From positions 2,996,501-3,060,500 of the forward strand of contig NZ_JUGU01000001.1 of assembly GCF_000799465.1 (NCBI RefSeq): DNA of 64,000 nt, in the 5' to 3' direction. Below the pieces are notes generated by a model. That model was not told the DNA's origin. It saw nothing but the letters and a program-made list of their open reading frames with translations, and did no database searches. Within the stretch, counting starts at the first letter, position 1. Each line of letters begins with the position of its first letter. This document shows positions 1 to 64,000 of the stretch, one piece after another. A program made the position numbers and the translations under genes. This DNA is from Psychroserpens sp. Hel_I_66 (GTDB lineage: Bacteria > Bacteroidota > Bacteroidia > Flavobacteriales > Flavobacteriaceae).

Positions 1-879
1 GGCTATAAGTTTATGGGTTTTTTTACTGATTTAGAAAACCAAGAAAAAAAGGGAACTATCAAAGAAAGTTTTGATTACATAATTAATAATAATATTGACG
101 AAATATACTGTTCTATTAAAGATTTACCTATCAACACGGTAAAAGAGTTCATTGAATTTTGTGATGTAAAATTAAAAACGCTAAAATTCATACCAGATAA
201 CAAGGGCTTATTTGCTAAAAATCTACATTTAGATTACTATAATATTACACCCATCCTTTCTTTGAGAGCTGTTCCTCTTGATGATCCTTTAAAAAGTGGT
301 TTAAAAAGAGGTTTTGATATTATTTTCTCTCTTTTTATAATATGCTTTCTCCTTTCGTGGTTAATACCTATTTTAGGCCTTATTATAATGTTAGAAAGTA
401 AAGGGCCCATTTTTTTTCAGCAGAATAGACCAGGAATTAACGAAAGAGGATTTTTATGCTACAAATTTCGGTCTATGAGTATAAATTCTAGATCAGAAGA
501 ATCAGCGACAAGAAATGATTTGAGAGTAACGAAAGTTGGAAAGTTCATTAGAAGAACAAGTATAGATGAGCTACCGCAATTTTTTAACGTATTATTTGGC
601 TCAATGTCTGTAGTTGGACCAAGGCCTCATTTATGGAAACAAAACGAATTGTATGGCACCAAAATCTCAAAATATATGGTTAGACATGTTGTTAAACCTG
701 GAGTGACTGGATTAGCTCAGGTTAGTGGTTATAGAGGGGAAATAGAAAAAAGAGATGATATAGTCAATAGAACAAAATATGATATATTTTACATTGAAAA
801 TTGGTCATTACTCTTAGATTTTAATATTATTGCACGAACCATTTTAAACATCTTCAAGGGAGAAGAAAAAGCTTATTAA
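1..879 (+). CDS. Polyprenyl-phosphate sugar-1-phosphate transferase (WcaJ-like), 5' truncated by window edge
   Basis: Membrane enzyme of the bacterial sugar transferase family (PF02397) that would transfer a hexose-1-phosphate from a nucleotide sugar to undecaprenyl phosphate, starting an exopolysaccharide repeat unit. The frame is open to base 1 and reads GYKFMGFF, matching an internal stretch (LGYKIVGVF) of the full-length paralogue at 3194-4600, so roughly 175 N-terminal residues (membrane segments and start of the Rossmann-like domain) lie outside the window; the ATG at 13 is internal. Visible parts: a membrane segment following KRGFDI, then SKGP, YKFRSM, the DE pair in SIDELPQ, VVGPRP and PGVTGLAQ, all family hallmarks. 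It lies 17 bases before ugd. Confident of family, not of sugar. Confidence 0.88.
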   Translation, partial: GYKFMGFFTDLENQEKKGTIKESFDYIINNNIDEIYCSIKDLPINTVKEFIEFCDVKLKTLKFIPDNKGLFAKNLHLDYYNITPILSLRAVPLDDPLKSGLKRGFDIIFSLFIICFLLSWLIPILGLIIMLESKGPIFFQQNRPGINERGFLCYKFRSMSINSRSEESATRNDLRVTKVGKFIRRTSIDELPQFFNVLFGSMSVVGPRPHLWKQNELYGTKISKYMVRHVVKPGVTGLAQVSGYRGEIEKRDDIVNRTKYDIFYIENWSLLLDFNIIARTILNIFKGEEKAY

Positions 880-896
880 ATTTTAAATTTTAGATT

Positions 897-2213
897 ATGA
901 AAGTATCAGTAATAGGAACAGGATATGTTGGCTTAGTAACAGGAACATGTTTGGCAGAAACAGGTAATAATGTTTTATGTGTAGATATAGATAGCTCAAA
1001 AGTTGACAAAATGAGAAAAGGAGAGGTGCCTATTTATGAACCTCACTTAGATGTTTTATTTCAGAGAAATATTAAAGCTGATAGGTTACACTTTTCAACA
1101 TCCCTAGAAGAAGGACTTGCGCATGGAGACATTATCTTTTTAGCCTTACCAACACCAGAAGATGAAGATGGATCTGCAGACTTATCATACGTACTAGGTT
1201 GTGCAAAAGAAATTGGAAAGCTAATTAAAGACTATAAAGTTATTGTTGATAAAAGTACCGTTCCTGTTGGTACAGCTGGGAAAGTAAGAAAAACTATTGC
1301 AGCAAATACAGATGTTGATTTTGATGTCGTTTCTAACCCAGAGTTTCTTAGAGAAGGTTTTGCTGTTGATGACTTTTTGAAACCAGAAAGAATAGTGATA
1401 GGTTCAGATTCAGAGAAAGCAATCATATTAATGGAAAAACTCTACAAACCATTCGTGAGATCAGGAAATCCAATAATAGTAATGGATGAAAAATCTGCCG
1501 AATTAACCAAATATGCTGCAAATTCATTTTTAGCGACAAAGATCACTTTTATGAATGAAATTGCTAACTTTTGTGAAAAAGTGGGAGCTGATGTAGATAT
1601 GGTTAGAGCTGGTATGGGAACAGACTCAAGAATTGGAAAAAGGTTTTTGTTCCCTGGCATTGGATACGGTGGATCTTGCTTTCCAAAGGATGTTAAAGCG
1701 CTACATAAATCAGGAGAAGATGTTGGATATAAATTTAATATTTTAGAATCTGTGATTAATGTAAATGATACTCAGAAAACAGTATTGATCCCTAGGATAG
1801 AATCTTACTTTAAAAACGATTTAAATGGCAAAACATTTGCAATTTGGGGATTGGCTTTTAAACCTGAGACGGATGACATTAGAGAAGCACCATCAATTTA
1901 TATTATCAATGAACTAATTAAAAAAGGAGCAAACTTAAAAGTATTTGATCCTGAAGCCATAGAAAATGTAAAGCACAAATTTGGTAATAAAATTGAATAT
2001 GCAAACCACATGTATGATGCTGTCAAAGATGTCGACGCATTAATTATTTGTACAGAATGGAGTATTTTTAGAACACCAGACTTCAATAAATTAAGAAATG
2101 AAATGAAAAACCATGTTATTTTTGATGGGAGGAATTTATATGATGTTAAAGAAATCAAAAACGAAGGATTCTATTATAGTTCAATAGGCAGACAAGTACA
2201 ACAAAATGAGTAG
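897..2213 (+). CDS. ugd: UDP-glucose 6-dehydrogenase
   Basis: Oxidises UDP-glucose to UDP-glucuronate with two NAD+, supplying acidic precursors for the polysaccharide locus. The 438 residues show the N-terminal dinucleotide fold (GTGYVG at 7-12), the STVPVGT segment, the NPEFLREG substrate segment and the catalytic cysteine in [10 protein letters not shown] (Cys261), then the C-terminal UDP-binding domain ([11 protein letters not shown]). Length is usual for the family. The ATG start gives the complete Rossmann motif. The 3' end overlaps the next gene by 8 bases, which suggests translational coupling; the product of this enzyme is the substrate of that next enzyme. Confidence 0.96.
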
Positions 2214-3189
2214 AATTTTAATAACTGGAGCAGCAGGTTTTTTAGGATCACACTTGTGTGACCGATTTATAAAAGAAGGTTATTCTGTTCTAGGAATGGA
2301 TAATTTCGTTACTGGTGATCCAAGAAATTTAAAGCATTTAGTAAATCATTCATTATTTGACTTTATAAAGCATGATGTCACAAAATTTATAGATATCGAT
2401 GGTAAATTAGACTTTATTTTACACTTTGCATCTCCAGCAAGTCCAATAGATTATTTAAAGATCCCTATTCAAACGCTCAAGGTTGGATCGCTAGGAACTC
2501 ATAATCTATTAGGCTTAGCTCGAGCAAAAAAAGCTAGAATGTTAATTGCATCAACATCTGAAGTCTACGGAGATCCACTTGTTCATCCTCAAACAGAAGA
2601 TTACTACGGAAACGTAAATACTATTGGTCCAAGAGGTGTTTACGATGAAGCTAAGCGTTTTCAAGAATCTATAACAATGGCTTATCATCGTTTTCACGGA
2701 GTTGAAACAAGGATTGTACGTATATTTAATACTTATGGTCCAAGAATGAGATTAAACGATGGTAGAGTTATCCCTGCATTTATGGGACAAGCTTTAAGAG
2801 GTGAAGATTTAACAGTTTTCGGAGATGGATCTCAAACACGCTCATTTTGCTATATTGACGATCAAGTAGAAGGGATCTATAGATTGTTATTAAGTGATTA
2901 TGTATTTCCAGTAAATATTGGTAATCCAAATGAAATATCAATAAGTGATTTTGCAGAGGAAATAATAAAGCTTACCAATACAACCCAAAAAGTTGTTTAT
3001 AAAGATCTTCCCTTTAATGATCCAATGCAACGTAAACCGGACATTACATTGGCTAAAAAGTTGTTAGATTGGGAGCCTAAAGTGCAGAGAGCTGAAGGTA
3101 TGAAACGCACTTTTGACTATTTTAAAAATTTATCTAAGGAAGACCTGCATAGAAGCGAGCACAAAGATTTTACAGAATATATAACATAA
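2206..3189 (+). CDS. UDP-glucuronate decarboxylase (UDP-xylose synthase-like SDR)
   Basis: Extended short-chain dehydrogenase expected to decarboxylate UDP-glucuronate to UDP-xylose. Visible: the [10 protein letters not shown] nucleotide-binding motif at residues 7-16, the STSEVYGDP segment, the catalytic YxxxK (Tyr146, Lys150 in YDEAKRF), and the arginine-rich substrate loop [16 protein letters not shown] typical of UXS enzymes. At 327 residues it is the soluble bacterial form without a membrane anchor. It overlaps ugd by 8 bases and is followed after 4 bases by a sugar transferase. The pairing with ugd is the main reason to prefer UXS over other NDP-sugar epimerases. A UDP-apiose-type activity cannot be excluded. 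Confidence 0.9.
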
Positions 3190-3193
3190 ACCA

Positions 3194-4600
3194 ATGGAGT
3201 TTAAGCGTGGAAGGTATTCATGGATTTTAAGGCCCATACTCATTGTTTACGATATATTTGTATTAAACTTTTTTGCTTACACATTATTAAATTTTAATGA
3301 CGAAAACCTTTACTTTTTTTCTTTAAAATTTTTTAACAATAAAAACTTACTCTTTTTAATTTATTCAATAATTTTTTGGTTGGTTTCAACATACTTTATA
3401 AAATTCTATAAGGTATATAGATACACATCTTTGCTAGATATACTATCATTAATAGTAAAGCAGTTTTTTACCTTCGGAATAATAACTTTTGCTTTTGAAG
3501 GAGCGTTTAGAAGTATAAATATTTCAGTCTTTGAAACTTTAAGATATTTGCTCTACGCGTTCACAGCTATTTCATTAATTAAGCTCTTTAGTTACTACAT
3601 TTTGAAATCTGTGAGGATTTATCTTAAAGGAAATCTAAGAAACATAGTGGTGATTGGTAGTGGAGAAAGTGTAAAGCAATTAAAAAGAATATTTTCAGAT
3701 AAAAGGGAACTTGGTTATAAAATTGTTGGAGTTTTTAATAATGATATTAAAAACAATGATGGCAACATTAAAGACAGTTTTAAATTTATTGAGAATAACC
3801 AATCTATAGATGAAATTTATTGCGCAATAGATGAGTTATCAGAGAGACAAATTAATGAGTACGTAAGACATGCAAATTTAAATCACTGTAACATAAAGTT
3901 TATTCCCAACACAAATAAACTTTTTACTAAAAGATTAAAAATAGATTTTTATAATTATGTTCCAGTATTATCAATCCAAGAGGTAGCTTTAAATAAAGAA
4001 TTTAATAAGTTCATTAAAAGAAGTTTTGATATTGTTTTCTCTTTATTAATTATAATTTTTGTTCTCTCTTGGTTATCTGTTATACTTTTCATTCTAATTA
4101 AATTAGAATCTAAAGGGCCCCTTTTGTATCAACATAAAAGAACTGGAATCAATTACAAAGTATTTTATTGTTATAAGTTTCGTTCTCTTACCATAACAAA
4201 GGAAATTAAAGGAACTTATGTAAAGAAAAATGATAAGAGAGTTACTAAAATTGGTAAGTTTTTAAGAAAAACAAGCTTAGATGAGATACCCCAATTTATT
4301 AATGTCCTCAAAGGCGACATGAGCGTTGTAGGGCCAAGACCACATATGCTTTCTTATACGGAGGACTATTCAAAAAAAATTAATAAATACAACTTTATTT
4401 TTAGACATAATGTTAAGCCAGGTATAACCGGCTTAGCTCAAATTAAAGGTTATCGTGGAGAGATCAAGTTTGATAAAGACATTATTAATCGAATTAAGTA
4501 TGACATATTTTATATAGAAAATTGGTCATTGCTGCTAGATTTTAAAATTATAGGTCAAACTATAATAAATTTTTTTATTGGAGACGACAAAGCCTATTAA
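3194..4600 (+). CDS. Polyprenyl-phosphate sugar-1-phosphate transferase, full length
   Basis: Full-length paralogue of the gene at the left edge, 468 residues. N-terminal half: about four hydrophobic segments within residues 10-140, then a Rossmann-like domain starting at NIVVIGSGES. C-terminal half: a membrane helix after KRSFDI and the PF02397 catalytic core with SKGP, YKFRSL, RTSLDEIPQ (Asp-Glu pair), VVGPRPH and PGITGLAQIKGYRG. Predicted role is transfer of a hexose-1-phosphate to undecaprenyl phosphate. Two such initiators so close together suggest a duplication or two sugar specificities. It starts 4 bases after the decarboxylase; its stop overlaps the stop of the convergent glycosyltransferase by 4 bases, leaving no room for a terminator. 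Confidence 0.92.
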   Translation: MEFKRGRYSWILRPILIVYDIFVLNFFAYTLLNFNDENLYFFSLKFFNNKNLLFLIYSIIFWLVSTYFIKFYKVYRYTSLLDILSLIVKQFFTFGIITFAFEGAFRSINISVFETLRYLLYAFTAISLIKLFSYYILKSVRIYLKGNLRNIVVIGSGESVKQLKRIFSDKRELGYKIVGVFNNDIKNNDGNIKDSFKFIENNQSIDEIYCAIDELSERQINEYVRHANLNHCNIKFIPNTNKLFTKRLKIDFYNYVPVLSIQEVALNKEFNKFIKRSFDIVFSLLIIIFVLSWLSVILFILIKLESKGPLLYQHKRTGINYKVFYCYKFRSLTITKEIKGTYVKKNDKRVTKIGKFLRKTSLDEIPQFINVLKGDMSVVGPRPHMLSYTEDYSKKINKYNFIFRHNVKPGITGLAQIKGYRGEIKFDKDIINRIKYDIFYIENWSLLLDFKIIGQTIINFFIGDDKAY

Positions 4601-5760
4601 AGCAGTTTTTTTAATTCATCCAATTGAGATCCAAAATTGAATGTTCTTATTGCAGTTTGCTGGATACCCTTTTTTCTTTCTTCGGAAATTTCCCCAACCT
4701 CAATCCTCGAGATTACACGATTCAAATCTTTATAATCACCAGGTCTTGCAATCCAGCCCAAATTATTTTCCTCGACCACTCGCTCACCTTCACCACCTCC
4801 AAAATAGAGCATTGGGAGTCCCAAATGTGCATATTCAAATATTTTAGAAGGTACACTTCCGTAGATTCTATTTAAGAGCGGTATAACCGTAATACCGTAC
4901 TCCATCAACAGTTTATGAAGCTCATCTCGAGTAACTCTTCCGTAGAAAAAAATGGGTAAATCAGGGTTTTGGGAAATAAAACCCTCAATTATTTTCTGCT
5001 CAGCACCAGACCCGTAAATATGAAATTCTATGCGAGAATAATCTAGCTCTTTGCACAATTTATAAATCCCTTGGGCAATCCCCAAAAGCCCAGCATAAAC
5101 GATTCTTAATTTTCCATTAGAAGTAGTTTTCTTAATTTCCGGAGGATTAAAAGCAGGAAAATTTCTGTATAAAAACGTTTTTTTCTTCGGAAACATAGAA
5201 CAAACATGGGTTAAAATCTCTTCACTTTGACCCAAAATCAAACTTGAATTCTTGTAATTATAGCGCTCAATTTTTTCTAATACTCTATAACTAAAGTTAT
5301 TTTTAAAAGCGCCCAATTCTAAACCAGCGATAGGCCAAAGGTCACTCACATTCAATATGAGATTTCTTTTTTTGCTCTTTAAAAAAAACACGCAAGTAAA
5401 AGCAACCAACAAAGGTGGAGATTGAACAATTACTGTTTTTGGGATATTGTTCCACATAAAAAACCAAATCAAACTAAAGCTGTAAGAGAGCATCGCGATT
5501 AAACGCAACAATTTGTTTTTTGAGTTGCTGGCAAAAATCCAAAGGCGATTGATGGTAATATTTTTTTCTTCGGAAACGTGCTTGAATTTACCCTTAAAAC
5601 CATCAAAAATTTGACCAGTCGGGTAATTTGGCAAAGGCGTCAATACGGTAATATTAAAATGATGTTTCTGTAAACCATCTGCCAACTGAAAGATTCGGTT
5701 GGATGCTGCTCCAATTTCTGGAGGAAAATAACTTGTGATTATTAGTACGTTTTTACCCAT
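4597..5760 (-). CDS. Glycosyltransferase family 4 (WbuB-like)
   Basis: Predicted GT-B glycosyltransferase of 387 residues adding a sugar to a lipid-linked glycan. The N-terminal acceptor domain starts ITSYFPPEIGAASNRI, typical of WbuB-like family 4 enzymes, with NYPTGQIF further on. A hydrophobic patch (residues about 85-125) is common in this subfamily and may mediate membrane association. The C-terminal donor domain has VYAGLLGIAQG, FYGRVTRDEL, the EYAHLGLPML segment and GEGERVVEENNLGW. Its start overlaps the upstream ligase stop by one base (TAATG), so the two are probably coupled. Sugar specificity cannot be read from sequence. Two copies of the TTCTTCGGAA word lie inside, plus one at its 3' end. 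Confidence 0.9.
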   Translation of the reverse strand: MGKNVLIITSYFPPEIGAASNRIFQLADGLQKHHFNITVLTPLPNYPTGQIFDGFKGKFKHVSEEKNITINRLWIFASNSKNKLLRLIAMLSYSFSLIWFFMWNNIPKTVIVQSPPLLVAFTCVFFLKSKKRNLILNVSDLWPIAGLELGAFKNNFSYRVLEKIERYNYKNSSLILGQSEEILTHVCSMFPKKKTFLYRNFPAFNPPEIKKTTSNGKLRIVYAGLLGIAQGIYKLCKELDYSRIEFHIYGSGAEQKIIEGFISQNPDLPIFFYGRVTRDELHKLLMEYGITVIPLLNRIYGSVPSKIFEYAHLGLPMLYFGGGEGERVVEENNLGWIARPGDYKDLNRVISRIEVGEISEERKKGIQQTAIRTFNFGSQLDELKKLL

Positions 5761-7076
5761 TATGTTGAGGTTACAAAGGAGGTGAACTGTTTTAATTTTC
5801 CACTTTTAGAGCGTTTTAAAACGTCTCGCCTTTCAAAAGAAATAGTTAATCCGTTTTCCAAATACCTCTCCATTTCATTAACAATTCCTAATTTTATTTC
5901 TTCCGTAAGTGATTCTTCACTAACATAAATAACTTTAAACAAATGTTTCTCTAATTGCTCGATAATAAACTCTTTAACCTTGCCATCATCTTCAATAATA
6001 CTTTTGGTGATATAATAAAAAGTGAGGCCTGCAGCTTTTCTTCCGCTAGGTAAAATGGCAATATCATTGGTTCTACCAACAAGTTTTTCTAAAATGGGCT
6101 TTTGTAAAGTACTATTTTGAGAAATTACTCCAATATCACCAATATCATATCTAATAAATGGGTGTGCCTTATTGTAAAGTGAGGTGATGACAATACGACC
6201 TTCGGTCCCATGTGACAACACTTTATCATCATCATCCAGAATTTCTATAAACAACGTTTCACTGTTAAGTTGCCAGTCATTATTTGGATTTTGAAATGCA
6301 ATTAAATCCAATTCTGAAGCTCCATATTCGTTAATCACTGGTACTCCAAATTGATGTTGCATAAGCACTTTATCGTTTTCAAATAACATTTCCGAAGTTA
6401 CGACACACGCCTTTAAACTTGGACAAACTGAAATTAAACAAATAGATTTTCGCTCCAAAAATTTAGCAAACTGAACAATAGAACTCGTATAGCCATTTAT
6501 ATAATCAAAAGCTGTAGACCTAAATTTTTGTAAGGTTTTTTCAAAGGCATCATCACTCAAATCAAATACCGAAAACCGATATCGCTTACTCAACCTATCC
6601 TTAAAACGTTCTTTGTAATATCCTTTTTTGTCTAAGGGGATTCCGTAAAACCGACCTTGCTTAGAGGTATTGAAATCCAATCCAAACCAACTAAATCTAT
6701 TTTGAATTACAGCCCAAGTCATAGCGTGGCAAAATTTATCTTTTGCAAAAATAAAAGGGTCTCCCGATGATCCTGAGGTTTTATTAATATAAACATCCTT
6801 AACATTAAAACCAGCTGAGAGTCTCTTCTCAAGAGGTTGTTGTAAATCTTTTTTTGTCATTACAGGTATGGATTCCCAATCTTTGGAGTCTGCTTGACGA
6901 GCTAAAGATTGATAAAACGCAGTGTTTTTTAGGTGATAGTTTACAATTTCAGCACGTTTTTTGTCTAAAAACGTTTTAAATTCAATGTCGTCTTTTTTTT
7001 GGATTTCAGCCAATTCCTTTTTCGCTTTCTTTAGGGGATAGCCATTTAATTGCAATGAAAAATCAAAAATATTCAA
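5760..7076 (-). CDS. CapK / phenylacetate-CoA ligase-like adenylate-forming enzyme
   Basis: 438-residue adenylate-forming protein of the PaaK/CapK type. Visible are the glycine-rich ATP motif TSGSSGDPFIFAKD, NEYGASELD in the central region, and RYDIGDIG near the C-terminal subdomain. CapK-like members sit in capsule loci, where they probably activate or transfer acyl groups; a catabolic phenylacetate ligase is less likely given the neighbours. It begins a two-gene minus-strand operon and is coupled to the glycosyltransferase by a TAATG overlap. The 104 bases upstream separate it from divergent purD. Substrate unknown. Confidence 0.85.
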   Translation of the reverse strand: MNIFDFSLQLNGYPLKKAKKELAEIQKKDDIEFKTFLDKKRAEIVNYHLKNTAFYQSLARQADSKDWESIPVMTKKDLQQPLEKRLSAGFNVKDVYINKTSGSSGDPFIFAKDKFCHAMTWAVIQNRFSWFGLDFNTSKQGRFYGIPLDKKGYYKERFKDRLSKRYRFSVFDLSDDAFEKTLQKFRSTAFDYINGYTSSIVQFAKFLERKSICLISVCPSLKACVVTSEMLFENDKVLMQHQFGVPVINEYGASELDLIAFQNPNNDWQLNSETLFIEILDDDDKVLSHGTEGRIVITSLYNKAHPFIRYDIGDIGVISQNSTLQKPILEKLVGRTNDIAILPSGRKAAGLTFYYITKSIIEDDGKVKEFIIEQLEKHLFKVIYVSEESLTEEIKLGIVNEMERYLENGLTISFERRDVLKRSKSGKLKQFTSFVTST

Positions 7077-7180
7077 AGAATACTAGGGTTTGTGTTTGAT
7101 GTAAAGTAAAGAAAAAAAGTTTTGTTTAGAAACTTCGAAACCCTTAAAAACAATTATTTTTACGCAAACAAATTAAAAGC

Positions 7181-8452
7181 ATGACAATTTTAATTCTCGG
7201 TTCTGGCGGTAGGGAACATACCTTCGCTTGGAAAATAGCTCAAAGCCCTTTATGTAAAAAACTATTCGTAGCTCCAGGCAACTCTGGCACTGCGCAAATA
7301 GCGACAAATGTTGACATTAAAGTGACCGACTTTGATGCTATTAAATCCCTAGTATTGGAACATAAAATCGAAATGGTTGTTGTAGGTCCAGAAGATCCTT
7401 TGGTACTCGGTATCCATGATTTCTTTTTAAATGATGACACCTTAAAGCATGTTGCGGTTATTGGTCCACAAAAAGCTGCTGCAGAGCTAGAGGGCAGCAA
7501 AGAATTTGCAAAAGAATTTTTATATAGACACAACATCCCAACTGCAGCTTACCAAAGTTTTAACGCAAACAATGTTGAAGAAGGCTATAAATTTCTTGAG
7601 ACCCTAAATGCACCTTACGTTTTAAAAGCAGATGGTTTGGCAGCAGGAAAAGGCGTGCTCATTTTAAATGATTTAGCTGAAGCTAAAGCAGAACTAAAAA
7701 GCATGTTGCTAGACGCCAAGTTTGGTGACGCCAGCAAAACAGTAGTCATAGAAGAGTTTCTCGACGGAATTGAACTGAGCTGCTTTGTACTAACCGATGG
7801 TAAAAATTACAAAATTCTACCAACCGCAAAAGATTATAAGCGTATTGGCGAAGGAGATACAGGTTTAAATACTGGTGGTATGGGAGCGGTTTCTCCAGTG
7901 CCTTTTGCAACAGAAGAGTTTTTAAATAAAATTGAAGAGCGAATTGTGAAACCAACAATTTCCGGACTTCAAAAAGATAATCTTCCTTACAAAGGATTCG
8001 TGTTTATAGGTTTGATCAAAGTTGGTGACGACCCTAAAGTAATTGAGTATAATGTGAGAATGGGAGATCCAGAAACCGAAGTTGTTCTACCTAGATTAAA
8101 AACAGATTTGGTTGATATTTTCAGAGCTATTTCCGAAGAAAAACTCAATGAGATCGAGCTGGAAATAGATGAAAGAGCTGCAACAACTGTAATGTTAGTG
8201 TCTGGTGGTTACCCAGAAGCTTATGAAAAAGGAATGGAAATTACAGGTTTAGAACATGTAAAAGAGTCTATTGCTTTTCATGCAGGAGCAACAACAAAAG
8301 ATGGTAAGATTGTTACTTCTGGTGGGCGTGTTATGGCAATTACATCATATGGAAACACGTACCAAGAGGCCATAAAAAAATCTTATCAAAATATAGATAA
8401 ACTACATTTTGATAAGATGAATTATCGAAAAGATATTGGTTTCGATTTATAG
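7181..8452 (+). CDS. purD: Phosphoribosylamine--glycine ligase
   Basis: Second step of de novo purine synthesis: phosphoribosylamine + glycine + ATP to GAR. The 423 residues match the usual GARS length. Visible: N-terminal GSGGREHTFAWK, GPEDPLVLGI, the ATP-grasp core KADGLAAGKGV and EEFLDGIELSC, NTGGMGAVSPVP, and the metal/ATP segment EYNVRMGDPETEVVLPRL. It is monocistronic here, and its stop is one base from the convergent stop of a small membrane protein. One exact TTCCGAAGAA word falls at 8131. Confidence 0.97.
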   Translation: MTILILGSGGREHTFAWKIAQSPLCKKLFVAPGNSGTAQIATNVDIKVTDFDAIKSLVLEHKIEMVVVGPEDPLVLGIHDFFLNDDTLKHVAVIGPQKAAAELEGSKEFAKEFLYRHNIPTAAYQSFNANNVEEGYKFLETLNAPYVLKADGLAAGKGVLILNDLAEAKAELKSMLLDAKFGDASKTVVIEEFLDGIELSCFVLTDGKNYKILPTAKDYKRIGEGDTGLNTGGMGAVSPVPFATEEFLNKIEERIVKPTISGLQKDNLPYKGFVFIGLIKVGDDPKVIEYNVRMGDPETEVVLPRLKTDLVDIFRAISEEKLNEIELEIDERAATTVMLVSGGYPEAYEKGMEITGLEHVKESIAFHAGATTKDGKIVTSGGRVMAITSYGNTYQEAIKKSYQNIDKLHFDKMNYRKDIGFDL

Positions 8453-8453
8453 T

Positions 8454-8681
8454 TTATAGATAAGAATGTGAAGTGATACTTTTATCTTCTTCGTTGTTAT
8501 CATTATACTTTTTAAGTTGTAACATCCAATATACGAAGGCTACCATACCAACGATGATAAAAACCCAAGATATTAGATTTGCGGTCCACCAGTTTTCTAA
8601 CTCTAATGCTCTTAATGCATCAAATGGAGCGAATAATACATTTACAAAAAAATCTTCTATAGCGTAAAAAAAGTCTTTCAT
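8454..8681 (-). CDS. Small single-pass membrane protein (DUF6341-like)
   Basis: 75-residue protein with an amphipathic N-terminus (FFYAIEDFFVNVLFAPFDALR), one membrane helix at about residues 33-55 (ANLISWVFIIVGMVAFVYWML) and a charged, acidic tail. I recognise it as the conserved flavobacterial DUF6341 family; function is unknown. It is divergent from the DUF6427 gene, an arrangement that suggests a shared regulatory region. A good TAnnTTTG box lies about 60 bases upstream of its start. Convergent with purD. Confidence 0.75.
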   Translation of the reverse strand: MKDFFYAIEDFFVNVLFAPFDALRALELENWWTANLISWVFIIVGMVAFVYWMLQLKKYNDNNEEDKSITSHSYL

Positions 8682-8742
8682 TGATTTATTTTTTTCTGAA
8701 TCTCTTAGCGAGCTTCTTGTGTATAATCATATATTTACAATG

Positions 8743-8750
8743 CAAAATTA
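8743..8750 (-). promoter_or_regulatory. -7 promoter box (TAATTTTG)
   Basis: Minus-strand TAATTTTG fits the Bacteroidota -7 consensus TAnnTTTG and lies about 60 bases upstream of the small membrane protein start at 8681. No clear -33 TTTG was found at the right distance. Confidence 0.45.
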
Positions 8751-8778
8751 CGTATTTTTTTCATTTTAAACTATTGCA

Positions 8779-9702
8779 ATGATTTCAAAATTTTTTAGCA
8801 AATCCAAACCAATACACTATATAGTGGTTAGTGTATTGCTATTATTGGTTTTTCTATATGCCAAACTTGAAATTTTTGATCAAGGTGCTAATGTGTTCTT
8901 TTTTTCTAAGCAAATAGGCTTATTTCTTATAAGTCTGTTTTCTATTTTTGTATTTGATTTTTTTGTAACTCGTAATGGTCTAACAAAAAAGAACAGTTAT
9001 AATATTGTTCTTTTTGTATTGTACATTGCTATTTTACCCCAAACACTGCTAAATACTTCAATATTAATTTCAAACTTTTTTATTTTACTGGCACTAAGGC
9101 GTATAATAAGTTTAAGATCCCAAAAGGAAATTAAAAAAAAGCTTTTTGATGCATCGTTTTGGGTTGCTTTGGCAACGCTATTTTATTTCTGGTCTTCGGT
9201 GTTTTTTGTTTTAATTTTTGCAGCGCTTTTAGTGTATGTGATTACAGATGTCAAAAATTATATCATTCCAATAATCGCAGTTCTAACTGTTGTGATTTTA
9301 GTTGTTTCTTATTTTATAATACGAGATTGGGATATTCTTGAGTATGCTCTTGGACTGTTTGACTATAGCTTAGATTTTAGTGCATTAAACTCAAAACGAA
9401 TTATTATTGGTTCTACATTATTGCTTTCTTTTGGGCTTTGGTCATTATTTTATTACATCAAAAATATTAAGGCTAAAATGAAAAGTTACAGACCTTCATA
9501 CAAGCTTATTATCTTAACCGCCATATTAGGGTTGTTTATTATAGCTGTTGCACCTTTAAAAAACGGGAGTGAGTTCATTTTCTTATTTGCACCGTTATCA
9601 ATTATTATGACCAATTATTTAGAAGTCATAAAAGAAAAATGGTTTAAGGAAACATTTCTTTGGGTTATTTTTTTAACGCCAATTGCACTATTAGTGCTGT
9701 AG
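8779..9702 (+). CDS. Polytopic membrane protein (DUF6427-like)
   Basis: 307 residues, almost entirely hydrophobic, with about nine to ten membrane helices and almost no soluble domain. The pattern and the neighbours (upp, DUF6341, DUF4254) match the flavobacterial DUF6427 family; function is unknown. The ATG start directly precedes the first helix after a short basic stretch. The last 12 bases overlap the 3' end of the convergent upp gene. Resemblance to lipid-linked-oligosaccharide or O-antigen-type membrane proteins is only in general layout. Confidence 0.75.
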   Translation: MISKFFSKSKPIHYIVVSVLLLLVFLYAKLEIFDQGANVFFFSKQIGLFLISLFSIFVFDFFVTRNGLTKKNSYNIVLFVLYIAILPQTLLNTSILISNFFILLALRRIISLRSQKEIKKKLFDASFWVALATLFYFWSSVFFVLIFAALLVYVITDVKNYIIPIIAVLTVVILVVSYFIIRDWDILEYALGLFDYSLDFSALNSKRIIIGSTLLLSFGLWSLFYYIKNIKAKMKSYRPSYKLIILTAILGLFIIAVAPLKNGSEFIFLFAPLSIIMTNYLEVIKEKWFKETFLWVIFLTPIALLVL

Positions 9703-10350
9703 TTTTTTTCCGAAGGCCAAATCACCAGCATCACCCAATCCAGGTACGATATATCCTTTATCACTCAAGTTTTTGTCTATAGAAGCAATCCATAGGTGCG
9801 TATCTTTGTGGAAGTGATTATTCACAAAATCAACACCATCTTGAGCTCCAATAACGCTTACCAAATGAATATTTTTTGGAGTACCAAATGGCTTTAAGGC
9901 CTCAAATGTTGAAACCATAGATTGTCCTGTTGCCAACATAGGGTCTGCGAGAATAAGGGTCTTGCCTTCTAAGCTTGGACATGCGAGATACTCAACAATG
10001 ATCTCAAATGATTCTGGGTTTTCTTTATGGTGTCTATAGGCAGAGATGAATGCATTTTCGGCTTCATCAAAATAGTTTAAAAGTCCGTTGTGCAGTGGTA
10101 CACCAGCTCTCAAAATGGAACATAATACAATATCATCACTGTATATTGAAGTATTGCTTTTGCCTAAAGGAGTTGTAATTGATTTAGGTTTATAATCTAA
10201 GGTTTTGCTCATTTCATAGCATAAAACCTCTCCTATACGCTCAATATTTCTCCTAAAACGCATGCGGTCGGTTTGGATATTAACGTCTCTAATTTCAGAA
10301 ATAAAAGAGTTTAAAATAGAATGTTCTTGAGAGAGATTATGAATGTGCAT
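9691..10350 (-). CDS. upp: Uracil phosphoribosyltransferase
   Basis: Pyrimidine salvage: uracil + PRPP to UMP. The 219 residues include the PRPP-binding loop LILADPMLATGQS, ILRAGVPLHNGLL and the C-terminal uracil-binding segment YIVPGLGDAGDLAFG. Length is normal. The gene is divergent from the DUF4254 gene and convergent with the membrane protein upstream on the map, with a 12-base 3' overlap. Confidence 0.96.
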   Translation of the reverse strand: MHIHNLSQEHSILNSFISEIRDVNIQTDRMRFRRNIERIGEVLCYEMSKTLDYKPKSITTPLGKSNTSIYSDDIVLCSILRAGVPLHNGLLNYFDEAENAFISAYRHHKENPESFEIIVEYLACPSLEGKTLILADPMLATGQSMVSTFEALKPFGTPKNIHLVSVIGAQDGVDFVNNHFHKDTHLWIASIDKNLSDKGYIVPGLGDAGDLAFGKKLQH

Positions 10351-10395
10351 GGCTGAGAGTTACAATTATGTGTCGCTAAATTTAATAAATACCTA

Positions 10396-10403
10396 TATAT
10401 TTG
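10396..10403 (+). promoter_or_regulatory. -7 promoter box (TATATTTG)
   Basis: TATATTTG matches TAnnTTTG exactly and sits 19 bases before the start at 10423. It is the likely promoter of the DUF4254-GT9 pair. Confidence 0.5.
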
Positions 10404-10422
10404 TAGTTCAAAACAAGAAATT

Positions 10423-11031
10423 ATGTTTTCAGAAAAGGCAAATAAAATATTTCAGGACGTTATTGCAAAATATCATGTTGTCAATACCGTTGACCAATCA
10501 TTTACCAATCATTACGATAAGGAGTCCAATTTATTAGAGCATTTATTATACAGAAAATGTTGGATTGACACTGTGCAATGGCACTATGAGGATATCATTC
10601 GTGACCCACAAATAGATCCTGTTGCTGCTTTGAAACTGAAACGCCAAATAGATGCATCAAATCAAGATAGAACAGATATGGTGGAGTATATTGATAGTTA
10701 TTTTCTTGAAAAATATAAAGACGTTACTCCAAAGGCAAACGCAACAATCAATACCGAAAGTCCTGCTTGGGGAATAGACAGATTATCAATTCTCGCACTT
10801 AAAATCTATCACATGCATGAAGAGGCGACTCGTGAAAATGCAAGTAGTTCACACAGAGAAGCCTGCCAGAAAAAACTCGACATCCTTTTAGAACAACGCG
10901 TAGATTTATCAACAGCAATAGACACACTTTTAGAAGATATTAGCACTGGTGATAAATACATGAAAGTGTACAAGCAAATGAAAATGTACAATGACGACGA
11001 GCTTAACCCTGTACTGCGTTCGCAAAAATAA
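10423..11031 (+). CDS. DUF4254 family protein
   Basis: Soluble, mostly helical protein of 202 residues with no signal peptide. The N-terminal NSLLEHLLYRKCWIDTVQWHYED-like region (split here: LLEHLLYRKCWIDTVQW, then HYEDIIRDP) and the NRTD-like DRTDMVEYID segment match DUF4254, a family regularly placed next to heptosyltransferase-like GT9 genes in Bacteroidota, as here (50-base gap). Function is unproved; a role linked to glycan or LPS assembly is inferred from context only. The start used is the ATG 19 bases after a TATATTTG box. Confidence 0.85.
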   Translation: MFSEKANKIFQDVIAKYHVVNTVDQSFTNHYDKESNLLEHLLYRKCWIDTVQWHYEDIIRDPQIDPVAALKLKRQIDASNQDRTDMVEYIDSYFLEKYKDVTPKANATINTESPAWGIDRLSILALKIYHMHEEATRENASSSHREACQKKLDILLEQRVDLSTAIDTLLEDISTGDKYMKVYKQMKMYNDDELNPVLRSQK

Positions 11032-11081
11032 TTTGGTGTCATTAAAAGCAAAACAGCTGCATATGACATAATCACTTAATT

Positions 11082-12104
11082 ATGTCAAAAAAACCAAAAC
11101 ACATTTTAGTAATTAGGCTCTCTGCAATGGGTGACGTCGCAATGACTGTGCCTGTTTTGAAAGCCCTTACAACACAATATCCTGAAGTTAAATTAACCGT
11201 TTTAACAAAAACGTTGTTCACTCCTTTTTTTAGAAATTTGCCAAACACACAAGTGGTGGTTGCAGATATCAAAAACCAGCACAAAGGGATTTACGGTTTA
11301 TGGAAATTATCTCGAGAGCTCAAAACACTTCAATTTGATGCTGTGGCAGATTTGCACAATGTCTTGCGAAGTAATATTCTAAACTCTTTTTTCTTCGGAA
11401 AGCAAGTCGTACAAATCAATAAAGGTCGCGAGGAAAAAAAGGCTTTAACTAACGGAACATCTTTTAAACAGCTAAAAACCAACCATCAGCGTTATGCAGA
11501 TGTTTTTGAGTCTTTAGGTTACCCGATAGATTTGAGCAATCCCATTTTTCCGAAGAAAGAAAATCTTAAGCAACAATTTTTAACAGTAATCGGGACCAAT
11601 GCTAAACCCTGGATTGGTGTTGCTCCATTTGCAGCTTTTGAGGGTAAGATGTATCCGCTGGATTTAATGGAAACTGTGATTAAAGAGCTTTCTAAAGAAC
11701 ATAAAGTACTGTTGTTTGGAGCTAAAAATGAAGAGCAGGTCACGCTAGAAAAAATTGCGACTCAATTTGAAAATGTCATCAATTTAGCAGGACAATTTAC
11801 ATTAGAAGAAGAATTAGACATCATCTCAAATTTGGATCTTATGTTGGCGATGGACTCTGGAAACGCACATATGGCTGCAATGTTGGGCATAAAGGTGGTA
11901 ACCGTTTGGGGTATTACGCATCCTTACGCTGGTTTTCTACCATTTGGTCACACAATGGATTCTGCAATTTTAGCAGACCATTCTCAATTTCCTAAAATAC
12001 CAACCTCTGTTTACGGTAACAAAATGCCAGAAGGTTATGAAAATGCCATAAGATCTATTTCTCCTAGCACTATTATTTCAAAGATCAAAACCACTTTAAA
12101 ATAA
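11082..12104 (+). CDS. Glycosyltransferase family 9 (heptosyltransferase-like)
   Basis: 340 residues. The N-terminus HILVIRLSAMGDVAMTVPVL is the GT9 acceptor-domain signature, and the C-terminal domain has the donor-binding motif LAMDSGNAHMAAMLGIKVVTVWGITHP. Enzymes of this family add heptose or related sugars to LPS core. It follows the DUF4254 gene, probably in one transcript. Two copies of the TTCTTCGGAA word (11391 and 11548, opposite orientations and different codon frames: FFG and FPKK) lie inside. The exact donor sugar is unknown. Confidence 0.9.
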   Translation: MSKKPKHILVIRLSAMGDVAMTVPVLKALTTQYPEVKLTVLTKTLFTPFFRNLPNTQVVVADIKNQHKGIYGLWKLSRELKTLQFDAVADLHNVLRSNILNSFFFGKQVVQINKGREEKKALTNGTSFKQLKTNHQRYADVFESLGYPIDLSNPIFPKKENLKQQFLTVIGTNAKPWIGVAPFAAFEGKMYPLDLMETVIKELSKEHKVLLFGAKNEEQVTLEKIATQFENVINLAGQFTLEEELDIISNLDLMLAMDSGNAHMAAMLGIKVVTVWGITHPYAGFLPFGHTMDSAILADHSQFPKIPTSVYGNKMPEGYENAIRSISPSTIISKIKTTLK

Positions 12105-12132
12105 AAAGCCTCGCTCTAAAAAAGAACGAGGC
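12104..12132 (-). terminator. Rho-independent terminator
   Basis: Stem GCCTCGxTC/GAxCGAGGC with an A-rich loop (12108-12132). On the minus strand it is followed by TTTTT, so it best terminates the leftward reductase transcript; rightward there is no T run. Bases 12133-12295 hold no gene. Confidence 0.7.
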
Positions 12133-12295
12133 ATGATTTAGAATATAGATAATCCCTATGATTAAAATCCTAATCTAGAACGAATGTATTTTGATTAAAA
12201 TTAGTCATGAAATTTACCTAGGATTATATTTAATTTTTTCGACGAAACGACTCTTTTTAAGGTTGAAAATATATTTTTTTCAGATGAAGGGTTAA

Positions 12296-13351
12296 TTATA
12301 CATCATCGTAATCAACAAATAATGTTGGCGTTGTTGGTTGTGCTTGACACGTTAAAATGAGTCCATCTGCCAATTCTCCATCCGTTAGAATATTATTTTG
12401 TCTCATGGTCGCATTTCCTTCGGTAATTTTAGCGATACAGCTACTGCAAATTCCACCTTGGCAGGAATATGGTGCATCAATATCTTCATCTAAAGCTGCT
12501 TCTAGAACGGTTTGTTTTTGAGACATTTCAAAGGTAAACGTTTCGTCATCAACGAGAACAGTTACTTTAGTTCTCCCACTAGCAATATTGGTATCGTTTT
12601 CAACATTAGGTTTGGCAGCTTTAAAAAGTTCGTAGTGAATACGGTCTTGATCTACGTCATGACCAATCAAAACATCTTTGACCATGTGTATCATAGCTTC
12701 TGGTCCACACAAATAATAAGCATCAACATCTATGTGCTTATATTTGTTTTTCATAACGTAGTTGACGGTACTTTGCTCAATTCTTCCAAAAATAGAATCC
12801 TCTTCATCGGCTTGGCTAAATACAAACTGTATTGCAAAACGATCTTTATATTGGTGTTGTAGGTCTAATAGTTCGTTTAAGAACATGGTGTCTTTTGTGG
12901 TTTTATTTCCGAAGACTAAAATAATCTTACTCAACACTTCTTCTTCCAAAGCACATTTAATGATACTTAAAATTGGAGTAATCCCACTACCTGCAGCAAA
13001 CAATGCGATATTTTTGGTTTTAGAGTCGTTTGGCTCAAATACAAATCGTCCTTTTGGTGGCGCAACCTCAATTTGATCTCCCTTTTTTAAACGAGTATTT
13101 GCAAAAGCAGAGAATGTACCATCTTCAACTTCTTTAACCGCTACTTTGAGTTCGCCACTTTTTGGAGATGTACATAATGAATAATCGCGACGTACTTCAT
13201 TGCCATTAAGATTGGTTTTTAACGTAATATATTGTCCTGCCTTAAATTGAAAAGTGTCTTTTAATTCCTGCGGAACGTCAAAACTAATGGTAACTGCATT
13301 TTCAGTCTCTTTAGTAATATCTTTTATGGAAAGCTTATGAAATTGTGACAT
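12296..13351 (-). CDS. PaaE-like FAD/NAD(P)H oxidoreductase with C-terminal 2Fe-2S ferredoxin domain
   Basis: 351 residues in three domains: ferredoxin-reductase FAD-binding (RRDYSLCTSP at about 56-65), NAD(P)-binding (ALFAAGSGITPILSI, then YYLCGPEAMI), and a plant-type 2Fe-2S domain (CQGGICSSCIAKITEG with a distal Cys in LTCQA; CX4CX2CXnC). This is the class Ia-type reductase architecture of PaaE and HmpX-like enzymes, passing electrons from NAD(P)H to an oxygenase or other acceptor. No paaABC neighbours are present, so phenylacetate degradation is not supported and the partner is unknown. Divergent from padR with 107 bases between starts, so the PadR site could also affect it. Confidence 0.9.
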   Translation of the reverse strand: MSQFHKLSIKDITKETENAVTISFDVPQELKDTFQFKAGQYITLKTNLNGNEVRRDYSLCTSPKSGELKVAVKEVEDGTFSAFANTRLKKGDQIEVAPPKGRFVFEPNDSKTKNIALFAAGSGITPILSIIKCALEEEVLSKIILVFGNKTTKDTMFLNELLDLQHQYKDRFAIQFVFSQADEEDSIFGRIEQSTVNYVMKNKYKHIDVDAYYLCGPEAMIHMVKDVLIGHDVDQDRIHYELFKAAKPNVENDTNIASGRTKVTVLVDDETFTFEMSQKQTVLEAALDEDIDAPYSCQGGICSSCIAKITEGNATMRQNNILTDGELADGLILTCQAQPTTPTLFVDYDDV

Positions 13352-13413
13352 AGAAATTTTTTTGTAAAAATAATGAAGCTAAAACATTTTGACATTTATT
13401 TCAGTAAAAATTA

Positions 13414-13449
13414 ATACATAAAAAATATATGCATAAGAATATTATGTAT
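13414..13449. promoter_or_regulatory. Nested palindromic operator, probably PadR autoregulatory site
   Basis: Outer arms ATACATAA (13414-13421) and TTATGTAT (13442-13449) are exact inverted repeats, and an inner palindrome TATGCATA (13428-13435) has the same centre (13431.5). The right arm runs into the -7 box TATATTTG of padR. Half-sites of the ATGTA/TACAT kind are known for PadR-family repressors. A dimer or pair of dimers here would block RNA polymerase. Position and symmetry are seen; the protein assignment is inferred. Confidence 0.6.
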
Positions 13450-13454
13450 ATTTG
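13447..13454 (+). promoter_or_regulatory. -7 promoter box of padR (TATATTTG)
   Basis: Exact match to TAnnTTTG, ending 4 bases before the padR ATG at 13459. Such spacing leaves essentially no leader. It overlaps the right operator arm. Confidence 0.6.
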
Positions 13455-13458
13455 ATTT

Positions 13459-13797
13459 ATGGCAAACTCAAAGTTATACAAGGGCAGTTTAGTAACTATA
13501 ATTTTAAAACTTTTAAAGGAAAGTGATAAGATGTACGGTTATGAAATTACTCAAAAAGTTAAGGAGTTAACTAATGGAGAATTAAAAATTACCGAAGGTG
13601 CTCTTTATCCTGCACTCCATAAGTTAGAAGCGGAAGGTTTACTGGACGTCGAGGTTAAAAAAGTAGATAATAGACTTCGCAAATATTATAAACTGACAGA
13701 AAAAGGTACGGAAGAAACCGTTAGCAAGATGCAGGAACTCCAAGAATACATAAAAACCATGCAAGTGTTAGTTAACCCTAAATTTAGTATAGAGTAA
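13459..13797 (+). CDS. PadR family transcriptional regulator
   Basis: 112-residue winged-helix repressor. PadR signatures: DKMYGYEITQKV in helix 2-3, ITEGALYPALHKLEAEGLL (recognition helix and wing start) and RKYYKLTEKG. It is the short subfamily-2 type with a C-terminal dimerisation helix. It heads a run of five genes that ends with an ABC exporter, typical of PadR regulators of multidrug or envelope-stress transporters. The ATG is fixed by the promoter box 4 bases upstream. Likely autorepressed through the nested palindrome. Confidence 0.93.
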   Translation: MANSKLYKGSLVTIILKLLKESDKMYGYEITQKVKELTNGELKITEGALYPALHKLEAEGLLDVEVKKVDNRLRKYYKLTEKGTEETVSKMQELQEYIKTMQVLVNPKFSIE

Positions 13798-13812
13798 AAA
13801 CCTTTTGAATTC

Positions 13813-14502
13813 ATGAAAATTACAGCAAACCAAATACAAGACCTATACAATTTTACACGACTTCATTTTGTGGAGCATTACGATTTACAAACCGAACTTG
13901 TCGATCATCTCGCCAATGATATCGAGCATATTTGGGAAGCAAAGCCACAATTGCCTTATGAAGAAGCCAAAACTATAGCTTTCAAAAAGTTTGGAGTCTT
14001 TGGTTTTATGGATGTGGTTTCAAAACGTCAAAAAGCAATGGGTAAGCGTTATGTAAAGTTTTTGTGGCATGAATTTAAGGAGTGGTTTACATTGCCAAAG
14101 TTATTAATAACGGTAAGCATTTTCATAGCGTGTTATGCAATGTTCTCTTCAGCTTATATGGCTGCGATGCTTATAATTTCTTATAGTTTGATCTTGGTTT
14201 GGAGTACTTTTAAGAGCATTAAATTAAATAGACAATTTAGACGTAGAAAAGAAAAAAGCAATAAAAAATGGATGCTCGAAGAAATGATTTTCAGGCAAGC
14301 TGGAGGCGCAGGTCTTATTTTGATCTCCCAACTCCCAACTTGGTACAATATCTCTTTAGATCATTCCAATTCCTTTTGGTTCACGTTAGGTGTTTCTGTT
14401 TTTACAACGCTCTTTATTATTTATATGTTTGTGAGCCTTGAGCTATTGCCAAACAAAGCCGAAACACTACTAAATAAAACTTATCCGGAATTTAGTTTGT
14501 AA
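13813..14502 (+). CDS. Membrane protein with N-terminal helical prefix domain, PadR operon
   Basis: 229 residues. The first 75 are soluble and helical (LYNFTRLHFVEHYDLQTEL, LVDHLANDIEHIWE, YEEAKTIAFKKFG), resembling the prefix domains that accompany PadR-linked membrane proteins; then about four membrane helices (around 95-130 and 165-215) separated by a basic loop (RQFRRRKEKSNKK). I do not recognise a named function. It starts 15 bases after padR and is surely cotranscribed. By analogy with other PadR operons it may be an accessory or sensor of the downstream ABC transporter, but this is inference. Confidence 0.8.
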   Translation: MKITANQIQDLYNFTRLHFVEHYDLQTELVDHLANDIEHIWEAKPQLPYEEAKTIAFKKFGVFGFMDVVSKRQKAMGKRYVKFLWHEFKEWFTLPKLLITVSIFIACYAMFSSAYMAAMLIISYSLILVWSTFKSIKLNRQFRRRKEKSNKKWMLEEMIFRQAGGAGLILISQLPTWYNISLDHSNSFWFTLGVSVFTTLFIIYMFVSLELLPNKAETLLNKTYPEFSL

Positions 14503-14556
14503 CAAAAAACCAATCTTTACTACTAATATTTTATAACCATTAATAAAGAAAACTCT

Positions 14557-14961
14557 ATGAAAAAATTACTATTCGTAATCACCTTTATCTGCACACTTAC
14601 AATACAAGCACAAGATAATTCAGAATTTAAAGCTCAAACAATCGAGTTTATAAAACTTACAGGTGCTGGAGATGCATTTGATAACGCTATTGAGCAAATT
14701 GGCGCCATGGTGCCAGAAGACAAAAAAGAGGCATATACCAAAGAAGCTATAGGGACTCTAGATGGTTTATATAGTAAAATGGCAGATCTTTACATGGAAG
14801 AATTTACCAAAGAAGAGATTGCACAGTTAGTGACTTTTTATGAATCAGATTTAGGTAAAAAGCTGGCATCTAAACAAGCTAGTTTAACACAATCGGGAAT
14901 GATGATTGGTCAAACTTGGGGTATGGAATTAACTCAAATAGCCAGTAAGTACAAGAAATAA
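14557..14961 (+). CDS. Secreted DUF2059-like protein
   Basis: 134 residues with a clear signal peptide (KKLLFVITFICTLTIQAQ, cleavage near residue 19). The mature part is helical with EEFTKEEIAQLVTFYESDLGKKL, the characteristic DUF2059 signature (x-F-T-x-x-E-x-x-x-x-x-x-F-Y-x-S-x-x-G-x-K). Expected in the periplasm; function unknown. It lies between the two membrane genes of the PadR operon (54-base gap upstream, 22 downstream). Confidence 0.85.
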   Translation: MKKLLFVITFICTLTIQAQDNSEFKAQTIEFIKLTGAGDAFDNAIEQIGAMVPEDKKEAYTKEAIGTLDGLYSKMADLYMEEFTKEEIAQLVTFYESDLGKKLASKQASLTQSGMMIGQTWGMELTQIASKYKK

Positions 14962-14983
14962 TCAAAACGAAATCAACCAAATA

Positions 14984-16462
14984 ATGAAACTCAAACATTT
15001 TCTAAATCTAGAATGGAAACAGTTTCTTCGTTCTGCAAGCTTTAATAAAAGCATTGGGATAAAAATATTAATGATATTTTTTGCCCTTTACTTCATAGTC
15101 TCATTTTTAATAATGGGTATTGGCTTATATCCAGCGCTTAAGAAATTTTTTCCAGACCAAGACCCATTGGCTACGCTTAACAGTTATCTTTTCTTTTATA
15201 TCTTGGCAGATATGCTCATGCGGTTCTTTTTGCAAAAATTGCCAGTAATGTCTGTAAAACCTTTGCTTACATTGCCTATAAAACGCAATAAAGTGGTGCA
15301 TTATGTATTGAGAAAATCGGCATTTTCATTTTTTAACTGGCTACCATTATTTGCATTTGTGCCTTTTAGCATCATGTTGCTTATAAATGGTTACCCAACA
15401 ATTTCGGTGCTATTTTGGTTTTTAGCAATAATGGTTGTAACTCTTATCGTAAATTTTCTAAACTTTATAATAGAAAGTTTTTCTTCGGAAAAAGAGCTGT
15501 CTTTCCTCCCAATTATTCTATTCGCAGGAAGTTTGTTTGCGCTTAATCATTTTGAGGTTATTTCATTTTCAGAATTAATAGCTAACGCATTTACAGCTAT
15601 TTATAACAACCCGATTTTTATATTGGTGCCAATACTTATTTTGATTGCACTTTATATAGTCAATTTCAAGATACTGAAATCTAAATTATATCTCGATAGC
15701 TCATTAAAAAGCAAGGTTGCTGTGGTTAATGCATCTTCAATGGAATGGACAAAGCGTTTTGGCGATATTGCGCCATTTATGCAATTAGATTTAAAACTCA
15801 TTTGGAGAAATAAACGACCAAGATCTACCGTATTTTTATTGATATTTGGTTTGCTTTATGGTTTGGTCTTTTATCCAAACCCACAATTTGCAGATTCTCC
15901 AATGATTTTTGGGTTTGTAGGTATTTTCGTGACCGGTATTTTCTTGATAAATTTTGGTCAATTTATCCCAGCTTGGGATAGTGGTTATTACAAAATGCTA
16001 ATGAGTCAAAATATTAAATATGAACAGTATTTAAAGTCTAAATACACGCTCATGATTTTGAGTGTGATTATCATGTTTGTCTTAAGTGTTCCGTATGTTT
16101 ATTTTGGATGGAAAATATTGGCAGCACATTTTGCAGCAGCATTTTACAACATAGGTGTTAATAGTTACGTGATCATGTTTGGAGGATCTTATAACCGTAA
16201 AAAAATAGACCTAAATCAGCGAGCAGCCTTTAATTATCAAGGTACGGGAGCTGTACAGTGGATCATTGGAATTCCGTTAATGATTTTACCAGCAGCTATT
16301 TTTGGTTTAACAGCCTTTTTTGTGAATTTCGAAGTAGGATTGCTTGCACTTATTTTGTGCGGTTTAACAGGCATTATATTACATAAAAAACTCATCAAAT
16401 TTATCACTCAAAAATATTTAGATTCAAAATATAAAATGATTGACGCTTTTAGTCAAGATTAA
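14984..16462 (+). CDS. ABC exporter permease-like membrane protein (DUF5687-like)
   Basis: 492 residues with about twelve predicted membrane helices in two bundles, and a soluble stretch near the middle (residues 235-275, LKSKVAVVNASSMEWTKRFG). Matches the Bacteroidota DUF5687 family, which is found with a downstream ATPase as here (10-base gap). It therefore looks like the membrane part of an ABC exporter controlled by PadR. Substrate is unknown. One exact TTCTTCGGAA word lies at 15481 (codons for SSE). Confidence 0.82.
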   Translation: MKLKHFLNLEWKQFLRSASFNKSIGIKILMIFFALYFIVSFLIMGIGLYPALKKFFPDQDPLATLNSYLFFYILADMLMRFFLQKLPVMSVKPLLTLPIKRNKVVHYVLRKSAFSFFNWLPLFAFVPFSIMLLINGYPTISVLFWFLAIMVVTLIVNFLNFIIESFSSEKELSFLPIILFAGSLFALNHFEVISFSELIANAFTAIYNNPIFILVPILILIALYIVNFKILKSKLYLDSSLKSKVAVVNASSMEWTKRFGDIAPFMQLDLKLIWRNKRPRSTVFLLIFGLLYGLVFYPNPQFADSPMIFGFVGIFVTGIFLINFGQFIPAWDSGYYKMLMSQNIKYEQYLKSKYTLMILSVIIMFVLSVPYVYFGWKILAAHFAAAFYNIGVNSYVIMFGGSYNRKKIDLNQRAAFNYQGTGAVQWIIGIPLMILPAAIFGLTAFFVNFEVGLLALILCGLTGIILHKKLIKFITQKYLDSKYKMIDAFSQD

Positions 16463-16472
16463 ATAATTTATT

Positions 16473-17180
16473 ATGATAGAAACCACAAACCTTTCAAAAT
16501 CCTACGGAAATAAAACCGTACTTAAAATAGATAATTTAAGCATTCCAAAAGGTCAAAGCTTTGGTCTTGTTGGAAATAATGGAGCAGGTAAAACAACGTA
16601 CTTTAGTCTGCTTCTTGATCTCATAAAACCAACTACTGGTTCAATTACAAGCAATAATATTTTGGTTAATGAAAGTGAAGACTGGAAACCGTTCACCTCT
16701 GCTTTTATTGATGAAAGTTTTTTAATAGGTTATTTAACACCAGAAGAATATTTTTATTTCATAGGAGATCTTCGAGGTCAAAATAAGGCAGATGTAGATG
16801 CGTTGATTGCTCAGTTTGAAGATTTTTTCCATGGAGAAATTCTAGGTCAAAAAAAATACCTCAGGGATTTAAGTAAAGGAAACCAGAAAAAAGCAGGAAT
16901 CGTAGCAGCTCTTATTGGCAACCCAGAAGTCATTATTCTTGATGAACCCTTTGCAAATTTAGATCCTACAACTCAAATTAGGTTAAAAGGAATTATTAAA
17001 AATCTCGCAGAAACACAAGGTGTCACGGTTTTGGTTTCAAGTCATGATTTAATGCACGTCACAGATGTTTGCGAACGTATAGTTGTTTTAGAAAAAGGAG
17101 AAGTTGTAAAAGATTTGGCAACTAATGAGGCAACTTTAAAAGAGCTAGAGGCACATTTTTCGGGAACAGAAATGGTTTAA
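16473..17180 (+). CDS. ABC transporter ATP-binding protein
   Basis: 235-residue ATPase. Walker A GNNGAGKTT (about 34-42), signature loop LSKGNQKKAGI (a variant of LSGGQ), Walker B VIILDEPFANLD and switch histidine in SSHDLMHV. Partner of the membrane protein 10 bases upstream. The variant signature with K in place of the second G is common in exporters of the ABC-2/Nat type. It closes the PadR operon; no hairpin terminator was found in the 126 bases before sprE. Confidence 0.93.
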   Translation: MIETTNLSKSYGNKTVLKIDNLSIPKGQSFGLVGNNGAGKTTYFSLLLDLIKPTTGSITSNNILVNESEDWKPFTSAFIDESFLIGYLTPEEYFYFIGDLRGQNKADVDALIAQFEDFFHGEILGQKKYLRDLSKGNQKKAGIVAALIGNPEVIILDEPFANLDPTTQIRLKGIIKNLAETQGVTVLVSSHDLMHVTDVCERIVVLEKGEVVKDLATNEATLKELEAHFSGTEMV

Positions 17181-17252
17181 AACCTTTGTAATACATCTAA
17201 AAACCTAGCTTTTTGCAGCAATAATTCAAAAAGATGCTTATTTTTACAACGC

Positions 17253-17267
17253 TACATAATATATGTA
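17253..17267. promoter_or_regulatory. TACATA-ATA-TATGTA dyad upstream of sprE
   Basis: Perfect 6-base inverted repeat with a 3-base spacer, flanked by GC on each side. It shares the ACATA/TATGT half-site with the padR operator 3.8 kb upstream. It may be a second PadR target or chance in AT-rich DNA. Confidence 0.3.
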
Positions 17268-17306
17268 AGCGATTATAGTTATAGTATTTACAAAAAACTA
17301 AACCTT

Positions 17307-19898
17307 TTGAATACATCTTTTAAAGTCTTAATATCAGTCTTTTGCATAACAATGATCATTACAAGCTGTTCTCGTAAAAAAGACACCTTTGTAAACCGTA
17401 ATTTTCATGCTTTAGGCACAAAATATAATATTCTCTATAACGGTAATATTGCCTTAGAAAACGGAAGAGAAACAGTAGATAACGCTGCAACAGATAACTA
17501 TTGGCAACTGTTGCCTATAGAGCGTATGCAGGTTTCAGACGATTTTATATTACCAGGTCAATCCAAAAACCAAGACTTTGAACGTGCTGAGGAAAAAGCA
17601 ATTAAAGCAGTTCAAAAACATGGGATGAACATTAAGGGTAAAGAGTACAATCCCCAAATTGATGAAGCTTATTTGTTGTTGGGTCAAGCACGTTATTTCG
17701 ATCAACGTTTTGTGCCAGCTTTAGAGGCTTTCAACTATATTTTGTACAAATATCCAGCAAGTGATAAAATAAATACAGCAAAAGTTTGGAGAGAGAAAGC
17801 AAACATTAGATTAGAGAATAATGAGCTTGCTATTAAGAACCTCAAACGCCTTTTAGAACAAGAAGAGTTAGAAGACCAGGATTTGGCAGATGCAACCTCT
17901 ATTTTAGCTCAAGCCTATATTAATACTAAGTCAAAAGACAGCGCACTTGCCCAACTTTCAATTGCTGCAGACTTCACAAATAAGAATAAGGAAAAAGCAC
18001 GTTTTAATTATATCATTGGACAATTGTATGATGACTTCGGAAAAAAAGACAGCGCAAACCTGGCTTACGATAAGGTCATTGATATGCACCGTAAGATCCC
18101 GAGACCATACTACATCAATGCACACTTAGCCAAATCAAATAACTTTGATATGGAAAACGGAAACCAGATCGAGTTCTTAGAATACTTAACAGATTTGGAA
18201 GAAGATCGAGAAAATCGTCCGTTTTTAGATAAGATTTATTACCGCATTGCAGAGTTTCATAGAGCGAATGAACGAGATTCTATGGCAATAGCCTATTACA
18301 ACAAATCATTACGCACCAATTTAGGAGATAAAGAATTAAAATCACGGGATTATTCCACTCTTGGGGACATGAGCTTTGACGTTGCAGAATATAAAGTAGC
18401 AGGTGCTTATTACGATAGTACAATGACGAACATGAAGCTTAACTCTAAGCCCTATCGCGTTGTTAAGCGTAAAAGGGAAAATCTTGAGGATGTCATTTAT
18501 TACGAAGATATTGCTCAACAAAATGACAGTATTATAAGATTGGTAAATTTTTCCGAAGAAGAAAGGCTTACTTATTTTACAACCTATACCGAGGAATTAA
18601 AACTGTTGGCAGAAGCCGAAAAAGAAAAGAAAGAAGCCGAAGAGCGTCGTAATGCAGCAAGTTCTGGATTAAAAACCGGGAACCTCAATAATAACAGTAA
18701 AGTAGATGGTAACGCAGTTTTAAAATCTGTAAGAGCAAATCCAGGAGTGGCCACCAATAGCGGTAAAGAAAGTGAATTTTACTTTTATAACCCTACAACA
18801 GTTTCCTACGGAAAAAGTGAATTCGTAAAAATTTGGGGAAATAGAGAATTAAAAGATAATTGGAGATTATCCAATACTGCTGGAAGAGGTCAAAACAATT
18901 TAGAGGTAATCGATATCGCTGCAAATGCAACAGAAGATGAGCGCTTTGATCCTCAGTTTTATATTTCGCAAATCCCAATAGAGCAAAAGGAAATTGATAG
19001 TTTGGCAAAAGACAGAAATTATGCCTATTATCAACTTGGTGTTATCTACAAAGAAAAATTTAGCGAATTTGAATTAGCTAAAGTTAGGCTAGAGACATTA
19101 TTACAGAACGATCCAGAAGAGCGTTTGATATTGCCCTCTAAATACAATCTCTATAAAATCTATATGGAATTAGGCTTGGAGAATAAAGCCAATGTCATGA
19201 AGAATGATATCATAAATGCATATCCAGAGTCTAGATATGCGCAAATACTGCTCAATCCAAAATCAGAATTCGCAAAAGACGAAAACAGTCCAGAAAGTTT
19301 ATACAACAACTTATTTAAGCAATTTGGCGATCAGGAATATGCTGAGGTAGTAGCTAAAGCAGATGAATATATTACACAGTTTGAAGGCGATCCAATGGTT
19401 CCTAAGTTTGAAATCTTAAAAGCTTCTGCCAACGGAAGGTTAAATGGATTTGAAGCCTATAAAAAAGGTGTAAACTATATTGCGTTGACGTATCCAAATT
19501 CCGAAGAAGGAAAAAAAGCGAAAGAAATTTTAGAGAACGCAATCCCGATTCTTGCTAAAAAAGAATTTGTAAGCGACGATACAGGAAAACGTTTTAATGT
19601 ATTATATCCCTTTACCAATGCTGAAAAAGGCGAGATAGATGATTTTGTGAAAAAACTGGACACCGCACTTGAGAAAATCAACTATTTTGATTTGTCAACA
19701 TCGGTTGATTTCTATGATGAAAATACGACATTTGTTGTAGTTCATGGGCTTAAAAGTATTCAAGGAGCAGCTGGTTTTGCTGAAATCTTAAAAGAAAATA
19801 AAGATAAGATAGATAGAAGTTATTATTCAATTTCATCTCCTAATTATGAAATTGTACAACGACATAAAAATTTAAACGAATACCTAGAATCTCAATAA
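17307..19898 (+). CDS. sprE: T9SS periplasmic TPR lipoprotein, SprE/PorW family
   Basis: 863-residue lipoprotein required in relatives for type IX secretion and gliding. The start is TTG at 17307, giving a complete lipoprotein signal peptide with lipobox ITSC at about residues 18-21; the next ATG would leave too short a signal. The mature protein begins SRKKDTFVNRNFHALGTKYNILYNG (see residues 22-46 in two parts: SRKKDTFVNRNFH, ALGTKYNILYNG), typical of SprE, followed by many TPR-like helical pairs (e.g. EAYLLLGQARYFDQRF, AYYQLGVIYKEKFSEFELA). A charged low-complexity segment lies near residues 435-465. Neighbours bactofilin and atp genes are as in other flavobacteria. Three T9SS cargo proteins are encoded elsewhere in this window. 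Confidence 0.88.
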   Translation: MNTSFKVLISVFCITMIITSCSRKKDTFVNRNFHALGTKYNILYNGNIALENGRETVDNAATDNYWQLLPIERMQVSDDFILPGQSKNQDFERAEEKAIKAVQKHGMNIKGKEYNPQIDEAYLLLGQARYFDQRFVPALEAFNYILYKYPASDKINTAKVWREKANIRLENNELAIKNLKRLLEQEELEDQDLADATSILAQAYINTKSKDSALAQLSIAADFTNKNKEKARFNYIIGQLYDDFGKKDSANLAYDKVIDMHRKIPRPYYINAHLAKSNNFDMENGNQIEFLEYLTDLEEDRENRPFLDKIYYRIAEFHRANERDSMAIAYYNKSLRTNLGDKELKSRDYSTLGDMSFDVAEYKVAGAYYDSTMTNMKLNSKPYRVVKRKRENLEDVIYYEDIAQQNDSIIRLVNFSEEERLTYFTTYTEELKLLAEAEKEKKEAEERRNAASSGLKTGNLNNNSKVDGNAVLKSVRANPGVATNSGKESEFYFYNPTTVSYGKSEFVKIWGNRELKDNWRLSNTAGRGQNNLEVIDIAANATEDERFDPQFYISQIPIEQKEIDSLAKDRNYAYYQLGVIYKEKFSEFELAKVRLETLLQNDPEERLILPSKYNLYKIYMELGLENKANVMKNDIINAYPESRYAQILLNPKSEFAKDENSPESLYNNLFKQFGDQEYAEVVAKADEYITQFEGDPMVPKFEILKASANGRLNGFEAYKKGVNYIALTYPNSEEGKKAKEILENAIPILAKKEFVSDDTGKRFNVLYPFTNAEKGEIDDFVKKLDTALEKINYFDLSTSVDFYDENTTFVVVHGLKSIQGAAGFAEILKENKDKIDRSYYSISSPNYEIVQRHKNLNEYLESQ

Positions 19899-19907
19899 AT
19901 TTAACCT

Positions 19908-20333
19908 ATGTTTTCAGACAAAAAAACAGGACGTATGGCTTCAGACTCAATTTCACAACAAAATACGATTGCAAAAGGAACAGTAATAACAGGAGATGTT
20001 ATTAGTGAGGGCGATTTTAGAATCGAAGGCTCAATTCAAGGCAATATTAAAACACCAGGCAAGGTAATCATTGGTAAAACAGGAGTTATAAACGGAACTT
20101 TAAAAAGCGCTAATGCAGATATTGAAGGTAAGTTTATGGGTAAGCTGTTTTTGTCAGACACCTTATCACTTAAATCTTCAGCATATGTTGAGGGAGAGGT
20201 TATTGTTGGTAAGTTAGCTGTAGAACCAGGAGCAACATTTAATGCCACATGCTCGATGAAGGGTGCCTTAAAAGAGTCAATTAATGGAACACCAGAGCAA
20301 CAAAAAGTACTCCAAAATCAGCAAGCCAAATAA
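19908..20333 (+). CDS. Bactofilin
   Basis: Polymer-forming cytoskeletal protein of 141 residues. The central DUF583 beta-helix (about residues 20-120) shows the repeating turns GTVITGDVISEGDFRIEGS, GKVIIGKTGVINGTL and GKLAVEPGATFNATCSMKG; short disordered tails flank it. Bactofilins form non-polar filaments that place envelope enzymes. It begins 10 bases after sprE, so the two are likely cotranscribed. Its 3' end overlaps the AtpZ/I-like gene by 50 bases. Confidence 0.93.
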   Translation: MFSDKKTGRMASDSISQQNTIAKGTVITGDVISEGDFRIEGSIQGNIKTPGKVIIGKTGVINGTLKSANADIEGKFMGKLFLSDTLSLKSSAYVEGEVIVGKLAVEPGATFNATCSMKGALKESINGTPEQQKVLQNQQAK

Positions 20334-20523
20334 ATTTATCAGGTTTACATCAGTTGCGTTTCAAATGGGAGCCACGATCTGGTTGGGCAATCTCTTCGGA
20401 AAATGGCTAGACACAAAATTTGATAACGATATTTGGGAAAATATAGTGACGTTACTTTCTGTATTTATTGCAATGTATATGGTTATAGCCCAGGTTATAA
20501 AAGTTTCGAAAGAAGATGATTAA
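20284..20523 (+). CDS. AtpZ/AtpI-like F-ATPase assembly protein
   Basis: 79 residues with two membrane helices: FTSVAFQMGATIWLGNLFGKWLD then NIVTLLSVFIAMYMVIAQVI, the two-helix hairpin with a short GKWLD-type turn seen in AtpZ/AtpI proteins. These help assemble the c-ring or carry Mg2+. The ATG at 20284 lies inside the bactofilin gene; the next ATG (within QMGA) would destroy the first helix, so the overlapping start, or a non-ATG start downstream of it, is needed. The next gene overlaps by 8 bases. Confidence 0.8.
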   Translation: MEHQSNKKYSKISKPNKFIRFTSVAFQMGATIWLGNLFGKWLDTKFDNDIWENIVTLLSVFIAMYMVIAQVIKVSKEDD

Positions 20524-20908
20524 ATCCTTACTTTTATATATTCTAGCTTTTACTTTGTTATTTGTAACTGTGCATTTAACTCAAAAGGGAATTTTGGGTC
20601 AAAATATTTCTTCTATTCGATTTAGTCTTTGGAACACAAATTTATTCTTTGCGATTTCTTCTTTACTAATTTGCATCCATTTTTTGTTATTCTCATCAAT
20701 TAAAAAGTTGAGGCCACAGCTTGGTTTTATCTATTTGCCAACACTATTTATAAAAGGAATATTGTTTTTTGCCCTTTTCAAATCTTCAATTTTTAAATTA
20801 GAATCTTTATCTATACTAGAGCGCGTAAACCTTCTTGTCCCGCTGCTTCTCTTTTTGATTTTAGAGGTCTATTTTATTGTACGAATTTTAGGAGAAAAGA
20901 AGCCTTAA
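20516..20908 (+). CDS. Four-helix membrane protein of the atp locus (DUF6168-like)
   Basis: 130 residues with four membrane helices (about 5-25, 42-62, 72-92, 102-124) and basic loops. Position between atpZ/I and atpB is that of a second AtpI-like protein; I recognise the flavobacterial DUF6168 family. The layout resembles AtpI, which aids c-ring assembly, but sequence identity is not visible. It overlaps the previous gene by 8 bases. Confidence 0.75.
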   Translation: MIKSLLLYILAFTLLFVTVHLTQKGILGQNISSIRFSLWNTNLFFAISSLLICIHFLLFSSIKKLRPQLGFIYLPTLFIKGILFFALFKSSIFKLESLSILERVNLLVPLLLFLILEVYFIVRILGEKKP

Positions 20909-20950
20909 ATTTTAAGATAAAAAAGGTGATGGTTTTTTTAATTATTTACG

Positions 20951-20958
20951 TACTTTTG
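20951..20958 (+). promoter_or_regulatory. -7 promoter box of the atpB operon (TACTTTTG)
   Basis: TACTTTTG fits TAnnTTTG; it lies 39 bases before atpB and after the AtpI-like genes, so the structural ATPase genes probably have their own promoter. Confidence 0.5.
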
Positions 20959-20997
20959 CACCGAATTTAGAAAGAGTAGTTTTTTGATTTTATAACA

Positions 20998-22176
20998 ATG
21001 AAGATATTTCAACAAAGTTTTAAATTTTTAGCGATTGTAAGTCTGCTGTTTTTCTCAACAGTTTCATTTGCAAATAATTCTTCTGAAGGAGATGGTCAAG
21101 TAGATACTAAGAGCGAAGTTGATGCTTATATTTTACACCACATTCAGGATTCTCACGATTTTACATTGTTTTCTTACACAAGCGATGCTGGAGAACGTAA
21201 GCACGTCGGTTTTCCGCTTCCGGTAATTTTATGGACTAGCAATGGTTTAACTACTTTTATGTCTTCTGCATTTCACCATAATGATGACGGAAGTGTAATC
21301 GTCGAAAAAAACGGACTCAAATTCGCAAAAATACACTCTAAGATTTATGAATTAGACGCTGGCGCTTCCGAAGTGAAATTTGACGAAGACAACCATGCTG
21401 CTAATGGTCATAAGGTTTTAGATTTTTCGATAACGAAAAGTGTGCTTGGAGTTCTTTTAATAGGCTTGTTAATGTTGTTCTGGTTTTCTAGATTAGCTAA
21501 ACAATACAAGAAAAAACAAATACCAACAGGTTTTGCTCGTGTTTTAGAGCCTCTTGTGATATATGTGCGAGATGAAATTGCTAGACCAAATATTGGAGAT
21601 AAACATTATAGAAAGTTTACAGGGTACTTATTAACGGTTTTCTTTTTTATATGGCTATTAAACCTTTTGGGACTAACACCATTTGGGTTTAATGTTACAG
21701 GTCAATTAGCGGTAACAGCGTGTTTGGCTATTTTTACATTAATAATATATACTGTAAGTGGTAATAGAGATTATTGGCAGCATATTTTATGGATGCCTGG
21801 AGTTCCAATTTTAATTAGACCAGTATTGGCAGTTATTGAATTAGCGGGAGCGTTTGTAATAAAACCATTCTCTTTATTAGTTCGTTTATTTGCCAATATT
21901 TCAGCAGGACACATTGTGGTTATGAGTTTAATTGCAATAATGTTTACGCTTAAAGATTCACTTGGTGTTGTTGGTGCAACGGGATTATCATTAGTATTGT
22001 CATTTTTTATAACATTGATAGAAGTTTTGGTAGCTTTTTTACAAGCCTATATCTTTACAATGCTTTCAGCACTGTTTATTGGTATGGCTGTAGCAGAGCA
22101 CGACCACGACCATGCACATGATGATCATGGTCACGAAGTTCCTGACGCAGAAGATGTAAGAGGGGATTTCATTTAA
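20998..22176 (+). CDS. atpB: F0F1 ATP synthase subunit a
   Basis: Proton-channel subunit of F0. At 392 residues it is longer than the E. coli protein because of an N-terminal signal peptide (LAIVSLLFFSTVSFAN), a periplasmic domain of about 110 residues, and a histidine/aspartate-rich tail (EHDHDHAHDDHGHE). This extended form is usual in Bacteroidota. The essential arginine is Arg296 in LVRLFANISAGH; further conserved segments are NLLGLTPFG and the C-terminal helix ending LSALFIGMAVAEHD. The His-rich tail could bind metal, which is inference. First structural gene of the operon. Confidence 0.95.
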   Translation: MKIFQQSFKFLAIVSLLFFSTVSFANNSSEGDGQVDTKSEVDAYILHHIQDSHDFTLFSYTSDAGERKHVGFPLPVILWTSNGLTTFMSSAFHHNDDGSVIVEKNGLKFAKIHSKIYELDAGASEVKFDEDNHAANGHKVLDFSITKSVLGVLLIGLLMLFWFSRLAKQYKKKQIPTGFARVLEPLVIYVRDEIARPNIGDKHYRKFTGYLLTVFFFIWLLNLLGLTPFGFNVTGQLAVTACLAIFTLIIYTVSGNRDYWQHILWMPGVPILIRPVLAVIELAGAFVIKPFSLLVRLFANISAGHIVVMSLIAIMFTLKDSLGVVGATGLSLVLSFFITLIEVLVAFLQAYIFTMLSALFIGMAVAEHDHDHAHDDHGHEVPDAEDVRGDFI

Positions 22177-22214
22177 TAAGAGTTTTTTTTAATTTAACTA
22201 TAAATATTTTTACT

Positions 22215-22403
22215 ATGTACAATTTAATTGGAGCAGGATTAATCGTAATCGGAGCAGGTATTGGACTTGGACAGATTGGTGGAAAAGCAATGGAAGGTAT
22301 TGCACGTCAACCAGAAGCAACAGGAAAAATCCAGACAGCGATGATTATCATTGCAGCACTTTTAGAAGGTTTGGCATTTGGAGCTTTATTCTTAGGAAAA
22401 TAA
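22215..22403 (+). CDS. atpE: F0F1 ATP synthase subunit c
   Basis: 62-residue, two-helix proteolipid of the rotor ring. The polar loop is ARQPEATGK and the ion-binding carboxylate is Glu51 in AALLEGLAFG. A Gln (Gln20) is present in helix 1, but the residue after the glutamate is Gly, not Ser, so the full Na+-binding set is not complete and H+ coupling is more likely. It is followed by a 95-base gap holding a strong hairpin. Confidence 0.96.
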   Translation: MYNLIGAGLIVIGAGIGLGQIGGKAMEGIARQPEATGKIQTAMIIIAALLEGLAFGALFLGK

Positions 22404-22421
22404 GAACCAGATCAAATTTAC

Positions 22422-22461
22422 AAAACACTATCCTGTAACGGTTGGTTGCAGGACGTGTTTT
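22422..22461 (+). promoter_or_regulatory. Intercistronic hairpin between atpE and atpF
   Basis: Outer stem AAAACAC/GTGTTTT and inner stem TCCTG/CAGGA separated by a small internal loop, closing a 13-base loop; a T run follows. It may act as a leaky terminator or as a 3' stabiliser that raises atpE mRNA over the downstream genes, matching the need for many c subunits. Confidence 0.6.
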
Positions 22462-22497
22462 TAAAATTAAAAAAAGAACACATAATTATTTACTAAG

Positions 22498-22998
22498 ATG
22501 GATAAATTATTAAATGACTTTTCACCGGGATTATTCGTAGTGCAAACAATACTATTGTTGCTACTTATTTTTTTAATGGTAAAGTTTGCGTGGAAACCAA
22601 TTCTTAGCTCACTTAACGAGAGAGAAGAAGGAATTCAAGGTGCATTAGATGCTGCAGAAAACGCAAAGCGTGAAATGGAAAACCTTCAAGCAGATAACCA
22701 AAAGTTATTGCAAGAAGCAAGATTAGAAAGAGAAGCAATGCTAAAGGAAGCAAGAGAAATGAAAGCACAAATGATTACAGATGCTGAAACTCAAGCTCAG
22801 GCTCAAGCAAACAAAATGATTGAGCAAGCTCAAGTTGCTATCAACGCTGAGAAAAAATCTGCAATGGCAGAACTTAAATCTCAAGTAGCAAGTTTATCTT
22901 TAGAGATTGCAGAAAAAGTTGTTAGAGAAGAATTATCTAATAAAGGCAAACAATTAGAATTGGTAGAGTCTATGTTAGATGATGCAAAATTAAATTAA
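22498..22998 (+). CDS. atpF: F0F1 ATP synthase subunit b
   Basis: Peripheral stalk subunit of 166 residues: one N-terminal membrane helix (FVVQTILLLLLIFLMVKFAW) and a long charged coiled coil (residues 35-150) with REEGIQGALDAAENAKREME and repeated alanine/glutamine-rich heptads. Length and layout are standard. It starts 36 bases after the intercistronic hairpin and 3 bases before atpH. Confidence 0.95.
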   Translation: MDKLLNDFSPGLFVVQTILLLLLIFLMVKFAWKPILSSLNEREEGIQGALDAAENAKREMENLQADNQKLLQEARLEREAMLKEAREMKAQMITDAETQAQAQANKMIEQAQVAINAEKKSAMAELKSQVASLSLEIAEKVVREELSNKGKQLELVESMLDDAKLN

Positions 22999-23001
22999 AT
23001 C

Positions 23002-23541
23002 ATGGCAGGAACAAGAGCAGCCATTCGTTATGCGAAAGCAGTTTTAGATTTAGCTAAGACTCAGGATACTGCACAAGCGGTTAATGAGGATATGGTAGTT
23101 ATTGCCAAGGCTATTGATGAAAGTCAGGATTTAAGTAACATGCTTCAAAGTGCAGTTATTAAATCTGTAGATAAAAAGGCAGCATTACTTAAAGTGTTTC
23201 CTGATGCTAATCCTATGTTTTCTGGTTTATTAGATGTTTTGGTATCTAATAAGCGTGTTAGTATTTTAGGAAATATTGCAACAATCTATACTGAGTTATA
23301 TGAAAAGTCACAAAATGTAGTTACTGCAAACGTGACCACTGCAGTGCCTTTAACTGAGGATTTAAAGACTAAGGTTTTAGCTAAAGTTAAAGAATTGACC
23401 AATGCTAAAAATATAGAAGTTAAAAATATCGTAGATGAAACAATTATTGGAGGTTTCATTTTACGTGTTGGTGATATACAGTACAATGCTAGTATCTCTA
23501 ACCAATTGAATAAGTTAAAAAAAGAATTTACATTAAATTAA
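23002..23541 (+). CDS. atpH: F0F1 ATP synthase subunit delta
   Basis: 179-residue stalk-to-head connector (OSCP). N-terminal helical bundle begins AAIRYAKAVLDLAKTQ; the C-terminal domain carries IIGGFILRVGDIQYNASISNQL, the hallmark delta/OSCP signature. It follows atpF by 3 bases and is separated from atpA by 80 bases without a visible terminator. Confidence 0.95.
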   Translation: MAGTRAAIRYAKAVLDLAKTQDTAQAVNEDMVVIAKAIDESQDLSNMLQSAVIKSVDKKAALLKVFPDANPMFSGLLDVLVSNKRVSILGNIATIYTELYEKSQNVVTANVTTAVPLTEDLKTKVLAKVKELTNAKNIEVKNIVDETIIGGFILRVGDIQYNASISNQLNKLKKEFTLN

Positions 23542-23621
23542 ACATTTTTCGGTCACTAGATAATTTGTGAACAATGCAGATTTAAAATTAAAGTGAACGT
23601 CTAATATCTAATAATAAAAAG

Positions 23622-25202
23622 ATGGCAGAAGTAAAACCAGCTGAAATATCAGCAATCTTAAAACAACAACTAGCAGGTTTTGAAGCAAGTGCTTCATTAG
23701 ACGAAGTTGGAACAGTATTAACAGTAGGTGATGGTATTGTACGTGCTTACGGATTAGCTAACGCTCAATATGGTGAGTTAGTTGAATTTGATGGCGGATT
23801 GGAAGGTATCGTACTTAACCTTGAGGAAGACAATGTAGGTATTGTATTACTTGGTACTTCGGTTGGAGTTAGAGAAGGATCTACGGTAAAACGTACGGAA
23901 CGTATCGCTTCTGTTAATGTAGGTGAAGGTATTGTTGGACGTGTGGTTGACACATTAGGTAATCCAATTGATGGTAAAGGACCTATCGCTGGAGAAACTT
24001 ATGAGATGCCTTTAGAGCGTAAAGCTCCAGGTGTTATCTATAGAGAACCTGTTACAGAACCATTACAAACAGGTATTAAAGCAATTGATGCTATGATTCC
24101 GGTTGGTAGAGGTCAGCGTGAGTTGGTAATTGGAGATAGACAAACTGGTAAAACAGCAGTTTGTATTGATGCTATTATAAATCAGAAAGAATTTTACGAT
24201 GCAGGTAATCCTGTATATTGTATATATGTTGCTGTAGGCCAAAAGGCTTCAACAGTGGCACTTATTGCTAAAACACTAGAAGAAAAAGGAGCGTTAGCTT
24301 ACACAACAATAGTTGCTGCAAACGCATCAGATCCTGCAGCGATGCAAGTTTATGCGCCATTTACGGGAGCATCTATTGGAGAATATTTTAGAGATACTGG
24401 TCGTCCAGCTTTAATTGTATTTGATGATTTATCAAAACAAGCAGTTGCATACCGTGAGGTATCTTTATTATTACGTCGTCCTCCAGGACGTGAGGCATAT
24501 CCTGGTGATGTATTTTACTTACACTCAAGATTATTAGAGCGTTCTGCAAAAATTATAAATGATGATTCAATTGCAAAAGAGATGAATGATTTACCAGATT
24601 CTCTTAAGCCAATTGTAAAAGGTGGTGGTTCTTTAACCGCTTTACCAATTATTGAAACTCAAGCAGGTGACGTTTCAGCATATATTCCAACAAACGTAAT
24701 TTCTATTACAGATGGACAAATCTTCTTAGATGGAGATTTATTTAACTCTGGTGTGCGTCCAGCAATTAACGTAGGTATTTCGGTATCTCGTGTTGGTGGT
24801 AACGCACAGATTAAGTCAATGAAAAAAGTATCTGGTACATTAAAACTAGATCAAGCACAGTATCGTGAATTAGAAGCGTTTGCTAAGTTTGGTTCAGATT
24901 TAGATGCGGTTACCTTAAATGTAATTGAAAAAGGAAAACGTAACGTTGAGATTTTAAAGCAAGGTCAAAATGATCCTTTTAAAGTGGAAGATCAAGTGGC
25001 AATTATTTATGCAGGATCTAAAAACTTATTGAGAGATGTACCTGTAAATAAAGTAAAAGAATTTGAAAGAGATTACCTAGAATTCTTAAACGCTAAGCAC
25101 AGAGATGTATTAGATACCTTAAAAGCAGGAAAACTAACAGACGAGGTTACAGATACACTTATAACTGTAGCTAAAGATTTATCTGCTAAGTATAAAGGAT
25201 AA
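23622..25202 (+). CDS. atpA: F0F1 ATP synthase subunit alpha
   Basis: Non-catalytic nucleotide-binding subunit of F1, 526 residues. Walker A GDRQTGKT at 171-178, the arginine-finger region [18 protein letters not shown] near 385-400, and [33 protein letters not shown] (in parts) are seen. Length is slightly above the E. coli protein. atpD and atpC are not in this cluster, as is usual for Bacteroidota, where they lie elsewhere. Confidence 0.97.
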
Positions 25203-25211
25203 TACTTGCTG

Positions 25212-25236
25212 CTGTTTCACTTTAAAATAGAAACAG
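25212..25236 (+). promoter_or_regulatory. Hairpin between atpA and atpG
   Basis: CTGTTTC/GAAACAG, a perfect 7-bp stem with an 11-base A/T-rich loop, 10 bases after the atpA stop. No T run of terminator quality follows directly. Confidence 0.45.
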
Positions 25237-25266
25237 TACTTTAATTGTATAATATTTAAAAATAGT

Positions 25267-25276
25267 TTCTTCGGAA
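25267..25276 (+). repeat. Intergenic copy of the TTCTTCGGAA word
   Basis: Exact 10-base copy outside any gene, 18 bases before atpG. Other intergenic exact copy: 51404-51413; near copy (TTCCGAAGAG) at 52894. Shows that the word is not only a by-product of codon choice. See findings. Confidence 0.7.
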
Positions 25277-25294
25277 AGTATTTAAGATAGAAAG

Positions 25295-26155
25295 ATGGCA
25301 AATTTAAAAGAAATACGTAACAGAATATCTTCAGTATCTTCAACGATGCAGATTACCAGTGCCATGAAAATGGTATCTGCTGCAAAATTAAAGAAAGCTC
25401 AAGATGCAATTACTGCAATGCGTCCTTATTCTGATAAGTTAACAGAGCTTTTACAAAATTTAAGCGCAACTTTAGAAGGAGATTCAAGTAGTAAATTTGC
25501 TGAGCAACGTGAAGTTAAAAAAGTATTATTAGTAGCGATTACTTCAAATAGAGGTCTTGCAGGAGCTTTTAACTCTAATATCATCAAGGAGGTTGCAAAT
25601 CGTACAAAAAATACTTACGCCAACCAAGAAGTATCTTATCTGGCAATAGGTAAGAAAGCTAATGATGCATTTAAAAAAACAAATAAAGTTATAGCCAATA
25701 AAAGTCAGATTTTTGATGATTTAACTTTTGATAACGTTTCTGAAATTGCTCAGATGTTGATGGATCAGTTCATAGCAGGTGATTTTGATAAAATTGAGAT
25801 TATCTATAATAAATTTAAAAATGCTGCAACCCAAATCGTTATGGCAGAACAGTTTTTACCAATTGTTCCTATGAAAGGTGAAGCTAATGTAAATGTTGAT
25901 TACATTTTTGAGCCATCAAAAGAAGAAATAGTTGAGCAATTAATTCCGAAGTCATTAAAAACGCAGTTGTATAAATCCATCAGAGATAGTTTTGCTTCAG
26001 AACATGGTGCGCGTATGACTGCCATGCACAAAGCAACAGATAACGCAACAGAATTGAGAGATCAATTGAAATTAACATATAACAAAGCGCGTCAAGCTTC
26101 TATTACAAATGAAATCTTAGAGATTGTTGGTGGAGCCGAAGCATTGAATAATTAA
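25295..26155 (+). CDS. atpG: F0F1 ATP synthase subunit gamma
   Basis: Rotor shaft subunit, 286 residues. N-terminal helix NRISSVSSTMQITSAMKMVSAAKLKKAQ and C-terminal helix with SEHGARMTAMHKATDNATEL form the antiparallel coiled coil; SNRGLAGAFN is the conserved central motif. It is last in the operon and is followed by a strong terminator. Confidence 0.96.
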   Translation: MANLKEIRNRISSVSSTMQITSAMKMVSAAKLKKAQDAITAMRPYSDKLTELLQNLSATLEGDSSSKFAEQREVKKVLLVAITSNRGLAGAFNSNIIKEVANRTKNTYANQEVSYLAIGKKANDAFKKTNKVIANKSQIFDDLTFDNVSEIAQMLMDQFIAGDFDKIEIIYNKFKNAATQIVMAEQFLPIVPMKGEANVNVDYIFEPSKEEIVEQLIPKSLKTQLYKSIRDSFASEHGARMTAMHKATDNATELRDQLKLTYNKARQASITNEILEIVGGAEALNN

Positions 26156-26161
26156 AAAATT

Positions 26162-26180
26162 ACTGCGCAGGCAGAAATCT
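26162..26180 (+). repeat. Weak REP-like element
   Basis: ACTGCGCAGGCAGAAATCT resembles the CCTGC...GCAGGAATCT palindrome family seen at 30821, 37135, 37222, 38222 and 51334. Divergent copy; low confidence. Confidence 0.25.
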
Positions 26181-26192
26181 TATTATAATTTT

Positions 26193-26225
26193 AAAAAGCC
26201 CAAATCGAAAGAGTTGGGCTTTTTT
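26193..26225 (+). terminator. Rho-independent terminator of the atp operon
   Basis: AAAAAGCCCAA / TTGGGCTTTTT, 11-bp stem with a 10-base loop and a T run. Symmetric enough to work in both directions. Confidence 0.85.
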
Positions 26226-26273
26226 ATGGCATTAAATTTGAAATTGTATATTTATAATTCTTAATACTTTAAA

Positions 26274-26795
26274 ATGAAACTATTAAAACAAATATCATTT
26301 TTATCTGTAATGTTTATTCTTATGGCAAGTTTCTCTCAATGCTCATCTGCTCAAAAATTACAAAAAGAAGCACCAGCACAATTTGGAGAAGTGTATTACC
26401 AAAACTGGACAGCAGGAGTAAGTGGTGGAGGTTCTGGATTGAACCTCTTTATTCCCGTAATGAATACATCAGTCGAATTAGATAGTGTGTATTTTAAAGG
26501 GAGAGCTTCAAAACTAGAAATGAAAAATGGAAATGAAATATTATATGTTGGTCGGTTTCAAACAGACTTCAATCAGCCAAAAGATGTCGTTATGAGTAGT
26601 GATGCCAACGAAGAATATAATAACCAATTAATAAAGACTGATGAATCTATGCCTTTTGAATTAAAAGATCATGAGTGCGTTGTAAGCTATACTAAAAGTG
26701 GTAAAACACAATATTATAAAATTTCAAACATAAAAGAAAGAGAGCCTTTAAACTACCCAAGCGCTCCACCAAATCCAAACAAGAAATTCAATTAA
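26274..26795 (+). CDS. Exported protein of unknown function
   Basis: 173 residues with an N-terminal signal (LLKQISFLSVMFILMASFSQ) followed by Cys at about residue 23; FSQC is a poor but possible lipobox, so a lipoprotein is likely. The rest is beta-rich, with QNWTAGVSGGGSGLNLFIP, VYFKGRASKLE and a proline-rich end (NYPSAPPNPNKKF). I recognise it as a conserved flavobacterial hypothetical without known role. It is a single gene between the atp terminator and the flippase promoter. Confidence 0.75.
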   Translation: MKLLKQISFLSVMFILMASFSQCSSAQKLQKEAPAQFGEVYYQNWTAGVSGGGSGLNLFIPVMNTSVELDSVYFKGRASKLEMKNGNEILYVGRFQTDFNQPKDVVMSSDANEEYNNQLIKTDESMPFELKDHECVVSYTKSGKTQYYKISNIKEREPLNYPSAPPNPNKKFN

Positions 26796-26869
26796 TTATC
26801 TAAGCTAACTGATATTATAGAAAACGAAGGCCAATATTATGAAGATGGACCAGAGGAGATCCAATAATA

Positions 26870-26877
26870 TATCTTTG
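26870..26877 (+). promoter_or_regulatory. -7 promoter box (TATCTTTG)
   Basis: Exact TAnnTTTG match 48 bases before the TTG start of the flippase gene; probable promoter for the run 26926-34276. Confidence 0.5.
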
Positions 26878-26925
26878 GTTGACGTTTGCTAAAAACGTAT
26901 TTTTAAGCCCAACAAAATTGAACTC

Positions 26926-28386
26926 TTGAGTGCACTGAAATCTCTTTTCAAACAAACATTTATTTATGGTTTAGCTACGGTTTTGCCTAGGATGTTGAGT
27001 TTCTTGTTAGTGCCTCTTTATACGACAGATGGTGTGCTATCATCTGTTGCAGAATATGGCAAAGTCTCTGTAATCTTTTCTTATTTTGTATTATTTAATG
27101 TGATTTTAGCTTACGGTATGGAAACCGCATTCTTTAGATTTTTCAACAAGGAAGACGATAAAGATAAAGTCATTGGTACTTCTGCAATTTCGATAATCAT
27201 ATCTTCTTTAGGCTTTTTTGTTCTTGCTTTAATATTTCAGAATCAAATAGCAGCCTTAATTCAAATTGATGTAAAATATATCAATCTAGTGATTTGGATT
27301 TTACTTCTAGATGCACTAGTCATTATCCCATTTGCTTGGCTTAGGGCAACATCACAACCCATGCGGTATGCAATTATTAAAATTCTTAATGTTGCGATTA
27401 ACCTAGGCCTTAACTTGTTTTTCTTATTATGGTTGGCAGATCTATCCTATTATGGCGCTTTCTTTAATAGTATTTGCGTAGATAATTTTGAAATCAGTTA
27501 TATCTTCATTGCTAACCTCATTGCAAGTGCTGTAACATTAATTTTCGTGCTTTCGTTTTATACCAAAATCAAGTATAAATTCGATTCCAAATTATGGAAG
27601 ACCATGTTTCGTTATGCGTCTCCTGTCTTAATTGCGGGAGTTGCTTTCTCCATAAATGAGACATTCGATCGCATACTATTAGATAGATTACTACCACCAG
27701 ATATTGCCGAAACTGAAATCGGGATGTATTCAGCTTGCTACAAAATAGCATTGTTTATGACGTTATTTGCTACAGCGTATAGGTTGGGAATAGAACCCTT
27801 TTTCTTTAGTCACGCAAAAACAGAAAATCCCCAAAAAAATTATGCTAGAATATTAGAGTTTTTTGTTGCGTTTGGTTCTGTAATATTATTAACTGTAGTC
27901 GTTTTTGCAGATCTTTTAAAACCTTATATTGTTAGAAGTGAAGCCTATTGGGAAGCCATGTGGGTAGTGCCAATTATTTTGTTAGCTAACTTCTGTTTGG
28001 GAATTTACCACAATCTATCAGTCTGGTATAAAATTACAGACAGGACAAAATTTGGCGCTTATATTTCTATCGTTGGGGCAATAATCACTTTAATAATCAA
28101 CATTTTTTTTATTAAAGCCTATAGTTATAAAGCGTCTGCAATTGCCACATTAGTTGCTTATTTAATTATGATGTTGCTTTCTTATTACTTCGGAAGAAAA
28201 TATTACCCAATCCCATATAATCTCAAGAAAATAGGTTTGTATTTTATACTCTCAATTGGAATGTCCATTCTTTCTTTCTACTATTTTAGAGAAAATTATA
28301 TGATAGGAATTTCAATGTTAATCGTATTTTTGGGTATCGTGTTCTTTTCAGAAAAAAAACAACTAATACAACTATTAAAAAGATAA
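26926..28386 (+). CDS. Polysaccharide flippase (MATE/Wzx-like)
   Basis: 486 residues, about fourteen membrane helices, of the oligosaccharide flippase superfamily: [22 protein letters not shown] at the N-terminus and [14 protein letters not shown] in the first cytoplasmic loop are typical. It would flip a lipid-linked glycan across the inner membrane. The start is TTG at 26926; no ATG lies close upstream in frame, and the N-terminal amphipathic helix LKSLFKQT would be lost with a later start. One base separates it from dut. Confidence 0.9.
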
Positions 28387-28387
28387 C

Positions 28388-28822
28388 ATGCACATAAAAA
28401 TAATCAACAAATCCAATCACGATCTACCGCATTATGAAACTAGTGCTTCCGCAGGAATGGATTTAAGAGCAAGTCTATCAGCATCTAGAACTCTAAAACC
28501 GTTAGAACGAACGATCGTTGGTACAGGATTATTTATAGAATTACCAGTTGGTATAGAAGCTCAAGTTAGACCACGAAGCGGGCTGGCAGCCAAAAAAGGA
28601 ATCACAGTACTCAATGCTCCAGGAACAATCGATGCAGATTATAGAGGTGAGATAGGCGTGATTTTAGTAAATTTATCTAATGAGGATTTCATCGTAAATA
28701 ATGGCGAGCGTATTGCTCAATTAGTGATTGCAAAACACGAAAGAGCAGAATGGACTGAAGTAGAACTACTTTCTGAAACCGATCGAGGAGAAGGTGGTTT
28801 TGGGAGTACAGGAGTAAAATAA
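28388..28822 (+). CDS. dut: dUTP diphosphatase
   Basis: Trimeric dUTPase of 144 residues hydrolysing dUTP to dUMP. All five motifs are present: [35 protein letters not shown] and [10 protein letters not shown] (C-terminal P-loop-like arm). It begins one base after the flippase stop, so it is cotranscribed with unrelated envelope genes, a common flavobacterial arrangement. Confidence 0.97.
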
Positions 28823-28835
28823 TAAAGAATAAATC

Positions 28836-29792
28836 ATGAAAAGCATAAGCGTTTTAATTTGCCTTTTAGTATTTACGTTGAGCAGTGCTCAGGATAACGA
28901 AAAAATAAAAAAGATTTCAGATCAAGCTTGTGAATGTATTTCCAAAATTGATATCGATAAAACAAAAAAAGAGAAAAGTGAAGAGATAAAAGTTTGTATC
29001 CAATCTGCTAACTTGGGTTATCAAGTCGATAATGATCTGTTAAGTTCTCTAGAAAAATCTATGGACTCTTTAAGCAAGTCTAAAATAAAAACAGACTCTT
29101 TAGTTGTTAGTAATGACAAAAATTTTATCATTGATATTTCTGAAAATTATGAAGAAATTGAAGAATATCTCTACAATAACTGTGAGTTTTTAAAAGAGAT
29201 GTATTTTACCGATAATAAAGCATCAGATAAGTCTTATTCAGAACGAAAAAAAGCAATGAAGTTTTATGAAGAAGGTCAAATAGCCTTTGCAAATGAAGAT
29301 TATGAAAAAGCCATTACACTTTTTAGAAAAGCGGTAAATAAAGATAAAAACTTTGCTTTTGCTTGGGATAATCTAGGATATAGCTATCGCAAATTGAACA
29401 ATTTTGATGAAGCTATTTCATGTTATAAAAAATCACTTGCATTAGATCCAAAAGGAAAAATGCCCCTCATGAATATTGCTGTTGCTTATGCGCTCAATGG
29501 CGACTTACCAAATGCTTTAAGCGCTTATGAGAACTATAAAATAACTTATGATAATGATCCAGAGGGCTTTTACGGGATAGGCAGGATTCTTTACTTTCAA
29601 AAAGATTACGAACCTGCTTTACAAAATATGATCAAGGCATATTACCTTTATCTCGAAATGGATTCTCCTTACAATATTGACGCTCAAAAACATATTGGGT
29701 TCATATACAAGGAAATGAAAGAACTTGGACAGTTAGAAGCATTTAACAAAATAGCAAAAGAAAATAAATTACAAGTAAATATTGAAGATTAA
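28836..29792 (+). CDS. Secreted TPR protein
   Basis: 318 residues with a signal peptide (SISVLICLLVFTLSSAQ). The N-terminal third has a DUF-like helical region with CECISK; TPR repeats start near residue 145 (YEEGQIAFANEDYEKAITLF, AWDNLGYSYRKLNNFDEAIS, NIAVAYALNGDLPNALSAY, GIGRILYFQKDYEPALQNM). Likely periplasmic scaffold; no specific function is visible. 13 bases after dut and 3 bases before the nucleotidyltransferase. Confidence 0.85.
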   Translation: MKSISVLICLLVFTLSSAQDNEKIKKISDQACECISKIDIDKTKKEKSEEIKVCIQSANLGYQVDNDLLSSLEKSMDSLSKSKIKTDSLVVSNDKNFIIDISENYEEIEEYLYNNCEFLKEMYFTDNKASDKSYSERKKAMKFYEEGQIAFANEDYEKAITLFRKAVNKDKNFAFAWDNLGYSYRKLNNFDEAISCYKKSLALDPKGKMPLMNIAVAYALNGDLPNALSAYENYKITYDNDPEGFYGIGRILYFQKDYEPALQNMIKAYYLYLEMDSPYNIDAQKHIGFIYKEMKELGQLEAFNKIAKENKLQVNIED

Positions 29793-29795
29793 CAG

Positions 29796-30815
29796 ATGAA
29801 AATAATAGTACCAATGGCTGGACGAGGTTCTCGTCTAAGACCACATAGTTTAACAGTTCCAAAACCATTAATACCTGTTGCAGGTCAGCCAATCGTTCAT
29901 CGACTGGTTAGAGACATTGCAAAAGTACTAAAGCAACCTATCGAGGAAATTGCTTTTGTATTAGGTGATCCAGCTTGGTTTGGTGACGAGGTTGTAGAAA
30001 GTTTAAAGGAATTAGCTACAAGTTTGGGCGCAAAACCGTCTATCTACCGCCAAGATCAGCCTTTGGGCACTGGACACGCTATTATGTGTGCAGAGCCATC
30101 GCTTTCTGGACCAGCAGTTATTGCCTATGCAGATACATTAATTAGAGCAGAGTTTGATCTCGACCCAAAAGCAGATAGTGTCATTTGGACCAAACAAGTA
30201 GAAAACCCAGAAGCATATGGAGTTGTCAAATTAAATGATAAAGAAGAAATCGTAGAATTAGTTGAAAAACCAAAAACGTTTGTAAGCGATCAAGCTGTAA
30301 TTGGGATCTACTATTTTAAAGATGTTGCAGTTTTAAAGGATAAATTGCAAGAAATACTGGATCAAAACGTTATGAATGGTGGTGAGTACCAAATTAACGA
30401 TGGGATTAAACGTATGATGGCAGATGGTAAAGTTTTTAAAACAGGAACCGTAGATGAGTGGATGGACTGCGGAAACAAAAACATTACACTAGAGACCAAT
30501 TCTAAAATGTTAGGCTTTTTAAAAGCAGATGGCGAAGAGCAAATGATTGCCAAGACAGTAAAAAACAATAACTCAACAATTATAGAACCTTGTTATATTG
30601 GTGAAAACGTAAAACTGAATAATGCCACAATAGGCCCAAATGTGTCTATTGGTGATAATTGTGTGGTAGACAATTCAAGCGTTAAAAATAGCTTAATACA
30701 AAACCATACTACTATTAAAAACGCTAATTTAGACAATGCTATGATTGGCAATCACGTTATATACAACGGTGAATTTAAAGCAATAAGTATTGGCGATTAT
30801 TCTGTTTTGGAATAA
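29796..30815 (+). CDS. Sugar-phosphate nucleotidyltransferase with left-handed beta-helix
   Basis: 339 residues. N-terminal NTP-transferase fold (PMAGRGSRLRPHSLTVPKPLIPVAGQPI, here in parts: MAGRGSRLRP, VPKPLIPVAGQ) and a C-terminal hexapeptide beta-helix (CYIGENVKLNNATIGPNVSI, GNHVIYNGEF). It would make an NDP-sugar from a sugar-1-phosphate and NTP; the group is close to glucose-1-phosphate thymidylyl- or mannose-1-phosphate guanylyltransferases. Substrates are not fixed by sequence alone. Three bases after the TPR gene. A REP-like palindrome follows the stop. Confidence 0.9.
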   Translation: MKIIVPMAGRGSRLRPHSLTVPKPLIPVAGQPIVHRLVRDIAKVLKQPIEEIAFVLGDPAWFGDEVVESLKELATSLGAKPSIYRQDQPLGTGHAIMCAEPSLSGPAVIAYADTLIRAEFDLDPKADSVIWTKQVENPEAYGVVKLNDKEEIVELVEKPKTFVSDQAVIGIYYFKDVAVLKDKLQEILDQNVMNGGEYQINDGIKRMMADGKVFKTGTVDEWMDCGNKNITLETNSKMLGFLKADGEEQMIAKTVKNNNSTIIEPCYIGENVKLNNATIGPNVSIGDNCVVDNSSVKNSLIQNHTTIKNANLDNAMIGNHVIYNGEFKAISIGDYSVLE

Positions 30816-30820
30816 CCTAG

Positions 30821-30838
30821 TTCCTGCGAAAGCAGGAA
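30821..30838. repeat. REP-like palindrome
   Basis: Perfect TTCCTGC-GAAA-GCAGGAA, followed by TCCC. Best-preserved member of a small dispersed family (see findings). A second small hairpin AGTTG-CAAAA-CAACT lies at about 30876-30890. Confidence 0.65.
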
Positions 30839-30915
30839 TCCCAAAACTAATTTTGCAATAGATTTTGAAACCTGACTAGTTGCAAAACAACTAAAACTCC
30901 TTTTTTTAAAAGGAA

Positions 30916-32283
30916 ATGACTATGAAAACTAAATTATACATCCTGCTTTTTTTCTTCGGAATTTTTATGCTTCCGCAGAAAACCCTTGCGCAAGTTGATT
31001 TCAATAAGCGTCCAGATGATGATTTAGGAAATGTTGAGGACACCTTTCAGGAATATTTCTTTGAAGCCTTAAAACAAAAAGGGATAGAGAACTACCAAAA
31101 ATCTGCAGATGCGCTTTTAAAATGCATCGAAATCAACGATAGTGATCCTGTGTTGTATTACGAATTGGGAAAAAATTACATGCAACTCAAAAATTTTGGC
31201 GCTGCAGAAGATGCCTTTAAGGAAGCAGTTTCCAAATCTCCAGAAAACGAATGGTTTTTAGACGAGTTGTATGGTGTTTATATTCAGCAAAACGAAACCA
31301 ATAAAGCGCTAAAAACAGTAAAGCAATTGGTAAAATTTCATCCAGATTATAAGCAAGATCTAGCGTCATTATATATTCAATTAGAAAAATATAAAGACGC
31401 CATAAAGCTTTTAGATGAAATGGATTCTCAATTGGGATACAGTGAAGACAGGGATTTTTTGCGCAATCAAATTTACAATCTAACAGGTAATGATGAAGAC
31501 CGAATAGAAAATCTGGAAGATCGTGTTAAAAGTAATCCTGAAGATGAGTCCAATTACCTGCGTCTCATTTATAGATATAGCGAAACTGGCGAAACCAAAA
31601 AGGCATTTGACTCTGCAAAACGATTATTGGAAATCAATTCAGAATCACAATTGGTGCACCTTGCATTATACAAGTTCTATTTAGATGACAACGATACTAA
31701 AAATGCAATTAACTCAATGAAGGTTGTGCTTGCCAGCCCAGTAATAAAGCCAGAAGCAAAAACCAAGGTATTAAACGACTTCGTTAATTTTGTTGGTAAG
31801 AATCCAGAGTATGAGGCAGACCTAGTCGAGATGACATCTTTGATAAGTGAAGACAAAAGTGTAAAGACATTGATAGAGTTAGGTGATTATTATTTAAAAT
31901 CTAATGATAAAGAGAAAGCCTTAGGATATTACGAAGAAGCATTACAGCAAGAGCCAAATGAGTTCAAGATTATTAGAGACGTATTACTGCTTCAAATAGA
32001 TTTAAATAAAGATGAAGAAGCAGTGACAAGAAGCAAAGAAGCTTTAGATATTTTCCCGTCACAGCCTATTTTGTATCTAGTTAATGGTGTTGCAAACAAT
32101 AAAATCAAACAACCAGAAAACGCCATAGAGAGCTTAGAGATAGGTTTAGATTTTTTAGTTGAAAATCCAAAAATGGAAGCAGATTTCTACAAACAGCTAA
32201 GTGAATCTTACAAGCAGTTAAATAATATAAGTAAATCTGAAACGTTTGCTAAAAAGGCGCAAGCCCTATTGAAAGATCAATAA
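30916..32283 (+). CDS. Exported TPR protein
   Basis: 455 residues with signal peptide (TKLYILLFFFGIFMLPQKTLAQ). The rest is a TPR superhelix: DPVLYYELGKNYMQLKNFGAAEDAF-type repeats (e.g. YELGKNYMQLKNFGAAEDAF), ALGYYEEALQQEPNEFKIIRD and LYLVNGVANNKIKQPENAIES. MTM at the start allows ATG at 30916 or 30922; either retains the signal. It is followed after 3 bases by the DUF4292 lipoprotein, in a conserved flavobacterial block that may serve envelope biogenesis. No direct evidence of function. One TTCTTCGGAA word (FFG) in the signal-peptide codons. Confidence 0.88.
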   Translation: MTMKTKLYILLFFFGIFMLPQKTLAQVDFNKRPDDDLGNVEDTFQEYFFEALKQKGIENYQKSADALLKCIEINDSDPVLYYELGKNYMQLKNFGAAEDAFKEAVSKSPENEWFLDELYGVYIQQNETNKALKTVKQLVKFHPDYKQDLASLYIQLEKYKDAIKLLDEMDSQLGYSEDRDFLRNQIYNLTGNDEDRIENLEDRVKSNPEDESNYLRLIYRYSETGETKKAFDSAKRLLEINSESQLVHLALYKFYLDDNDTKNAINSMKVVLASPVIKPEAKTKVLNDFVNFVGKNPEYEADLVEMTSLISEDKSVKTLIELGDYYLKSNDKEKALGYYEEALQQEPNEFKIIRDVLLLQIDLNKDEEAVTRSKEALDIFPSQPILYLVNGVANNKIKQPENAIESLEIGLDFLVENPKMEADFYKQLSESYKQLNNISKSETFAKKAQALLKDQ

Positions 32284-32286
32284 TAT

Positions 32287-33069
32287 ATGAAGAGTTTAAA
32301 AATCACTACAGCCTGCTTATTTTTAATTTTGGGTGTATCCTGCAAATCTGCAAGAAGCGTAGTGGCTAATGGTGAGATTGATAATAAGCTTACCTCCAAG
32401 CAATTGATTAGGGAAAATGGTAAGAATGATGCTAGTTTTAAAACACTTCAAGCAAAAGTAAAGATTGATATCATTGATGGCCTTAAAGAATCATCGTATT
32501 CCCTTAGCATGAGAATGGAAAAAGATAAAACCATTTGGATTAGCGCAACTCTAGGTCTCGCAAGAGCAATGATTACTCCAGACCGAGTTCAGTTTTATGA
32601 TAAGATCAATAACCAATATTTTGATGGTGATTATAAGCTTTTAAGTGATTTATTGGGTGTAGAATTAAATTTTGATAAAGTGCAAAGTTTGTTAATTGGA
32701 GAACCGCTTTTTAACTTAAAAGATGATACATATGTCATTTCTAACAACGAAGCGTCTTATATCTTACAACCCAAAAATCAGAATTCAATTTTAGAGTTAT
32801 TCCTATTGTTCAATCCGTCACACTTTAAAATGGATTCCCAACAATTATTGCAACCTTCAAAAAAGCGTTTTCTGCAAATAGATTATACGGGATACCAAGA
32901 TGTTGACAAGCAAATATTACCTCAAAACATTAAAATTATTGCTGTAGAAGATAGTGAAGAACTCAATGTCATGATGGAGTATAAGTCGGTTTCAATAAAT
33001 GAAGAGGTGCGATTTCCCTTCAATATACCTTCAGGATTTGACGAAATTATTTTAGATGATGCCAAATAA
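32287..33069 (+). CDS. DUF4292 outer-membrane-type lipoprotein
   Basis: 260 residues with a lipoprotein signal, lipobox LGVSC at about residues 15-19. The mature part has the half-barrel pattern of DUF4292 (FKTLQAKVKIDIIDGL, TIWISATLGLARAMITPDRVQFY, DYKLLSDLLGVELNFDKVQSLL), reminiscent of LolA/LolB-type folds; a role in lipoprotein or lipid handling is suggested by others for such folds but is not shown. Its 3' end overlaps the EnvC-like gene by 14 bases. Confidence 0.88.
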   Translation: MKSLKITTACLFLILGVSCKSARSVVANGEIDNKLTSKQLIRENGKNDASFKTLQAKVKIDIIDGLKESSYSLSMRMEKDKTIWISATLGLARAMITPDRVQFYDKINNQYFDGDYKLLSDLLGVELNFDKVQSLLIGEPLFNLKDDTYVISNNEASYILQPKNQNSILELFLLFNPSHFKMDSQQLLQPSKKRFLQIDYTGYQDVDKQILPQNIKIIAVEDSEELNVMMEYKSVSINEEVRFPFNIPSGFDEIILDDAK

Positions 33070-34276
33070 ACTTACCTATATTCTGTTTCTTTTTTTACTT
33101 CTTAAAAGTTTTTCTTCGGAAGCACAAAGTGATAAACAAAAAGCACTCGAGGCGAAGCGTGTTGAATTTCAGAAGCAATTGAACATTCTCAATAACCTGT
33201 ATTCCAAAGATAAAAAGGAAGAGAAAGGCGTGCTGTCCTTAGTAGAAGATCTCAACCATAAAGTAAGCGTGAGACGAAATTTAATAAAGGTCACAAACGA
33301 TCAAGCCAATTTATTGACCAGAGAAATCAATGGCAATCAAAACGAGATTTCCAGTTTAAGAGACCAATTAACAACGCTTAAAGAGGATTATTCTCAAATG
33401 ATCGTGAAGTCCTACAAAAACAAATCGGAACAAAGCCGAGTCATGTTCCTCTTATCTTCAGACGATTTTAAACAAGCCTACAAGCGTTTGCAATACATCA
33501 AACAATATACAGATTACCAAAAGGAGCAAGGTGATTTAATAAAGGGTAAAACCACAAAATTACAAGAATTAAATACCGATTTACTGCGCCAAAAAGCAGA
33601 TAAGGATAAACTCATTGTTGAGAATAGAGAAGCTAAAAAAGAACTAGAAAAAGAGTTGAAAGAGCAAGAAAAATTAATGGCTTCCATTAGACAAAACCTA
33701 AGTTCTTACTCGTCTAAAATTAAAAAGAAGCAGCAAGAAATTGATGCTATAGATAGAGAAATTAACAGATTGATTAGAGAAGCCATCGCTGCATCTAATA
33801 AGGAAGCTGGTAAATCAACAACTTCAAAAGGATTCGCATTGACACCTGAGGCAAAATTGATTGCTAAAAATTTTGCTGCTAATAAAGGAAAATTATCTTG
33901 GCCAGTTGAGAAAGGAGTGGTTAAAGTGCGTTTTGGCACACAACCGTCGCCAATTGATCCATCGGTAAAAATAAATAGTAATGGCGTTAGAATTGCGACT
34001 GATAAAAACGAAAAAGTGAGAGTCGTTTTTGAAGGAGAAGTGCTAGCGGTTTCTGGACAGAAAAATTCTAATCCAGTGGTTTTGATAAGACACGGTAATT
34101 ACATCACTGTGTATAGAAATTTATCTAAAGTCTATGTTAGAAAAGGAGATAAAGTTTCTACTAAACAAGAAATAGGAGAAGTGTTTACAAATAATGAAGG
34201 TGAAACTATATTAGGTTTTGGAGTTTTTAAAGACTCTAATCCTGAAAATCCAGCAAGTTGGATTTACAAAATGTAA
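33056..34276 (+). CDS. EnvC-like murein hydrolase activator (degenerate LytM domain)
   Basis: 406 residues: signal peptide (LTYILFLFLLLKSFSSEAQ), a coiled coil over residues 25-250 rich in Lys/Glu/Gln, then a LytM/M23 domain from about 280. The M23 zinc ligands are not conserved: the HxxxD position reads SNGVRIAT and the HxH position reads LGFGVF, though RHGNYITVYRNLSK is retained. This matches EnvC/NlpD-type activators that switch on amidases rather than cut peptidoglycan themselves. The start lies in the preceding gene (14-base overlap). An exact TTCTTCGGAA word is at 33112. Confidence 0.88.
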   Translation: MMPNKLTYILFLFLLLKSFSSEAQSDKQKALEAKRVEFQKQLNILNNLYSKDKKEEKGVLSLVEDLNHKVSVRRNLIKVTNDQANLLTREINGNQNEISSLRDQLTTLKEDYSQMIVKSYKNKSEQSRVMFLLSSDDFKQAYKRLQYIKQYTDYQKEQGDLIKGKTTKLQELNTDLLRQKADKDKLIVENREAKKELEKELKEQEKLMASIRQNLSSYSSKIKKKQQEIDAIDREINRLIREAIAASNKEAGKSTTSKGFALTPEAKLIAKNFAANKGKLSWPVEKGVVKVRFGTQPSPIDPSVKINSNGVRIATDKNEKVRVVFEGEVLAVSGQKNSNPVVLIRHGNYITVYRNLSKVYVRKGDKVSTKQEIGEVFTNNEGETILGFGVFKDSNPENPASWIYKM

Positions 34277-34319
34277 GTATTTTAAAATCTAAAGTATCTA
34301 AAGTTTTCTATTCTAACAA

Positions 34320-34829
34320 TTACTCAAACAAAGCCTTCAACTCAGTAGCATCTGCAGCTTTCATTTTACCTGCAACCACTAAGCTTAACTGCTTACGACG
34401 CAATGCAGCATCATAACGCTCTTTTTCTAATTTAGTTTCTGCAATTAATTCTGGAACTTTTACCGGTCTCCCAGTTTCATCAACAGCAACAAACGTGTAA
34501 ATAGCTTCGTTGGCCTTTATGCATTCGCCAGATTCTCTATCCTCGATCCAAACGTCCAGATACACTTCCATAGAGCTGGAAAACGCACGAGAAACTTTGG
34601 CTTCAATAGTCACGACACTTCCTAAAGGTATTGAGCGATTAAAAGCTACGTGATTTACAGCTGCAGTCACAACAATTCTTCTGCTATGTCGACGAGCAGC
34701 AATGCTTGCAGCACGATCCATGCGTGCCAGTAATTCGCCACCAAAAAGATTATTGATTGGGTTGGTTTCACTTGGTAAAACCAAATCGGTCATAATTGTT
34801 TTAGACTGAAAAGCAGTTCTTGGTTCCAT
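34320..34829 (-). CDS. Acyl-CoA thioesterase (YciA-like hotdog)
   Basis: 169-residue hotdog-fold thioesterase. Visible: the N-terminal PSETNPINNLFGGELLARMD helix, including the catalytic Asn/Asp region, then HVAFNRSIPLGSVVTIEAKV. Would hydrolyse acyl-CoA to free acid and CoA in the cytoplasm. It has its own promoter box 55 bases upstream and is convergent with the EnvC-like gene. Confidence 0.92.
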   Translation of the reverse strand: MEPRTAFQSKTIMTDLVLPSETNPINNLFGGELLARMDRAASIAARRHSRRIVVTAAVNHVAFNRSIPLGSVVTIEAKVSRAFSSSMEVYLDVWIEDRESGECIKANEAIYTFVAVDETGRPVKVPELIAETKLEKERYDAALRRKQLSLVVAGKMKAADATELKALFE

Positions 34830-34883
34830 TAAAAAAATTTAATTTTTTGTTTCCATTAAAACGGAAATCTAAATTTAAAAAAG

Positions 34884-34891
34884 CAAAGATA
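34884..34891 (-). promoter_or_regulatory. -7 promoter box of the thioesterase (TATCTTTG)
   Basis: Minus-strand TATCTTTG, exact TAnnTTTG match, 54 bases from the ATG at 34829. Confidence 0.5.
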
Positions 34892-34985
34892 AGATGATTT
34901 TGCTGCTTAATTGCGCCATTTAAGTTTTTGTTAAATGAAAATGTTTTCTTTGGAAATGTAGAAGATCCAAAGTCTCGCTTTTAAA

Positions 34986-35924
34986 TTAATCTAAAGCCTT
35001 AACCAACAACCAGGCATCACGATTTTGCGTACGTTTGATGTTGCGTAATGCATTTAAAGCTTCAATTCTATCTGTATAACTAGAGTAAACAACTTCGTGA
35101 AGTCCATAACGGTTGACGCCTATTTTACGAGCCTTAAAACCTTTGGCTTTGAGTTGCTCCACTTTTTTGTCAGAATTTGCTTCCACACGAAATGCACCAG
35201 CAACAATATGGTAATTCCCAGTCACTTTCTCTACTTGAAGCGTTGCAGCTGGCAAAGGATTGCTAATGATAAACGTAGCCTCCTGGACTTTGGCATCCAA
35301 TTGATCATTGGCTTCCTCTTGTGCAATTTGGTTATGGCTATCAATCTGGTTTCCGTAGTAATTAGAACCTGCAAAACCCGCAACTGTTAAAGCAATTAAT
35401 GCAATAGCAGCATATTTGAGATATGGTCTGCTTTTTCTTTTCTCTGGAGTAATGGTGATAGGAATCGCTTTTTCTACCTCTTCAACGGTCTCTTTATAAA
35501 CTTCTCTGGTAATTTTAGTAGATGAAAATTGGGATAGCCCAAAAGCATCGGTAAGGTAATTGATGTTGTGCGAAGGTTCAAAATTGATGTGGCCTTCAGT
35601 ATTTAGAATGAGTTCGCCAATGTTTTGTAAGGCTATCGTTTCTCCTTCAATTAAATAAGATTTGATAGATTTTACGTGTTTAGCAATTCTCTCTACAGCA
35701 ACGAGATAAGGCACTTTTTCAATTTCAGCGATGTAATTGGCTAAAAGTCCGTCATTGGTTTGTAATTGTTCATTAAATGACAATACTTTTTTTGGCGGAT
35801 AAAACGTAGGTGTCGTTTCATTTATTTTTGCCGAAACACGATGTGTTAAAAAGGCTCCAAAGTGAGGCACGATAACACAATCATATCTGTACAATAAGTC
35901 GCTTATGTAATTCTCTAGTTGCAT
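34986..35924 (-). CDS. HU-like (CCDC81) and SPOR domain membrane protein
   Basis: 312 residues. N-terminal half: tandem HU-related domains of the prokaryotic CCDC81 type (LENYISDLLYRYDCVIVPHF-type start, then IQNIGELIL-like segment as IALQNIGELILNTEGHINF). One membrane helix near residues 165-185 (YAAIALIALTVAGFAGSNYY), then a linker and a C-terminal SPOR domain (YHIVAGAFRVEANSDKKVEQ, AWLLVKALD) that binds denuded peptidoglycan at division sites. It may link cytoplasmic DNA or filaments to septal wall. A -7 box ends 5 bases before the ATG, implying a leaderless mRNA. Confidence 0.88.
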   Translation of the reverse strand: MQLENYISDLLYRYDCVIVPHFGAFLTHRVSAKINETTPTFYPPKKVLSFNEQLQTNDGLLANYIAEIEKVPYLVAVERIAKHVKSIKSYLIEGETIALQNIGELILNTEGHINFEPSHNINYLTDAFGLSQFSSTKITREVYKETVEEVEKAIPITITPEKRKSRPYLKYAAIALIALTVAGFAGSNYYGNQIDSHNQIAQEEANDQLDAKVQEATFIISNPLPAATLQVEKVTGNYHIVAGAFRVEANSDKKVEQLKAKGFKARKIGVNRYGLHEVVYSSYTDRIEALNALRNIKRTQNRDAWLLVKALD

Positions 35925-35929
35925 AAAAA

Positions 35930-35937
35930 CAAAGTTA
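35930..35937 (-). promoter_or_regulatory. -7 promoter box abutting the SPOR gene start (TAACTTTG)
   Basis: Minus-strand TAACTTTG, exact TAnnTTTG match, ending 5 bases before the start codon at 35924. Same close spacing as padR and plsC. Confidence 0.5.
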
Positions 35938-36027
35938 AAAATTTTAACACGCGAATAAAAAATTGACTGAAGTATTTATTAACAGTCTAAAATTCGTTTC
36001 TTGTGAATTATATATCAACACTATAGA

Positions 36028-37131
36028 ATGACAGATCAAGAATTAATTTATGTTTTAGCGCTGCAGCACGTTCCTAAAATAGGAGATGTAACTGCTAAAA
36101 AATTAATAAATCATTGTGGTTCTGCGGAAGCTGTATTAAAAGAAAAGCAAAGTAACCTTCTTAAAATTGATGGCATAGGAGCCTCGATATTACATGGGTT
36201 ATTTGACAGCAAACATTTAAAGGAAGCTGAAAATGAGCTCCGTTTTATTAAAGAAAATGACATTACACCTTTGTATTTCACAGATTTTGATTATCCCGAA
36301 AAATTAAAGCACTGTATTGATAGCCCAATTTTATTATTTCAAGTTGGGAATGTTGACCTCAAACAAAAACGAATCATTAGCGTGATTGGAACTAGAAAAA
36401 TCACCACCTACGGAGTTTCGTTCTGTGAAAAACTCATTGAGGAACTGGCTCCTTTTGATCCTGTAATAATTTCAGGTTTTGCTTACGGTACAGATATAAC
36501 TGCACAAAAAGCTGCGATTAAGCATAATTTACAAACTGTTGGTTGTTTAGCTCATGGCTTAAACCAGATCTATCCTAAAGTCCATAAAAAGTATATGGCA
36601 GATGTTGAGGCAAATGGCGGATTCCTCACCGATTTTTGGAGCACAGACCCTTTTGACCGAAATAACTTTTTGAAACGTAACCGCATCATTGCAGGTATGA
36701 GCGAAGCGACAATTGTGATAGAATCTGCAGAGAAAGGAGGCAGTCTCGTTACAGCAGATATTGCAAATTCGTATAGTAAAGATGTATTTGCAGTTCCTGG
36801 ACGTGTTACCGATAGTCAAAGTGTAGGTTGCAATAATTTGATAAAAACGCAACAAGCACATTTATTATCAAATCCATTAGATGTGGCTTATATGCTCAAC
36901 TGGCAATTAGAGAAAAACACCAAACCAGTCATTCAAAAACAATTATTTGTTGAATTATCTTCGGAAGAAAAAGTGATTTATAATTTCCTAAAAGATAAAG
37001 ATGCTCAGTTGCTAGATGTCATTGCGATACAATGCGAACTTCCTACATTTAAAGTTGCTAGTGTTTTATTAGGTATGGAATTGAAAGGTGTTACTCGACC
37101 TTTGCCTGGGAAGTTGTTTGAGTTGGCATGA
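36028..37131 (+). CDS. dprA: DNA-processing protein DprA
   Basis: 367 residues: N-terminal helix-hairpin-helix region (ALQHVPKIGDVTAKKLI, NLLKIDGIGASIL), the Rossmann DNA-binding core (VIGTRKITTYG, ISGFAYGTDITAQKAA, GGSLVTADIANSYSKDVFAVPG) and a C-terminal winged helix. It loads RecA on incoming single-stranded DNA during natural transformation; recA is 5 kb away in this window. Present in many species that are not known to be competent, so competence is only suggested. A near copy (ATCTTCGGAA) of the repeated word lies at 36957. Confidence 0.95.
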   Translation: MTDQELIYVLALQHVPKIGDVTAKKLINHCGSAEAVLKEKQSNLLKIDGIGASILHGLFDSKHLKEAENELRFIKENDITPLYFTDFDYPEKLKHCIDSPILLFQVGNVDLKQKRIISVIGTRKITTYGVSFCEKLIEELAPFDPVIISGFAYGTDITAQKAAIKHNLQTVGCLAHGLNQIYPKVHKKYMADVEANGGFLTDFWSTDPFDRNNFLKRNRIIAGMSEATIVIESAEKGGSLVTADIANSYSKDVFAVPGRVTDSQSVGCNNLIKTQQAHLLSNPLDVAYMLNWQLEKNTKPVIQKQLFVELSSEEKVIYNFLKDKDAQLLDVIAIQCELPTFKVASVLLGMELKGVTRPLPGKLFELA

Positions 37132-37134
37132 CCC

Positions 37135-37242
37135 ATTCCTGCTAAAGAGGGAATCTTATCTTAAATAGCTATTGTTCTTGTGTGATCGAAAAATCAAGAT
37201 AACAGTACTTCTCTACTTTGAGATTCCTGCATTCGCAAGAAT
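37135..37242. repeat. Pair of inverted REP-like elements between dprA and trpS
   Basis: ATTCCTGC...GGGAATCTTATC at 37135-37160 and, in opposite orientation, GAGATTCCTGC-ATTC-GCAAGAAT at 37220-37242. The tails face each other, as in BIME-type pairs. The element sits between convergent genes and may also serve as transcription barrier. Confidence 0.5.
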
Positions 37243-37245
37243 TTG

Positions 37246-38214
37246 TTAATACCCAACCTTGCTACGAACACGAGCCAAAACCTCATTTGCAACCAACTTG
37301 GCCTTTTCAGCTCCGACAGCCAAAGCAGCGTCAATTTCGCTGAGGTTAGACATGTAATGGTTGTAACGTTCCCTTTCCGAAGAAAACTTTGAGAGTATCA
37401 ACTCATATAACGCCTGTTTTGCATGACCGTAACCGTAACCTCCATTTTCGTAATTGGCTTTCATGGTCGTAATCTCACTTTGAGATGCCAGTAAGTTATA
37501 CAACGCAAAACAGTTGCAGGTTGACCAATCTTTAGGATCCTCAAGAGGAGTGCTGTCTGTTTCAATAGACATGATTTGCTTACGCAATTGCTTTTCTGGT
37601 AAAAAGAGATTGATAAAGTTGTTTCTGCTTTTACTCATTTTTTCACCGTCAGTTCCAGGAATAAGCATGGTGTTTTCTTGTACTTTACCTTCTGGCAACA
37701 CAAAAGTATCTCCCATTTGAGCATGAAAACGTGATGCAACGTCACGGGTCATTTCTATGTGCTGTAACTGGTCTTTGCCTACTGGGATAATTTCGGCATC
37801 ATATAATAAAATATCTGCTGCCATAAGCATTGGGTACATGAACAAACCAGAGTTAACGTCATCTAAACGGTCTGCTTTGTCTTTAAAACCATGGGCTAAT
37901 TTTAAGCGCTTGTATGGAAAAAAACAGTCTAAATACCAAGCCAGTTCGGTCACCTGCGGAATGTCACTTTGGCGATAAAACACAGTTTTTTCTATATCCA
38001 GACCAAACGCTAACCAAGTGGCTGCGGTAGAATAGGTGTTTGCTCGTAATAGCTCACCATCTTTAATTTGTGTGAGTGTGTGCAAATTTGCGATGAACAA
38101 ATAGGAATCGTTATTTGGGTCGTTTGCCATTTCTATTGCAGGCAAAATGGCGCCTAAGATGTTTCCTAAATGTGGTGTTCCTGTACTTTGTATTCCTGTT
38201 AGTATTCTTGCCAT
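37246..38214 (-). CDS. trpS: Tryptophan--tRNA ligase
   Basis: Class I aminoacyl-tRNA synthetase, 322 residues. HIGH-type motif TGTPHLGN, KMSKS motif GEKMSKSRNN, and the Trp-binding segments MYPMLMAADILLYDAEIIPVG (in part) and VGKDQLQHIEMTRD. Length is normal for bacterial TrpRS. A REP-like hairpin lies in the predicted 5' leader, 8 bases before the start; a TACCTTTG box is about 80 bases upstream. Confidence 0.97.
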   Translation of the reverse strand: MARILTGIQSTGTPHLGNILGAILPAIEMANDPNNDSYLFIANLHTLTQIKDGELLRANTYSTAATWLAFGLDIEKTVFYRQSDIPQVTELAWYLDCFFPYKRLKLAHGFKDKADRLDDVNSGLFMYPMLMAADILLYDAEIIPVGKDQLQHIEMTRDVASRFHAQMGDTFVLPEGKVQENTMLIPGTDGEKMSKSRNNFINLFLPEKQLRKQIMSIETDSTPLEDPKDWSTCNCFALYNLLASQSEITTMKANYENGGYGYGHAKQALYELILSKFSSERERYNHYMSNLSEIDAALAVGAEKAKLVANEVLARVRSKVGY

Positions 38215-38221
38215 AGTATTG

Positions 38222-38235
38222 CCTGCGAAAGCAGG
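38222..38235. repeat. REP-like hairpin in the trpS leader
   Basis: CCTGC-GAAA-GCAGG followed by TATCTC. On the minus strand it forms a stem-loop ending 8 bases before the trpS ATG, where it could affect translation. Confidence 0.55.
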
Positions 38236-38292
38236 TATCTCTTTTAATTAAATTAATTCAGTCATGAAACTTAAAACTTTTTTAATCGTCAG

Positions 38293-38300
38293 CAAAGGTA
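38293..38300 (-). promoter_or_regulatory. -7 promoter box of trpS (TACCTTTG)
   Basis: Minus-strand exact TAnnTTTG match; implies a leader of about 73 bases that contains the REP-like hairpin. Confidence 0.5.
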
Positions 38301-38333
38301 ATTTTTTTAGTAGAAATGTTGAATTAATTTAAG

Positions 38334-38341
38334 TAGTTTTG
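38334..38341 (+). promoter_or_regulatory. -7 promoter box of plsC (TAGTTTTG)
   Basis: Exact TAnnTTTG match. It overlaps the possible TTG start at 38339, which therefore cannot be the start if this box is used; the ATG at 38348 is 6 bases after the box. Confidence 0.5.
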
Positions 38342-38347
38342 AGCACG

Positions 38348-39085
38348 ATGATAATTTTTAGATACATATCTTCTACCTTATATCGCATTTGGTTCTACAT
38401 ATTGGTGGCAGTACCCATAATAGTGCTATTTCCGTTATTGGTAATATCTATTTTAAAAGAATCTTGGTATCCATATTTTTTTAAGTTGGCTCGTATTTGG
38501 TCTTGGTTTATATTGATTGGTATGGGTTTTCGGGTCAAGATTGAGCGTGAGGAGATTCCGCAGAAAAATAAAAGCTACATGTTTGTTGCCAACCACACCT
38601 CAATGGCAGATATAATGTTGATGTTGGTTACGGTGAAAAATCCGTTTGTATTTGTTGGTAAAGCAGAGTTGGCTAAAATCCCATTATTTGGATTTTTCTA
38701 TAAACGTACGAGTATTTTGGTAGATAGAAATGATGCTAAAAGTAGGCAAGCGGTATTTTTAAGAGCACAACGACGTTTAAAACAAGGCATGAGTATTTGT
38801 ATATTCCCCGAAGGTGGTGTGCCAGATGAAAGTATTATGCTGGACGAATTTAAAGATGGCGCTTTTAGAATGGCAATCAATCATCAAATCCCAATTGTAC
38901 CAATTACGTTTGGCGATAATAAAAAGCGATTTTCTTACACCTTTTTTAGTGGAACTCCAGGTAAAATGAGATCGAAAGTGCATCGTTTTATTTCTACGGA
39001 AGGTTTGAAAGTTTCAGATACCAAAGCACTCAATAAGCAAGCCCGGGATTTGATTGAACTTCAGCTCCAAATTTATAATGCCTAA
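38348..39085 (+). CDS. 1-acyl-sn-glycerol-3-phosphate acyltransferase
   Basis: PlsC-type enzyme of 245 residues making phosphatidic acid. N-terminal membrane helices (IWFYILVAVPIIVLFPLLVI), the NHTSMADIM motif (HX4D) and FPEGGVPDE (substrate-binding block III). I chose ATG 38348 over the longer TTG 38339 because the TTG lies inside the promoter box. Divergent from trpS with 124 bases between. Confidence 0.92.
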   Translation: MIIFRYISSTLYRIWFYILVAVPIIVLFPLLVISILKESWYPYFFKLARIWSWFILIGMGFRVKIEREEIPQKNKSYMFVANHTSMADIMLMLVTVKNPFVFVGKAELAKIPLFGFFYKRTSILVDRNDAKSRQAVFLRAQRRLKQGMSICIFPEGGVPDESIMLDEFKDGAFRMAINHQIPIVPITFGDNKKRFSYTFFSGTPGKMRSKVHRFISTEGLKVSDTKALNKQARDLIELQLQIYNA

Positions 39086-39090
39086 ACAAA

Positions 39091-39122
39091 AAAAAGCTGC
39101 TCTTGGCACAGAGCAGCTTTTA
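39091..39122. terminator. Bidirectional terminator
   Basis: AAAGCTGCTC / GAGCAGCTTT, 10-bp stem with 8-base loop, A run on the left and T-rich right. Serves convergent plsC and the anti-sigma/barrel gene. Confidence 0.8.
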
Positions 39123-39170
39123 GTCATTATTGCTTTTTATTTGCAATAACTATCTAACCAACTAAAAAAC

Positions 39171-40778
39171 CTAAAACTTAAAACTAAGTCCTGTATAAAC
39201 ACCAATAAAGAAAGGTTTAAAATCTCCAGAGGTATTGTTAAATGTATTTATTTGATACTTGAACGTTGGCTCAAGATTAAATCGTAATTGTTGGGAAATA
39301 TTATAGTTGAAGCCAACTCCAAAATTGGCACTATAACTCATATCGTTAATATTATTAGCTTCGCCCAAACGTGTTCTGTTACCGTTATTTTTTACGGAAT
39401 AGACGTTGTTATCACTTAAAAACAGCGTGCTAAATCCACCAATAACATCTATTCCAAATTTTCTATCAAGAACGTGATATTCTAGTTCTATGGGAACTTC
39501 TATGAAACCTAATTGCTGACTTATAGAACCTTGTTCTTTTGTAAATAGAATCTCTGGACCAGAAGCAAAACTAAAGTTTCTGGCACTTATAAAAGTGGTA
39601 GTAGAATCTGTAGAATTTATATTCGCTAAAGCTTGATTTGTGCTTTGTGCATTGGGATTTGCAAACGCAACAACATTATTTGTAGAATATCCCAAATCTA
39701 CTTTATTCACACCAGCTCTAATTGTAAATTTATTTGAAATGGCATAGGTGCCTTTTACACCATAACTCATATTCACTTCGCCCTCTTTTGTGTTATCTAT
39801 AAATTGCTCATCTATTGAAGAACCATTACCAAACGAATTGAAGTAAACAGGGGCAACGTTAGGTGCAACACTCCAGCGTTTTAAAGTAGCTAGACTGTCT
39901 TTGAGTTTTTCACTGTCTTCTTTATCTGCTTCAGCAATTGCTTTTTCAATGGCATTTTCGGTTTCTAAAATTTTAGTTTTAGAGGTATCTATCAAGGTTT
40001 CACTATTTTCTTTTTCCGAAGAATTAGAATCTGTAATCTGGGTTGAAGTTTCCGTCTTAGATTGTTTTATGAGTTGGTCAATTTCAGAATTTTCCTTTTT
40101 GATATCATTAATGCGATTCTCGTTTTGAGTATTAGAACCATTAGAATTTTCAACCACAGTATTGTTGAGGTTTTGATTTGTTTTGTCTGTTTTGTTTTTT
40201 GGATTGTTTTTTTCGTTAGAAACGACTGCGTCACGTTGTAATGATTTGTTATTGATAAGTGATTTATTTTTTTGGGAATCACTGTTATTGGTATCATTTT
40301 CTTCGGAAGTCGCTACACCAGTTTCATTATTTGTATTGTTTGTTGTTGAGTTTTTGTTTGTTGTTGAGTTGTTTTTTGTTGTTGAGTTTTTGTTTGGAGA
40401 TATGGTAGAGTTGTTATTTTCTTCAGAAGATTTCTCGTTTACAACTATTGGATTTTGTTCTAAGTCTTCCGAAGTATTTAATTCTGAAGTATTCGTTTCA
40501 TCAGTATTTTGTGAGTTATTGTTTGTTTTTTCTGTATTAACGGTTTTTGTATTAACGCTATTTTCCTGGTTATTTAATAGCCTGTAACTTACTGTGAACA
40601 TTAAAACCAAGGCAGCAGCAACTCCAGCGACTTTCCACCAAATAGGGATTACTCTGCGTTTACGTTTGTCTTTATTGAGTTCGTTCTCAATACGTTCCCA
40701 GACAGCATCATTAGGGGCTACCTCAAAATCTTTGAGATGCTCCTTAAAGAGTTTGTCTATATGTTTTTTTTCACTCAT
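39171..40778 (-). CDS. Putative dual-membrane-spanning anti-sigma factor with outer-membrane beta-barrel
   Basis: 535 residues in four parts. Residues 1-45: cytoplasmic, charged, helical (KLFKEHLKDFEVAPNDAVWE), resembling Bacteroidota anti-sigma N-termini. 47-67: membrane helix (WWKVAGVAAALVLMFTVSY). 69-300: low-complexity Asn/Ser/Thr/Glu/Lys linker with short tandem repeats (KNSTT), about 230 residues, probably disordered and periplasmic. 301-535: alternating beta strands ending in the barrel-type terminus GLSFKF. The whole could reach from cytoplasm to outer membrane. It is coupled to the ECF sigma gene by a one-base TAATG overlap. Similar dual-membrane anti-sigma proteins (Dma) have been described in Bacteroides as I recall; standard annotation would call this an outer-membrane beta-barrel protein. 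Function is inferred. Confidence 0.75.
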   Translation of the reverse strand: MSEKKHIDKLFKEHLKDFEVAPNDAVWERIENELNKDKRKRRVIPIWWKVAGVAAALVLMFTVSYRLLNNQENSVNTKTVNTEKTNNNSQNTDETNTSELNTSEDLEQNPIVVNEKSSEENNNSTISPNKNSTTKNNSTTNKNSTTNNTNNETGVATSEENDTNNSDSQKNKSLINNKSLQRDAVVSNEKNNPKNKTDKTNQNLNNTVVENSNGSNTQNENRINDIKKENSEIDQLIKQSKTETSTQITDSNSSEKENSETLIDTSKTKILETENAIEKAIAEADKEDSEKLKDSLATLKRWSVAPNVAPVYFNSFGNGSSIDEQFIDNTKEGEVNMSYGVKGTYAISNKFTIRAGVNKVDLGYSTNNVVAFANPNAQSTNQALANINSTDSTTTFISARNFSFASGPEILFTKEQGSISQQLGFIEVPIELEYHVLDRKFGIDVIGGFSTLFLSDNNVYSVKNNGNRTRLGEANNINDMSYSANFGVGFNYNISQQLRFNLEPTFKYQINTFNNTSGDFKPFFIGVYTGLSFKF

Positions 40779-41323
40779 TATATGCTTTGCGAATTGGGAC
40801 TCGCTTTATATTGTTTTATTTTATCTTTTAAAATCAAACGCGCTCTTGCTAAGTTCGATTTTGAGGTTCCGGTTGATATGTTTAACATTTCTGCTATATC
40901 CTTATGTGAATAATCATCTAAGGCGTATAAATTAAAAACCAGTCTATACCTATCTGGTAATTCTTGAATTATTGATAATAAATAATCTACACTTAGGTCT
41001 TCGTCATCATTTACCTCTACTGCTTTATCTTCAATTTGGTCCTCATTAACTATACTAAACACACCAGCGCTCCTATAACGCTGTAATGCTGTATTCACAG
41101 CTATTCTTTTCAGCCAGCCTTCAAAGGATCCTTTACTTTTATACTGACCAATTTTTTTAAAAATAGTCAAATAGGCGTCTTGTAAATTATCTTCCGCTTC
41201 GGCATAATTGCGCGAATACTTCAAACAAACTGAAAACAATTTACTCGCGTATAGCTTATATAATTGACTTTGTGCTTGAGCATCATTTTTTTTACATTGC
41301 TCTATGAGTTGGTCTGAACTCAC
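40778..41323 (-). CDS. ECF RNA polymerase sigma factor
   Basis: 181 residues. Sigma region 2 (AQSQLYKLYASKLFSVCLKY, then AEDNLQDAYLTIFKKIGQYK and FEGWLKRIAVNTALQRYR) and region 4 (LPDRYRLVFNLYALDDYSHKDIAEML, in parts) are complete; no extra C-terminal domain. Expected to direct RNA polymerase to envelope-stress or similar promoters. Its stop overlaps the start of the anti-sigma/barrel gene by one base, and a lipoprotein gene lies 26 bases upstream in the same direction. Confidence 0.93.
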   Translation of the reverse strand: MSSDQLIEQCKKNDAQAQSQLYKLYASKLFSVCLKYSRNYAEAEDNLQDAYLTIFKKIGQYKSKGSFEGWLKRIAVNTALQRYRSAGVFSIVNEDQIEDKAVEVNDDEDLSVDYLLSIIQELPDRYRLVFNLYALDDYSHKDIAEMLNISTGTSKSNLARARLILKDKIKQYKASPNSQSI

Positions 41324-41349
41324 ATAATTTCGGTTTAATTAATTTAGTT

Positions 41350-41766
41350 TTATTCTTCTACTGGTACTTCTACGATTAGATAAACATCACTCCCATTATC
41401 ATCTTTTCCCTGCCAGAATTTAAAAACATGAGTACCAATATTATTCACTTGAAAATTAAATGACGCCTCTGTTTGGTTACTGTTAGCTTCAAATGTTTGG
41501 CAATCTGAATTGAGGTAAACCGTGTTTAAAAGAACGATAGTGGTTTCATTGTCATCGTTTTCAACTAAAAAATTATTAAATATATGGCAACCCGTAGGCC
41601 TAAAATAGGTTACATCTATTTGGTAAACCTGCCCAAATTGAAATGTCTCTGGCACATTGACAGATTCAATTGGCAATGCCTCATTATAAAAGTTGATTGC
41701 ATCATTATCGAGACTACATCCAAATACTGAAAACACTAAAAAACTTAATAAAAAAATTTTCTTCAT
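41350..41766 (-). CDS. Lipoprotein of unknown function upstream of the ECF sigma gene
   Basis: 138 residues, signal peptide KKIFLLSFLVFSVFG with lipobox VFGC (Cys17). The mature part is beta-rich (FQFGQVYQIDVTYFRPTGCH, TEASFNFQVNNIGTHVFKFW) and looks like a small immunoglobulin-like or jelly-roll domain with two more cysteines that could pair (TGCH, SDCQ). Family not recognised. It shares strand and 26-base spacing with the sigma operon, so it may be a regulon member or ligand-sensing partner; this is inference. Confidence 0.75.
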   Translation of the reverse strand: MKKIFLLSFLVFSVFGCSLDNDAINFYNEALPIESVNVPETFQFGQVYQIDVTYFRPTGCHIFNNFLVENDDNETTIVLLNTVYLNSDCQTFEANSNQTEASFNFQVNNIGTHVFKFWQGKDDNGSDVYLIVEVPVEE

Positions 41767-41842
41767 TTGTTAAAATTAATTTTGAAATATAAAAGATTTC
41801 ATAACATAGATGCCTATTTTCTGAAAAGGTTGCGTCTTAAAA

Positions 41843-41873
41843 CAAAAAAAATCCCAAAAAAGGGATTTTTTTT
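41843..41873 (-). terminator. recA terminator
   Basis: AAATCCC-AAAAAA-GGGATTT with long T runs in both directions; on the minus strand it lies directly after the recA stop at 41890. Confidence 0.85.
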
Positions 41874-41889
41874 AAATTCAAAATAGATT

Positions 41890-42894
41890 TTACTGTGTTG
41901 CTTTGATATTAGCGCGAACCTTTTCTTCAAGTTCATCCATTAATTCTGGATTGTCTTTTATCAATGCTTTTACCGCATCACGACCTTGACCTAATTTGGT
42001 TTCGCCATAACTAAACCAAGAACCACTCTTTTTAACAATTTCTTGTTCTACAGCAACATCTAGAATTTCTCCAACTTTAGATATACCTTCACCATACATG
42101 ATGTCAAATTCACACATTTTAAATGGAGGAGCGACCTTATTCTTGACCACTTTTACTCTGGTTTTATTTCCTGCAACATTACCATCTGTTTCCTTAATTT
42201 GAGTAGAACGTCTAATATCTAATCTTACCGAAGCATAAAATTTTAAAGCATTACCACCAGTAGTCGTTTCTGGATTACCAAACATAACTCCAATTTTTTC
42301 ACGTAATTGGTTAATAAAGATCACGGTACAATTTGTTTTGCTTATAGATCCTGTTAATTTTCTTAATGCTTGAGACATTAAACGCGCGTGTAGTCCCATT
42401 TTAGAGTCACCCATTTCACCTTCAATTTCACTTTTTGGCGTTAATGCAGCAACCGAGTCAATAACAACGATATCAATAGCTCCAGATCTAATAAGGTTAT
42501 CTGCAATTTCTAAAGCTTGTTCACCATTATCTGGTTGGGAAATAATTAAGTTATCTATATCTACGCCTAATTTTTCAGCATAAGTTCTATCAAAAGCATG
42601 CTCTGCATCAATAAATGCTGCGATACCTCCAGCTTTTTGAGCTTCGGCAATGGCATGTAATGTTAGTGTTGTTTTACCAGAAGATTCCGGACCATAAATC
42701 TCTATCACACGACCCCTTGGGTAACCACCAACTCCTAAAGCAATATCAAGACCTAAAGAACCTGAGGAAATAGCATCTACATCAACCACTGCTTGATCGC
42801 TCATTTTCATAACGGTTCCTTTTCCGTAGGCTTTATCTAATTTATCTAAAGTTAATTTTAATGCTTTTAATTTAGCGTCTTTTTCACTGCTCAT
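41890..42894 (-). CDS. recA: Recombinase RecA
   Basis: 334 residues. Walker [11 protein letters not shown], Walker [13 protein letters not shown], the L1/L2 region with [16 protein letters not shown] and [13 protein letters not shown], and the C-terminal acidic tail shorter than in E. coli. Strand exchange and SOS functions; partner of DprA if the cell takes up DNA. Monocistronic, with a strong terminator. No LexA-type box was recognised in the upstream 100 bases. Confidence 0.97.
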
Positions 42895-43244
42895 TTCTTA
42901 CTTGTTTATATAATTAATATCCTTTAAAAAGGGTTAGCTAAAATACAACATCTTTTAATTTTTTTTGACATATGACGCAACCTTTTTAAACTTTTTGCAT
43001 CTACCAATTGAGATTGGGAAATCTTGCTATGAAAAAGAAGCTTTAAATCTGTAAATAAGATTAAAGATCATAGATAAATTGAAACTAGAAACTTTGTACT
43101 TTTTAGTAATTTAGAAAGTGTGCGACTTAGTTTGAAATGTTTTTAGACATCAAGATTTTTAATCGTTTCTATAGGATAAAGCATATCCAAAACACTTAAA
43201 TTCTTATTAGAAATGAGATTTTTTAGAAAAATTATTTTAAACAA
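42895..43244. other. Gene-free stretch upstream of recA
   Basis: About 350 A/T-rich bases between the recA start and the structured-RNA candidate. No ORF of note in six frames. It must hold the recA promoter (a weak TATTTTAG on the minus strand near 42935-42945) and whatever drives the RNA candidate; I could not find an exact TAnnTTTG box on the plus strand. Confidence 0.5.
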
Positions 43245-43400
43245 AGTATCGGGTTTTTCGGCTGCTGTTTTAACGAACAGTAACTGCAAGGCCGATGGTG
43301 GTTAACTCGGATTGTATTTTTAAGAAACATTTAAAAATATTAATAACGAGTTAGTCCTCTAAAAAAGCCCTGTTTATATCGAATCCGCAGGGCTTTTTTA
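43245..43400 (+). ncRNA. Candidate structured small RNA with intrinsic terminator
   Basis: Three successive stem-loops and no ORF. Hairpin 1 (43259-43294): CGGC/GCCG closing stem with inner CTGTT/AACAG. Hairpin 2 (43300-43356): 10-bp stem (GGTTAACTCG with CGAGTTAGTC, two G-U pairs in plus orientation), internal loop, then TATTTTTAA/TTAAAAATA with a 7-base loop. Hairpin 3 (43361-43399): terminator. The G-U pairs would be A-C mismatches on the other strand, favouring plus-strand transcription. It does not match signatures I know for tmRNA, SRP RNA, RNase P or common riboswitches; 6S RNA was not clearly excluded. Confidence 0.45.
43361..43399 (+). terminator. Rho-independent terminator
   Basis: AAAAAAGCCCTG / CAGGGCTTTTTT, 12-bp stem, 15-base loop. 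Ends the RNA candidate; also T-rich on the minus strand. Confidence 0.8.
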
Positions 43401-43422
43401 TGCGCTATTGTTAAATTTTAAC

Positions 43423-43478
43423 CCAAACACCAAACACCAAACACCAAACACCAAACACCAAACACCAAACACCAAACA
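43423..43478. repeat. Heptanucleotide tandem array, 8 x CCAAACA
   Basis: Eight perfect CCAAACA units, directly followed by CT and the second array. Non-coding. Confidence 0.95.
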
Positions 43479-43480
43479 CT

Positions 43481-43543
43481 GAATACTGAATACTGAATAC
43501 TGAATACTGAATACTGAATACTGAATACTGAATACTGAATACT
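43481..43543. repeat. Heptanucleotide tandem array, 9 x GAATACT
   Basis: Nine perfect GAATACT units ending 5 bases before a TATCTTTG promoter box, so the -33 region of that promoter lies inside the array. Confidence 0.95.
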
Positions 43544-43548
43544 TTTTA

Positions 43549-43556
43549 TATCTTTG
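43549..43556 (+). promoter_or_regulatory. -7 promoter box of trhO (TATCTTTG)
   Basis: Exact TAnnTTTG match, 35 bases before the trhO start at 43592 and 5 bases after the GAATACT array. Confidence 0.55.
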
Positions 43557-43591
43557 CATTTCATTTTTTTAACCTTAAACATTAGTATAGC

Positions 43592-44659
43592 ATGCAACTG
43601 TACAATAACTTAAGTGCTAAAGAAAGAGCAGATCTTATTGAGCAAGCGGGTAAAGAACGCTTAACAATCTCTTTCTATAAGTACGCCAAAATTGGCAATA
43701 CCGAAATTTTTAGAAACCATTTATTTTTAGCTTGGGACCAATTAGAAGTCCTCGGTAGAATCTATGTCGCTCACGAGGGCATTAATGCTCAATTATCTAT
43801 TCCTGCGGAAAATTTTGAATCTTTCAAAAACCATTTAGACACAATAACATTTTTGGAACATGTAAGATTGAACATTGCTATTGAGCATGATAATTTTGCG
43901 TTTTTGAAATTAAAGGTGAAAGTGCGCCAAAAAATTGTGGCAGACGGATTAAATGACAATACGTTTGATGTGACCAATAAGGGAGTGCATGTTGATGCAG
44001 AAAAATTTAATGAATTAATAGACGATCCCAATACTGTTTTGGTTGATATGAGAAACCATTATGAAAGTGAGATTGGTCATTTTAAAAATGCAATTACGCC
44101 AGATGTGGACACCTTTAGAGAATCTTTAGATCTAATTGAGGAGGATTTGAAAGACCATAAAGAAGATAAAAATCTGGTCATGTATTGTACAGGAGGCATT
44201 CGTTGCGAAAAAGCTAGTGCATACTACAAACACAAAGGTTTTAAAAACGTATTTCAATTAGAAGGCGGAATTATAAACTACGTGAGACAAATAGAATCCA
44301 ATAAACTGGAAAACAAATTCATTGGTAAAAATTTCGTGTTTGATGAGCGTCGATCAGAGCGCATTAGTGATGATGTTATAGCAAATTGCCATCAATGCGG
44401 TAAGCCAGCAGATTTGCACACCAACTGTGCTAACGAGGCCTGCCATTTGTTATTTATACAATGTGAAGATTGCAAAGCCCAAATGGAAAACTGCTGCTCA
44501 ACCAATTGTATGGAAATAAACAGATTGCCTTTTGAAGAGCAAAAAGCACTGCGCAAAGGTCAGGGAAATAGCAACGATATCTTTAAAAAAGGAAGAGCAG
44601 ACCATTTACCTTTCAAGAAGGATTTAAGAAATATTTTTGATACCTTCAGCAAAACATGA
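43592..44659 (+). CDS. trhO: tRNA uridine(34) hydroxylase (rhodanese-related)
   Basis: 355 residues of the YceA/TrhO family, which hydroxylates U34 in the tRNA anticodon. N-terminal ferredoxin-like domain (LFLAWDQLEVLGRIYVAHEG, in part; GINAQLSIP), central rhodanese domain with active-site MYCTGGIRCEKASAYYKHKG (Cys in YCTGGIRC) and a C-terminal cysteine-rich extension (CHQCGKPADLHTNCANEACH and further CxxC pairs) that could bind zinc. Transcribed from a promoter abutting the heptamer arrays; the radical SAM gene follows after 3 bases. Confidence 0.93.
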   Translation: MQLYNNLSAKERADLIEQAGKERLTISFYKYAKIGNTEIFRNHLFLAWDQLEVLGRIYVAHEGINAQLSIPAENFESFKNHLDTITFLEHVRLNIAIEHDNFAFLKLKVKVRQKIVADGLNDNTFDVTNKGVHVDAEKFNELIDDPNTVLVDMRNHYESEIGHFKNAITPDVDTFRESLDLIEEDLKDHKEDKNLVMYCTGGIRCEKASAYYKHKGFKNVFQLEGGIINYVRQIESNKLENKFIGKNFVFDERRSERISDDVIANCHQCGKPADLHTNCANEACHLLFIQCEDCKAQMENCCSTNCMEINRLPFEEQKALRKGQGNSNDIFKKGRADHLPFKKDLRNIFDTFSKT

Positions 44660-44662
44660 TAA

Positions 44663-45667
44663 ATGAATATCTATAAACTTTTACAGCTTAATAGAAAGAT
44701 TAAAAGTCATAGAATTAAATTTCTTGGTCTATACCTTTTGCATAAATTTAATAAAAGGTATTTAGCGGTAAATCTAGATCCCGTCATGGCATGTAATTTA
44801 CGCTGTAAAATGTGTTATTTTACAGATGAGGATTATGTAAAAACACTCAAAGGCCAATTTAAGGATGACGAGTTGGAATTGGTTGCGAAATCTATTTTTA
44901 AACGCGCTTTAAAGTTGCAAATAGGTTGCGGTACAGAACCTACGCTATATAAAAATTTAGTTAGAATTGTGGAATTGGGCAAAGCGTACAAAGTACCTTA
45001 TATCTCCATAACTACCAATGCCAATCTGCTTTCCGAAGAAAAAATAGAAGCATTATTAAGAGCTGGACTTAATGAATTTACCATATCTCTTCACGGTGTA
45101 ACTAAAGAAAGTTATGAGAATTTCATGAAAAAAGCCAGTTATGAAAAGTTTCAGAACGCGTTTAAGGCTTTTGCAAAATTAAAATCGAAGTATGATTTCA
45201 AGGTTAGGATAAATTACACATTCAATAAAGATAATTTTTACGAGCTAAAGGATTTTTTCAATCATTTTAACGCCAATAGTTTTGATATTTTGCAAATAAG
45301 ACCTATTCAAAAAATAGGAAACACAGAGTATAATGATTTTGATATCTCCACTTTAAAAGAGGATTATCCTGCGTTGATAGAATCGATTAGAAATAATTGT
45401 AAAGACCACAAAATAACGCTTTTAGCTCCAAATACGCTGTCAGTTTTAGAGGGTAAAAACCAGTCGAGTTTCATTTTTGATTATACGTTTTGTTACATTT
45501 CCCCGAACAAATTCTGGAAAGACGGATTTAACTGGAAAGAAGAGAGCTTCAATCAATACTCAAACAAAATAGGGTGGAGTCAAATGCTGTTTTCTAACGT
45601 CTTTAAAACAAAAACCGAGTTAAAAACCCTATCCAATAGATTGAACTACGAGATAGAGTTTAATTGA
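44663..45667 (+). CDS. Radical SAM protein
   Basis: 334 residues. The cluster motif is CNLRCKMC (CX3CX2C) in LDPVMACNLRCKMCYFTDED. The partial TIM barrel continues with TEPTLYKNLVRIVELG, ITTNANLLSEE and NEFTISLHGVTKESYENF. It lacks a clear C-terminal SPASM cluster; a single late Cys (FCYI) is present. Resembles Bacteroidota radical SAM/heme-type or glycan-locus proteins; substrate unknown. Only 3 bases after trhO, so probably cotranscribed. Confidence 0.88.
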   Translation: MNIYKLLQLNRKIKSHRIKFLGLYLLHKFNKRYLAVNLDPVMACNLRCKMCYFTDEDYVKTLKGQFKDDELELVAKSIFKRALKLQIGCGTEPTLYKNLVRIVELGKAYKVPYISITTNANLLSEEKIEALLRAGLNEFTISLHGVTKESYENFMKKASYEKFQNAFKAFAKLKSKYDFKVRINYTFNKDNFYELKDFFNHFNANSFDILQIRPIQKIGNTEYNDFDISTLKEDYPALIESIRNNCKDHKITLLAPNTLSVLEGKNQSSFIFDYTFCYISPNKFWKDGFNWKEESFNQYSNKIGWSQMLFSNVFKTKTELKTLSNRLNYEIEFN

Positions 45668-45670
45668 TTT

Positions 45671-47071
45671 TTAGTTTTTAACAAGTTTTATTGTTTTTGT
45701 CTCTTTGGTATCACTTTCTAACCTTAAAAAGTACATTCCGTTAGATAAATTTGAGAGGTTTAAAGTTTTTATATCTTCGGAAACTTGCTGTTCCAAGAAA
45801 ACAGTCTTCCCGAGAATATCTATCACTTCAGCTTTAATAATTCTCTTTTTGGATGAAATATTGAGCACCTCATTAAACGGGTTTGGATAGACCGAAGTCG
45901 TTTCGAAATCCTGTTCGTCAACATTAAGTGCCTCTCCTACGTTAAACGTATGCGTGACCGTTTCTCCAGCATAAGTTGCGACCCATTTCCATTCTCCTTC
46001 AACATTAGGGAAAGCATTCCATCGCCACCAAGATGCATAGTAATCATCTGTAAGATCAAAATTGAAGTTAAATAAATCGGTGTCATCTGGTTTCACAATT
46101 CTAAGATTAACACTCGTACCTGCTTCTTGATCCCTTAAAAATATCGTAAAAAACACTTCGTCTCCAACATCAAATTGATTGCTTTCATTAGAAGTTTCAG
46201 TAGTTGGACATGCAGGGAATATTGGATCTGCTGTATGTGTCAAAGCTGCATTTATTCCAGGATTATTGTAAGGTCTTTGCGATTGCCACCAAGAATCTGG
46301 ATTTAAATTATTGCAACCACCATCATAAGGGTCTACCAGTTGAGAAAATGTATTGTCTGTATAAATTTCGAAATGTAAGTGAGGTCCTGTAGATACACCA
46401 GAGCTTCCTACAATACCCAAATATTCGCCCTCAAAAACCATGTCACCAACACTTTTTGTTGTTGGAGAACCATCTTTCATGTGGCCATAAAGGGCAATAC
46501 TGCCATCGGTATGCTGTACGTAAACTGCATTCCAAGGAGTTGTTGTGTCAAAAGAACAGCTGCGGTCAAAATTCCCATCACTTTTAAAAATGATCTGTCC
46601 AGCTGCTGCAGCAATGATTTCAACTTCATCATTATCCATCATTTTCCAGCCAAATGGCCATGTAAACATATCTATGCCTTGATGGTTATAACCATCATTG
46701 GTGTCGTAAGAACGAGCGCCACAATTATAATCTGTTAGTTGGTTGGGAAAAGAGGAGTTGTGGTCAACATAGCCCGAAATTCCATAAACGTCATTATATT
46801 CTAGTCCGTCGGCTTTTTTGAGAGGCCAAACAAATAGTGGATGGTTTCCTCTTCGAGTTTCAGAAAATGATAACCTGTTCTGTCGTCTTAAGTCTTCAAT
46901 ACTGGTTTGTAAATTTTCAAAAATGTTACTTCTTTGTTGGTGAGTCAAACAAGGAGATTTTTCTGGATTAAATTTAAATTCTCCACCTCCAACTTTTACA
47001 TTTGGAGTTTGGGCTAAGCAAATTTCAATTAAAAATAATGCGATAGCCAATAGCGTAATTTTTGTTTTCAT
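45671..47071 (-). CDS. Secreted M23 metallopeptidase with T9SS type A sorting domain
   Basis: 466 residues: signal peptide (KITLLAIALFLIEICLAQ), M23/LytM domain with intact zinc ligands (HQGIDMF and LHFEIY in GPHLHFEIY; LYGHMKDG between), a beta-sandwich region (residues 285-380) and a C-terminal T9SS sorting domain (SVYPNPFNEVLNIS, NGMYFLRLESD, KTIKLVKN). It would cut peptide cross-bridges outside the cell, for example in prey or competitor walls. Exported through the SprE-dependent system. Convergent with the radical SAM gene (3-base gap). Confidence 0.93.
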   Translation of the reverse strand: MKTKITLLAIALFLIEICLAQTPNVKVGGGEFKFNPEKSPCLTHQQRSNIFENLQTSIEDLRRQNRLSFSETRRGNHPLFVWPLKKADGLEYNDVYGISGYVDHNSSFPNQLTDYNCGARSYDTNDGYNHQGIDMFTWPFGWKMMDNDEVEIIAAAAGQIIFKSDGNFDRSCSFDTTTPWNAVYVQHTDGSIALYGHMKDGSPTTKSVGDMVFEGEYLGIVGSSGVSTGPHLHFEIYTDNTFSQLVDPYDGGCNNLNPDSWWQSQRPYNNPGINAALTHTADPIFPACPTTETSNESNQFDVGDEVFFTIFLRDQEAGTSVNLRIVKPDDTDLFNFNFDLTDDYYASWWRWNAFPNVEGEWKWVATYAGETVTHTFNVGEALNVDEQDFETTSVYPNPFNEVLNISSKKRIIKAEVIDILGKTVFLEQQVSEDIKTLNLSNLSNGMYFLRLESDTKETKTIKLVKN

Positions 47072-47259
47072 AGTAAATGAGTTTTAAGATTATATTAAAA
47101 CATCGAATAGAAATAAAAATGTGAGCAAAATTTTTATAACAGTTTAAATTCAAGTAAGTTATGAGCGGTATAAAATTTTTAATATAACAAGATTATAGCG
47201 CTTTACTTTTATGAATAAATAATCTTATCTTTACATTTCAAAAGAAACATTAATCGCCA

Positions 47260-47285
47260 TTTGGTAACGTGTTCACGTTATCAAA
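47260..47285 (+). promoter_or_regulatory. Long palindrome in the ricT leader
   Basis: TTTGGTAACGTG-TT-CACGTTATCAAA: 12-base arms with one mismatch that becomes a G-U pair in plus-strand RNA. It ends 16 bases before the ricT ATG and lies downstream of a near-consensus -7 box (TATCTTTA, 47225-47232). Could be a repressor operator or an RNA hairpin controlling ribosome access. Confidence 0.55.
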
Positions 47286-47301
47286 TTATATATAAAATTT
47301 C

Positions 47302-48480
47302 ATGAGTTGTAAAAGTTGCTCAACTGGAGAGGGAGGACAACCAAAAGGATGCAAAAACAATGGTACCTGTGGCACAGATAGCTGCAATAAACTTACTGTT
47401 TTTGATTGGTTGGCCAACATGTCGTTACCACAAGGTGAAGAACCTTTTATAGGTGTTGAAGTTCGTTTTAAAAACGGGCGAAAACAATACTACAAAAATA
47501 CAGAAAATTTAACCCTTAGCATTGGAGATATTGTAGCTACTCAAGCACAATCTGGCCATGATATTGGTATGGTTACACTTACTGGAGAATTGGTAAGAGT
47601 ACAAATGAAGCGTAAAAAAATTAAGATTGATGATGAAGAAAATGTCTTAAAGATTTACCGTAAAGCTAGCCAAAAGGATATCGATATCTGGTCTGAGGCA
47701 AGAGATAAAGAAGAGCCAATGAAAGTCAAGGCAAGACAGTTTGCTATTGATTTAAAGCTTAAAATGAAAATCTCAGATATAGAATATCAAGGAGACGCAA
47801 GCAAAGCCACATTTTATTATACTGCGGAAGAACGGGTAGATTTTAGAGAGCTTATCAAGTTATTTGCAAGAGAGTTTAGAACTCGAATCGAGATGAAACA
47901 AGTTGGTTTTCGTCAAGAAGCAGCGCGTCTTGGAGGTATTGGCTCCTGCGGAAGGGAGCTATGTTGCTCCACATGGCTAACAGATTTTAGATCTGTAAGC
48001 ACATCTGCTGCTCGCTACCAACAATTATCTCTTAATCCTTTAAAACTTGCTGGACAGTGCGGAAAGCTAAAATGCTGTTTAAATTATGAGTTAGATGCCT
48101 ATTTAGATGCATTAAAAGCATTTCCAAAAACAGATGTAAAACTTTTTACTGAAAAAGGAAAAGCTGTGTGCCAAAAAACAGACATATTTAAAGGTCATAT
48201 GTGGTATGCCTACGAAGGAGAATGGATGAATTGGCACGTATTAACTACAGAACAAGCTAACGAAATTATTGATAAAAATAAGAAGAGAGAAAAAGTTGCA
48301 AGTCTTGAAGAATACGCATCCCAGCTCATACAAGATACTAAAACAGAGTTTGAAAACGTTGTTGGTCAAGATAGTTTAACACGTTTCGATGGTCCAAAAC
48401 GTAAAAAGAAACGTAGAAATAATAAAGGCAAGCAAAGACAGCGTACAAAAAAACCAAACAGTAGTAATGCAAAAAAATAA
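47302..48480 (+). CDS. ricT: PSP1 domain protein, RicT-like
   Basis: 392 residues. Cysteine-rich N-terminus (SCKSCSTGEG, GTCGTDSC), then the PSP1 domain (VEVRFKNGRKQYYKN, GDIVATQAQSGHDIGMVTLTGEL, FRELIKLFAREFRTRIEMKQVGFR in part; LGGIGSCGRELCCSTWL; GQCGKLKCCLNYEL) whose cysteines bind an Fe-S cluster in the Ric (YmcA-YlbF-YaaT) complex of Bacillus. A basic C-terminal tail (KRKKKRRNNKGKQRQRTKK) suggests nucleic-acid contact. Precedes gldH with a 14-base overlap, the standard flavobacterial order. Confidence 0.9.
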   Translation: MSCKSCSTGEGGQPKGCKNNGTCGTDSCNKLTVFDWLANMSLPQGEEPFIGVEVRFKNGRKQYYKNTENLTLSIGDIVATQAQSGHDIGMVTLTGELVRVQMKRKKIKIDDEENVLKIYRKASQKDIDIWSEARDKEEPMKVKARQFAIDLKLKMKISDIEYQGDASKATFYYTAEERVDFRELIKLFAREFRTRIEMKQVGFRQEAARLGGIGSCGRELCCSTWLTDFRSVSTSAARYQQLSLNPLKLAGQCGKLKCCLNYELDAYLDALKAFPKTDVKLFTEKGKAVCQKTDIFKGHMWYAYEGEWMNWHVLTTEQANEIIDKNKKREKVASLEEYASQLIQDTKTEFENVVGQDSLTRFDGPKRKKKRRNNKGKQRQRTKKPNSSNAKK

Positions 48481-48970
48481 GTATGGGTTCATTGGTTTGA
48501 TGGTTATATTAAGTTTGGCATCATGTGATTCTAATCGTGTTTTTGATGAGTATAAATCTGTACCAGATGAGTGGGATAAAGACAATAAAATTGAATTCAA
48601 GGTAACACCTCCAGATACAACAAAAGCTTACAATCTATTCGTAAACCTTAGAAACACAGAAGATTTTAAATACAGTAATTTGTTTTTAATTGCAGAGCTC
48701 AATTACCCAAACGGTAAAACAATAAAAGATACATTAGAATATAAAATGGCAAATCCAGATGGTACTTTTTTAGGTGATGGATTTACAGATATCAAAGAAA
48801 ATAAGCTGTGGTACAAAGGGTATAAAGAACCATTTGTATTTGAAGAAAAAGGAGAATACACCATTTATTTACAACATGCCATGAGGCAAAACGGAAGTGT
48901 CGATGGCATTGACAAATTAGAAGGCATCACAGATGTCGGTTTTAGAATAGAGCATTCGCAAACAAATTGA
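48467..48970 (+). CDS. gldH: Gliding motility lipoprotein GldH
   Basis: 167 residues from ATG 48467, which gives a compact lipoprotein signal (NKYGFIGLMVILSLASC, lipobox LASC). The longer frame start at 48389 would add 26 residues before the signal, so it is rejected. Beta-rich mature domain (YNLFVNLRNTEDFKYSNLFL, YTIYLQHAMRQNGSVDGIDK) matches GldH, needed in relatives for gliding and chitin use. Overlaps ricT by 14 bases; PBP1A follows immediately. Confidence 0.92.
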   Translation: MQKNKYGFIGLMVILSLASCDSNRVFDEYKSVPDEWDKDNKIEFKVTPPDTTKAYNLFVNLRNTEDFKYSNLFLIAELNYPNGKTIKDTLEYKMANPDGTFLGDGFTDIKENKLWYKGYKEPFVFEEKGEYTIYLQHAMRQNGSVDGIDKLEGITDVGFRIEHSQTN

Positions 48971-48972
48971 TT

Positions 48973-51330
48973 ATGGCAAAAAAAACTGTAGCAAAGAAAA
49001 AATCCACAAAAAATAGCGCTCAAGATTTTTCAAAATATATAAGACGATTCTGGATCCTATTTGCAGGAGGCGTTTTCGCATTTTTCTTTATGTTTCTATT
49101 GGCTTCTTGGGGACTTTTAGGAGAAATGCCAGATCACACCATTCTAGAAAATCCAAAAACATTTTTGGCAACAGAGATCATTTCTTCAGATGATAAAACA
49201 TTAGGTAAATTTTATTTAGATGATAATAGAACACCTGTAGATTACGAAGAATTGCCAAAAGAATTGGTTGACGCTTTAGTCGCGACCGAAGATATAAGAC
49301 ACTATGACCACTCAGGTATAGATTTTAGAGGAACCCTTAGAGCCATTGTTAAAATGGGAAGCGGTGGAGGAGCCAGTACCATTTCCCAGCAATTGGCGAA
49401 ACAGCTGTTTACAAAACAAGTGTCTTCAAATAAATTTCAACGTCTATTCCAAAAAGTTAGAGAATGGGTCATTGCTATCCGTTTAGAACGTCAATACACT
49501 AAAGAGGAAATCATAGCAATGTATTTTAATATTTATGACTTCGGAAATAATGCCGATGGAATAAGAAGCGCATCCCGTATTTACTTTGGGAAAGAACCAA
49601 AAGATTTAGATCTAAAAGAATCTGCAATGCTCGTTGGGATGTTCAAAAACTCATCGTTGTACAACCCAAGACCACATCGTAATCCTGAAGGTGTAAAGAA
49701 TAGAAGAAATGTAGTTTTGGCACAAATGTATAAGTACGAGTACATTTCCGAAGTAAAAAAAGATAGTCTTCAAAAAACAGAACTCGATTTGAATTATTCG
49801 CCTGAATCCCATCGAGAAGGGACTGCAACTTATTTTAGAGCGTATCTTGATAAGTTCATGAAAGATTGGATTAGAGACAACCCAAAGCCAGATGGTGAAC
49901 GTTTTAATCTCTATAACGACGGACTAAAAATCTACACCACGATAGATTCTAGAATGCAGCAGTACGCAGAAGATGCTGTAGGTCGACATATGCCAAGATT
50001 ACAAGCAGAATTTGATAACCAAAATACTCCAGATAGAAATAAAACAGCACCTTTTTTAGAACTTGATGAGAAGGAAATAGAAAGCTTGATGAATACAGGA
50101 ATGAGACGTTCTGAGCGTTGGAGAATTTTAAAGGCTCAAGGCAAATCTGAAAAAGAAATCATAGCATCTTTTCAAAAGCCTACGCAAATGGAAGTTTTTG
50201 CTTGGAGAAACGGTAAGCCAACAGAGATTGACACCATCATGAAACCTATAGACTCCATGCGTTATTATAAGTCATTCCTTCAACCAGGAATGATGTCTAT
50301 GGATCCTCAAACAGGTCATGTCAAAGCCTGGGTTGGTGGTATGAATTATAGACATTTTCAATACGATCACGTAAAACAAGGTAAACGTCAAGTAGGTTCT
50401 ACATTTAAACCTTTTGTTTATGCAACAGCAATTGACCAATTACATTTATCGCCTTGTGATACGATCCCGAGACAACAAATTACAATAGAAGCTAATAAAT
50501 TTGGAAACCCATTACCTTGGACAGCCAAAAACTCAGATGGTCGTTACGATGGTTTTTTAACCTTAAAAAAGGCACTGGCAGAATCTGTAAACACCGCAAC
50601 TGCACGTTTAATGGATAAAGTTGGGCCAGAACCAGTTGTGGACATGGCGCATAATTTGGGGATAGATTCAGATATACCAGCAGTACCAGCAATTGCATTG
50701 GGTACTCCAGATATTAGTGTTTATGAAATGGTAGCAGCCTACGCCACATTTGCAAATAAGGGGGTTTACAACAAACCAGTAATGGTGACACGTATAGAGG
50801 ATAAAAACGGAACCGTGTTATTTCAATTTACGCCTGAAACAAAAGATGTGCTCAGCGCAGAAGTGGCCTATACTACGGTTAATTTGATGCAAGGTGTTGT
50901 AGAGGCAGGATCAGGAGCAAGATTAACAAGAACTTGGGGAGCAGATCAAGGTGTTTATAAAGAGATTATGACAGGTTATCCTTATGAACTTACAAACCCT
51001 ATTGCGGGTAAAACAGGTACGACACAAAACCAAAGTGATGGTTGGTTTATGGGTATGGTACCTAACCTTGTAACAGGAGTTTGGGTTGGTGCAGAAGATA
51101 GAGCAGCACACTTTAAATCGATAACTTACGGTCAAGGAGCCTCAATGGCATTGCCAATTTGGGGATTATATATGAAAGCGTGTTATGCAGATGAGGAGTT
51201 GGGGATTTCAAAAGAGAATTTTGAAAAACCAGAAAATCTATCTATAGAAGTAGATTGTAGTAAATGGGAAGGTAATGGAAACGATGACGCAGATCCAGAT
51301 GATGATTTAGATGGTGTTATTGATTTTTAA
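48973..51330 (+). CDS. Class A penicillin-binding protein 1A
   Basis: 785 residues. Basic N-terminus, membrane helix (about 25-48), GT51 transglycosylase (ALVATEDIRHYDHSGIDFRG with the catalytic Glu; GGGASTISQQLAKQLF) and transpeptidase with SxxK (GSTFKPF, Ser476/Lys479), SVN in AESVNTATARL and KTGTT (Lys680). A flexible acidic tail (DDADPDDDLDGVIDF) ends it. Builds and cross-links peptidoglycan. ATG 48973 is preferred to TTG 48967 because it follows the gldH stop directly and keeps MAKKTVAKKK. Confidence 0.95.
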   Translation: MAKKTVAKKKSTKNSAQDFSKYIRRFWILFAGGVFAFFFMFLLASWGLLGEMPDHTILENPKTFLATEIISSDDKTLGKFYLDDNRTPVDYEELPKELVDALVATEDIRHYDHSGIDFRGTLRAIVKMGSGGGASTISQQLAKQLFTKQVSSNKFQRLFQKVREWVIAIRLERQYTKEEIIAMYFNIYDFGNNADGIRSASRIYFGKEPKDLDLKESAMLVGMFKNSSLYNPRPHRNPEGVKNRRNVVLAQMYKYEYISEVKKDSLQKTELDLNYSPESHREGTATYFRAYLDKFMKDWIRDNPKPDGERFNLYNDGLKIYTTIDSRMQQYAEDAVGRHMPRLQAEFDNQNTPDRNKTAPFLELDEKEIESLMNTGMRRSERWRILKAQGKSEKEIIASFQKPTQMEVFAWRNGKPTEIDTIMKPIDSMRYYKSFLQPGMMSMDPQTGHVKAWVGGMNYRHFQYDHVKQGKRQVGSTFKPFVYATAIDQLHLSPCDTIPRQQITIEANKFGNPLPWTAKNSDGRYDGFLTLKKALAESVNTATARLMDKVGPEPVVDMAHNLGIDSDIPAVPAIALGTPDISVYEMVAAYATFANKGVYNKPVMVTRIEDKNGTVLFQFTPETKDVLSAEVAYTTVNLMQGVVEAGSGARLTRTWGADQGVYKEIMTGYPYELTNPIAGKTGTTQNQSDGWFMGMVPNLVTGVWVGAEDRAAHFKSITYGQGASMALPIWGLYMKACYADEELGISKENFEKPENLSIEVDCSKWEGNGNDDADPDDDLDGVIDF

Positions 51331-51331
51331 C

Positions 51332-51354
51332 ACATTCCTGCGCAGGTGTGAATC
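51332..51354. repeat. REP-like element
   Basis: ACATTCCTGCGCAGGTGTGAATC: palindromic core CCTGCGCAGG with the AATCTC tail of the family. Lies directly after the PBP1A stop. Confidence 0.5.
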
Positions 51355-51420
51355 TCGTGGTCGGAATTTTAAGACATCATGAAAGCCATATAAATATTTA
51401 TTTTTCTTCGGAAAAATATA

Positions 51421-51450
51421 AAGCCATTCCGTTTTTGAATGGCTTTTTTA
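51421..51450 (+). terminator. Rho-independent terminator
   Basis: AAGCCATTC / GAATGGCTT, 9-bp stem, 7-base loop, T7 tail. Ends the ricT-gldH-PBP1A transcript. An exact TTCTTCGGAA word lies just upstream (51404). Confidence 0.85.
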
Positions 51451-51483
51451 TTTCGTAAATTTCCGTAGCTAAAAACAAATAAA

Positions 51484-52185
51484 ATGATCAGTAAAAAAGT
51501 AGCGAATGTTCAAGAAGCTCTTGATGGAGTGGCAGATGATATGACCTTTATGTTGGGAGGTTTCGGGCTTTCGGGTATTCCTGAAAACGCCATTGCAGAA
51601 CTTGTAAAACGAAACGTAAAAAACGTCACGTGTATTTCTAATAACGCAGGAGTTGACGATTTTGGTTTAGGCTTATTGCTTCAGAAAAAACAAATCAAAA
51701 AAATGATTTCCTCTTATGTGGGCGAAAACGATGAGTTTGAACGACAAATGCTGTCTGGCGAGTTGGATGTCGAGTTAATCCCGCAGGGAACTTTAGCAGA
51801 GCGTTGCAGAGCAGCACAAGCAGGATTTCCAGCATTTTATACACCTGCTGGATATGGAACCGAAGTTGCAGAAGGTAAAGAAACCAGAGAATTTGATGGT
51901 AAAATGTATGTCTTGGAACATGCATTTAAAGCAGATTTTGCATTCGTAAAAGCCTGGAAAGGGGACGCAGCAGGAAACTTAATATTTAAAGGAACTGCCA
52001 GAAACTTTAATCCTAATATGTGTGGCGCAGCAACAATAACGGTAGCTGAGGTTGAAGAATTAGTGCCAGTTGGTGCATTAGACCCTAATCAAATTCATGT
52101 TCCTGGTATTTTTGTGAAACGTATTTTTCAAGGTGAAACATATGAAAAGAGAATAGAACAGCGAACAGTTAGACAAAGAGGTTAA
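51484..52185 (+). CDS. scoA: 3-oxoacid CoA-transferase subunit A
   Basis: 233 residues. [17 protein letters not shown] and [15 protein letters not shown] are conserved in the A subunit of acetoacetyl/succinyl-CoA transferases; [15 protein letters not shown] segment ([20 protein letters not shown]) and [12 protein letters not shown] follow. With subunit B it moves CoA between succinate and acetoacetate in ketone or ketogenic amino acid use. A near-consensus TAAATTTC lies about 25 bases upstream. B follows after 2 bases. Confidence 0.93.
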
Positions 52186-52187
52186 TT

Positions 52188-52841
52188 ATGTTAGATAAAA
52201 ACGGAATCGCAAAACGAATTGCAAAAGAAGTACAAGACGGTTATTACGTAAATCTTGGAATAGGTATTCCAACCCTAGTTGCAAATTATGTAAGAGACGA
52301 TATAGAAGTAGAATTTCAAAGTGAAAATGGAGTGCTTGGTATGGGTCCTTTTCCTTTTGAAGGTGAAGAAGATGCAGATATTATTAATGCTGGTAAACAA
52401 ACCATTACTACATTACCAGGAGCAAGTTTTTTTGACTCAGCAACGAGTTTCTCGATGATTCGTGGTCAGCATGTTGATTTAACGATTCTTGGTGCTATGG
52501 AAGTCTCTGAAGAAGGAGACATCGCCAACTGGAAAATACCGGGTAAAATGGTAAAAGGAATGGGTGGCGCAATGGATCTAGTTGCCAGTGCAGAAAACAT
52601 TATTGTTGCTATGATGCACACAAATAGAGCAGGAGAATCAAAATTATTAAAGCGATGTTCACTGCCATTAACAGGTGTTGCATGCGTTAAAAAGATTGTA
52701 ACGAATCTTGCGGTTTTAGAAGTAACACCAAAAGGTTTTAAACTTTTAGAGCGCGCTCCGGGAGTTTCGGTAGAGGAGATTAACAATGCTACGGAAGGAA
52801 CTTTGATTATAGAAGGTGATATTCCAGAAATGGATGTTTAG
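52188..52841 (+). CDS. scoB: 3-oxoacid CoA-transferase subunit B
   Basis: 217 residues. The catalytic glutamate lies in FQSENGVLGMGPFP, the hallmark SENG segment; GIGIPTLVANYV, MVKGMGGAMDLV and PLTGVACVKKIVT are also conserved. Forms the heteromeric enzyme with subunit A, encoded 2 bases upstream. A good terminator follows. Confidence 0.94.
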   Translation: MLDKNGIAKRIAKEVQDGYYVNLGIGIPTLVANYVRDDIEVEFQSENGVLGMGPFPFEGEEDADIINAGKQTITTLPGASFFDSATSFSMIRGQHVDLTILGAMEVSEEGDIANWKIPGKMVKGMGGAMDLVASAENIIVAMMHTNRAGESKLLKRCSLPLTGVACVKKIVTNLAVLEVTPKGFKLLERAPGVSVEEINNATEGTLIIEGDIPEMDV

Positions 52842-52866
52842 GCATTAGTCTTCAAATTTTTAATTG

Positions 52867-52892
52867 AGCCACTTTTAGAGTGGCTTTTTTTT
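52867..52892 (+). terminator. Rho-independent terminator
   Basis: AGCCACT / AGTGGCT stem, short loop, T8 tail, 25 bases after the CoA-transferase stop. Confidence 0.85.
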
Positions 52893-53230
52893 GTTCCGAA
52901 GAGTATTAAAGAATACAAATATTTGTAAGAAAAATCTGTTAAATAGGTGTTAAATGTTAAAATATTATGTATTACAGCGATTAATTATGTATTTAGGCTG
53001 ATTATTTGAAAAATCATATTATGTTTACAAAACCAAATCGGAATAAGATATTTAATGTTTAACCTAACTTTATGATTTGCCCCAAATCTATCATAAAATT
53101 TAACTGAATGAACTTTTTTGCCCCAAATTTACCAAACCCTACTAATACCGAAAGCAAGCTTTTAGCTGGTTTTCAAAACACAATGAGATTGCTCAAAAAT
53201 ATCTTAACCCTAACTAAAAAAATATTCATG
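52893..53230. other. Intergenic stretch with two direct repeats and a possible small ORF
   Basis: About 340 A/T-rich bases. ATTATGTATT occurs at 52964 and 52984 (20 bases apart) and TTTGCCCCAAAT at 53076 and 53117 (41 apart). A 42-codon ATG frame runs 53108-53236 on the plus strand, overlapping the 3' end of the ABC gene; nothing supports it beyond being open. A near copy of the repeated word (TTCCGAAGAG) is at 52894. Confidence 0.4.
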
Positions 53231-54922
53231 CTATAATCCTTTTGGAATAGCATGAATAAGTTTTTTAGTGTATTCTTTTTGAGGATTTCTGTAGAGTTCA
53301 TCTGCATCTCCCATTTCTTCAATTTCCCCTTTATTCATTACAACCAATTGATCAGACATATATTTAACCACAGCCATGTCGTGTGAAATAAATATATAGG
53401 TAAATCCAAAATCATTTTTAAGTGTATTAAGCAGGTTTAAAACCTGGGCCTGAACTGAAATGTCAAGTGCAGAAACCGATTCGTCACAAATAATTAGTTG
53501 AGGTTCTAAGGCAATAGCTCTAGCAATGCCAATACGTTGTCTTTGTCCGCCAGAAAACTCATGAGGATAGCGATTAAAATAAGTTTCGTCTAAACCAACT
53601 TTTAACAATAGATCTAAAACGCGCTGTTTTCTATCTACTTCAGAGGTGCCAATATGATGAACTTTCATTGGTTCCATAATTGCGTTTCCCACTGTAAGTC
53701 TTGGGTTTAGTGATGCGTAGGGATCTTGAAAAATGATCTGGATGTCTTTTCTAAGTTTTCTAATTTCAGACTTTGAAAGTTTGGTAATGTCTTCACCTTG
53801 ATATAAAATGGAGCCAGCAGTAGCTTTGTCTAATTGCAATATAGCGTTTGAAAGTGTTGATTTCCCGCATCCAGATTCTCCAACCAAGCCTAAAGTTTCC
53901 CCTTTGTATAGTTTGAAGGATACATTATTCACAGCTTTAAAAGTATCTGGTTTTGAGAACCATCCAGATTTTGATATGAATTCCTTTTCGAGATTTATGA
54001 CTTCTAAAAGAGGTTTTTTATCGTATAATGTTTTGTGGGCTTGAGAGCGTTCTTCCGAAGAAATAATATCTGATTTAGCAGTTTTATTAATAAAATCATC
54101 AATGGTTGGTAATTGCTTAAGTCGCGTGTCCATTGATGGTTTTGAGTTGATTAATGCTTTGGTGTATAAATGCTTCGGAAATTTAAAAACTTGCTCAACG
54201 TCACCTTGTTCAACAATATCTCCGCGATACATCACCATAATTCTATCTGCAATTTCTGAAACAAGTGACAAGTCATGGGAAATAAAGATAATGCTCATTT
54301 CTTGCTCTTTTTGTAACTGTTTTAGCAACAAAATAATGTCTTTTTGTACGGTAACGTCAAGCGCAGTTGTTGGCTCGTCTGCAATTAATATTTTGGGTTT
54401 ACAGGCAATTGCCATGGCAATCATGACACGTTGTTTCTGTCCTCCCGAAATTTCATGAGGATACGCGTCGTAAACACGTTGATGTGTTGGTAATTTTACT
54501 TTTTCAAAAAGGGATAATGTTTCGTTTTTTGCTTTAGGTTTTGAAAGAGTTGTATGTTGCAAAAGTACCTCTTGAACTTGTTCACCGCAGGTCATTGAAG
54601 GGTTTAGAGAACTCATTGGTTCTTGAAATATCATTGCAATTTCGTTACCTCTTATGTTTTGAAATTGTTTGGATGTAAGGTTGGTGAGGTCTCGCTCTTC
54701 AAATAGAATCTGTCCATTTTTGATTTTTGAAATTTTCTTCGGAAGCAAACCAAGAATCGCTAATGAGGATACCGATTTTCCTGAACCAGATTCTCCCACA
54801 ACACCTAAAATTTCATTTGGATGCAAATAATAGGAAATGTTATGAATAATCTCTTTTTCAATGCTCTCCGAAGAAAAAGAAATTGAAAGGTTTTTGACAT
54901 CAAGTAATTTTGTTTTAAGCAT
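53231..54922 (-). CDS. Fused OppD-OppF-type ABC transporter ATPase
   Basis: 563 residues with two complete ATPase domains. First: GESGSGKSV (Walker A), ISGGQKQRV (signature), LIADEPTTALD (Walker B). Second: GESGCGKST, FSGGQRQRI, LIICDESVSALD, where the Walker B glutamate motif reads CDESVSALD as usual for OppF. Each half has the oligopeptide-type C-terminal extension (KHLYTKALINSKP and QKEYTKKLIHAIP). It energises peptide or nickel-type import; no permease or binding protein is adjacent, so the partners are elsewhere. Four copies of the repeated TTCTTCGGAA-like word lie within. Confidence 0.94.
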   Translation of the reverse strand: MLKTKLLDVKNLSISFSSESIEKEIIHNISYYLHPNEILGVVGESGSGKSVSSLAILGLLPKKISKIKNGQILFEERDLTNLTSKQFQNIRGNEIAMIFQEPMSSLNPSMTCGEQVQEVLLQHTTLSKPKAKNETLSLFEKVKLPTHQRVYDAYPHEISGGQKQRVMIAMAIACKPKILIADEPTTALDVTVQKDIILLLKQLQKEQEMSIIFISHDLSLVSEIADRIMVMYRGDIVEQGDVEQVFKFPKHLYTKALINSKPSMDTRLKQLPTIDDFINKTAKSDIISSEERSQAHKTLYDKKPLLEVINLEKEFISKSGWFSKPDTFKAVNNVSFKLYKGETLGLVGESGCGKSTLSNAILQLDKATAGSILYQGEDITKLSKSEIRKLRKDIQIIFQDPYASLNPRLTVGNAIMEPMKVHHIGTSEVDRKQRVLDLLLKVGLDETYFNRYPHEFSGGQRQRIGIARAIALEPQLIICDESVSALDISVQAQVLNLLNTLKNDFGFTYIFISHDMAVVKYMSDQLVVMNKGEIEEMGDADELYRNPQKEYTKKLIHAIPKGL

Positions 54923-55362
54923 TAGTAAATGTAGTTATTTTCTAATTTTATCAATTAGAAATTTTAGAACAATTTTAGGATAAAAACTAATTGTATTACT
55001 TAAACCGGGTGTTTTTTCAAATAAATTTTTGATTTTATCAAGATATTAATTAACAACTATGAATGCGATTTATATTTTTGTTTTGTGCTGATATACAGGT
55101 GATATAGAGCATTTTCGAAAAGTATTGATATTAAGATTTGTTGAAAACACTTAACTTATTTTAAAAAATGTTAATAACTATTTTTGGTTTGTGTTAGGTG
55201 AGGTTTAAAAATATATATAGTTTTGCGCCTTCTAATTGTGAAATTTTTACGTTAGATTTTCCGCTACCCCCTTTCATAATAAACTTCAATTTTCTACGCA
55301 CAAATCTGTTGTGAGACAGTTTTTTTAAATCTTGAATTAATCAATAAATTGATAAAGTCGGC
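54923..55362. other. Intergenic region with a 9-bp dyad and a promoter box
   Basis: 440 bases between divergent genes. Contains TTTCTAATT-TTATC-AATTAGAAA (54939-54961), 17 bases upstream of the ABC ATPase start, a candidate operator or leader hairpin; and a TAGTTTTG box at 55218 for the rightward gene. The rest is A/T-rich without ORFs. Confidence 0.5.
55218..55225 (+). promoter_or_regulatory. -7 promoter box (TAGTTTTG)
   Basis: Exact TAnnTTTG match 138 bases upstream of the first ATG of the large lyase gene; a TTTG lies upstream but at 26 rather than about 19-20 bases. Confidence 0.4.
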
Positions 55363-58300
55363 ATGATGTGTAAAATTGACAATGTTTTAAATGAATCTAT
55401 AAATTCATTAAATACCTCAGTAAAAAATAGTTTAATAAATAAAAATAAAGTTGGTGATTCAAAATTGAATCACATTTTTAAACAGACTATATTATTCTCT
55501 TTTTTAATATTTCTCTCTTTCACAGCATTAAATGCTCAAACACTTAAAGCCTTTCCAACAGCAAATGGAGCAGGAGCTTATGCAACAGGCGGAAGAGGTA
55601 AGCCTGTGTATGTGGTAACTAATTTAAATAATTCTGGTGTTGGGAGCTTTAGACAAGCCTTAGAAAACACAAAAAATACCGATGGAGGCATTATAACTTT
55701 TGCTGTATCTGGTACAATTGTCCTCACTAATAAATTACATTTCCGAGATCAAGATAATGTTACTATTGCAGGACAAACATCTCCAGATGGAGGTATTACT
55801 ATTGTAGGTGCTAATTCATCAGCTAGATTTGAAATTTCAAATATGAATAACCTTATAATAAGATATGTAAGATTCAGACCTAGTTATCCTGCTTATCCTG
55901 CTACAGAGCTTGATGCTCTTAACATCTCCCACTGTAGCAATTACATTATTGACCACTGCTCTATATCTTGGGGTACAGATGAAACTGCAGATGCTGGTAA
56001 CGGTAGTAATTTTACTTGGCAAAGAAATCTATTTGCTGAAAGTAATAAAACGGGAATGATATTGGGCGGAGATGTTGATCAATCTGAGAATATGAGTTTT
56101 ATAAACAACATGTTTTATAATTGTAGCAAAAGATTTCCTAATTATCAATCCAACGGAAGAGTAGATGTTATTAATAATGTAGTTTGGAATTTTAGAACGC
56201 TTATTAGTGTGAGTCAAGGAGGGCATGACCTAAATCATATAGGTAATTATTATCAATATTTTACTAATTATCCAGCTGCAGATGAATCAAGATGGAATCT
56301 CTGGTATCCTTTTAGCCAAGCAACGGGAGCACCTGTAACTCAATTCCCATCTATATACACAAGTGGTAATTACATAAGTGATGTTTTGACAAATCCAAAT
56401 GCAGATAATTACTTTACTTGGAGATGGAGATTTAATCCTATTGGAACGCCCTATTCTGGAGCACCAACCAACAGCCAACTCACAACAGATTTTAAAGCAA
56501 ATACTCAATTTCCACTTCTAGGCGGTTCTTTTGCAATCCAATCTGCAGTTGACGCTTTTGAAGATGTAAGATACAATGTAGGAGCTAATGCTCGTTTGGA
56601 TGAAAATGGAAACAATATTGAAGAGATAGATAATCCAGATTCTATTTATTTGAATAATGTTCAAAATGATATTCTTGTAAATTTTACTCCTGAAACAAAT
56701 CTATCGACAGCTCATTATAATGCATTTCAAGCTAGTGTAAGTACTCAGCCCATAAATACACATCCTTCAAATTTTGACACGAATAATGATGGTATTCCCA
56801 ACCAATGGATGCTTAATAAGGGTTTTAATGAAAGCCAGGATATCACAACATACGTGTGGCCTAGTGGATATGTTGGTATTGAAGAATATTTGAATGAAAT
56901 TGATGATGTCACATTACTACCTACTTTTACTACTGAGTGTCCTTTAGAAGTTACATCCTTCCCATATTCGGAGGGATTTGAGAACACTTTGGGAGCCTGG
57001 TCACAATCGTCATTTGACGACACGGACTGGATGGTCAATTCAGCTGGGACACCATCGACAGGTACGGGACCATCAGGTGCTTCACAGGGCACTTACTACG
57101 TTTATGTAGAAGCCTCTGCAATGGGATCCCCTACAAAGCAAGCAATCCTAAACTCACCGTGTTTTGATCTTTCAGGCCTAACAGATGCGAACTTCAGCTT
57201 TAAGTACCACCAGTTTGGTGCAGATGCTCTGGGAAGCATCGATCTTGAGGCGAGTGATGACAACGGGACGACCTGGACATCCATTTGGAACAGTAGTGGT
57301 AATTTGGGAGATACTTGGCTAACAGCAGATGTAGACCTTGGAGCCTATGCAGGAGGAAGTCTACAATTGCGTTTCAATAGAGTAACCGGTAACACATGGC
57401 AAGGGGATGTTGCGATAGACGATGTTTATTTATCTGAGGGTAGTAGTGGTAATTCCTCAAACACAGGTAACGGATGCTTGGATGGTATCAGCTCCTTCCC
57501 ATATTCGGAGGGGTTTGAGAACACTTTGGGAGCCTGGTCGCAATCGTCAATTGACGACACGGACTGGATGGTCAATTCAGATGGCACACCATCGACAGGT
57601 ACAGGACCGTCAGGTGCTTCACAGGGCACTTACTACGTTTATGTAGAAGCCTCTGCAATGGGATCCCCTACAAAGCAAGCAATCCTAAACTCACCGTGTT
57701 TTGATCTTTCAGGCCTAACAGATGCGAACTTCAGCTTTAAGTACCACCAGTTTGGTGCAGATGCTCTGGGAAGCATCGATCTTGAGGCGAGTGATGACAA
57801 TGGGACGACCTGGACATCCATATGGAACAGTAGTGGTAATTTGGGAGATATTTGGCTAACAGCAGATGTAGACCTTGGAGCCTATGCAGGAGGAAGTCTG
57901 CAATTGCGTTTCAATAGAGTAACCGGTAACACATGGCAAGGGGATGTCGCGATAGACGATATTTATTTATCTGAAGGTAATACTAATAGTTCATCAAACA
58001 CCGGTAACGGATGCTTGAATGGTATCAGCTCCTTCCCATATTCGGAGGGGTTTGAGAACACTTTGGGAGCCTGGTCACAATCGTCAATTGACGACACGGA
58101 CTGGATGGTCAATTCAGATGGCACACCATCGACAGGTACAGGACCCTCAGGTGCTTCACAGGGCACTTACTACGTTTATGTAGAAGCCTCTGCGCCTATG
58201 GGATCCCCTACAAAGCAAGCAATCCTAAACTCACCGTGTTTTGATCTTTCAGGCCTAACAGATGCGAACTTCAGCTTTAAGTACCACCAGTTTGGTGCAG

Positions 58301-59343
58301 ATGCTCTGGGAAGCATCGATCTTGAGGCGAGTGATGACAATGGGACGACCTGGACATCCATATGGAACAGTAGTGGAAATTTGGGAGATACTTGGCTAAC
58401 AGCAAATGTAGACCTTGGAGCCTATGCAGGAGGAAGTCTACAATTGCGTTTCAATAGAGTAACCGGTAACACATGGCAAGGGGATGTCGCGATAGACGAT
58501 GTTTATTTATCTGAGGGTAGTACTGGTAATTCCTCAAACACCGGTAACGGATGCTTGGATGGTATCAGCTCCTTCCCATATTCGGAGGGGTTTGAGAACA
58601 CTTTGGGAGCCTGGTCGCAATCGTCAATTGACGATACGGACTGGATGGTCAATTCAGCTGGGACACCATCGACAGGTACAGGACCGTCAGGTGCTTCACA
58701 GGGCACTTATTATGTTTATGTTGAAGCATCAGGGGATACGGGATATCCTAACAAACAAGCTGTTTTAAACTCACCATGTTTTGATTTAAGCAGTGAAACT
58801 TCAGCTACATTCAGTTTTAATTATCACCAGTTTGGAGACAAAGAAATGGGAACTATAGAGTTAGAGGTTAGTCAAGATGACGGAGTAAGTTGGACTAGCA
58901 TATGGAATAGTATAGGAAATCAAGGTAATTCTTGGAACGCAGCTAATATCGACCTTTCTGCTTATACTGGAGGAAGTTTACAATTGAGATTCAACAGAAT
59001 TACGGGTAGTGTATGGAAAGCAGATATTGCCATTGATAATGTTAATTTATCAACCAGTTCTATTTCCTCAAGAAATATGACTGATATATCTAAAGAACCC
59101 ACAGAAATAAATGAAGTAAAGGAAATCATTTTATATCCTAATCCGGTTGAAGGAAAAACACTTTATATAAAGTCTGAATATTCCAACCTTTCTTATGAAA
59201 TTTACAATATGGTTGGACAGAAAGTTTCCGCAGGAATTGTAAAAAACAACTCTATGAACATTAGTAATTTAAACGGAGGAGTCTATAGAATCATATTTTC
59301 TTCGGAAGGAGAAATCATTACAAAACAGTTTATCAAACAATAG
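55363..59343 (+). CDS. T9SS-exported pectate-lyase-like protein with four MAM-like domains
   Basis: 1326 residues. After a 34-residue extension comes a signal peptide (KQTILFSFLIFLSFTALNAQ); TTG at 55465 would start exactly there (LNHIFKQ) and may be the true start. Residues 60-400: right-handed beta-helix of the pectate lyase type (FPTANGAGAYATGGRGKPVY, VRFRPSYPAY, CSISWGTDE). From 532, four MAM/jelly-roll-like domains starting at 532, 711, 890 and 1070, the first three almost identical in DNA. C-terminal T9SS type A sorting domain from about 1245 (LYPNPVEGKTLYIKS, NLNGGVYRIIFSSEGE). Predicted extracellular polysaccharide lyase bound to the cell surface. The next gene carries one more copy of the same domain. 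Confidence 0.88.
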   Translation: MMCKIDNVLNESINSLNTSVKNSLINKNKVGDSKLNHIFKQTILFSFLIFLSFTALNAQTLKAFPTANGAGAYATGGRGKPVYVVTNLNNSGVGSFRQALENTKNTDGGIITFAVSGTIVLTNKLHFRDQDNVTIAGQTSPDGGITIVGANSSARFEISNMNNLIIRYVRFRPSYPAYPATELDALNISHCSNYIIDHCSISWGTDETADAGNGSNFTWQRNLFAESNKTGMILGGDVDQSENMSFINNMFYNCSKRFPNYQSNGRVDVINNVVWNFRTLISVSQGGHDLNHIGNYYQYFTNYPAADESRWNLWYPFSQATGAPVTQFPSIYTSGNYISDVLTNPNADNYFTWRWRFNPIGTPYSGAPTNSQLTTDFKANTQFPLLGGSFAIQSAVDAFEDVRYNVGANARLDENGNNIEEIDNPDSIYLNNVQNDILVNFTPETNLSTAHYNAFQASVSTQPINTHPSNFDTNNDGIPNQWMLNKGFNESQDITTYVWPSGYVGIEEYLNEIDDVTLLPTFTTECPLEVTSFPYSEGFENTLGAWSQSSFDDTDWMVNSAGTPSTGTGPSGASQGTYYVYVEASAMGSPTKQAILNSPCFDLSGLTDANFSFKYHQFGADALGSIDLEASDDNGTTWTSIWNSSGNLGDTWLTADVDLGAYAGGSLQLRFNRVTGNTWQGDVAIDDVYLSEGSSGNSSNTGNGCLDGISSFPYSEGFENTLGAWSQSSIDDTDWMVNSDGTPSTGTGPSGASQGTYYVYVEASAMGSPTKQAILNSPCFDLSGLTDANFSFKYHQFGADALGSIDLEASDDNGTTWTSIWNSSGNLGDIWLTADVDLGAYAGGSLQLRFNRVTGNTWQGDVAIDDIYLSEGNTNSSSNTGNGCLNGISSFPYSEGFENTLGAWSQSSIDDTDWMVNSDGTPSTGTGPSGASQGTYYVYVEASAPMGSPTKQAILNSPCFDLSGLTDANFSFKYHQFGADALGSIDLEASDDNGTTWTSIWNSSGNLGDTWLTANVDLGAYAGGSLQLRFNRVTGNTWQGDVAIDDVYLSEGSTGNSSNTGNGCLDGISSFPYSEGFENTLGAWSQSSIDDTDWMVNSAGTPSTGTGPSGASQGTYYVYVEASGDTGYPNKQAVLNSPCFDLSSETSATFSFNYHQFGDKEMGTIELEVSQDDGVSWTSIWNSIGNQGNSWNAANIDLSAYTGGSLQLRFNRITGSVWKADIAIDNVNLSTSSISSRNMTDISKEPTEINEVKEIILYPNPVEGKTLYIKSEYSNLSYEIYNMVGQKVSAGIVKNNSMNISNLNGGVYRIIFSSEGEIITKQFIKQ
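56956..59050 (+). repeat. Tandem coding repeat, 537/537/540-base units
   Basis: Units begin at 56956, 57493, 58030 and 58570. Units 1-3 differ at few positions; unit 3 has one extra codon (Pro, near 58196). Unit 4 is near identical only up to about 58710 and then diverges sharply while keeping the same fold. Confidence 0.9.
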
Positions 59344-59371
59344 ATTAGATTTTTTAATAAATTTACTTAGT

Positions 59372-59409
59372 GAGACCTCTTTATCTTGTTTACATGATAA
59401 AGAGGTTTC
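59372..59409 (+). terminator. Hairpin terminator
   Basis: GAGACCTCTTTATC / GATAAAGAGGTTTC, 14-bp stem with one G-U pair and a 10-base loop; the T tail is weak (TTCCTC). A further dyad TTACGG-AAAAA-CCGTAA at 59462-59478 lies in the leader of the next gene. Confidence 0.6.
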
Positions 59410-59598
59410 CTCATTATAATAGCTTCCATATCAAGAAATGTAGTTGTTTTCTTCACGTAAATTACGGAAAAACCGTAACCAAAAAAACAAATATTGTAAT
59501 TCAACGAAAACGTTATAGTAAAGTTTTGATATTAACAATATTTTAATACTTTCACGACACAATATTTATTTTTAACAACAATTAATTACACATTTAAC

Positions 59599-62007
59599 AT
59601 GAAAAAAACAATTACTTTAGCATTATTGTGTTTTCTCACTATTACTTCTTTATTTGCCCAAGATGTACAAGAGAGAAACTGCGGAGCAATGGAAAATCTA
59701 GCAACGAGGAAACAACAAGATCCAACTCTTGAAGCCCGTATGCAACAGATTGAAATATTTACTCAAAACAAAATTGAGCAGATGCAAAATAGCAGAATTG
59801 ATGGTAGCATAATTACCATTCCAGTTGTTGTGCATGTTTTGTATCGAAATAGTACAGAGAACATAAGTGTTGCCCAAATTCAATCACAACTAGACGTTTT
59901 AAATGAAGATTTTAGAAGAACCAATCCAGATGCAGACAATGTTTGGTCTCAGGCAGCAGATTCTGAAATTGAATTTTGTTTAGTCACCGTAGATCCTAAT
60001 GGTAACGCAACAACCGGTATTACCAGAAAATCAACAACGAGAAGAGACTGGGGAACTAGTGATGACATGAAAAGATCATCAACCGGTGGGATTGACCCTT
60101 GGAATACTTCAGAATATTTAAATATGTGGATTGTGCCACAAATGTTAAGTAATGGAGGAACTATTTTAGGCTATGCGCAATTTCCAGGAGGAAGTGCTGC
60201 TACAGATGGTGTTGTTATGGCTTATAACTATTTTGGAAGAACGGGTAATGTTTCTGCACCATTTGATGGAGGTCGTACAACAACTCATGAAGTAGGTCAC
60301 TTTTTTAACCTTCGTCATATTTGGGGAGATGCTAACTGCGGAAATGATTTTGTAAGTGATACACCAACTCATCAAACCTCTAATGGAGGATGTCCAATAG
60401 GACAAACATCTTGTGGATCTACAGATATGGTTCAAAACTATATGGATTACACAAATGACTCTTGTATGAACTTATTCACAACTGGCCAAAAAAATAGAAT
60501 GCGTGCAGTATTGGCTGCAGGTGGTGCTAGACGTAGTTTAGCATTGTCAGATAAATGTGGAGCTGTAACACAGCCAACTTGTAATGATGGTATTCAAAAC
60601 GGAAATGAAACAGGAGTAGACTGTGGAGGATCATGTACCCCATGTCAAACAGGTAATCAATATTGTAACTCACAAGGTAACAGTGTTGCAGATGAGTATA
60701 TTTCTAGAGTACAAGTGGGAAGTATCAATAAATCTTCTGGTGCTCAATCATATTCAGATTTTACAAGCACTTCAACAGATTTAAATAAAGGCTCTAATTA
60801 TACGTTAACCGTAACTCCAACCTGGACGGGTACAACGTATAGTGAGGGTTATGCTGCATGGATAGATTATAATGACGATGGGGATTTTACAGATTCTGGA
60901 GAACAAATTTTATCTATTGCTGCAACCCAAACAACACCAGTAAGCGGAACATTTACAGTACCTGCAGGAACCACAAATGGAGATAAGAGACTGCGAGTAT
61001 CTATGAAATATAATGGTACGCCAACATCTTGTGAGACATTTGATTATGGAGAAGTTGAAGATTATACTGTAAATATAACTACAGGTGGAACAAATCCTCC
61101 AACGGGTTGTACAGGTGGTGTATCTTCATTTCCTTATAATGAAGGATTTGAGAGCGGATTTGGAGCTTGGACACAAGCAACTAATGATGATTTTAACTGG
61201 ACGAGACGTTCTGGCGCAACACCATCAAGCAATACAGGTCCTACTAGTGCAACGGAAGGTTCTCAATACATATTTATGGAATCATCTTCACCAAACTACT
61301 CAACAAAGCGTGCTATTTTAGAGTCACCATGTTTTAATTTATCAGGACAAAGTCAAGCGACTTTTAATTTTAAATATCATATGTATGGTACTTCTGCAAT
61401 GGGTAATTTAAAATTAGCGGTGAGTACAAATAATGGATCGTCTTGGACTACAATTTGGACAAGATCAGGCAATCAAGGTAATTCTTGGTTAAATGCCAAT
61501 GTAGACTTATCGTCTTATGCTAATTCTAATATAAAACTTCGTTTTGATGGAACTACAGGTACAACCTGGCAAGGTGATATGGCAGTTGACGCTGTAAGTT
61601 TAACAAATGGAGCTGCAGATAAATGTGCAGGAGTTGCACCATATAATGGAAGTCAATCCTACTCTATTGGAGATAAAGTAACGTATCAAGGTTCTCTATA
61701 TGAAAGAACATCATCAGGTTGGATTAATTTAGGACCTTGTGGTACCGCTAGAATAACAGATGAAGGTTTTGTTCAATATTTAGATGTTCAGATTTCTTTA
61801 TACCCTAATCCAGTTAAAGGTCGAGAATTATTTATTGAATCTAATATTGAAAATCTAGAGTTTACTGTTGTAAATATGTTAGGTCAAGAAGTTGCTAAAG
61901 GTACATCATCAAACACTATTGATGTTGGCAATCTTAAACCTGGACTTTACCTTGTACAGTTTAACGTCAATGATAAATTTGAAACCCGTAAGTTTATCAA
62001 ACAATAA
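59599..62007 (+). CDS. T9SS-exported M43 zinc metalloprotease (cytophagalysin type)
   Basis: 802 residues. Signal peptide KKTITLALLCFLTITSLFAQ; pappalysin-type M43 protease with HEVGHFFNLRH (His230, Glu231, His234, His240) and the Met-turn segment QNYMDYTNDSCMN; a cysteine-rich link (CNDGIQNGNETGVDCGGSC); a GEVED domain (AAWIDYNDDGDFTDSGEQI, FDYGEVEDYTV); one MAM-like domain (SFPYNEGFESGFGAWTQ) homologous to those of the preceding gene; a chitin-binding-like CBM5/12 module (APYNGSQSYSIGDKVTYQG); and a T9SS type A sorting domain (LYPNPVKGRELFIES, GLYLVQFNVND). An extracellular protease, perhaps aimed at chitin- or glycan-linked protein. Confidence 0.93.
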   Translation: MKKTITLALLCFLTITSLFAQDVQERNCGAMENLATRKQQDPTLEARMQQIEIFTQNKIEQMQNSRIDGSIITIPVVVHVLYRNSTENISVAQIQSQLDVLNEDFRRTNPDADNVWSQAADSEIEFCLVTVDPNGNATTGITRKSTTRRDWGTSDDMKRSSTGGIDPWNTSEYLNMWIVPQMLSNGGTILGYAQFPGGSAATDGVVMAYNYFGRTGNVSAPFDGGRTTTHEVGHFFNLRHIWGDANCGNDFVSDTPTHQTSNGGCPIGQTSCGSTDMVQNYMDYTNDSCMNLFTTGQKNRMRAVLAAGGARRSLALSDKCGAVTQPTCNDGIQNGNETGVDCGGSCTPCQTGNQYCNSQGNSVADEYISRVQVGSINKSSGAQSYSDFTSTSTDLNKGSNYTLTVTPTWTGTTYSEGYAAWIDYNDDGDFTDSGEQILSIAATQTTPVSGTFTVPAGTTNGDKRLRVSMKYNGTPTSCETFDYGEVEDYTVNITTGGTNPPTGCTGGVSSFPYNEGFESGFGAWTQATNDDFNWTRRSGATPSSNTGPTSATEGSQYIFMESSSPNYSTKRAILESPCFNLSGQSQATFNFKYHMYGTSAMGNLKLAVSTNNGSSWTTIWTRSGNQGNSWLNANVDLSSYANSNIKLRFDGTTGTTWQGDMAVDAVSLTNGAADKCAGVAPYNGSQSYSIGDKVTYQGSLYERTSSGWINLGPCGTARITDEGFVQYLDVQISLYPNPVKGRELFIESNIENLEFTVVNMLGQEVAKGTSSNTIDVGNLKPGLYLVQFNVNDKFETRKFIKQ

Positions 62008-62030
62008 ATATATTTAATTAGTTGATATTA

Positions 62031-62060
62031 AAAATCCAGACATCGTGTCTGGATTTTTTT
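62031..62060 (+). terminator. Rho-independent terminator
   Basis: AAAATCCAGACA / TGTCTGGATTTT, 12-bp stem with a 3-base loop (TCG) and T run. Ends the protease transcript. Confidence 0.88.
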
Positions 62061-62063
62061 GTT

Positions 62064-62340
62064 TTGAAAATTTTTTTAGAACCAAAGAATTCAACTGATA
62101 ATGAAACAAATTGGAAAAGTATAGAAATCAGTAAACATGAAGTAAAGCATTGGTGCAACTAAAGGAGTTTAAGTATTTAACTTTAATAATCTCATTATTT
62201 GGACAGAAGCTCCAGTCTCGCTTTTGAAAGATTCTGATAGGGTTAAAGTTCGAGATTTCACTAACCAACGCCATAAAATTTACACTCAGGAAATGTTCTA
62301 TATCTCTTATACACATTTACAAAACTACGAATGCCATTAA
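62064..62340 (+). pseudogene. Probable decayed gene fragment, two frames
   Basis: Two coding-like stretches on the plus strand in different frames and without start codons. 62064-62162 reads LKIFLEPKNSTDNETNW...; 62173-62340 reads VFNFNNLIIWTEAPVSLL..., ending YISYTHLQNYECH. The second has the spacing of a LytTR DNA-binding domain N-terminus (VKVRD, KIYTQEMFYI, NY), but this is weak. The 62-residue minus-strand ORF at 62128-62316 is best explained as a shadow of this remnant. A +1 shift near 62163-62172 would join them. Confidence 0.3.
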
Positions 62341-62431
62341 TTGATTTTAGTCATAAAAAAGTTTTAGACTAGTACATAATTTCCCTTTAATTTATTTCCA
62401 TTTACAACTTAACTAGCTACGAATATGTTGC

Positions 62432-63145
62432 CTAAACGTGAATGATCTCATTATCATGAAGTAGCTCATCTCCACGTAATCTCAAAAATATCTGAGCCAC
62501 TGCTATTGTATCTTTCTCGCAATAGGTAATGATGCGGTCTACTTCCTTTTCTTTGTAATAGACACGATACACTTCGCTGCCATCTATGTCATCTTTTGGT
62601 GATGGGATGCCTAAAACATTGGTTAGTAATTTAAGAGAGGTATAGGTTTTATAGTCTCCAAACTTCCAGAGTTCTAATGTGTCGACGTGTGGGACTTCCC
62701 AGGGTTTTTTTCCGAAGAGATTTAATTTATAAGGCAACTCTATATTGTGAATGATCATACGACGTGCGATATACGGGAAATCAAATTCCTTCCCGTTGTG
62801 CGCACAAAGCAAATGTTTGCTGGAGCTAAAATGAGTGATGAGAAGATTTTTAAAATCTTTCAGAATTTTAATTTCATCACCAAAAAAAGATGTGACCCTA
62901 AACGTTCTCACATCACCTTCCATTTTAAAATACCCTACCGAAATACAAACTATTTTACCAAACTCTGCCCAAATGCCTGCGCGCTCGTAAAATTCTTCCG
63001 CAGTAAATTCGTCACGTCTTTGATATTGTGATTTATGGGACCATAAGTCTTGTTTGACGTCATCCAATTCAGAAAAATGCTCAGTCTCAGGAACTGTTTC
63101 GATGTCTAAGAATAAGATGTGTTCTAAATTGAGTTTTGAAATCAT
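62432..63145 (-). CDS. DnaQ-like 3'-5' exonuclease (PolB-related)
   Basis: 237 residues of the DEDD exonuclease superfamily: ExoI LFLDIETVPE (Asp/Glu), ExoII LLCAHNGKEFDFPYIARRM (Asp) and ExoIII with YCEKDTIAVAQIFLRL (Asp near the C-terminus; the preceding residue pattern is of the DEDDy-like predicted PolB-exonuclease group). Acts on DNA or RNA 3' ends; specific role unknown. Its start overlaps the stop of the S41 peptidase by one base, so the two are coupled. Confidence 0.88.
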   Translation of the reverse strand: MISKLNLEHILFLDIETVPETEHFSELDDVKQDLWSHKSQYQRRDEFTAEEFYERAGIWAEFGKIVCISVGYFKMEGDVRTFRVTSFFGDEIKILKDFKNLLITHFSSSKHLLCAHNGKEFDFPYIARRMIIHNIELPYKLNLFGKKPWEVPHVDTLELWKFGDYKTYTSLKLLTNVLGIPSPKDDIDGSEVYRVYYKEKEVDRIITYCEKDTIAVAQIFLRLRGDELLHDNEIIHV

Positions 63146-64000
63146 TAGTGTTTTATAGTTTCGGTTTGAGTTATATTTTGATTGATGAGCTCTATGGCTT
63201 TCTCTAATACTTCATCACGACCTTCTGTAATGCCTTTTATAGTTGGTTTTACTTCTATATCTGGCACAATCCCTATGCGTTGTGTTTCGCTACCATCTGG
63301 ATATTGAACTCCAATTCCAGATATCATAGTGCTTAAGCCTCCTGGTAAATTAATGGATGATACATTGCCATCTGCTCCTGCTGTGGTGCTACCAATTATT
63401 GTTGTTTTATCGCCTGCTCTAAATGCCATTGCAGTATATTCTGCATTGCTTTGAGATATTTCATTTACCAAGACAATAACCTTTTCACCTTTATACGTCC
63501 AACCCCTTTTTCGACCAACTTTATGGCCATCTCGATGTGTGAATTCTCCGGGTTGATTTATACTGCCTTGTGTAAATTTAACAAAATATGAACGATTACT
63601 GTTCAAATAGTTACCAAGTTTGAACGGAACAAAGGTTGAAGGATAATTTCTAATATCTACAATGATGCCTTTGGTATCTTTAAATTCTTCTTTTAGTAAA
63701 TCAATATCTTCATCTGTAATATTTTGTAAGGTAACATATCCAATATCATCATTTAGTTTTTTAAAACTGCTTTCAGTGCGCTCAGGATACCATCTATAAT
63801 ATCCTTTAATCTCGTTTTTATTGAATAGGTCTATAGATAAATCTCTGGTAGTTTCTTTGCGTTTTACAGTTAATTGCAAACTTTGCTTAGTAGAACGCAA
63901 CATATCAAAACTAATATCCCTTAATCGCGTAGGTTGGTTCGAAGCTGGATAAAAAGCATTCATCTCTTCTACTAATAAATCAATAGGTTTATCATTGATA
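63145..64000 (-). CDS. S41 family (C-terminal processing) peptidase, 5' truncated by window edge
   Basis: The frame stays open to the right edge, reading INDKPIDLLVEEMNAFYP before the ATG at 63963, so the N-terminus is outside the window. INDKPI fits the end of a PDZ domain. The S41 core follows: DIGYVTLQNITDEDIDLLKE, IIVDIRNYPSTF, VLVNEISQSNAEYTAMAFR (Ser nucleophile in SQSNAEY) and GADGNVSSINLPGG. The usual Ser/Lys pattern is not fully clear, as in Tricorn-like S41 members. Probably a periplasmic or surface peptidase. Coupled to the exonuclease gene by a one-base overlap. Confidence 0.87.
   Translation of the reverse strand, partial: INDKPIDLLVEEMNAFYPASNQPTRLRDISFDMLRSTKQSLQLTVKRKETTRDLSIDLFNKNEIKGYYRWYPERTESSFKKLNDDIGYVTLQNITDEDIDLLKEEFKDTKGIIVDIRNYPSTFVPFKLGNYLNSNRSYFVKFTQGSINQPGEFTHRDGHKVGRKRGWTYKGEKVIVLVNEISQSNAEYTAMAFRAGDKTTIIGSTTAGADGNVSSINLPGGLSTMISGIGVQYPDGSETQRIGIVPDIEVKPTIKGITEGRDEVLEKAIELINQNITQTETIKH

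Follow-up and report, generated by a model that had tools for sequence, protein, structure and literature searches.

A short DNA word, TTCTTCGGAA, and the eight-base core contained in it, CTTCGGAA, are greatly over-represented in the genome of Psychroserpens, and the word is a candidate DNA uptake signal: a ‘self’ mark for natural transformation which, on a judgement that comes down just on the affirmative side and draws on comparison of sequences, would act through a pilus-free machine of the type found in Riemerella. This role fits best because the copies are balanced between strands, nearly absent from islands and conserved in word-rich relatives only, and because flavobacterial transformation genes accompany them. 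The sequence-only reading of this DNA had offered four possible roles without choosing among them; uptake is the one that has gained, while a HIP1-like word and a KOPS-type organising signal have both been weakened.

Within the window (the whole 64 kb stretch of DNA that was analysed), TTCTTCGGAA is found in 20 exact copies, 12 on the forward and 8 on the reverse strand, as against a mean of 0.19 and a maximum of 1 in 100 dinucleotide shuffles, and the core is found 37 times (20 forward, 17 reverse; Table 1). Every position previously given for the exact copies is correct, as is the earlier estimate of about 37 cores; of six positions given for the 9-mer TCTTCGGAA, three are right and three were off by one (the true positions are 20393, 36958 and 45774). 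Across the 3.84 Mb genome, TTCTTCGGAA is present 970 times (459 forward, 511 reverse) against 16 (8 and 8) for the reversed word, a control that serves as a rough gauge only, and the core is present 2,174 times (1085 and 1089) against 118 (56 and 62), a density of 566 per Mb and an excess of roughly twentyfold over expectation. In a genome sample of 1.264 Mb (the window together with 60 stretches, each 20 kb long), 701 cores were observed where a third-order Markov model predicts 34.6, making CTTCGGAA the most over-represented of all 8-mers; the sample's 1,048 predicted genes hold 590, compared with 38.4 +/- 6.3 (maximum 49) in 40 synonymous-codon shuffles. The excess is thus neither a local peculiarity nor a product of codon usage, and the earlier claim of strong over-representation, carried to the scale of the genome, stands well above both the Markov and the codon-shuffled expectation.

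Table 1. Positions of the word, of its core and of associated genes (window coordinates unless a locus or contig is named)
Feature	Position	Strand	Remark
TTCTTCGGAA	4678..4687	+	exact match
TTCTTCGGAA	5183..5192	+	exact match
TTCTTCGGAA	5566..5575	+	exact match
TTCTTCGGAA	8131..8140	-	exact match
TTCTTCGGAA	11391..11400	+	exact match
TTCTTCGGAA	11548..11557	-	exact match
TTCTTCGGAA	15481..15490	+	exact match
TTCTTCGGAA	18551..18560	-	exact match
TTCTTCGGAA	19499..19508	-	exact match
TTCTTCGGAA	25267..25276	+	exact match
TTCTTCGGAA	30952..30961	+	exact match
TTCTTCGGAA	33112..33121	+	exact match
TTCTTCGGAA	37375..37384	-	exact match
TTCTTCGGAA	40014..40023	-	exact match
TTCTTCGGAA	40299..40308	+	exact match
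TTCTTCGGAA	45031..45040	-	exact match
TTCTTCGGAA	51404..51413	+	exact match
TTCTTCGGAA	54053..54062	-	exact match
TTCTTCGGAA	54735..54744	+	exact match
TTCTTCGGAA	59298..59307	+	exact match
CTTCGGAA	3472..3479	+	core only
CTTCGGAA	18035..18042	+	core only
CTTCGGAA	20394..20401	+	within 9-mer TCTTCGGAA
CTTCGGAA	28188..28195	+	core only
CTTCGGAA	36959..36966	+	within 9-mer TCTTCGGAA, inside dprA
CTTCGGAA	45775..45782	+	within 9-mer TCTTCGGAA
CTTCGGAA	49539..49546	+	core only
CTTCGGAA	54173..54180	+	core only
CTTCGGAA	6390..6397	-	core only
CTTCGGAA	9708..9715	-	core only
CTTCGGAA	12907..12914	-	within 9-mer TCTTCGGAA
CTTCGGAA	21366..21373	-	core only
CTTCGGAA	25944..25951	-	core only
CTTCGGAA	40467..40474	-	core only
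CTTCGGAA	49746..49753	-	core only
CTTCGGAA	52894..52901	-	within 9-mer TCTTCGGAA
CTTCGGAA	62710..62717	-	within 9-mer TCTTCGGAA
dprA	36028..37131	+	DNA-processing protein; TIGR00732, 3.3e-60
recA	41890..42894	-	TIGR02012, 9.8e-170
CarboxypepD_reg outer-membrane protein gene	L171:6489-9341		first of adjacent pair
DUF5689 surface protein gene	L171:9398-10831		second of adjacent pair
The DUF5689 surface protein as located in the genome (lipoprotein)	G000:C1:2731398-2732831		DUF5689 domain and predicted adhesin-like jelly roll

The full motif consists of a T-rich 5' flank, the core CTnCGGAA and an A at +8; it is non-palindromic and its flank is one-sided, in keeping with the asymmetry already noted for the word (CTTCGGAA differs from its own reverse complement). 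At the core's third position A or G can also stand (CTACGGAA, 158 copies against 20.0 expected; CTGCGGAA, 181 against 20.6) and the seventh is weakly tolerant (2.0- to 3.9-fold), with little or no excess for changes elsewhere. An apparent enrichment of CTTCCGAA (145 copies) consists for the most part of CTTCGGAAG on the opposite strand (132 copies).

The 701 sampled cores are divided almost evenly between the replichores (364 leading, 337 lagging, z = 1.0, with origin and terminus placed by inference from GC skew), and those in genes between sense (317) and antisense (273); 110 are intergenic. The spacing of the cores is nearly random (CV of the gaps 0.98). As a gauge of terminator-like inverted pairs, the 22 pairs lying within 60 bp of each other comprise 9 in +- order, 1 in -+ order and 12 on the same strand, and convergent, tandem and divergent intergenic gaps hold 0.84, 0.67 and 0.58 cores per kb. 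Three 20-kb stretches that carry restriction-modification systems (in one case together with an integrase), probably recent acquisitions to judge from their genes, contain 0, 0 and 1 cores, against a mean of 11.1. Over 63 stretches the core count drops as compositional distance grows (Spearman -0.53) and rises with GC (Spearman 0.43); the islands are AT-rich, a point that weighs against the uptake reading.

Among relatives the word is patchily distributed, with enrichment in 37 of 249 good genomes of the Flavobacteriaceae, and 10-mer counts within one genus span 53 to 970, an almost 20-fold spread. Retention at orthologous sites follows the abundance of the word: relatives with at least 200 10-mers retain it at 20 of 44 sites (composition-matched control 8-mers, 222 of 2256) and those with 107-199 at 9 of 29 (113 of 1467), and in relatives with 106 or fewer, retention is not above control (2 of 41 vs 139 of 2283). 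The other families sampled have at most 167 cores per Mb, as against 566 in Psychroserpens. One of them, a sister family that is probably the Weeksellaceae and probably includes the proven competent species, has no member near the Psychroserpens density among 197 genomes; the highest density in that family (G605, 167 per Mb) matches that of the least enriched genomes (G053, G111, G117, G277 and G121, 132-168 cores per Mb), so that the trait has no sharp border. In a few genomes of other families the reversed-word control is a poor guide, low counts of the core going with high ratios (for instance G501: 208 vs 4). Four non-enriched genomes that encode the surface protein discussed below (G036, G192, G139 and G043, 80-100 kb each) yielded no other word of like strength, and ‘dialects’ of the word are therefore not supported; single named loci, at 21 kb or less, are too short for a firm search for a dialect word. 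A further genome, G007, has a dispersed longer repeat instead.

The machinery with which such a word might be associated has been described in Riemerella, where DprA and RecA are both essential for transformation and where a gene pair (RA0C_RS04915/04920) was identified through transposon mutants (PMC8459023). The corresponding pair in the Psychroserpens genome has the same order, with the gene for a CarboxypepD_reg outer-membrane protein first and that for a DUF5689 surface protein second, and adjoins a nuclease gene; ComEC, DprA and RecA are also encoded. Homologues of both members were found at all 40 of the 40 loci examined, and the surface protein and ComEC are each encoded in 37 of the 37 enriched good genomes. 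Across genomes, the association of the word with this machinery is weak: enrichment is seen in 37 of 230 genomes with the surface protein vs none of 19 without a match (one-sided Fisher 0.041, uncorrected for kinship), or in 37 of 234 vs 0 of 15 when scored by the DUF5689 domain alone (one-sided 0.083, likewise uncorrected); most good genomes that encode the surface protein (193 of 230) show no enrichment. A contrast within a single genus sets a genome lacking both surface protein and ComEC (G052; 91 cores, control 209) against one possessing both (G277; 516 cores, control 219).

Closeness of the surface protein to that of the source strain was considered as a predictor of the word, and is unsupported across 299 genomes: five genomes (G106, G080, G198, G159 and G296) have high-scoring surface proteins and no enrichment, and G003 has 601 copies of the word despite a very different surface protein. 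Within the genus, comparison of 12 genomes having the source strain's type of surface protein with 9 having a divergent type gives p = 0.059 (one-sided). A role for this protein in specificity is nevertheless possible, because it diverges much faster than its operon partner (between G010 and G016, 92% for the partner and 59% for the surface protein). The type IV pilus, in contrast, was rejected as the uptake machine: a search limited to its platform protein, T2SSF/PilC, found none in the Psychroserpens genome, and that protein is no commoner in enriched genomes (9 of 37) than in good genomes overall (57 of 249; Fisher 0.83).

In the proposed mechanism, the DUF5689 lipoprotein on the cell surface would capture free DNA that carries the word; this DNA would pass through the CarboxypepD_reg partner of the lipoprotein and then ComEC, and would be recombined by DprA and RecA. 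Because word-bearing fragments would enter more often, mutated copies would tend to be restored, and the word would build up wherever recombination reaches, leaving recently acquired islands without it. The scheme presumes competence in the Psychroserpens strain, greater uptake of DNA that has the word, and recognition of the word by the DUF5689 protein. Discrimination of this kind has a parallel in R. columbina, where self DNA inhibits transformation and the same quantity of foreign DNA does not (PMC7965970).

Of the alternatives, the one that survives best would make the word a target for a solitary DNA methyltransferase or for a protein that binds the chromosome, maintained by selection for that binding and unrelated to uptake. 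Abundance in and outside genes, lineage-dependent maintenance and near-absence from islands would be expected on that account too, and HIP1 of cyanobacteria is likewise a very abundant 8-letter word that some genomes of its group contain in low numbers only, according to the excerpted text of PMC4390886. However, the same excerpt describes HIP1 (GCGATCGC) as a palindrome linked to orphan methyltransferases, while the Psychroserpens word is non-palindromic with a T-rich flank on one side, and tracks transformation genes in the sole within-genus contrast. A HIP1-like hot word is weakened because there is no palindrome and because conservation exceeds that of control 8-mers; the account as a whole is considered unlikely, if far from negligible.

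Chi sites are also short, asymmetric and over-represented, and the word might halt an AddAB-type nuclease and promote double-strand-break repair. E. coli Chi, however, is biased to the leading strand, and the word shows no such bias; 56 of 57 genomes, Psychroserpens included, lack RecC (PF04257); a signal used by a housekeeping enzyme would not be expected to vary almost 20-fold in number within one genus; and the core plus its flank is, to our knowledge, longer than known Chi sites. A recombination signal of this kind is quite improbable. Much the same low expectation attaches to a functionless word generated by biased mismatch repair or replication slippage, for which genome-wide occurrence in several reading frames would require no selected function and adjacent T tracts could be slippery; conservation at orthologous sites in word-rich relatives above that of composition-matched 8-mers, near-absence from islands and the sharply unequal constraint on motif positions, as in protein recognition, all argue against it. 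A terminator-like RNA hairpin with a cUUCGg tetraloop (UUC-UUCG-GAA) is very improbable: the 10-mer does form a perfect 3-bp stem around a UUCG loop, the intergenic copies would suit it and there is a weak trend suggestive of pairing (G at +8 with C at -3 in 16 of 52 contexts vs 116 of 648 otherwise, p = 0.028), but copies in genes are nearly equal in sense and antisense, and in two GC-richer enriched genomes the pairing T at -1 is present in only 7 of 27 (G034) and 5 of 18 (G049) contexts. A KOPS-type segregation signal is disfavoured, since the absence of replichore bias is at odds with a strong origin-to-terminus polarity.

Established systems offer points of comparison. In H. influenzae the uptake sequence (USS) recurs about once every 1-2 kb and is flanked by AT-rich DNA. 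In the Pasteurellaceae, as the available excerpt of PMC7811141 describes (it also tells of genome-wide mapping of uptake in H. influenzae by sequencing), a short uptake sequence is repeated many times in a genome that has transformation genes, as the word is here, although the word and the phylum are different and an uptake role for the present word is that of a candidate, by analogy. The part of PMC12616744 available assigns USS uptake to type IV pili, with a minor pilin as the predicted receptor, and names the minor pilin ComP as receptor for the DUS of the Neisseriaceae; the Psychroserpens genome differs from both in lacking the pilus platform gene. Resemblance to the DUS, as far as the excerpted accounts extend, lies in thousands of copies, family-level spread and a strict inner core; by the excerpt of PMC3630211, five genomes of that family have no obvious DUS, and its dialects track the core-genome tree, whereas in the flavobacteria one core is common to many genera. 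For Riemerella itself no uptake word is known: a published k-mer table contains A- and T-rich words only (PMC7965970), and CTTCGGAA is less dense in the 197 genomes of its presumed family.

A bolder proposal can be put forward tentatively, and on present sequence comparisons has somewhat less than an even chance of being right: that CTnCGGAA would have no precedent as an uptake signal beyond the Proteobacteria, nor as one read without a type IV pilus, that self DNA would be selected by a rapidly diverging DUF5689/adhesin lipoprotein seated on its CarboxypepD_reg outer-membrane partner, and that the genera of Flavobacteriaceae that share the word would form one cross-genus ‘club’ for DNA sharing. 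Among the matches listed in open-licence PMC papers, there is no report of this word or of any uptake word in Bacteroidota. Uptake sequences have been described for the Pasteurellaceae and Neisseriaceae (PMC7811141, in excerpt), both of which use type IV pili (PMC12616744, likewise). If the proposal is true, the marking of self DNA would have arisen independently in Bacteroidota, on a different machine; the Riemerella-type transformation machine would gain a testable substrate; flavobacteria that exchange DNA could be recognised from their sequence; and the addition of the word to DNA would provide a practical handle for genetics in marine flavobacteria.

The ten-base word TTCTTCGGAA, which a sequence-only reading of the window had singled out as over-represented, is found there in 20 exact copies at every coordinate which that reading had listed (0.19 expected from shuffles), and its eight-base core, CTTCGGAA, in 37, as had been estimated; six further nine-base matches had been placed correctly in three cases (-) and off by one in the other three (+). 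Among the most frequent 10-mers of the window, ACTGAATACT (9 copies) and AACACCAAAC (8 copies) resemble short repeats. Across the whole genome, a single contig of 3,842,990 bases that includes the window at bases 2,996,501-3,060,500, the 10-mer occurs 459 times on the forward and 511 times on the reverse strand (8 and 8 for the reversed word, which serves as the control in each genome), and the core 1085 and 1089 times (control 56 and 62), a density of 566 per Mb. The enrichment is therefore genome-wide, and is not lost outside the window (970 10-mers versus 16 for the control).

The strength of this signal was assessed in a 1.264 Mb sample, consisting of 60 stretches of 20 kb from across the genome together with the window, in which the core was observed 701 times versus 34.6 expected under a third-order Markov model; at each length from 6 to 12 the list was topped by the core, its sub-words or its extensions. 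Within the 1,048 genes delimited by a simple, purpose-written gene caller (87% of bases), 590 cores were present versus 38.4 +/- 6.3 in 40 within-gene shuffles of synonymous codons. Neither amino-acid motifs nor codon use accounts for the excess, in keeping with the earlier view that the word is not one protein motif and also lies between genes (110 of 701 cores, in intergenic DNA that makes up 13% of bases). The least used reading frames, with 8 and 22 copies, require the arginine codons CGA or CGG, which we take to be rare in this genome.

Among single substitutions, the third core position alone is freely tolerant (CTGCGGAA, 181 versus 20.6 expected; CTACGGAA, 158 versus 20.0; CTCCGGAA, 31 versus 8.3), and the seventh is weakly so (2.0- to 3.9-fold). 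Substitutions elsewhere reach 0.2- to 1.9-fold, except CTTCCGAA (145 versus 34.6), 132 copies of which are CTTCGGAAG on the opposite strand. In 699 core contexts a ‘T-rich tract’ precedes the core (T 74% at -3, 68% at -2 and 61% at -1, and roughly half from -4 to -6 and from -8 to -9), A occupies +8 in 62%, and a weak C-rich, G-poor trend extends to about +27. This gives the motif CTnCGGAA, flanked on one side and not palindromic, as the asymmetry noted from sequence had indicated.

Several explanations can be weighed against this anatomy. That the word forms an RNA hairpin gains something from a weak pairing-like trend between -3 and +8, but fits less well because sense and antisense use are nearly equal (317 and 273 cores in the sample). 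A word of the HIP1 kind fits less well because no palindrome is present. Chi and KOPS fit less well, since the word lacks the polarity of such sites (364 cores along and 337 against the leading strand, with origin and terminus located by GC skew) and, for Chi as read by RecBCD, RecC is absent in 56 of 57 genomes. Neighboring cores are spaced almost at random (CV of the gaps 0.98); 22 pairs lie less than 60 bp apart, of which nine are +- and one is -+.

When named genomes were searched with DprA, Psychroserpens ranked highest (85% to P. burtonensis). Twenty-three Psychroserpens genomes carry 53 to 970 copies of the 10-mer (controls 12 to 39). Through the 299 Flavobacteriaceae genomes its distribution is patchy, with 43 enriched (at least 40 copies and at least three times the control, counted by hand), 37 of which fall within the 249 genomes rated ‘good’ (completeness of 90% or more, contamination of 5% or less). 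Core counts in relatives rise to 2,187 (G034) and 2,099 (G084), and in the weakest enriched genomes (G121, G277, G053, G111 and G117) are 516 to 736, or 132-168 per Mb. In a phylum sample of 296 genomes, 30 of them Flavobacteriaceae, counts outside the family stayed within 430 cores and 120 per Mb (G497), versus 566 per Mb here. Some genomes of other families show a high ratio at a low count (G501, 208 versus 4), and the reversed-word control is therefore rough across compositions. A sister family that we infer to be the Weeksellaceae, represented by 197 genomes, had a top count of 564 cores (control 275, 4.7 Mb genome), and its densest genome noted, G605 (167 per Mb; 502 versus 115), equals the weakest enriched Flavobacteriaceae; a moderate excess is also seen in G751 (338 versus 22) and others. 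This may reflect composition, or else the trait in a weak form.

Unprompted k-mer counts placed the core first among 8-mers in stretches of G018, G003, G034, G061, G122 and G049; it was not evident in one 15-kb stretch of G135, and stretches of the non-enriched G036, G192, G139 and G043 gave no comparably strong word. In G263, also of the Flavobacteriaceae, the core is strongly depleted (5 versus 60). This is the reverse of what the enriched genera show, and could stem from strong avoidance or from a restriction site. Companion words (TTCAGAAA, TTCTGAAA and CTTCAGAA), which may be a degenerate form or ‘second dialect’, are over-represented in some word-bearing genomes: G061 (L154, L155), G122 (L157, L158) and Patiriisocius (L048, L051). 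Dispersed repeats were met in the low-count Psychroserpens G007 (L178, L211-L214; ACAACGTGTATAA-like words at least 20 times in 100 kb, which probably belong to a longer mobile repeat) and in G003 (L150, L151; TGTCATTCAG-type words about 15 times in 40 kb).

Retention was scored by aligning two regions of the Hel_I_66 genome to relatives' loci and requiring all eight letters to match at the orthologous position, against controls formed by 8-mers of equal base composition. Over 25 pooled loci the word was kept at 41/151 places (controls 792/8307); in a second set of 19 genomes, it was kept at 20/44 in relatives with at least 200 copies (222/2256), 9/29 in those with 107-199 (113/1467) and 2/41 in those with at most 106 (139/2283). 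The word is so maintained above background only in word-rich lineages, by a measure that depends partly on the counts themselves and among relatives that share ancestry. Within the genome, 63 stretches of 20 kb hold 0 to 20 cores (mean 11.1), a count that is lower the further a stretch departs in composition from the genome median (Spearman -0.53) and climbs with GC (0.43). The three lowest stretches are tabulated together with the genes considered below (16 proteins scanned in these stretches, 5 without a match).

Transformation genes and word-poor stretches of the Hel_I_66 genome
Feature	Location	Cores	Remark
CarboxypepD_reg outer-membrane gene	L171:6489-9341		counterpart of RA0C_RS04915
DUF5689 surface-protein gene	L171:9398-10831		counterpart of RA0C_RS04920
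Endonuclease/exonuclease/phosphatase-family gene	L171:5279-6349		beside the pair, pointing away
Word-poor stretch	L115	0	encodes HsdR, HsdM and HsdS
Word-poor stretch	L129	0	ISP-type restriction-modification enzyme, HNH protein, DnaG-like primase
Word-poor stretch	L133	1	integrase and another type I system

Known uptake sequences are described as acting with type IV pili (PMC12616744). The platform protein PilC/T2SSF was not found in the Hel_I_66 genome, and occurs in 9/37 enriched versus 57/249 good genomes (p = 0.83). A study of Riemerella anatipestifer reports transformation without pili, and a transposon screen in which ComEC, DprA, ComF, RecA and four new proteins were essential, among them the neighbors RA0C_RS04915, an outer-membrane protein with CarboxypepD_reg, and RA0C_RS04920, a surface protein with DUF5689 (PMC8459023); R. 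columbina is reported in another study to prefer its own DNA, and the k-mer table published there holds A- and T-rich words only (PMC7965970). The Hel_I_66 genome has ComEC, with dprA and recA inside the window. The gene pair was present in 40/40 loci, picked around a DUF5689 match, from 20 Psychroserpens (this genome included) and 20 genomes of other genera. The endonuclease/exonuclease/phosphatase-family gene flanks it in 39/40 (the G014 locus begins inside the pair), and its product is a candidate cutter of surface-bound DNA.

A surface-protein match was found in 268/299 Flavobacteriaceae genomes and a DUF5689 domain in 271/299; both, as well as ComEC, are present in 37/37 enriched good genomes. 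Enrichment was seen in 0/19 good genomes lacking a surface-protein match (one-sided Fisher 0.041), of which G243, with a DUF5689 match, lies near the threshold (73 versus 25), and in 0/15 lacking the domain (p = 0.083); G079 and G223, 80% and 68% complete, are enriched with no surface-protein match. ComEC is also missing from G052, G120 and G237, among 11 tested genomes with no surface-protein match. The best single contrast lies within genus g31, where G277, with surface protein and ComEC, has 516 cores (control 219) and G052, with neither, has 91 (control 209). The surface protein is accompanied by no enrichment in 193/230 good genomes, and across the 299 genomes its similarity to the Hel_I_66 protein did not predict the word. 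It diverges much faster than its operon neighbor, as a specificity factor might; its C-terminal part is predicted to form an adhesin-type jelly roll, and no DNA-binding fold emerged. Long forms (669 to 891 aa) occur in the operon loci of G304, G094, G135, G061 and G277, with two DUF5689 matches in the first three.

No account of the word was met among the papers listed in searches of the open-licence PMC literature. An uptake signal would be expected to give the pattern observed here, to which the rival explanations are less well suited. We accordingly put the chance that the word is a DNA uptake signal at slightly better than even; such a putative signal would work like the known uptake sequences, and would differ from the DUS and USS groups, which are read by pili and of which it is not a member.
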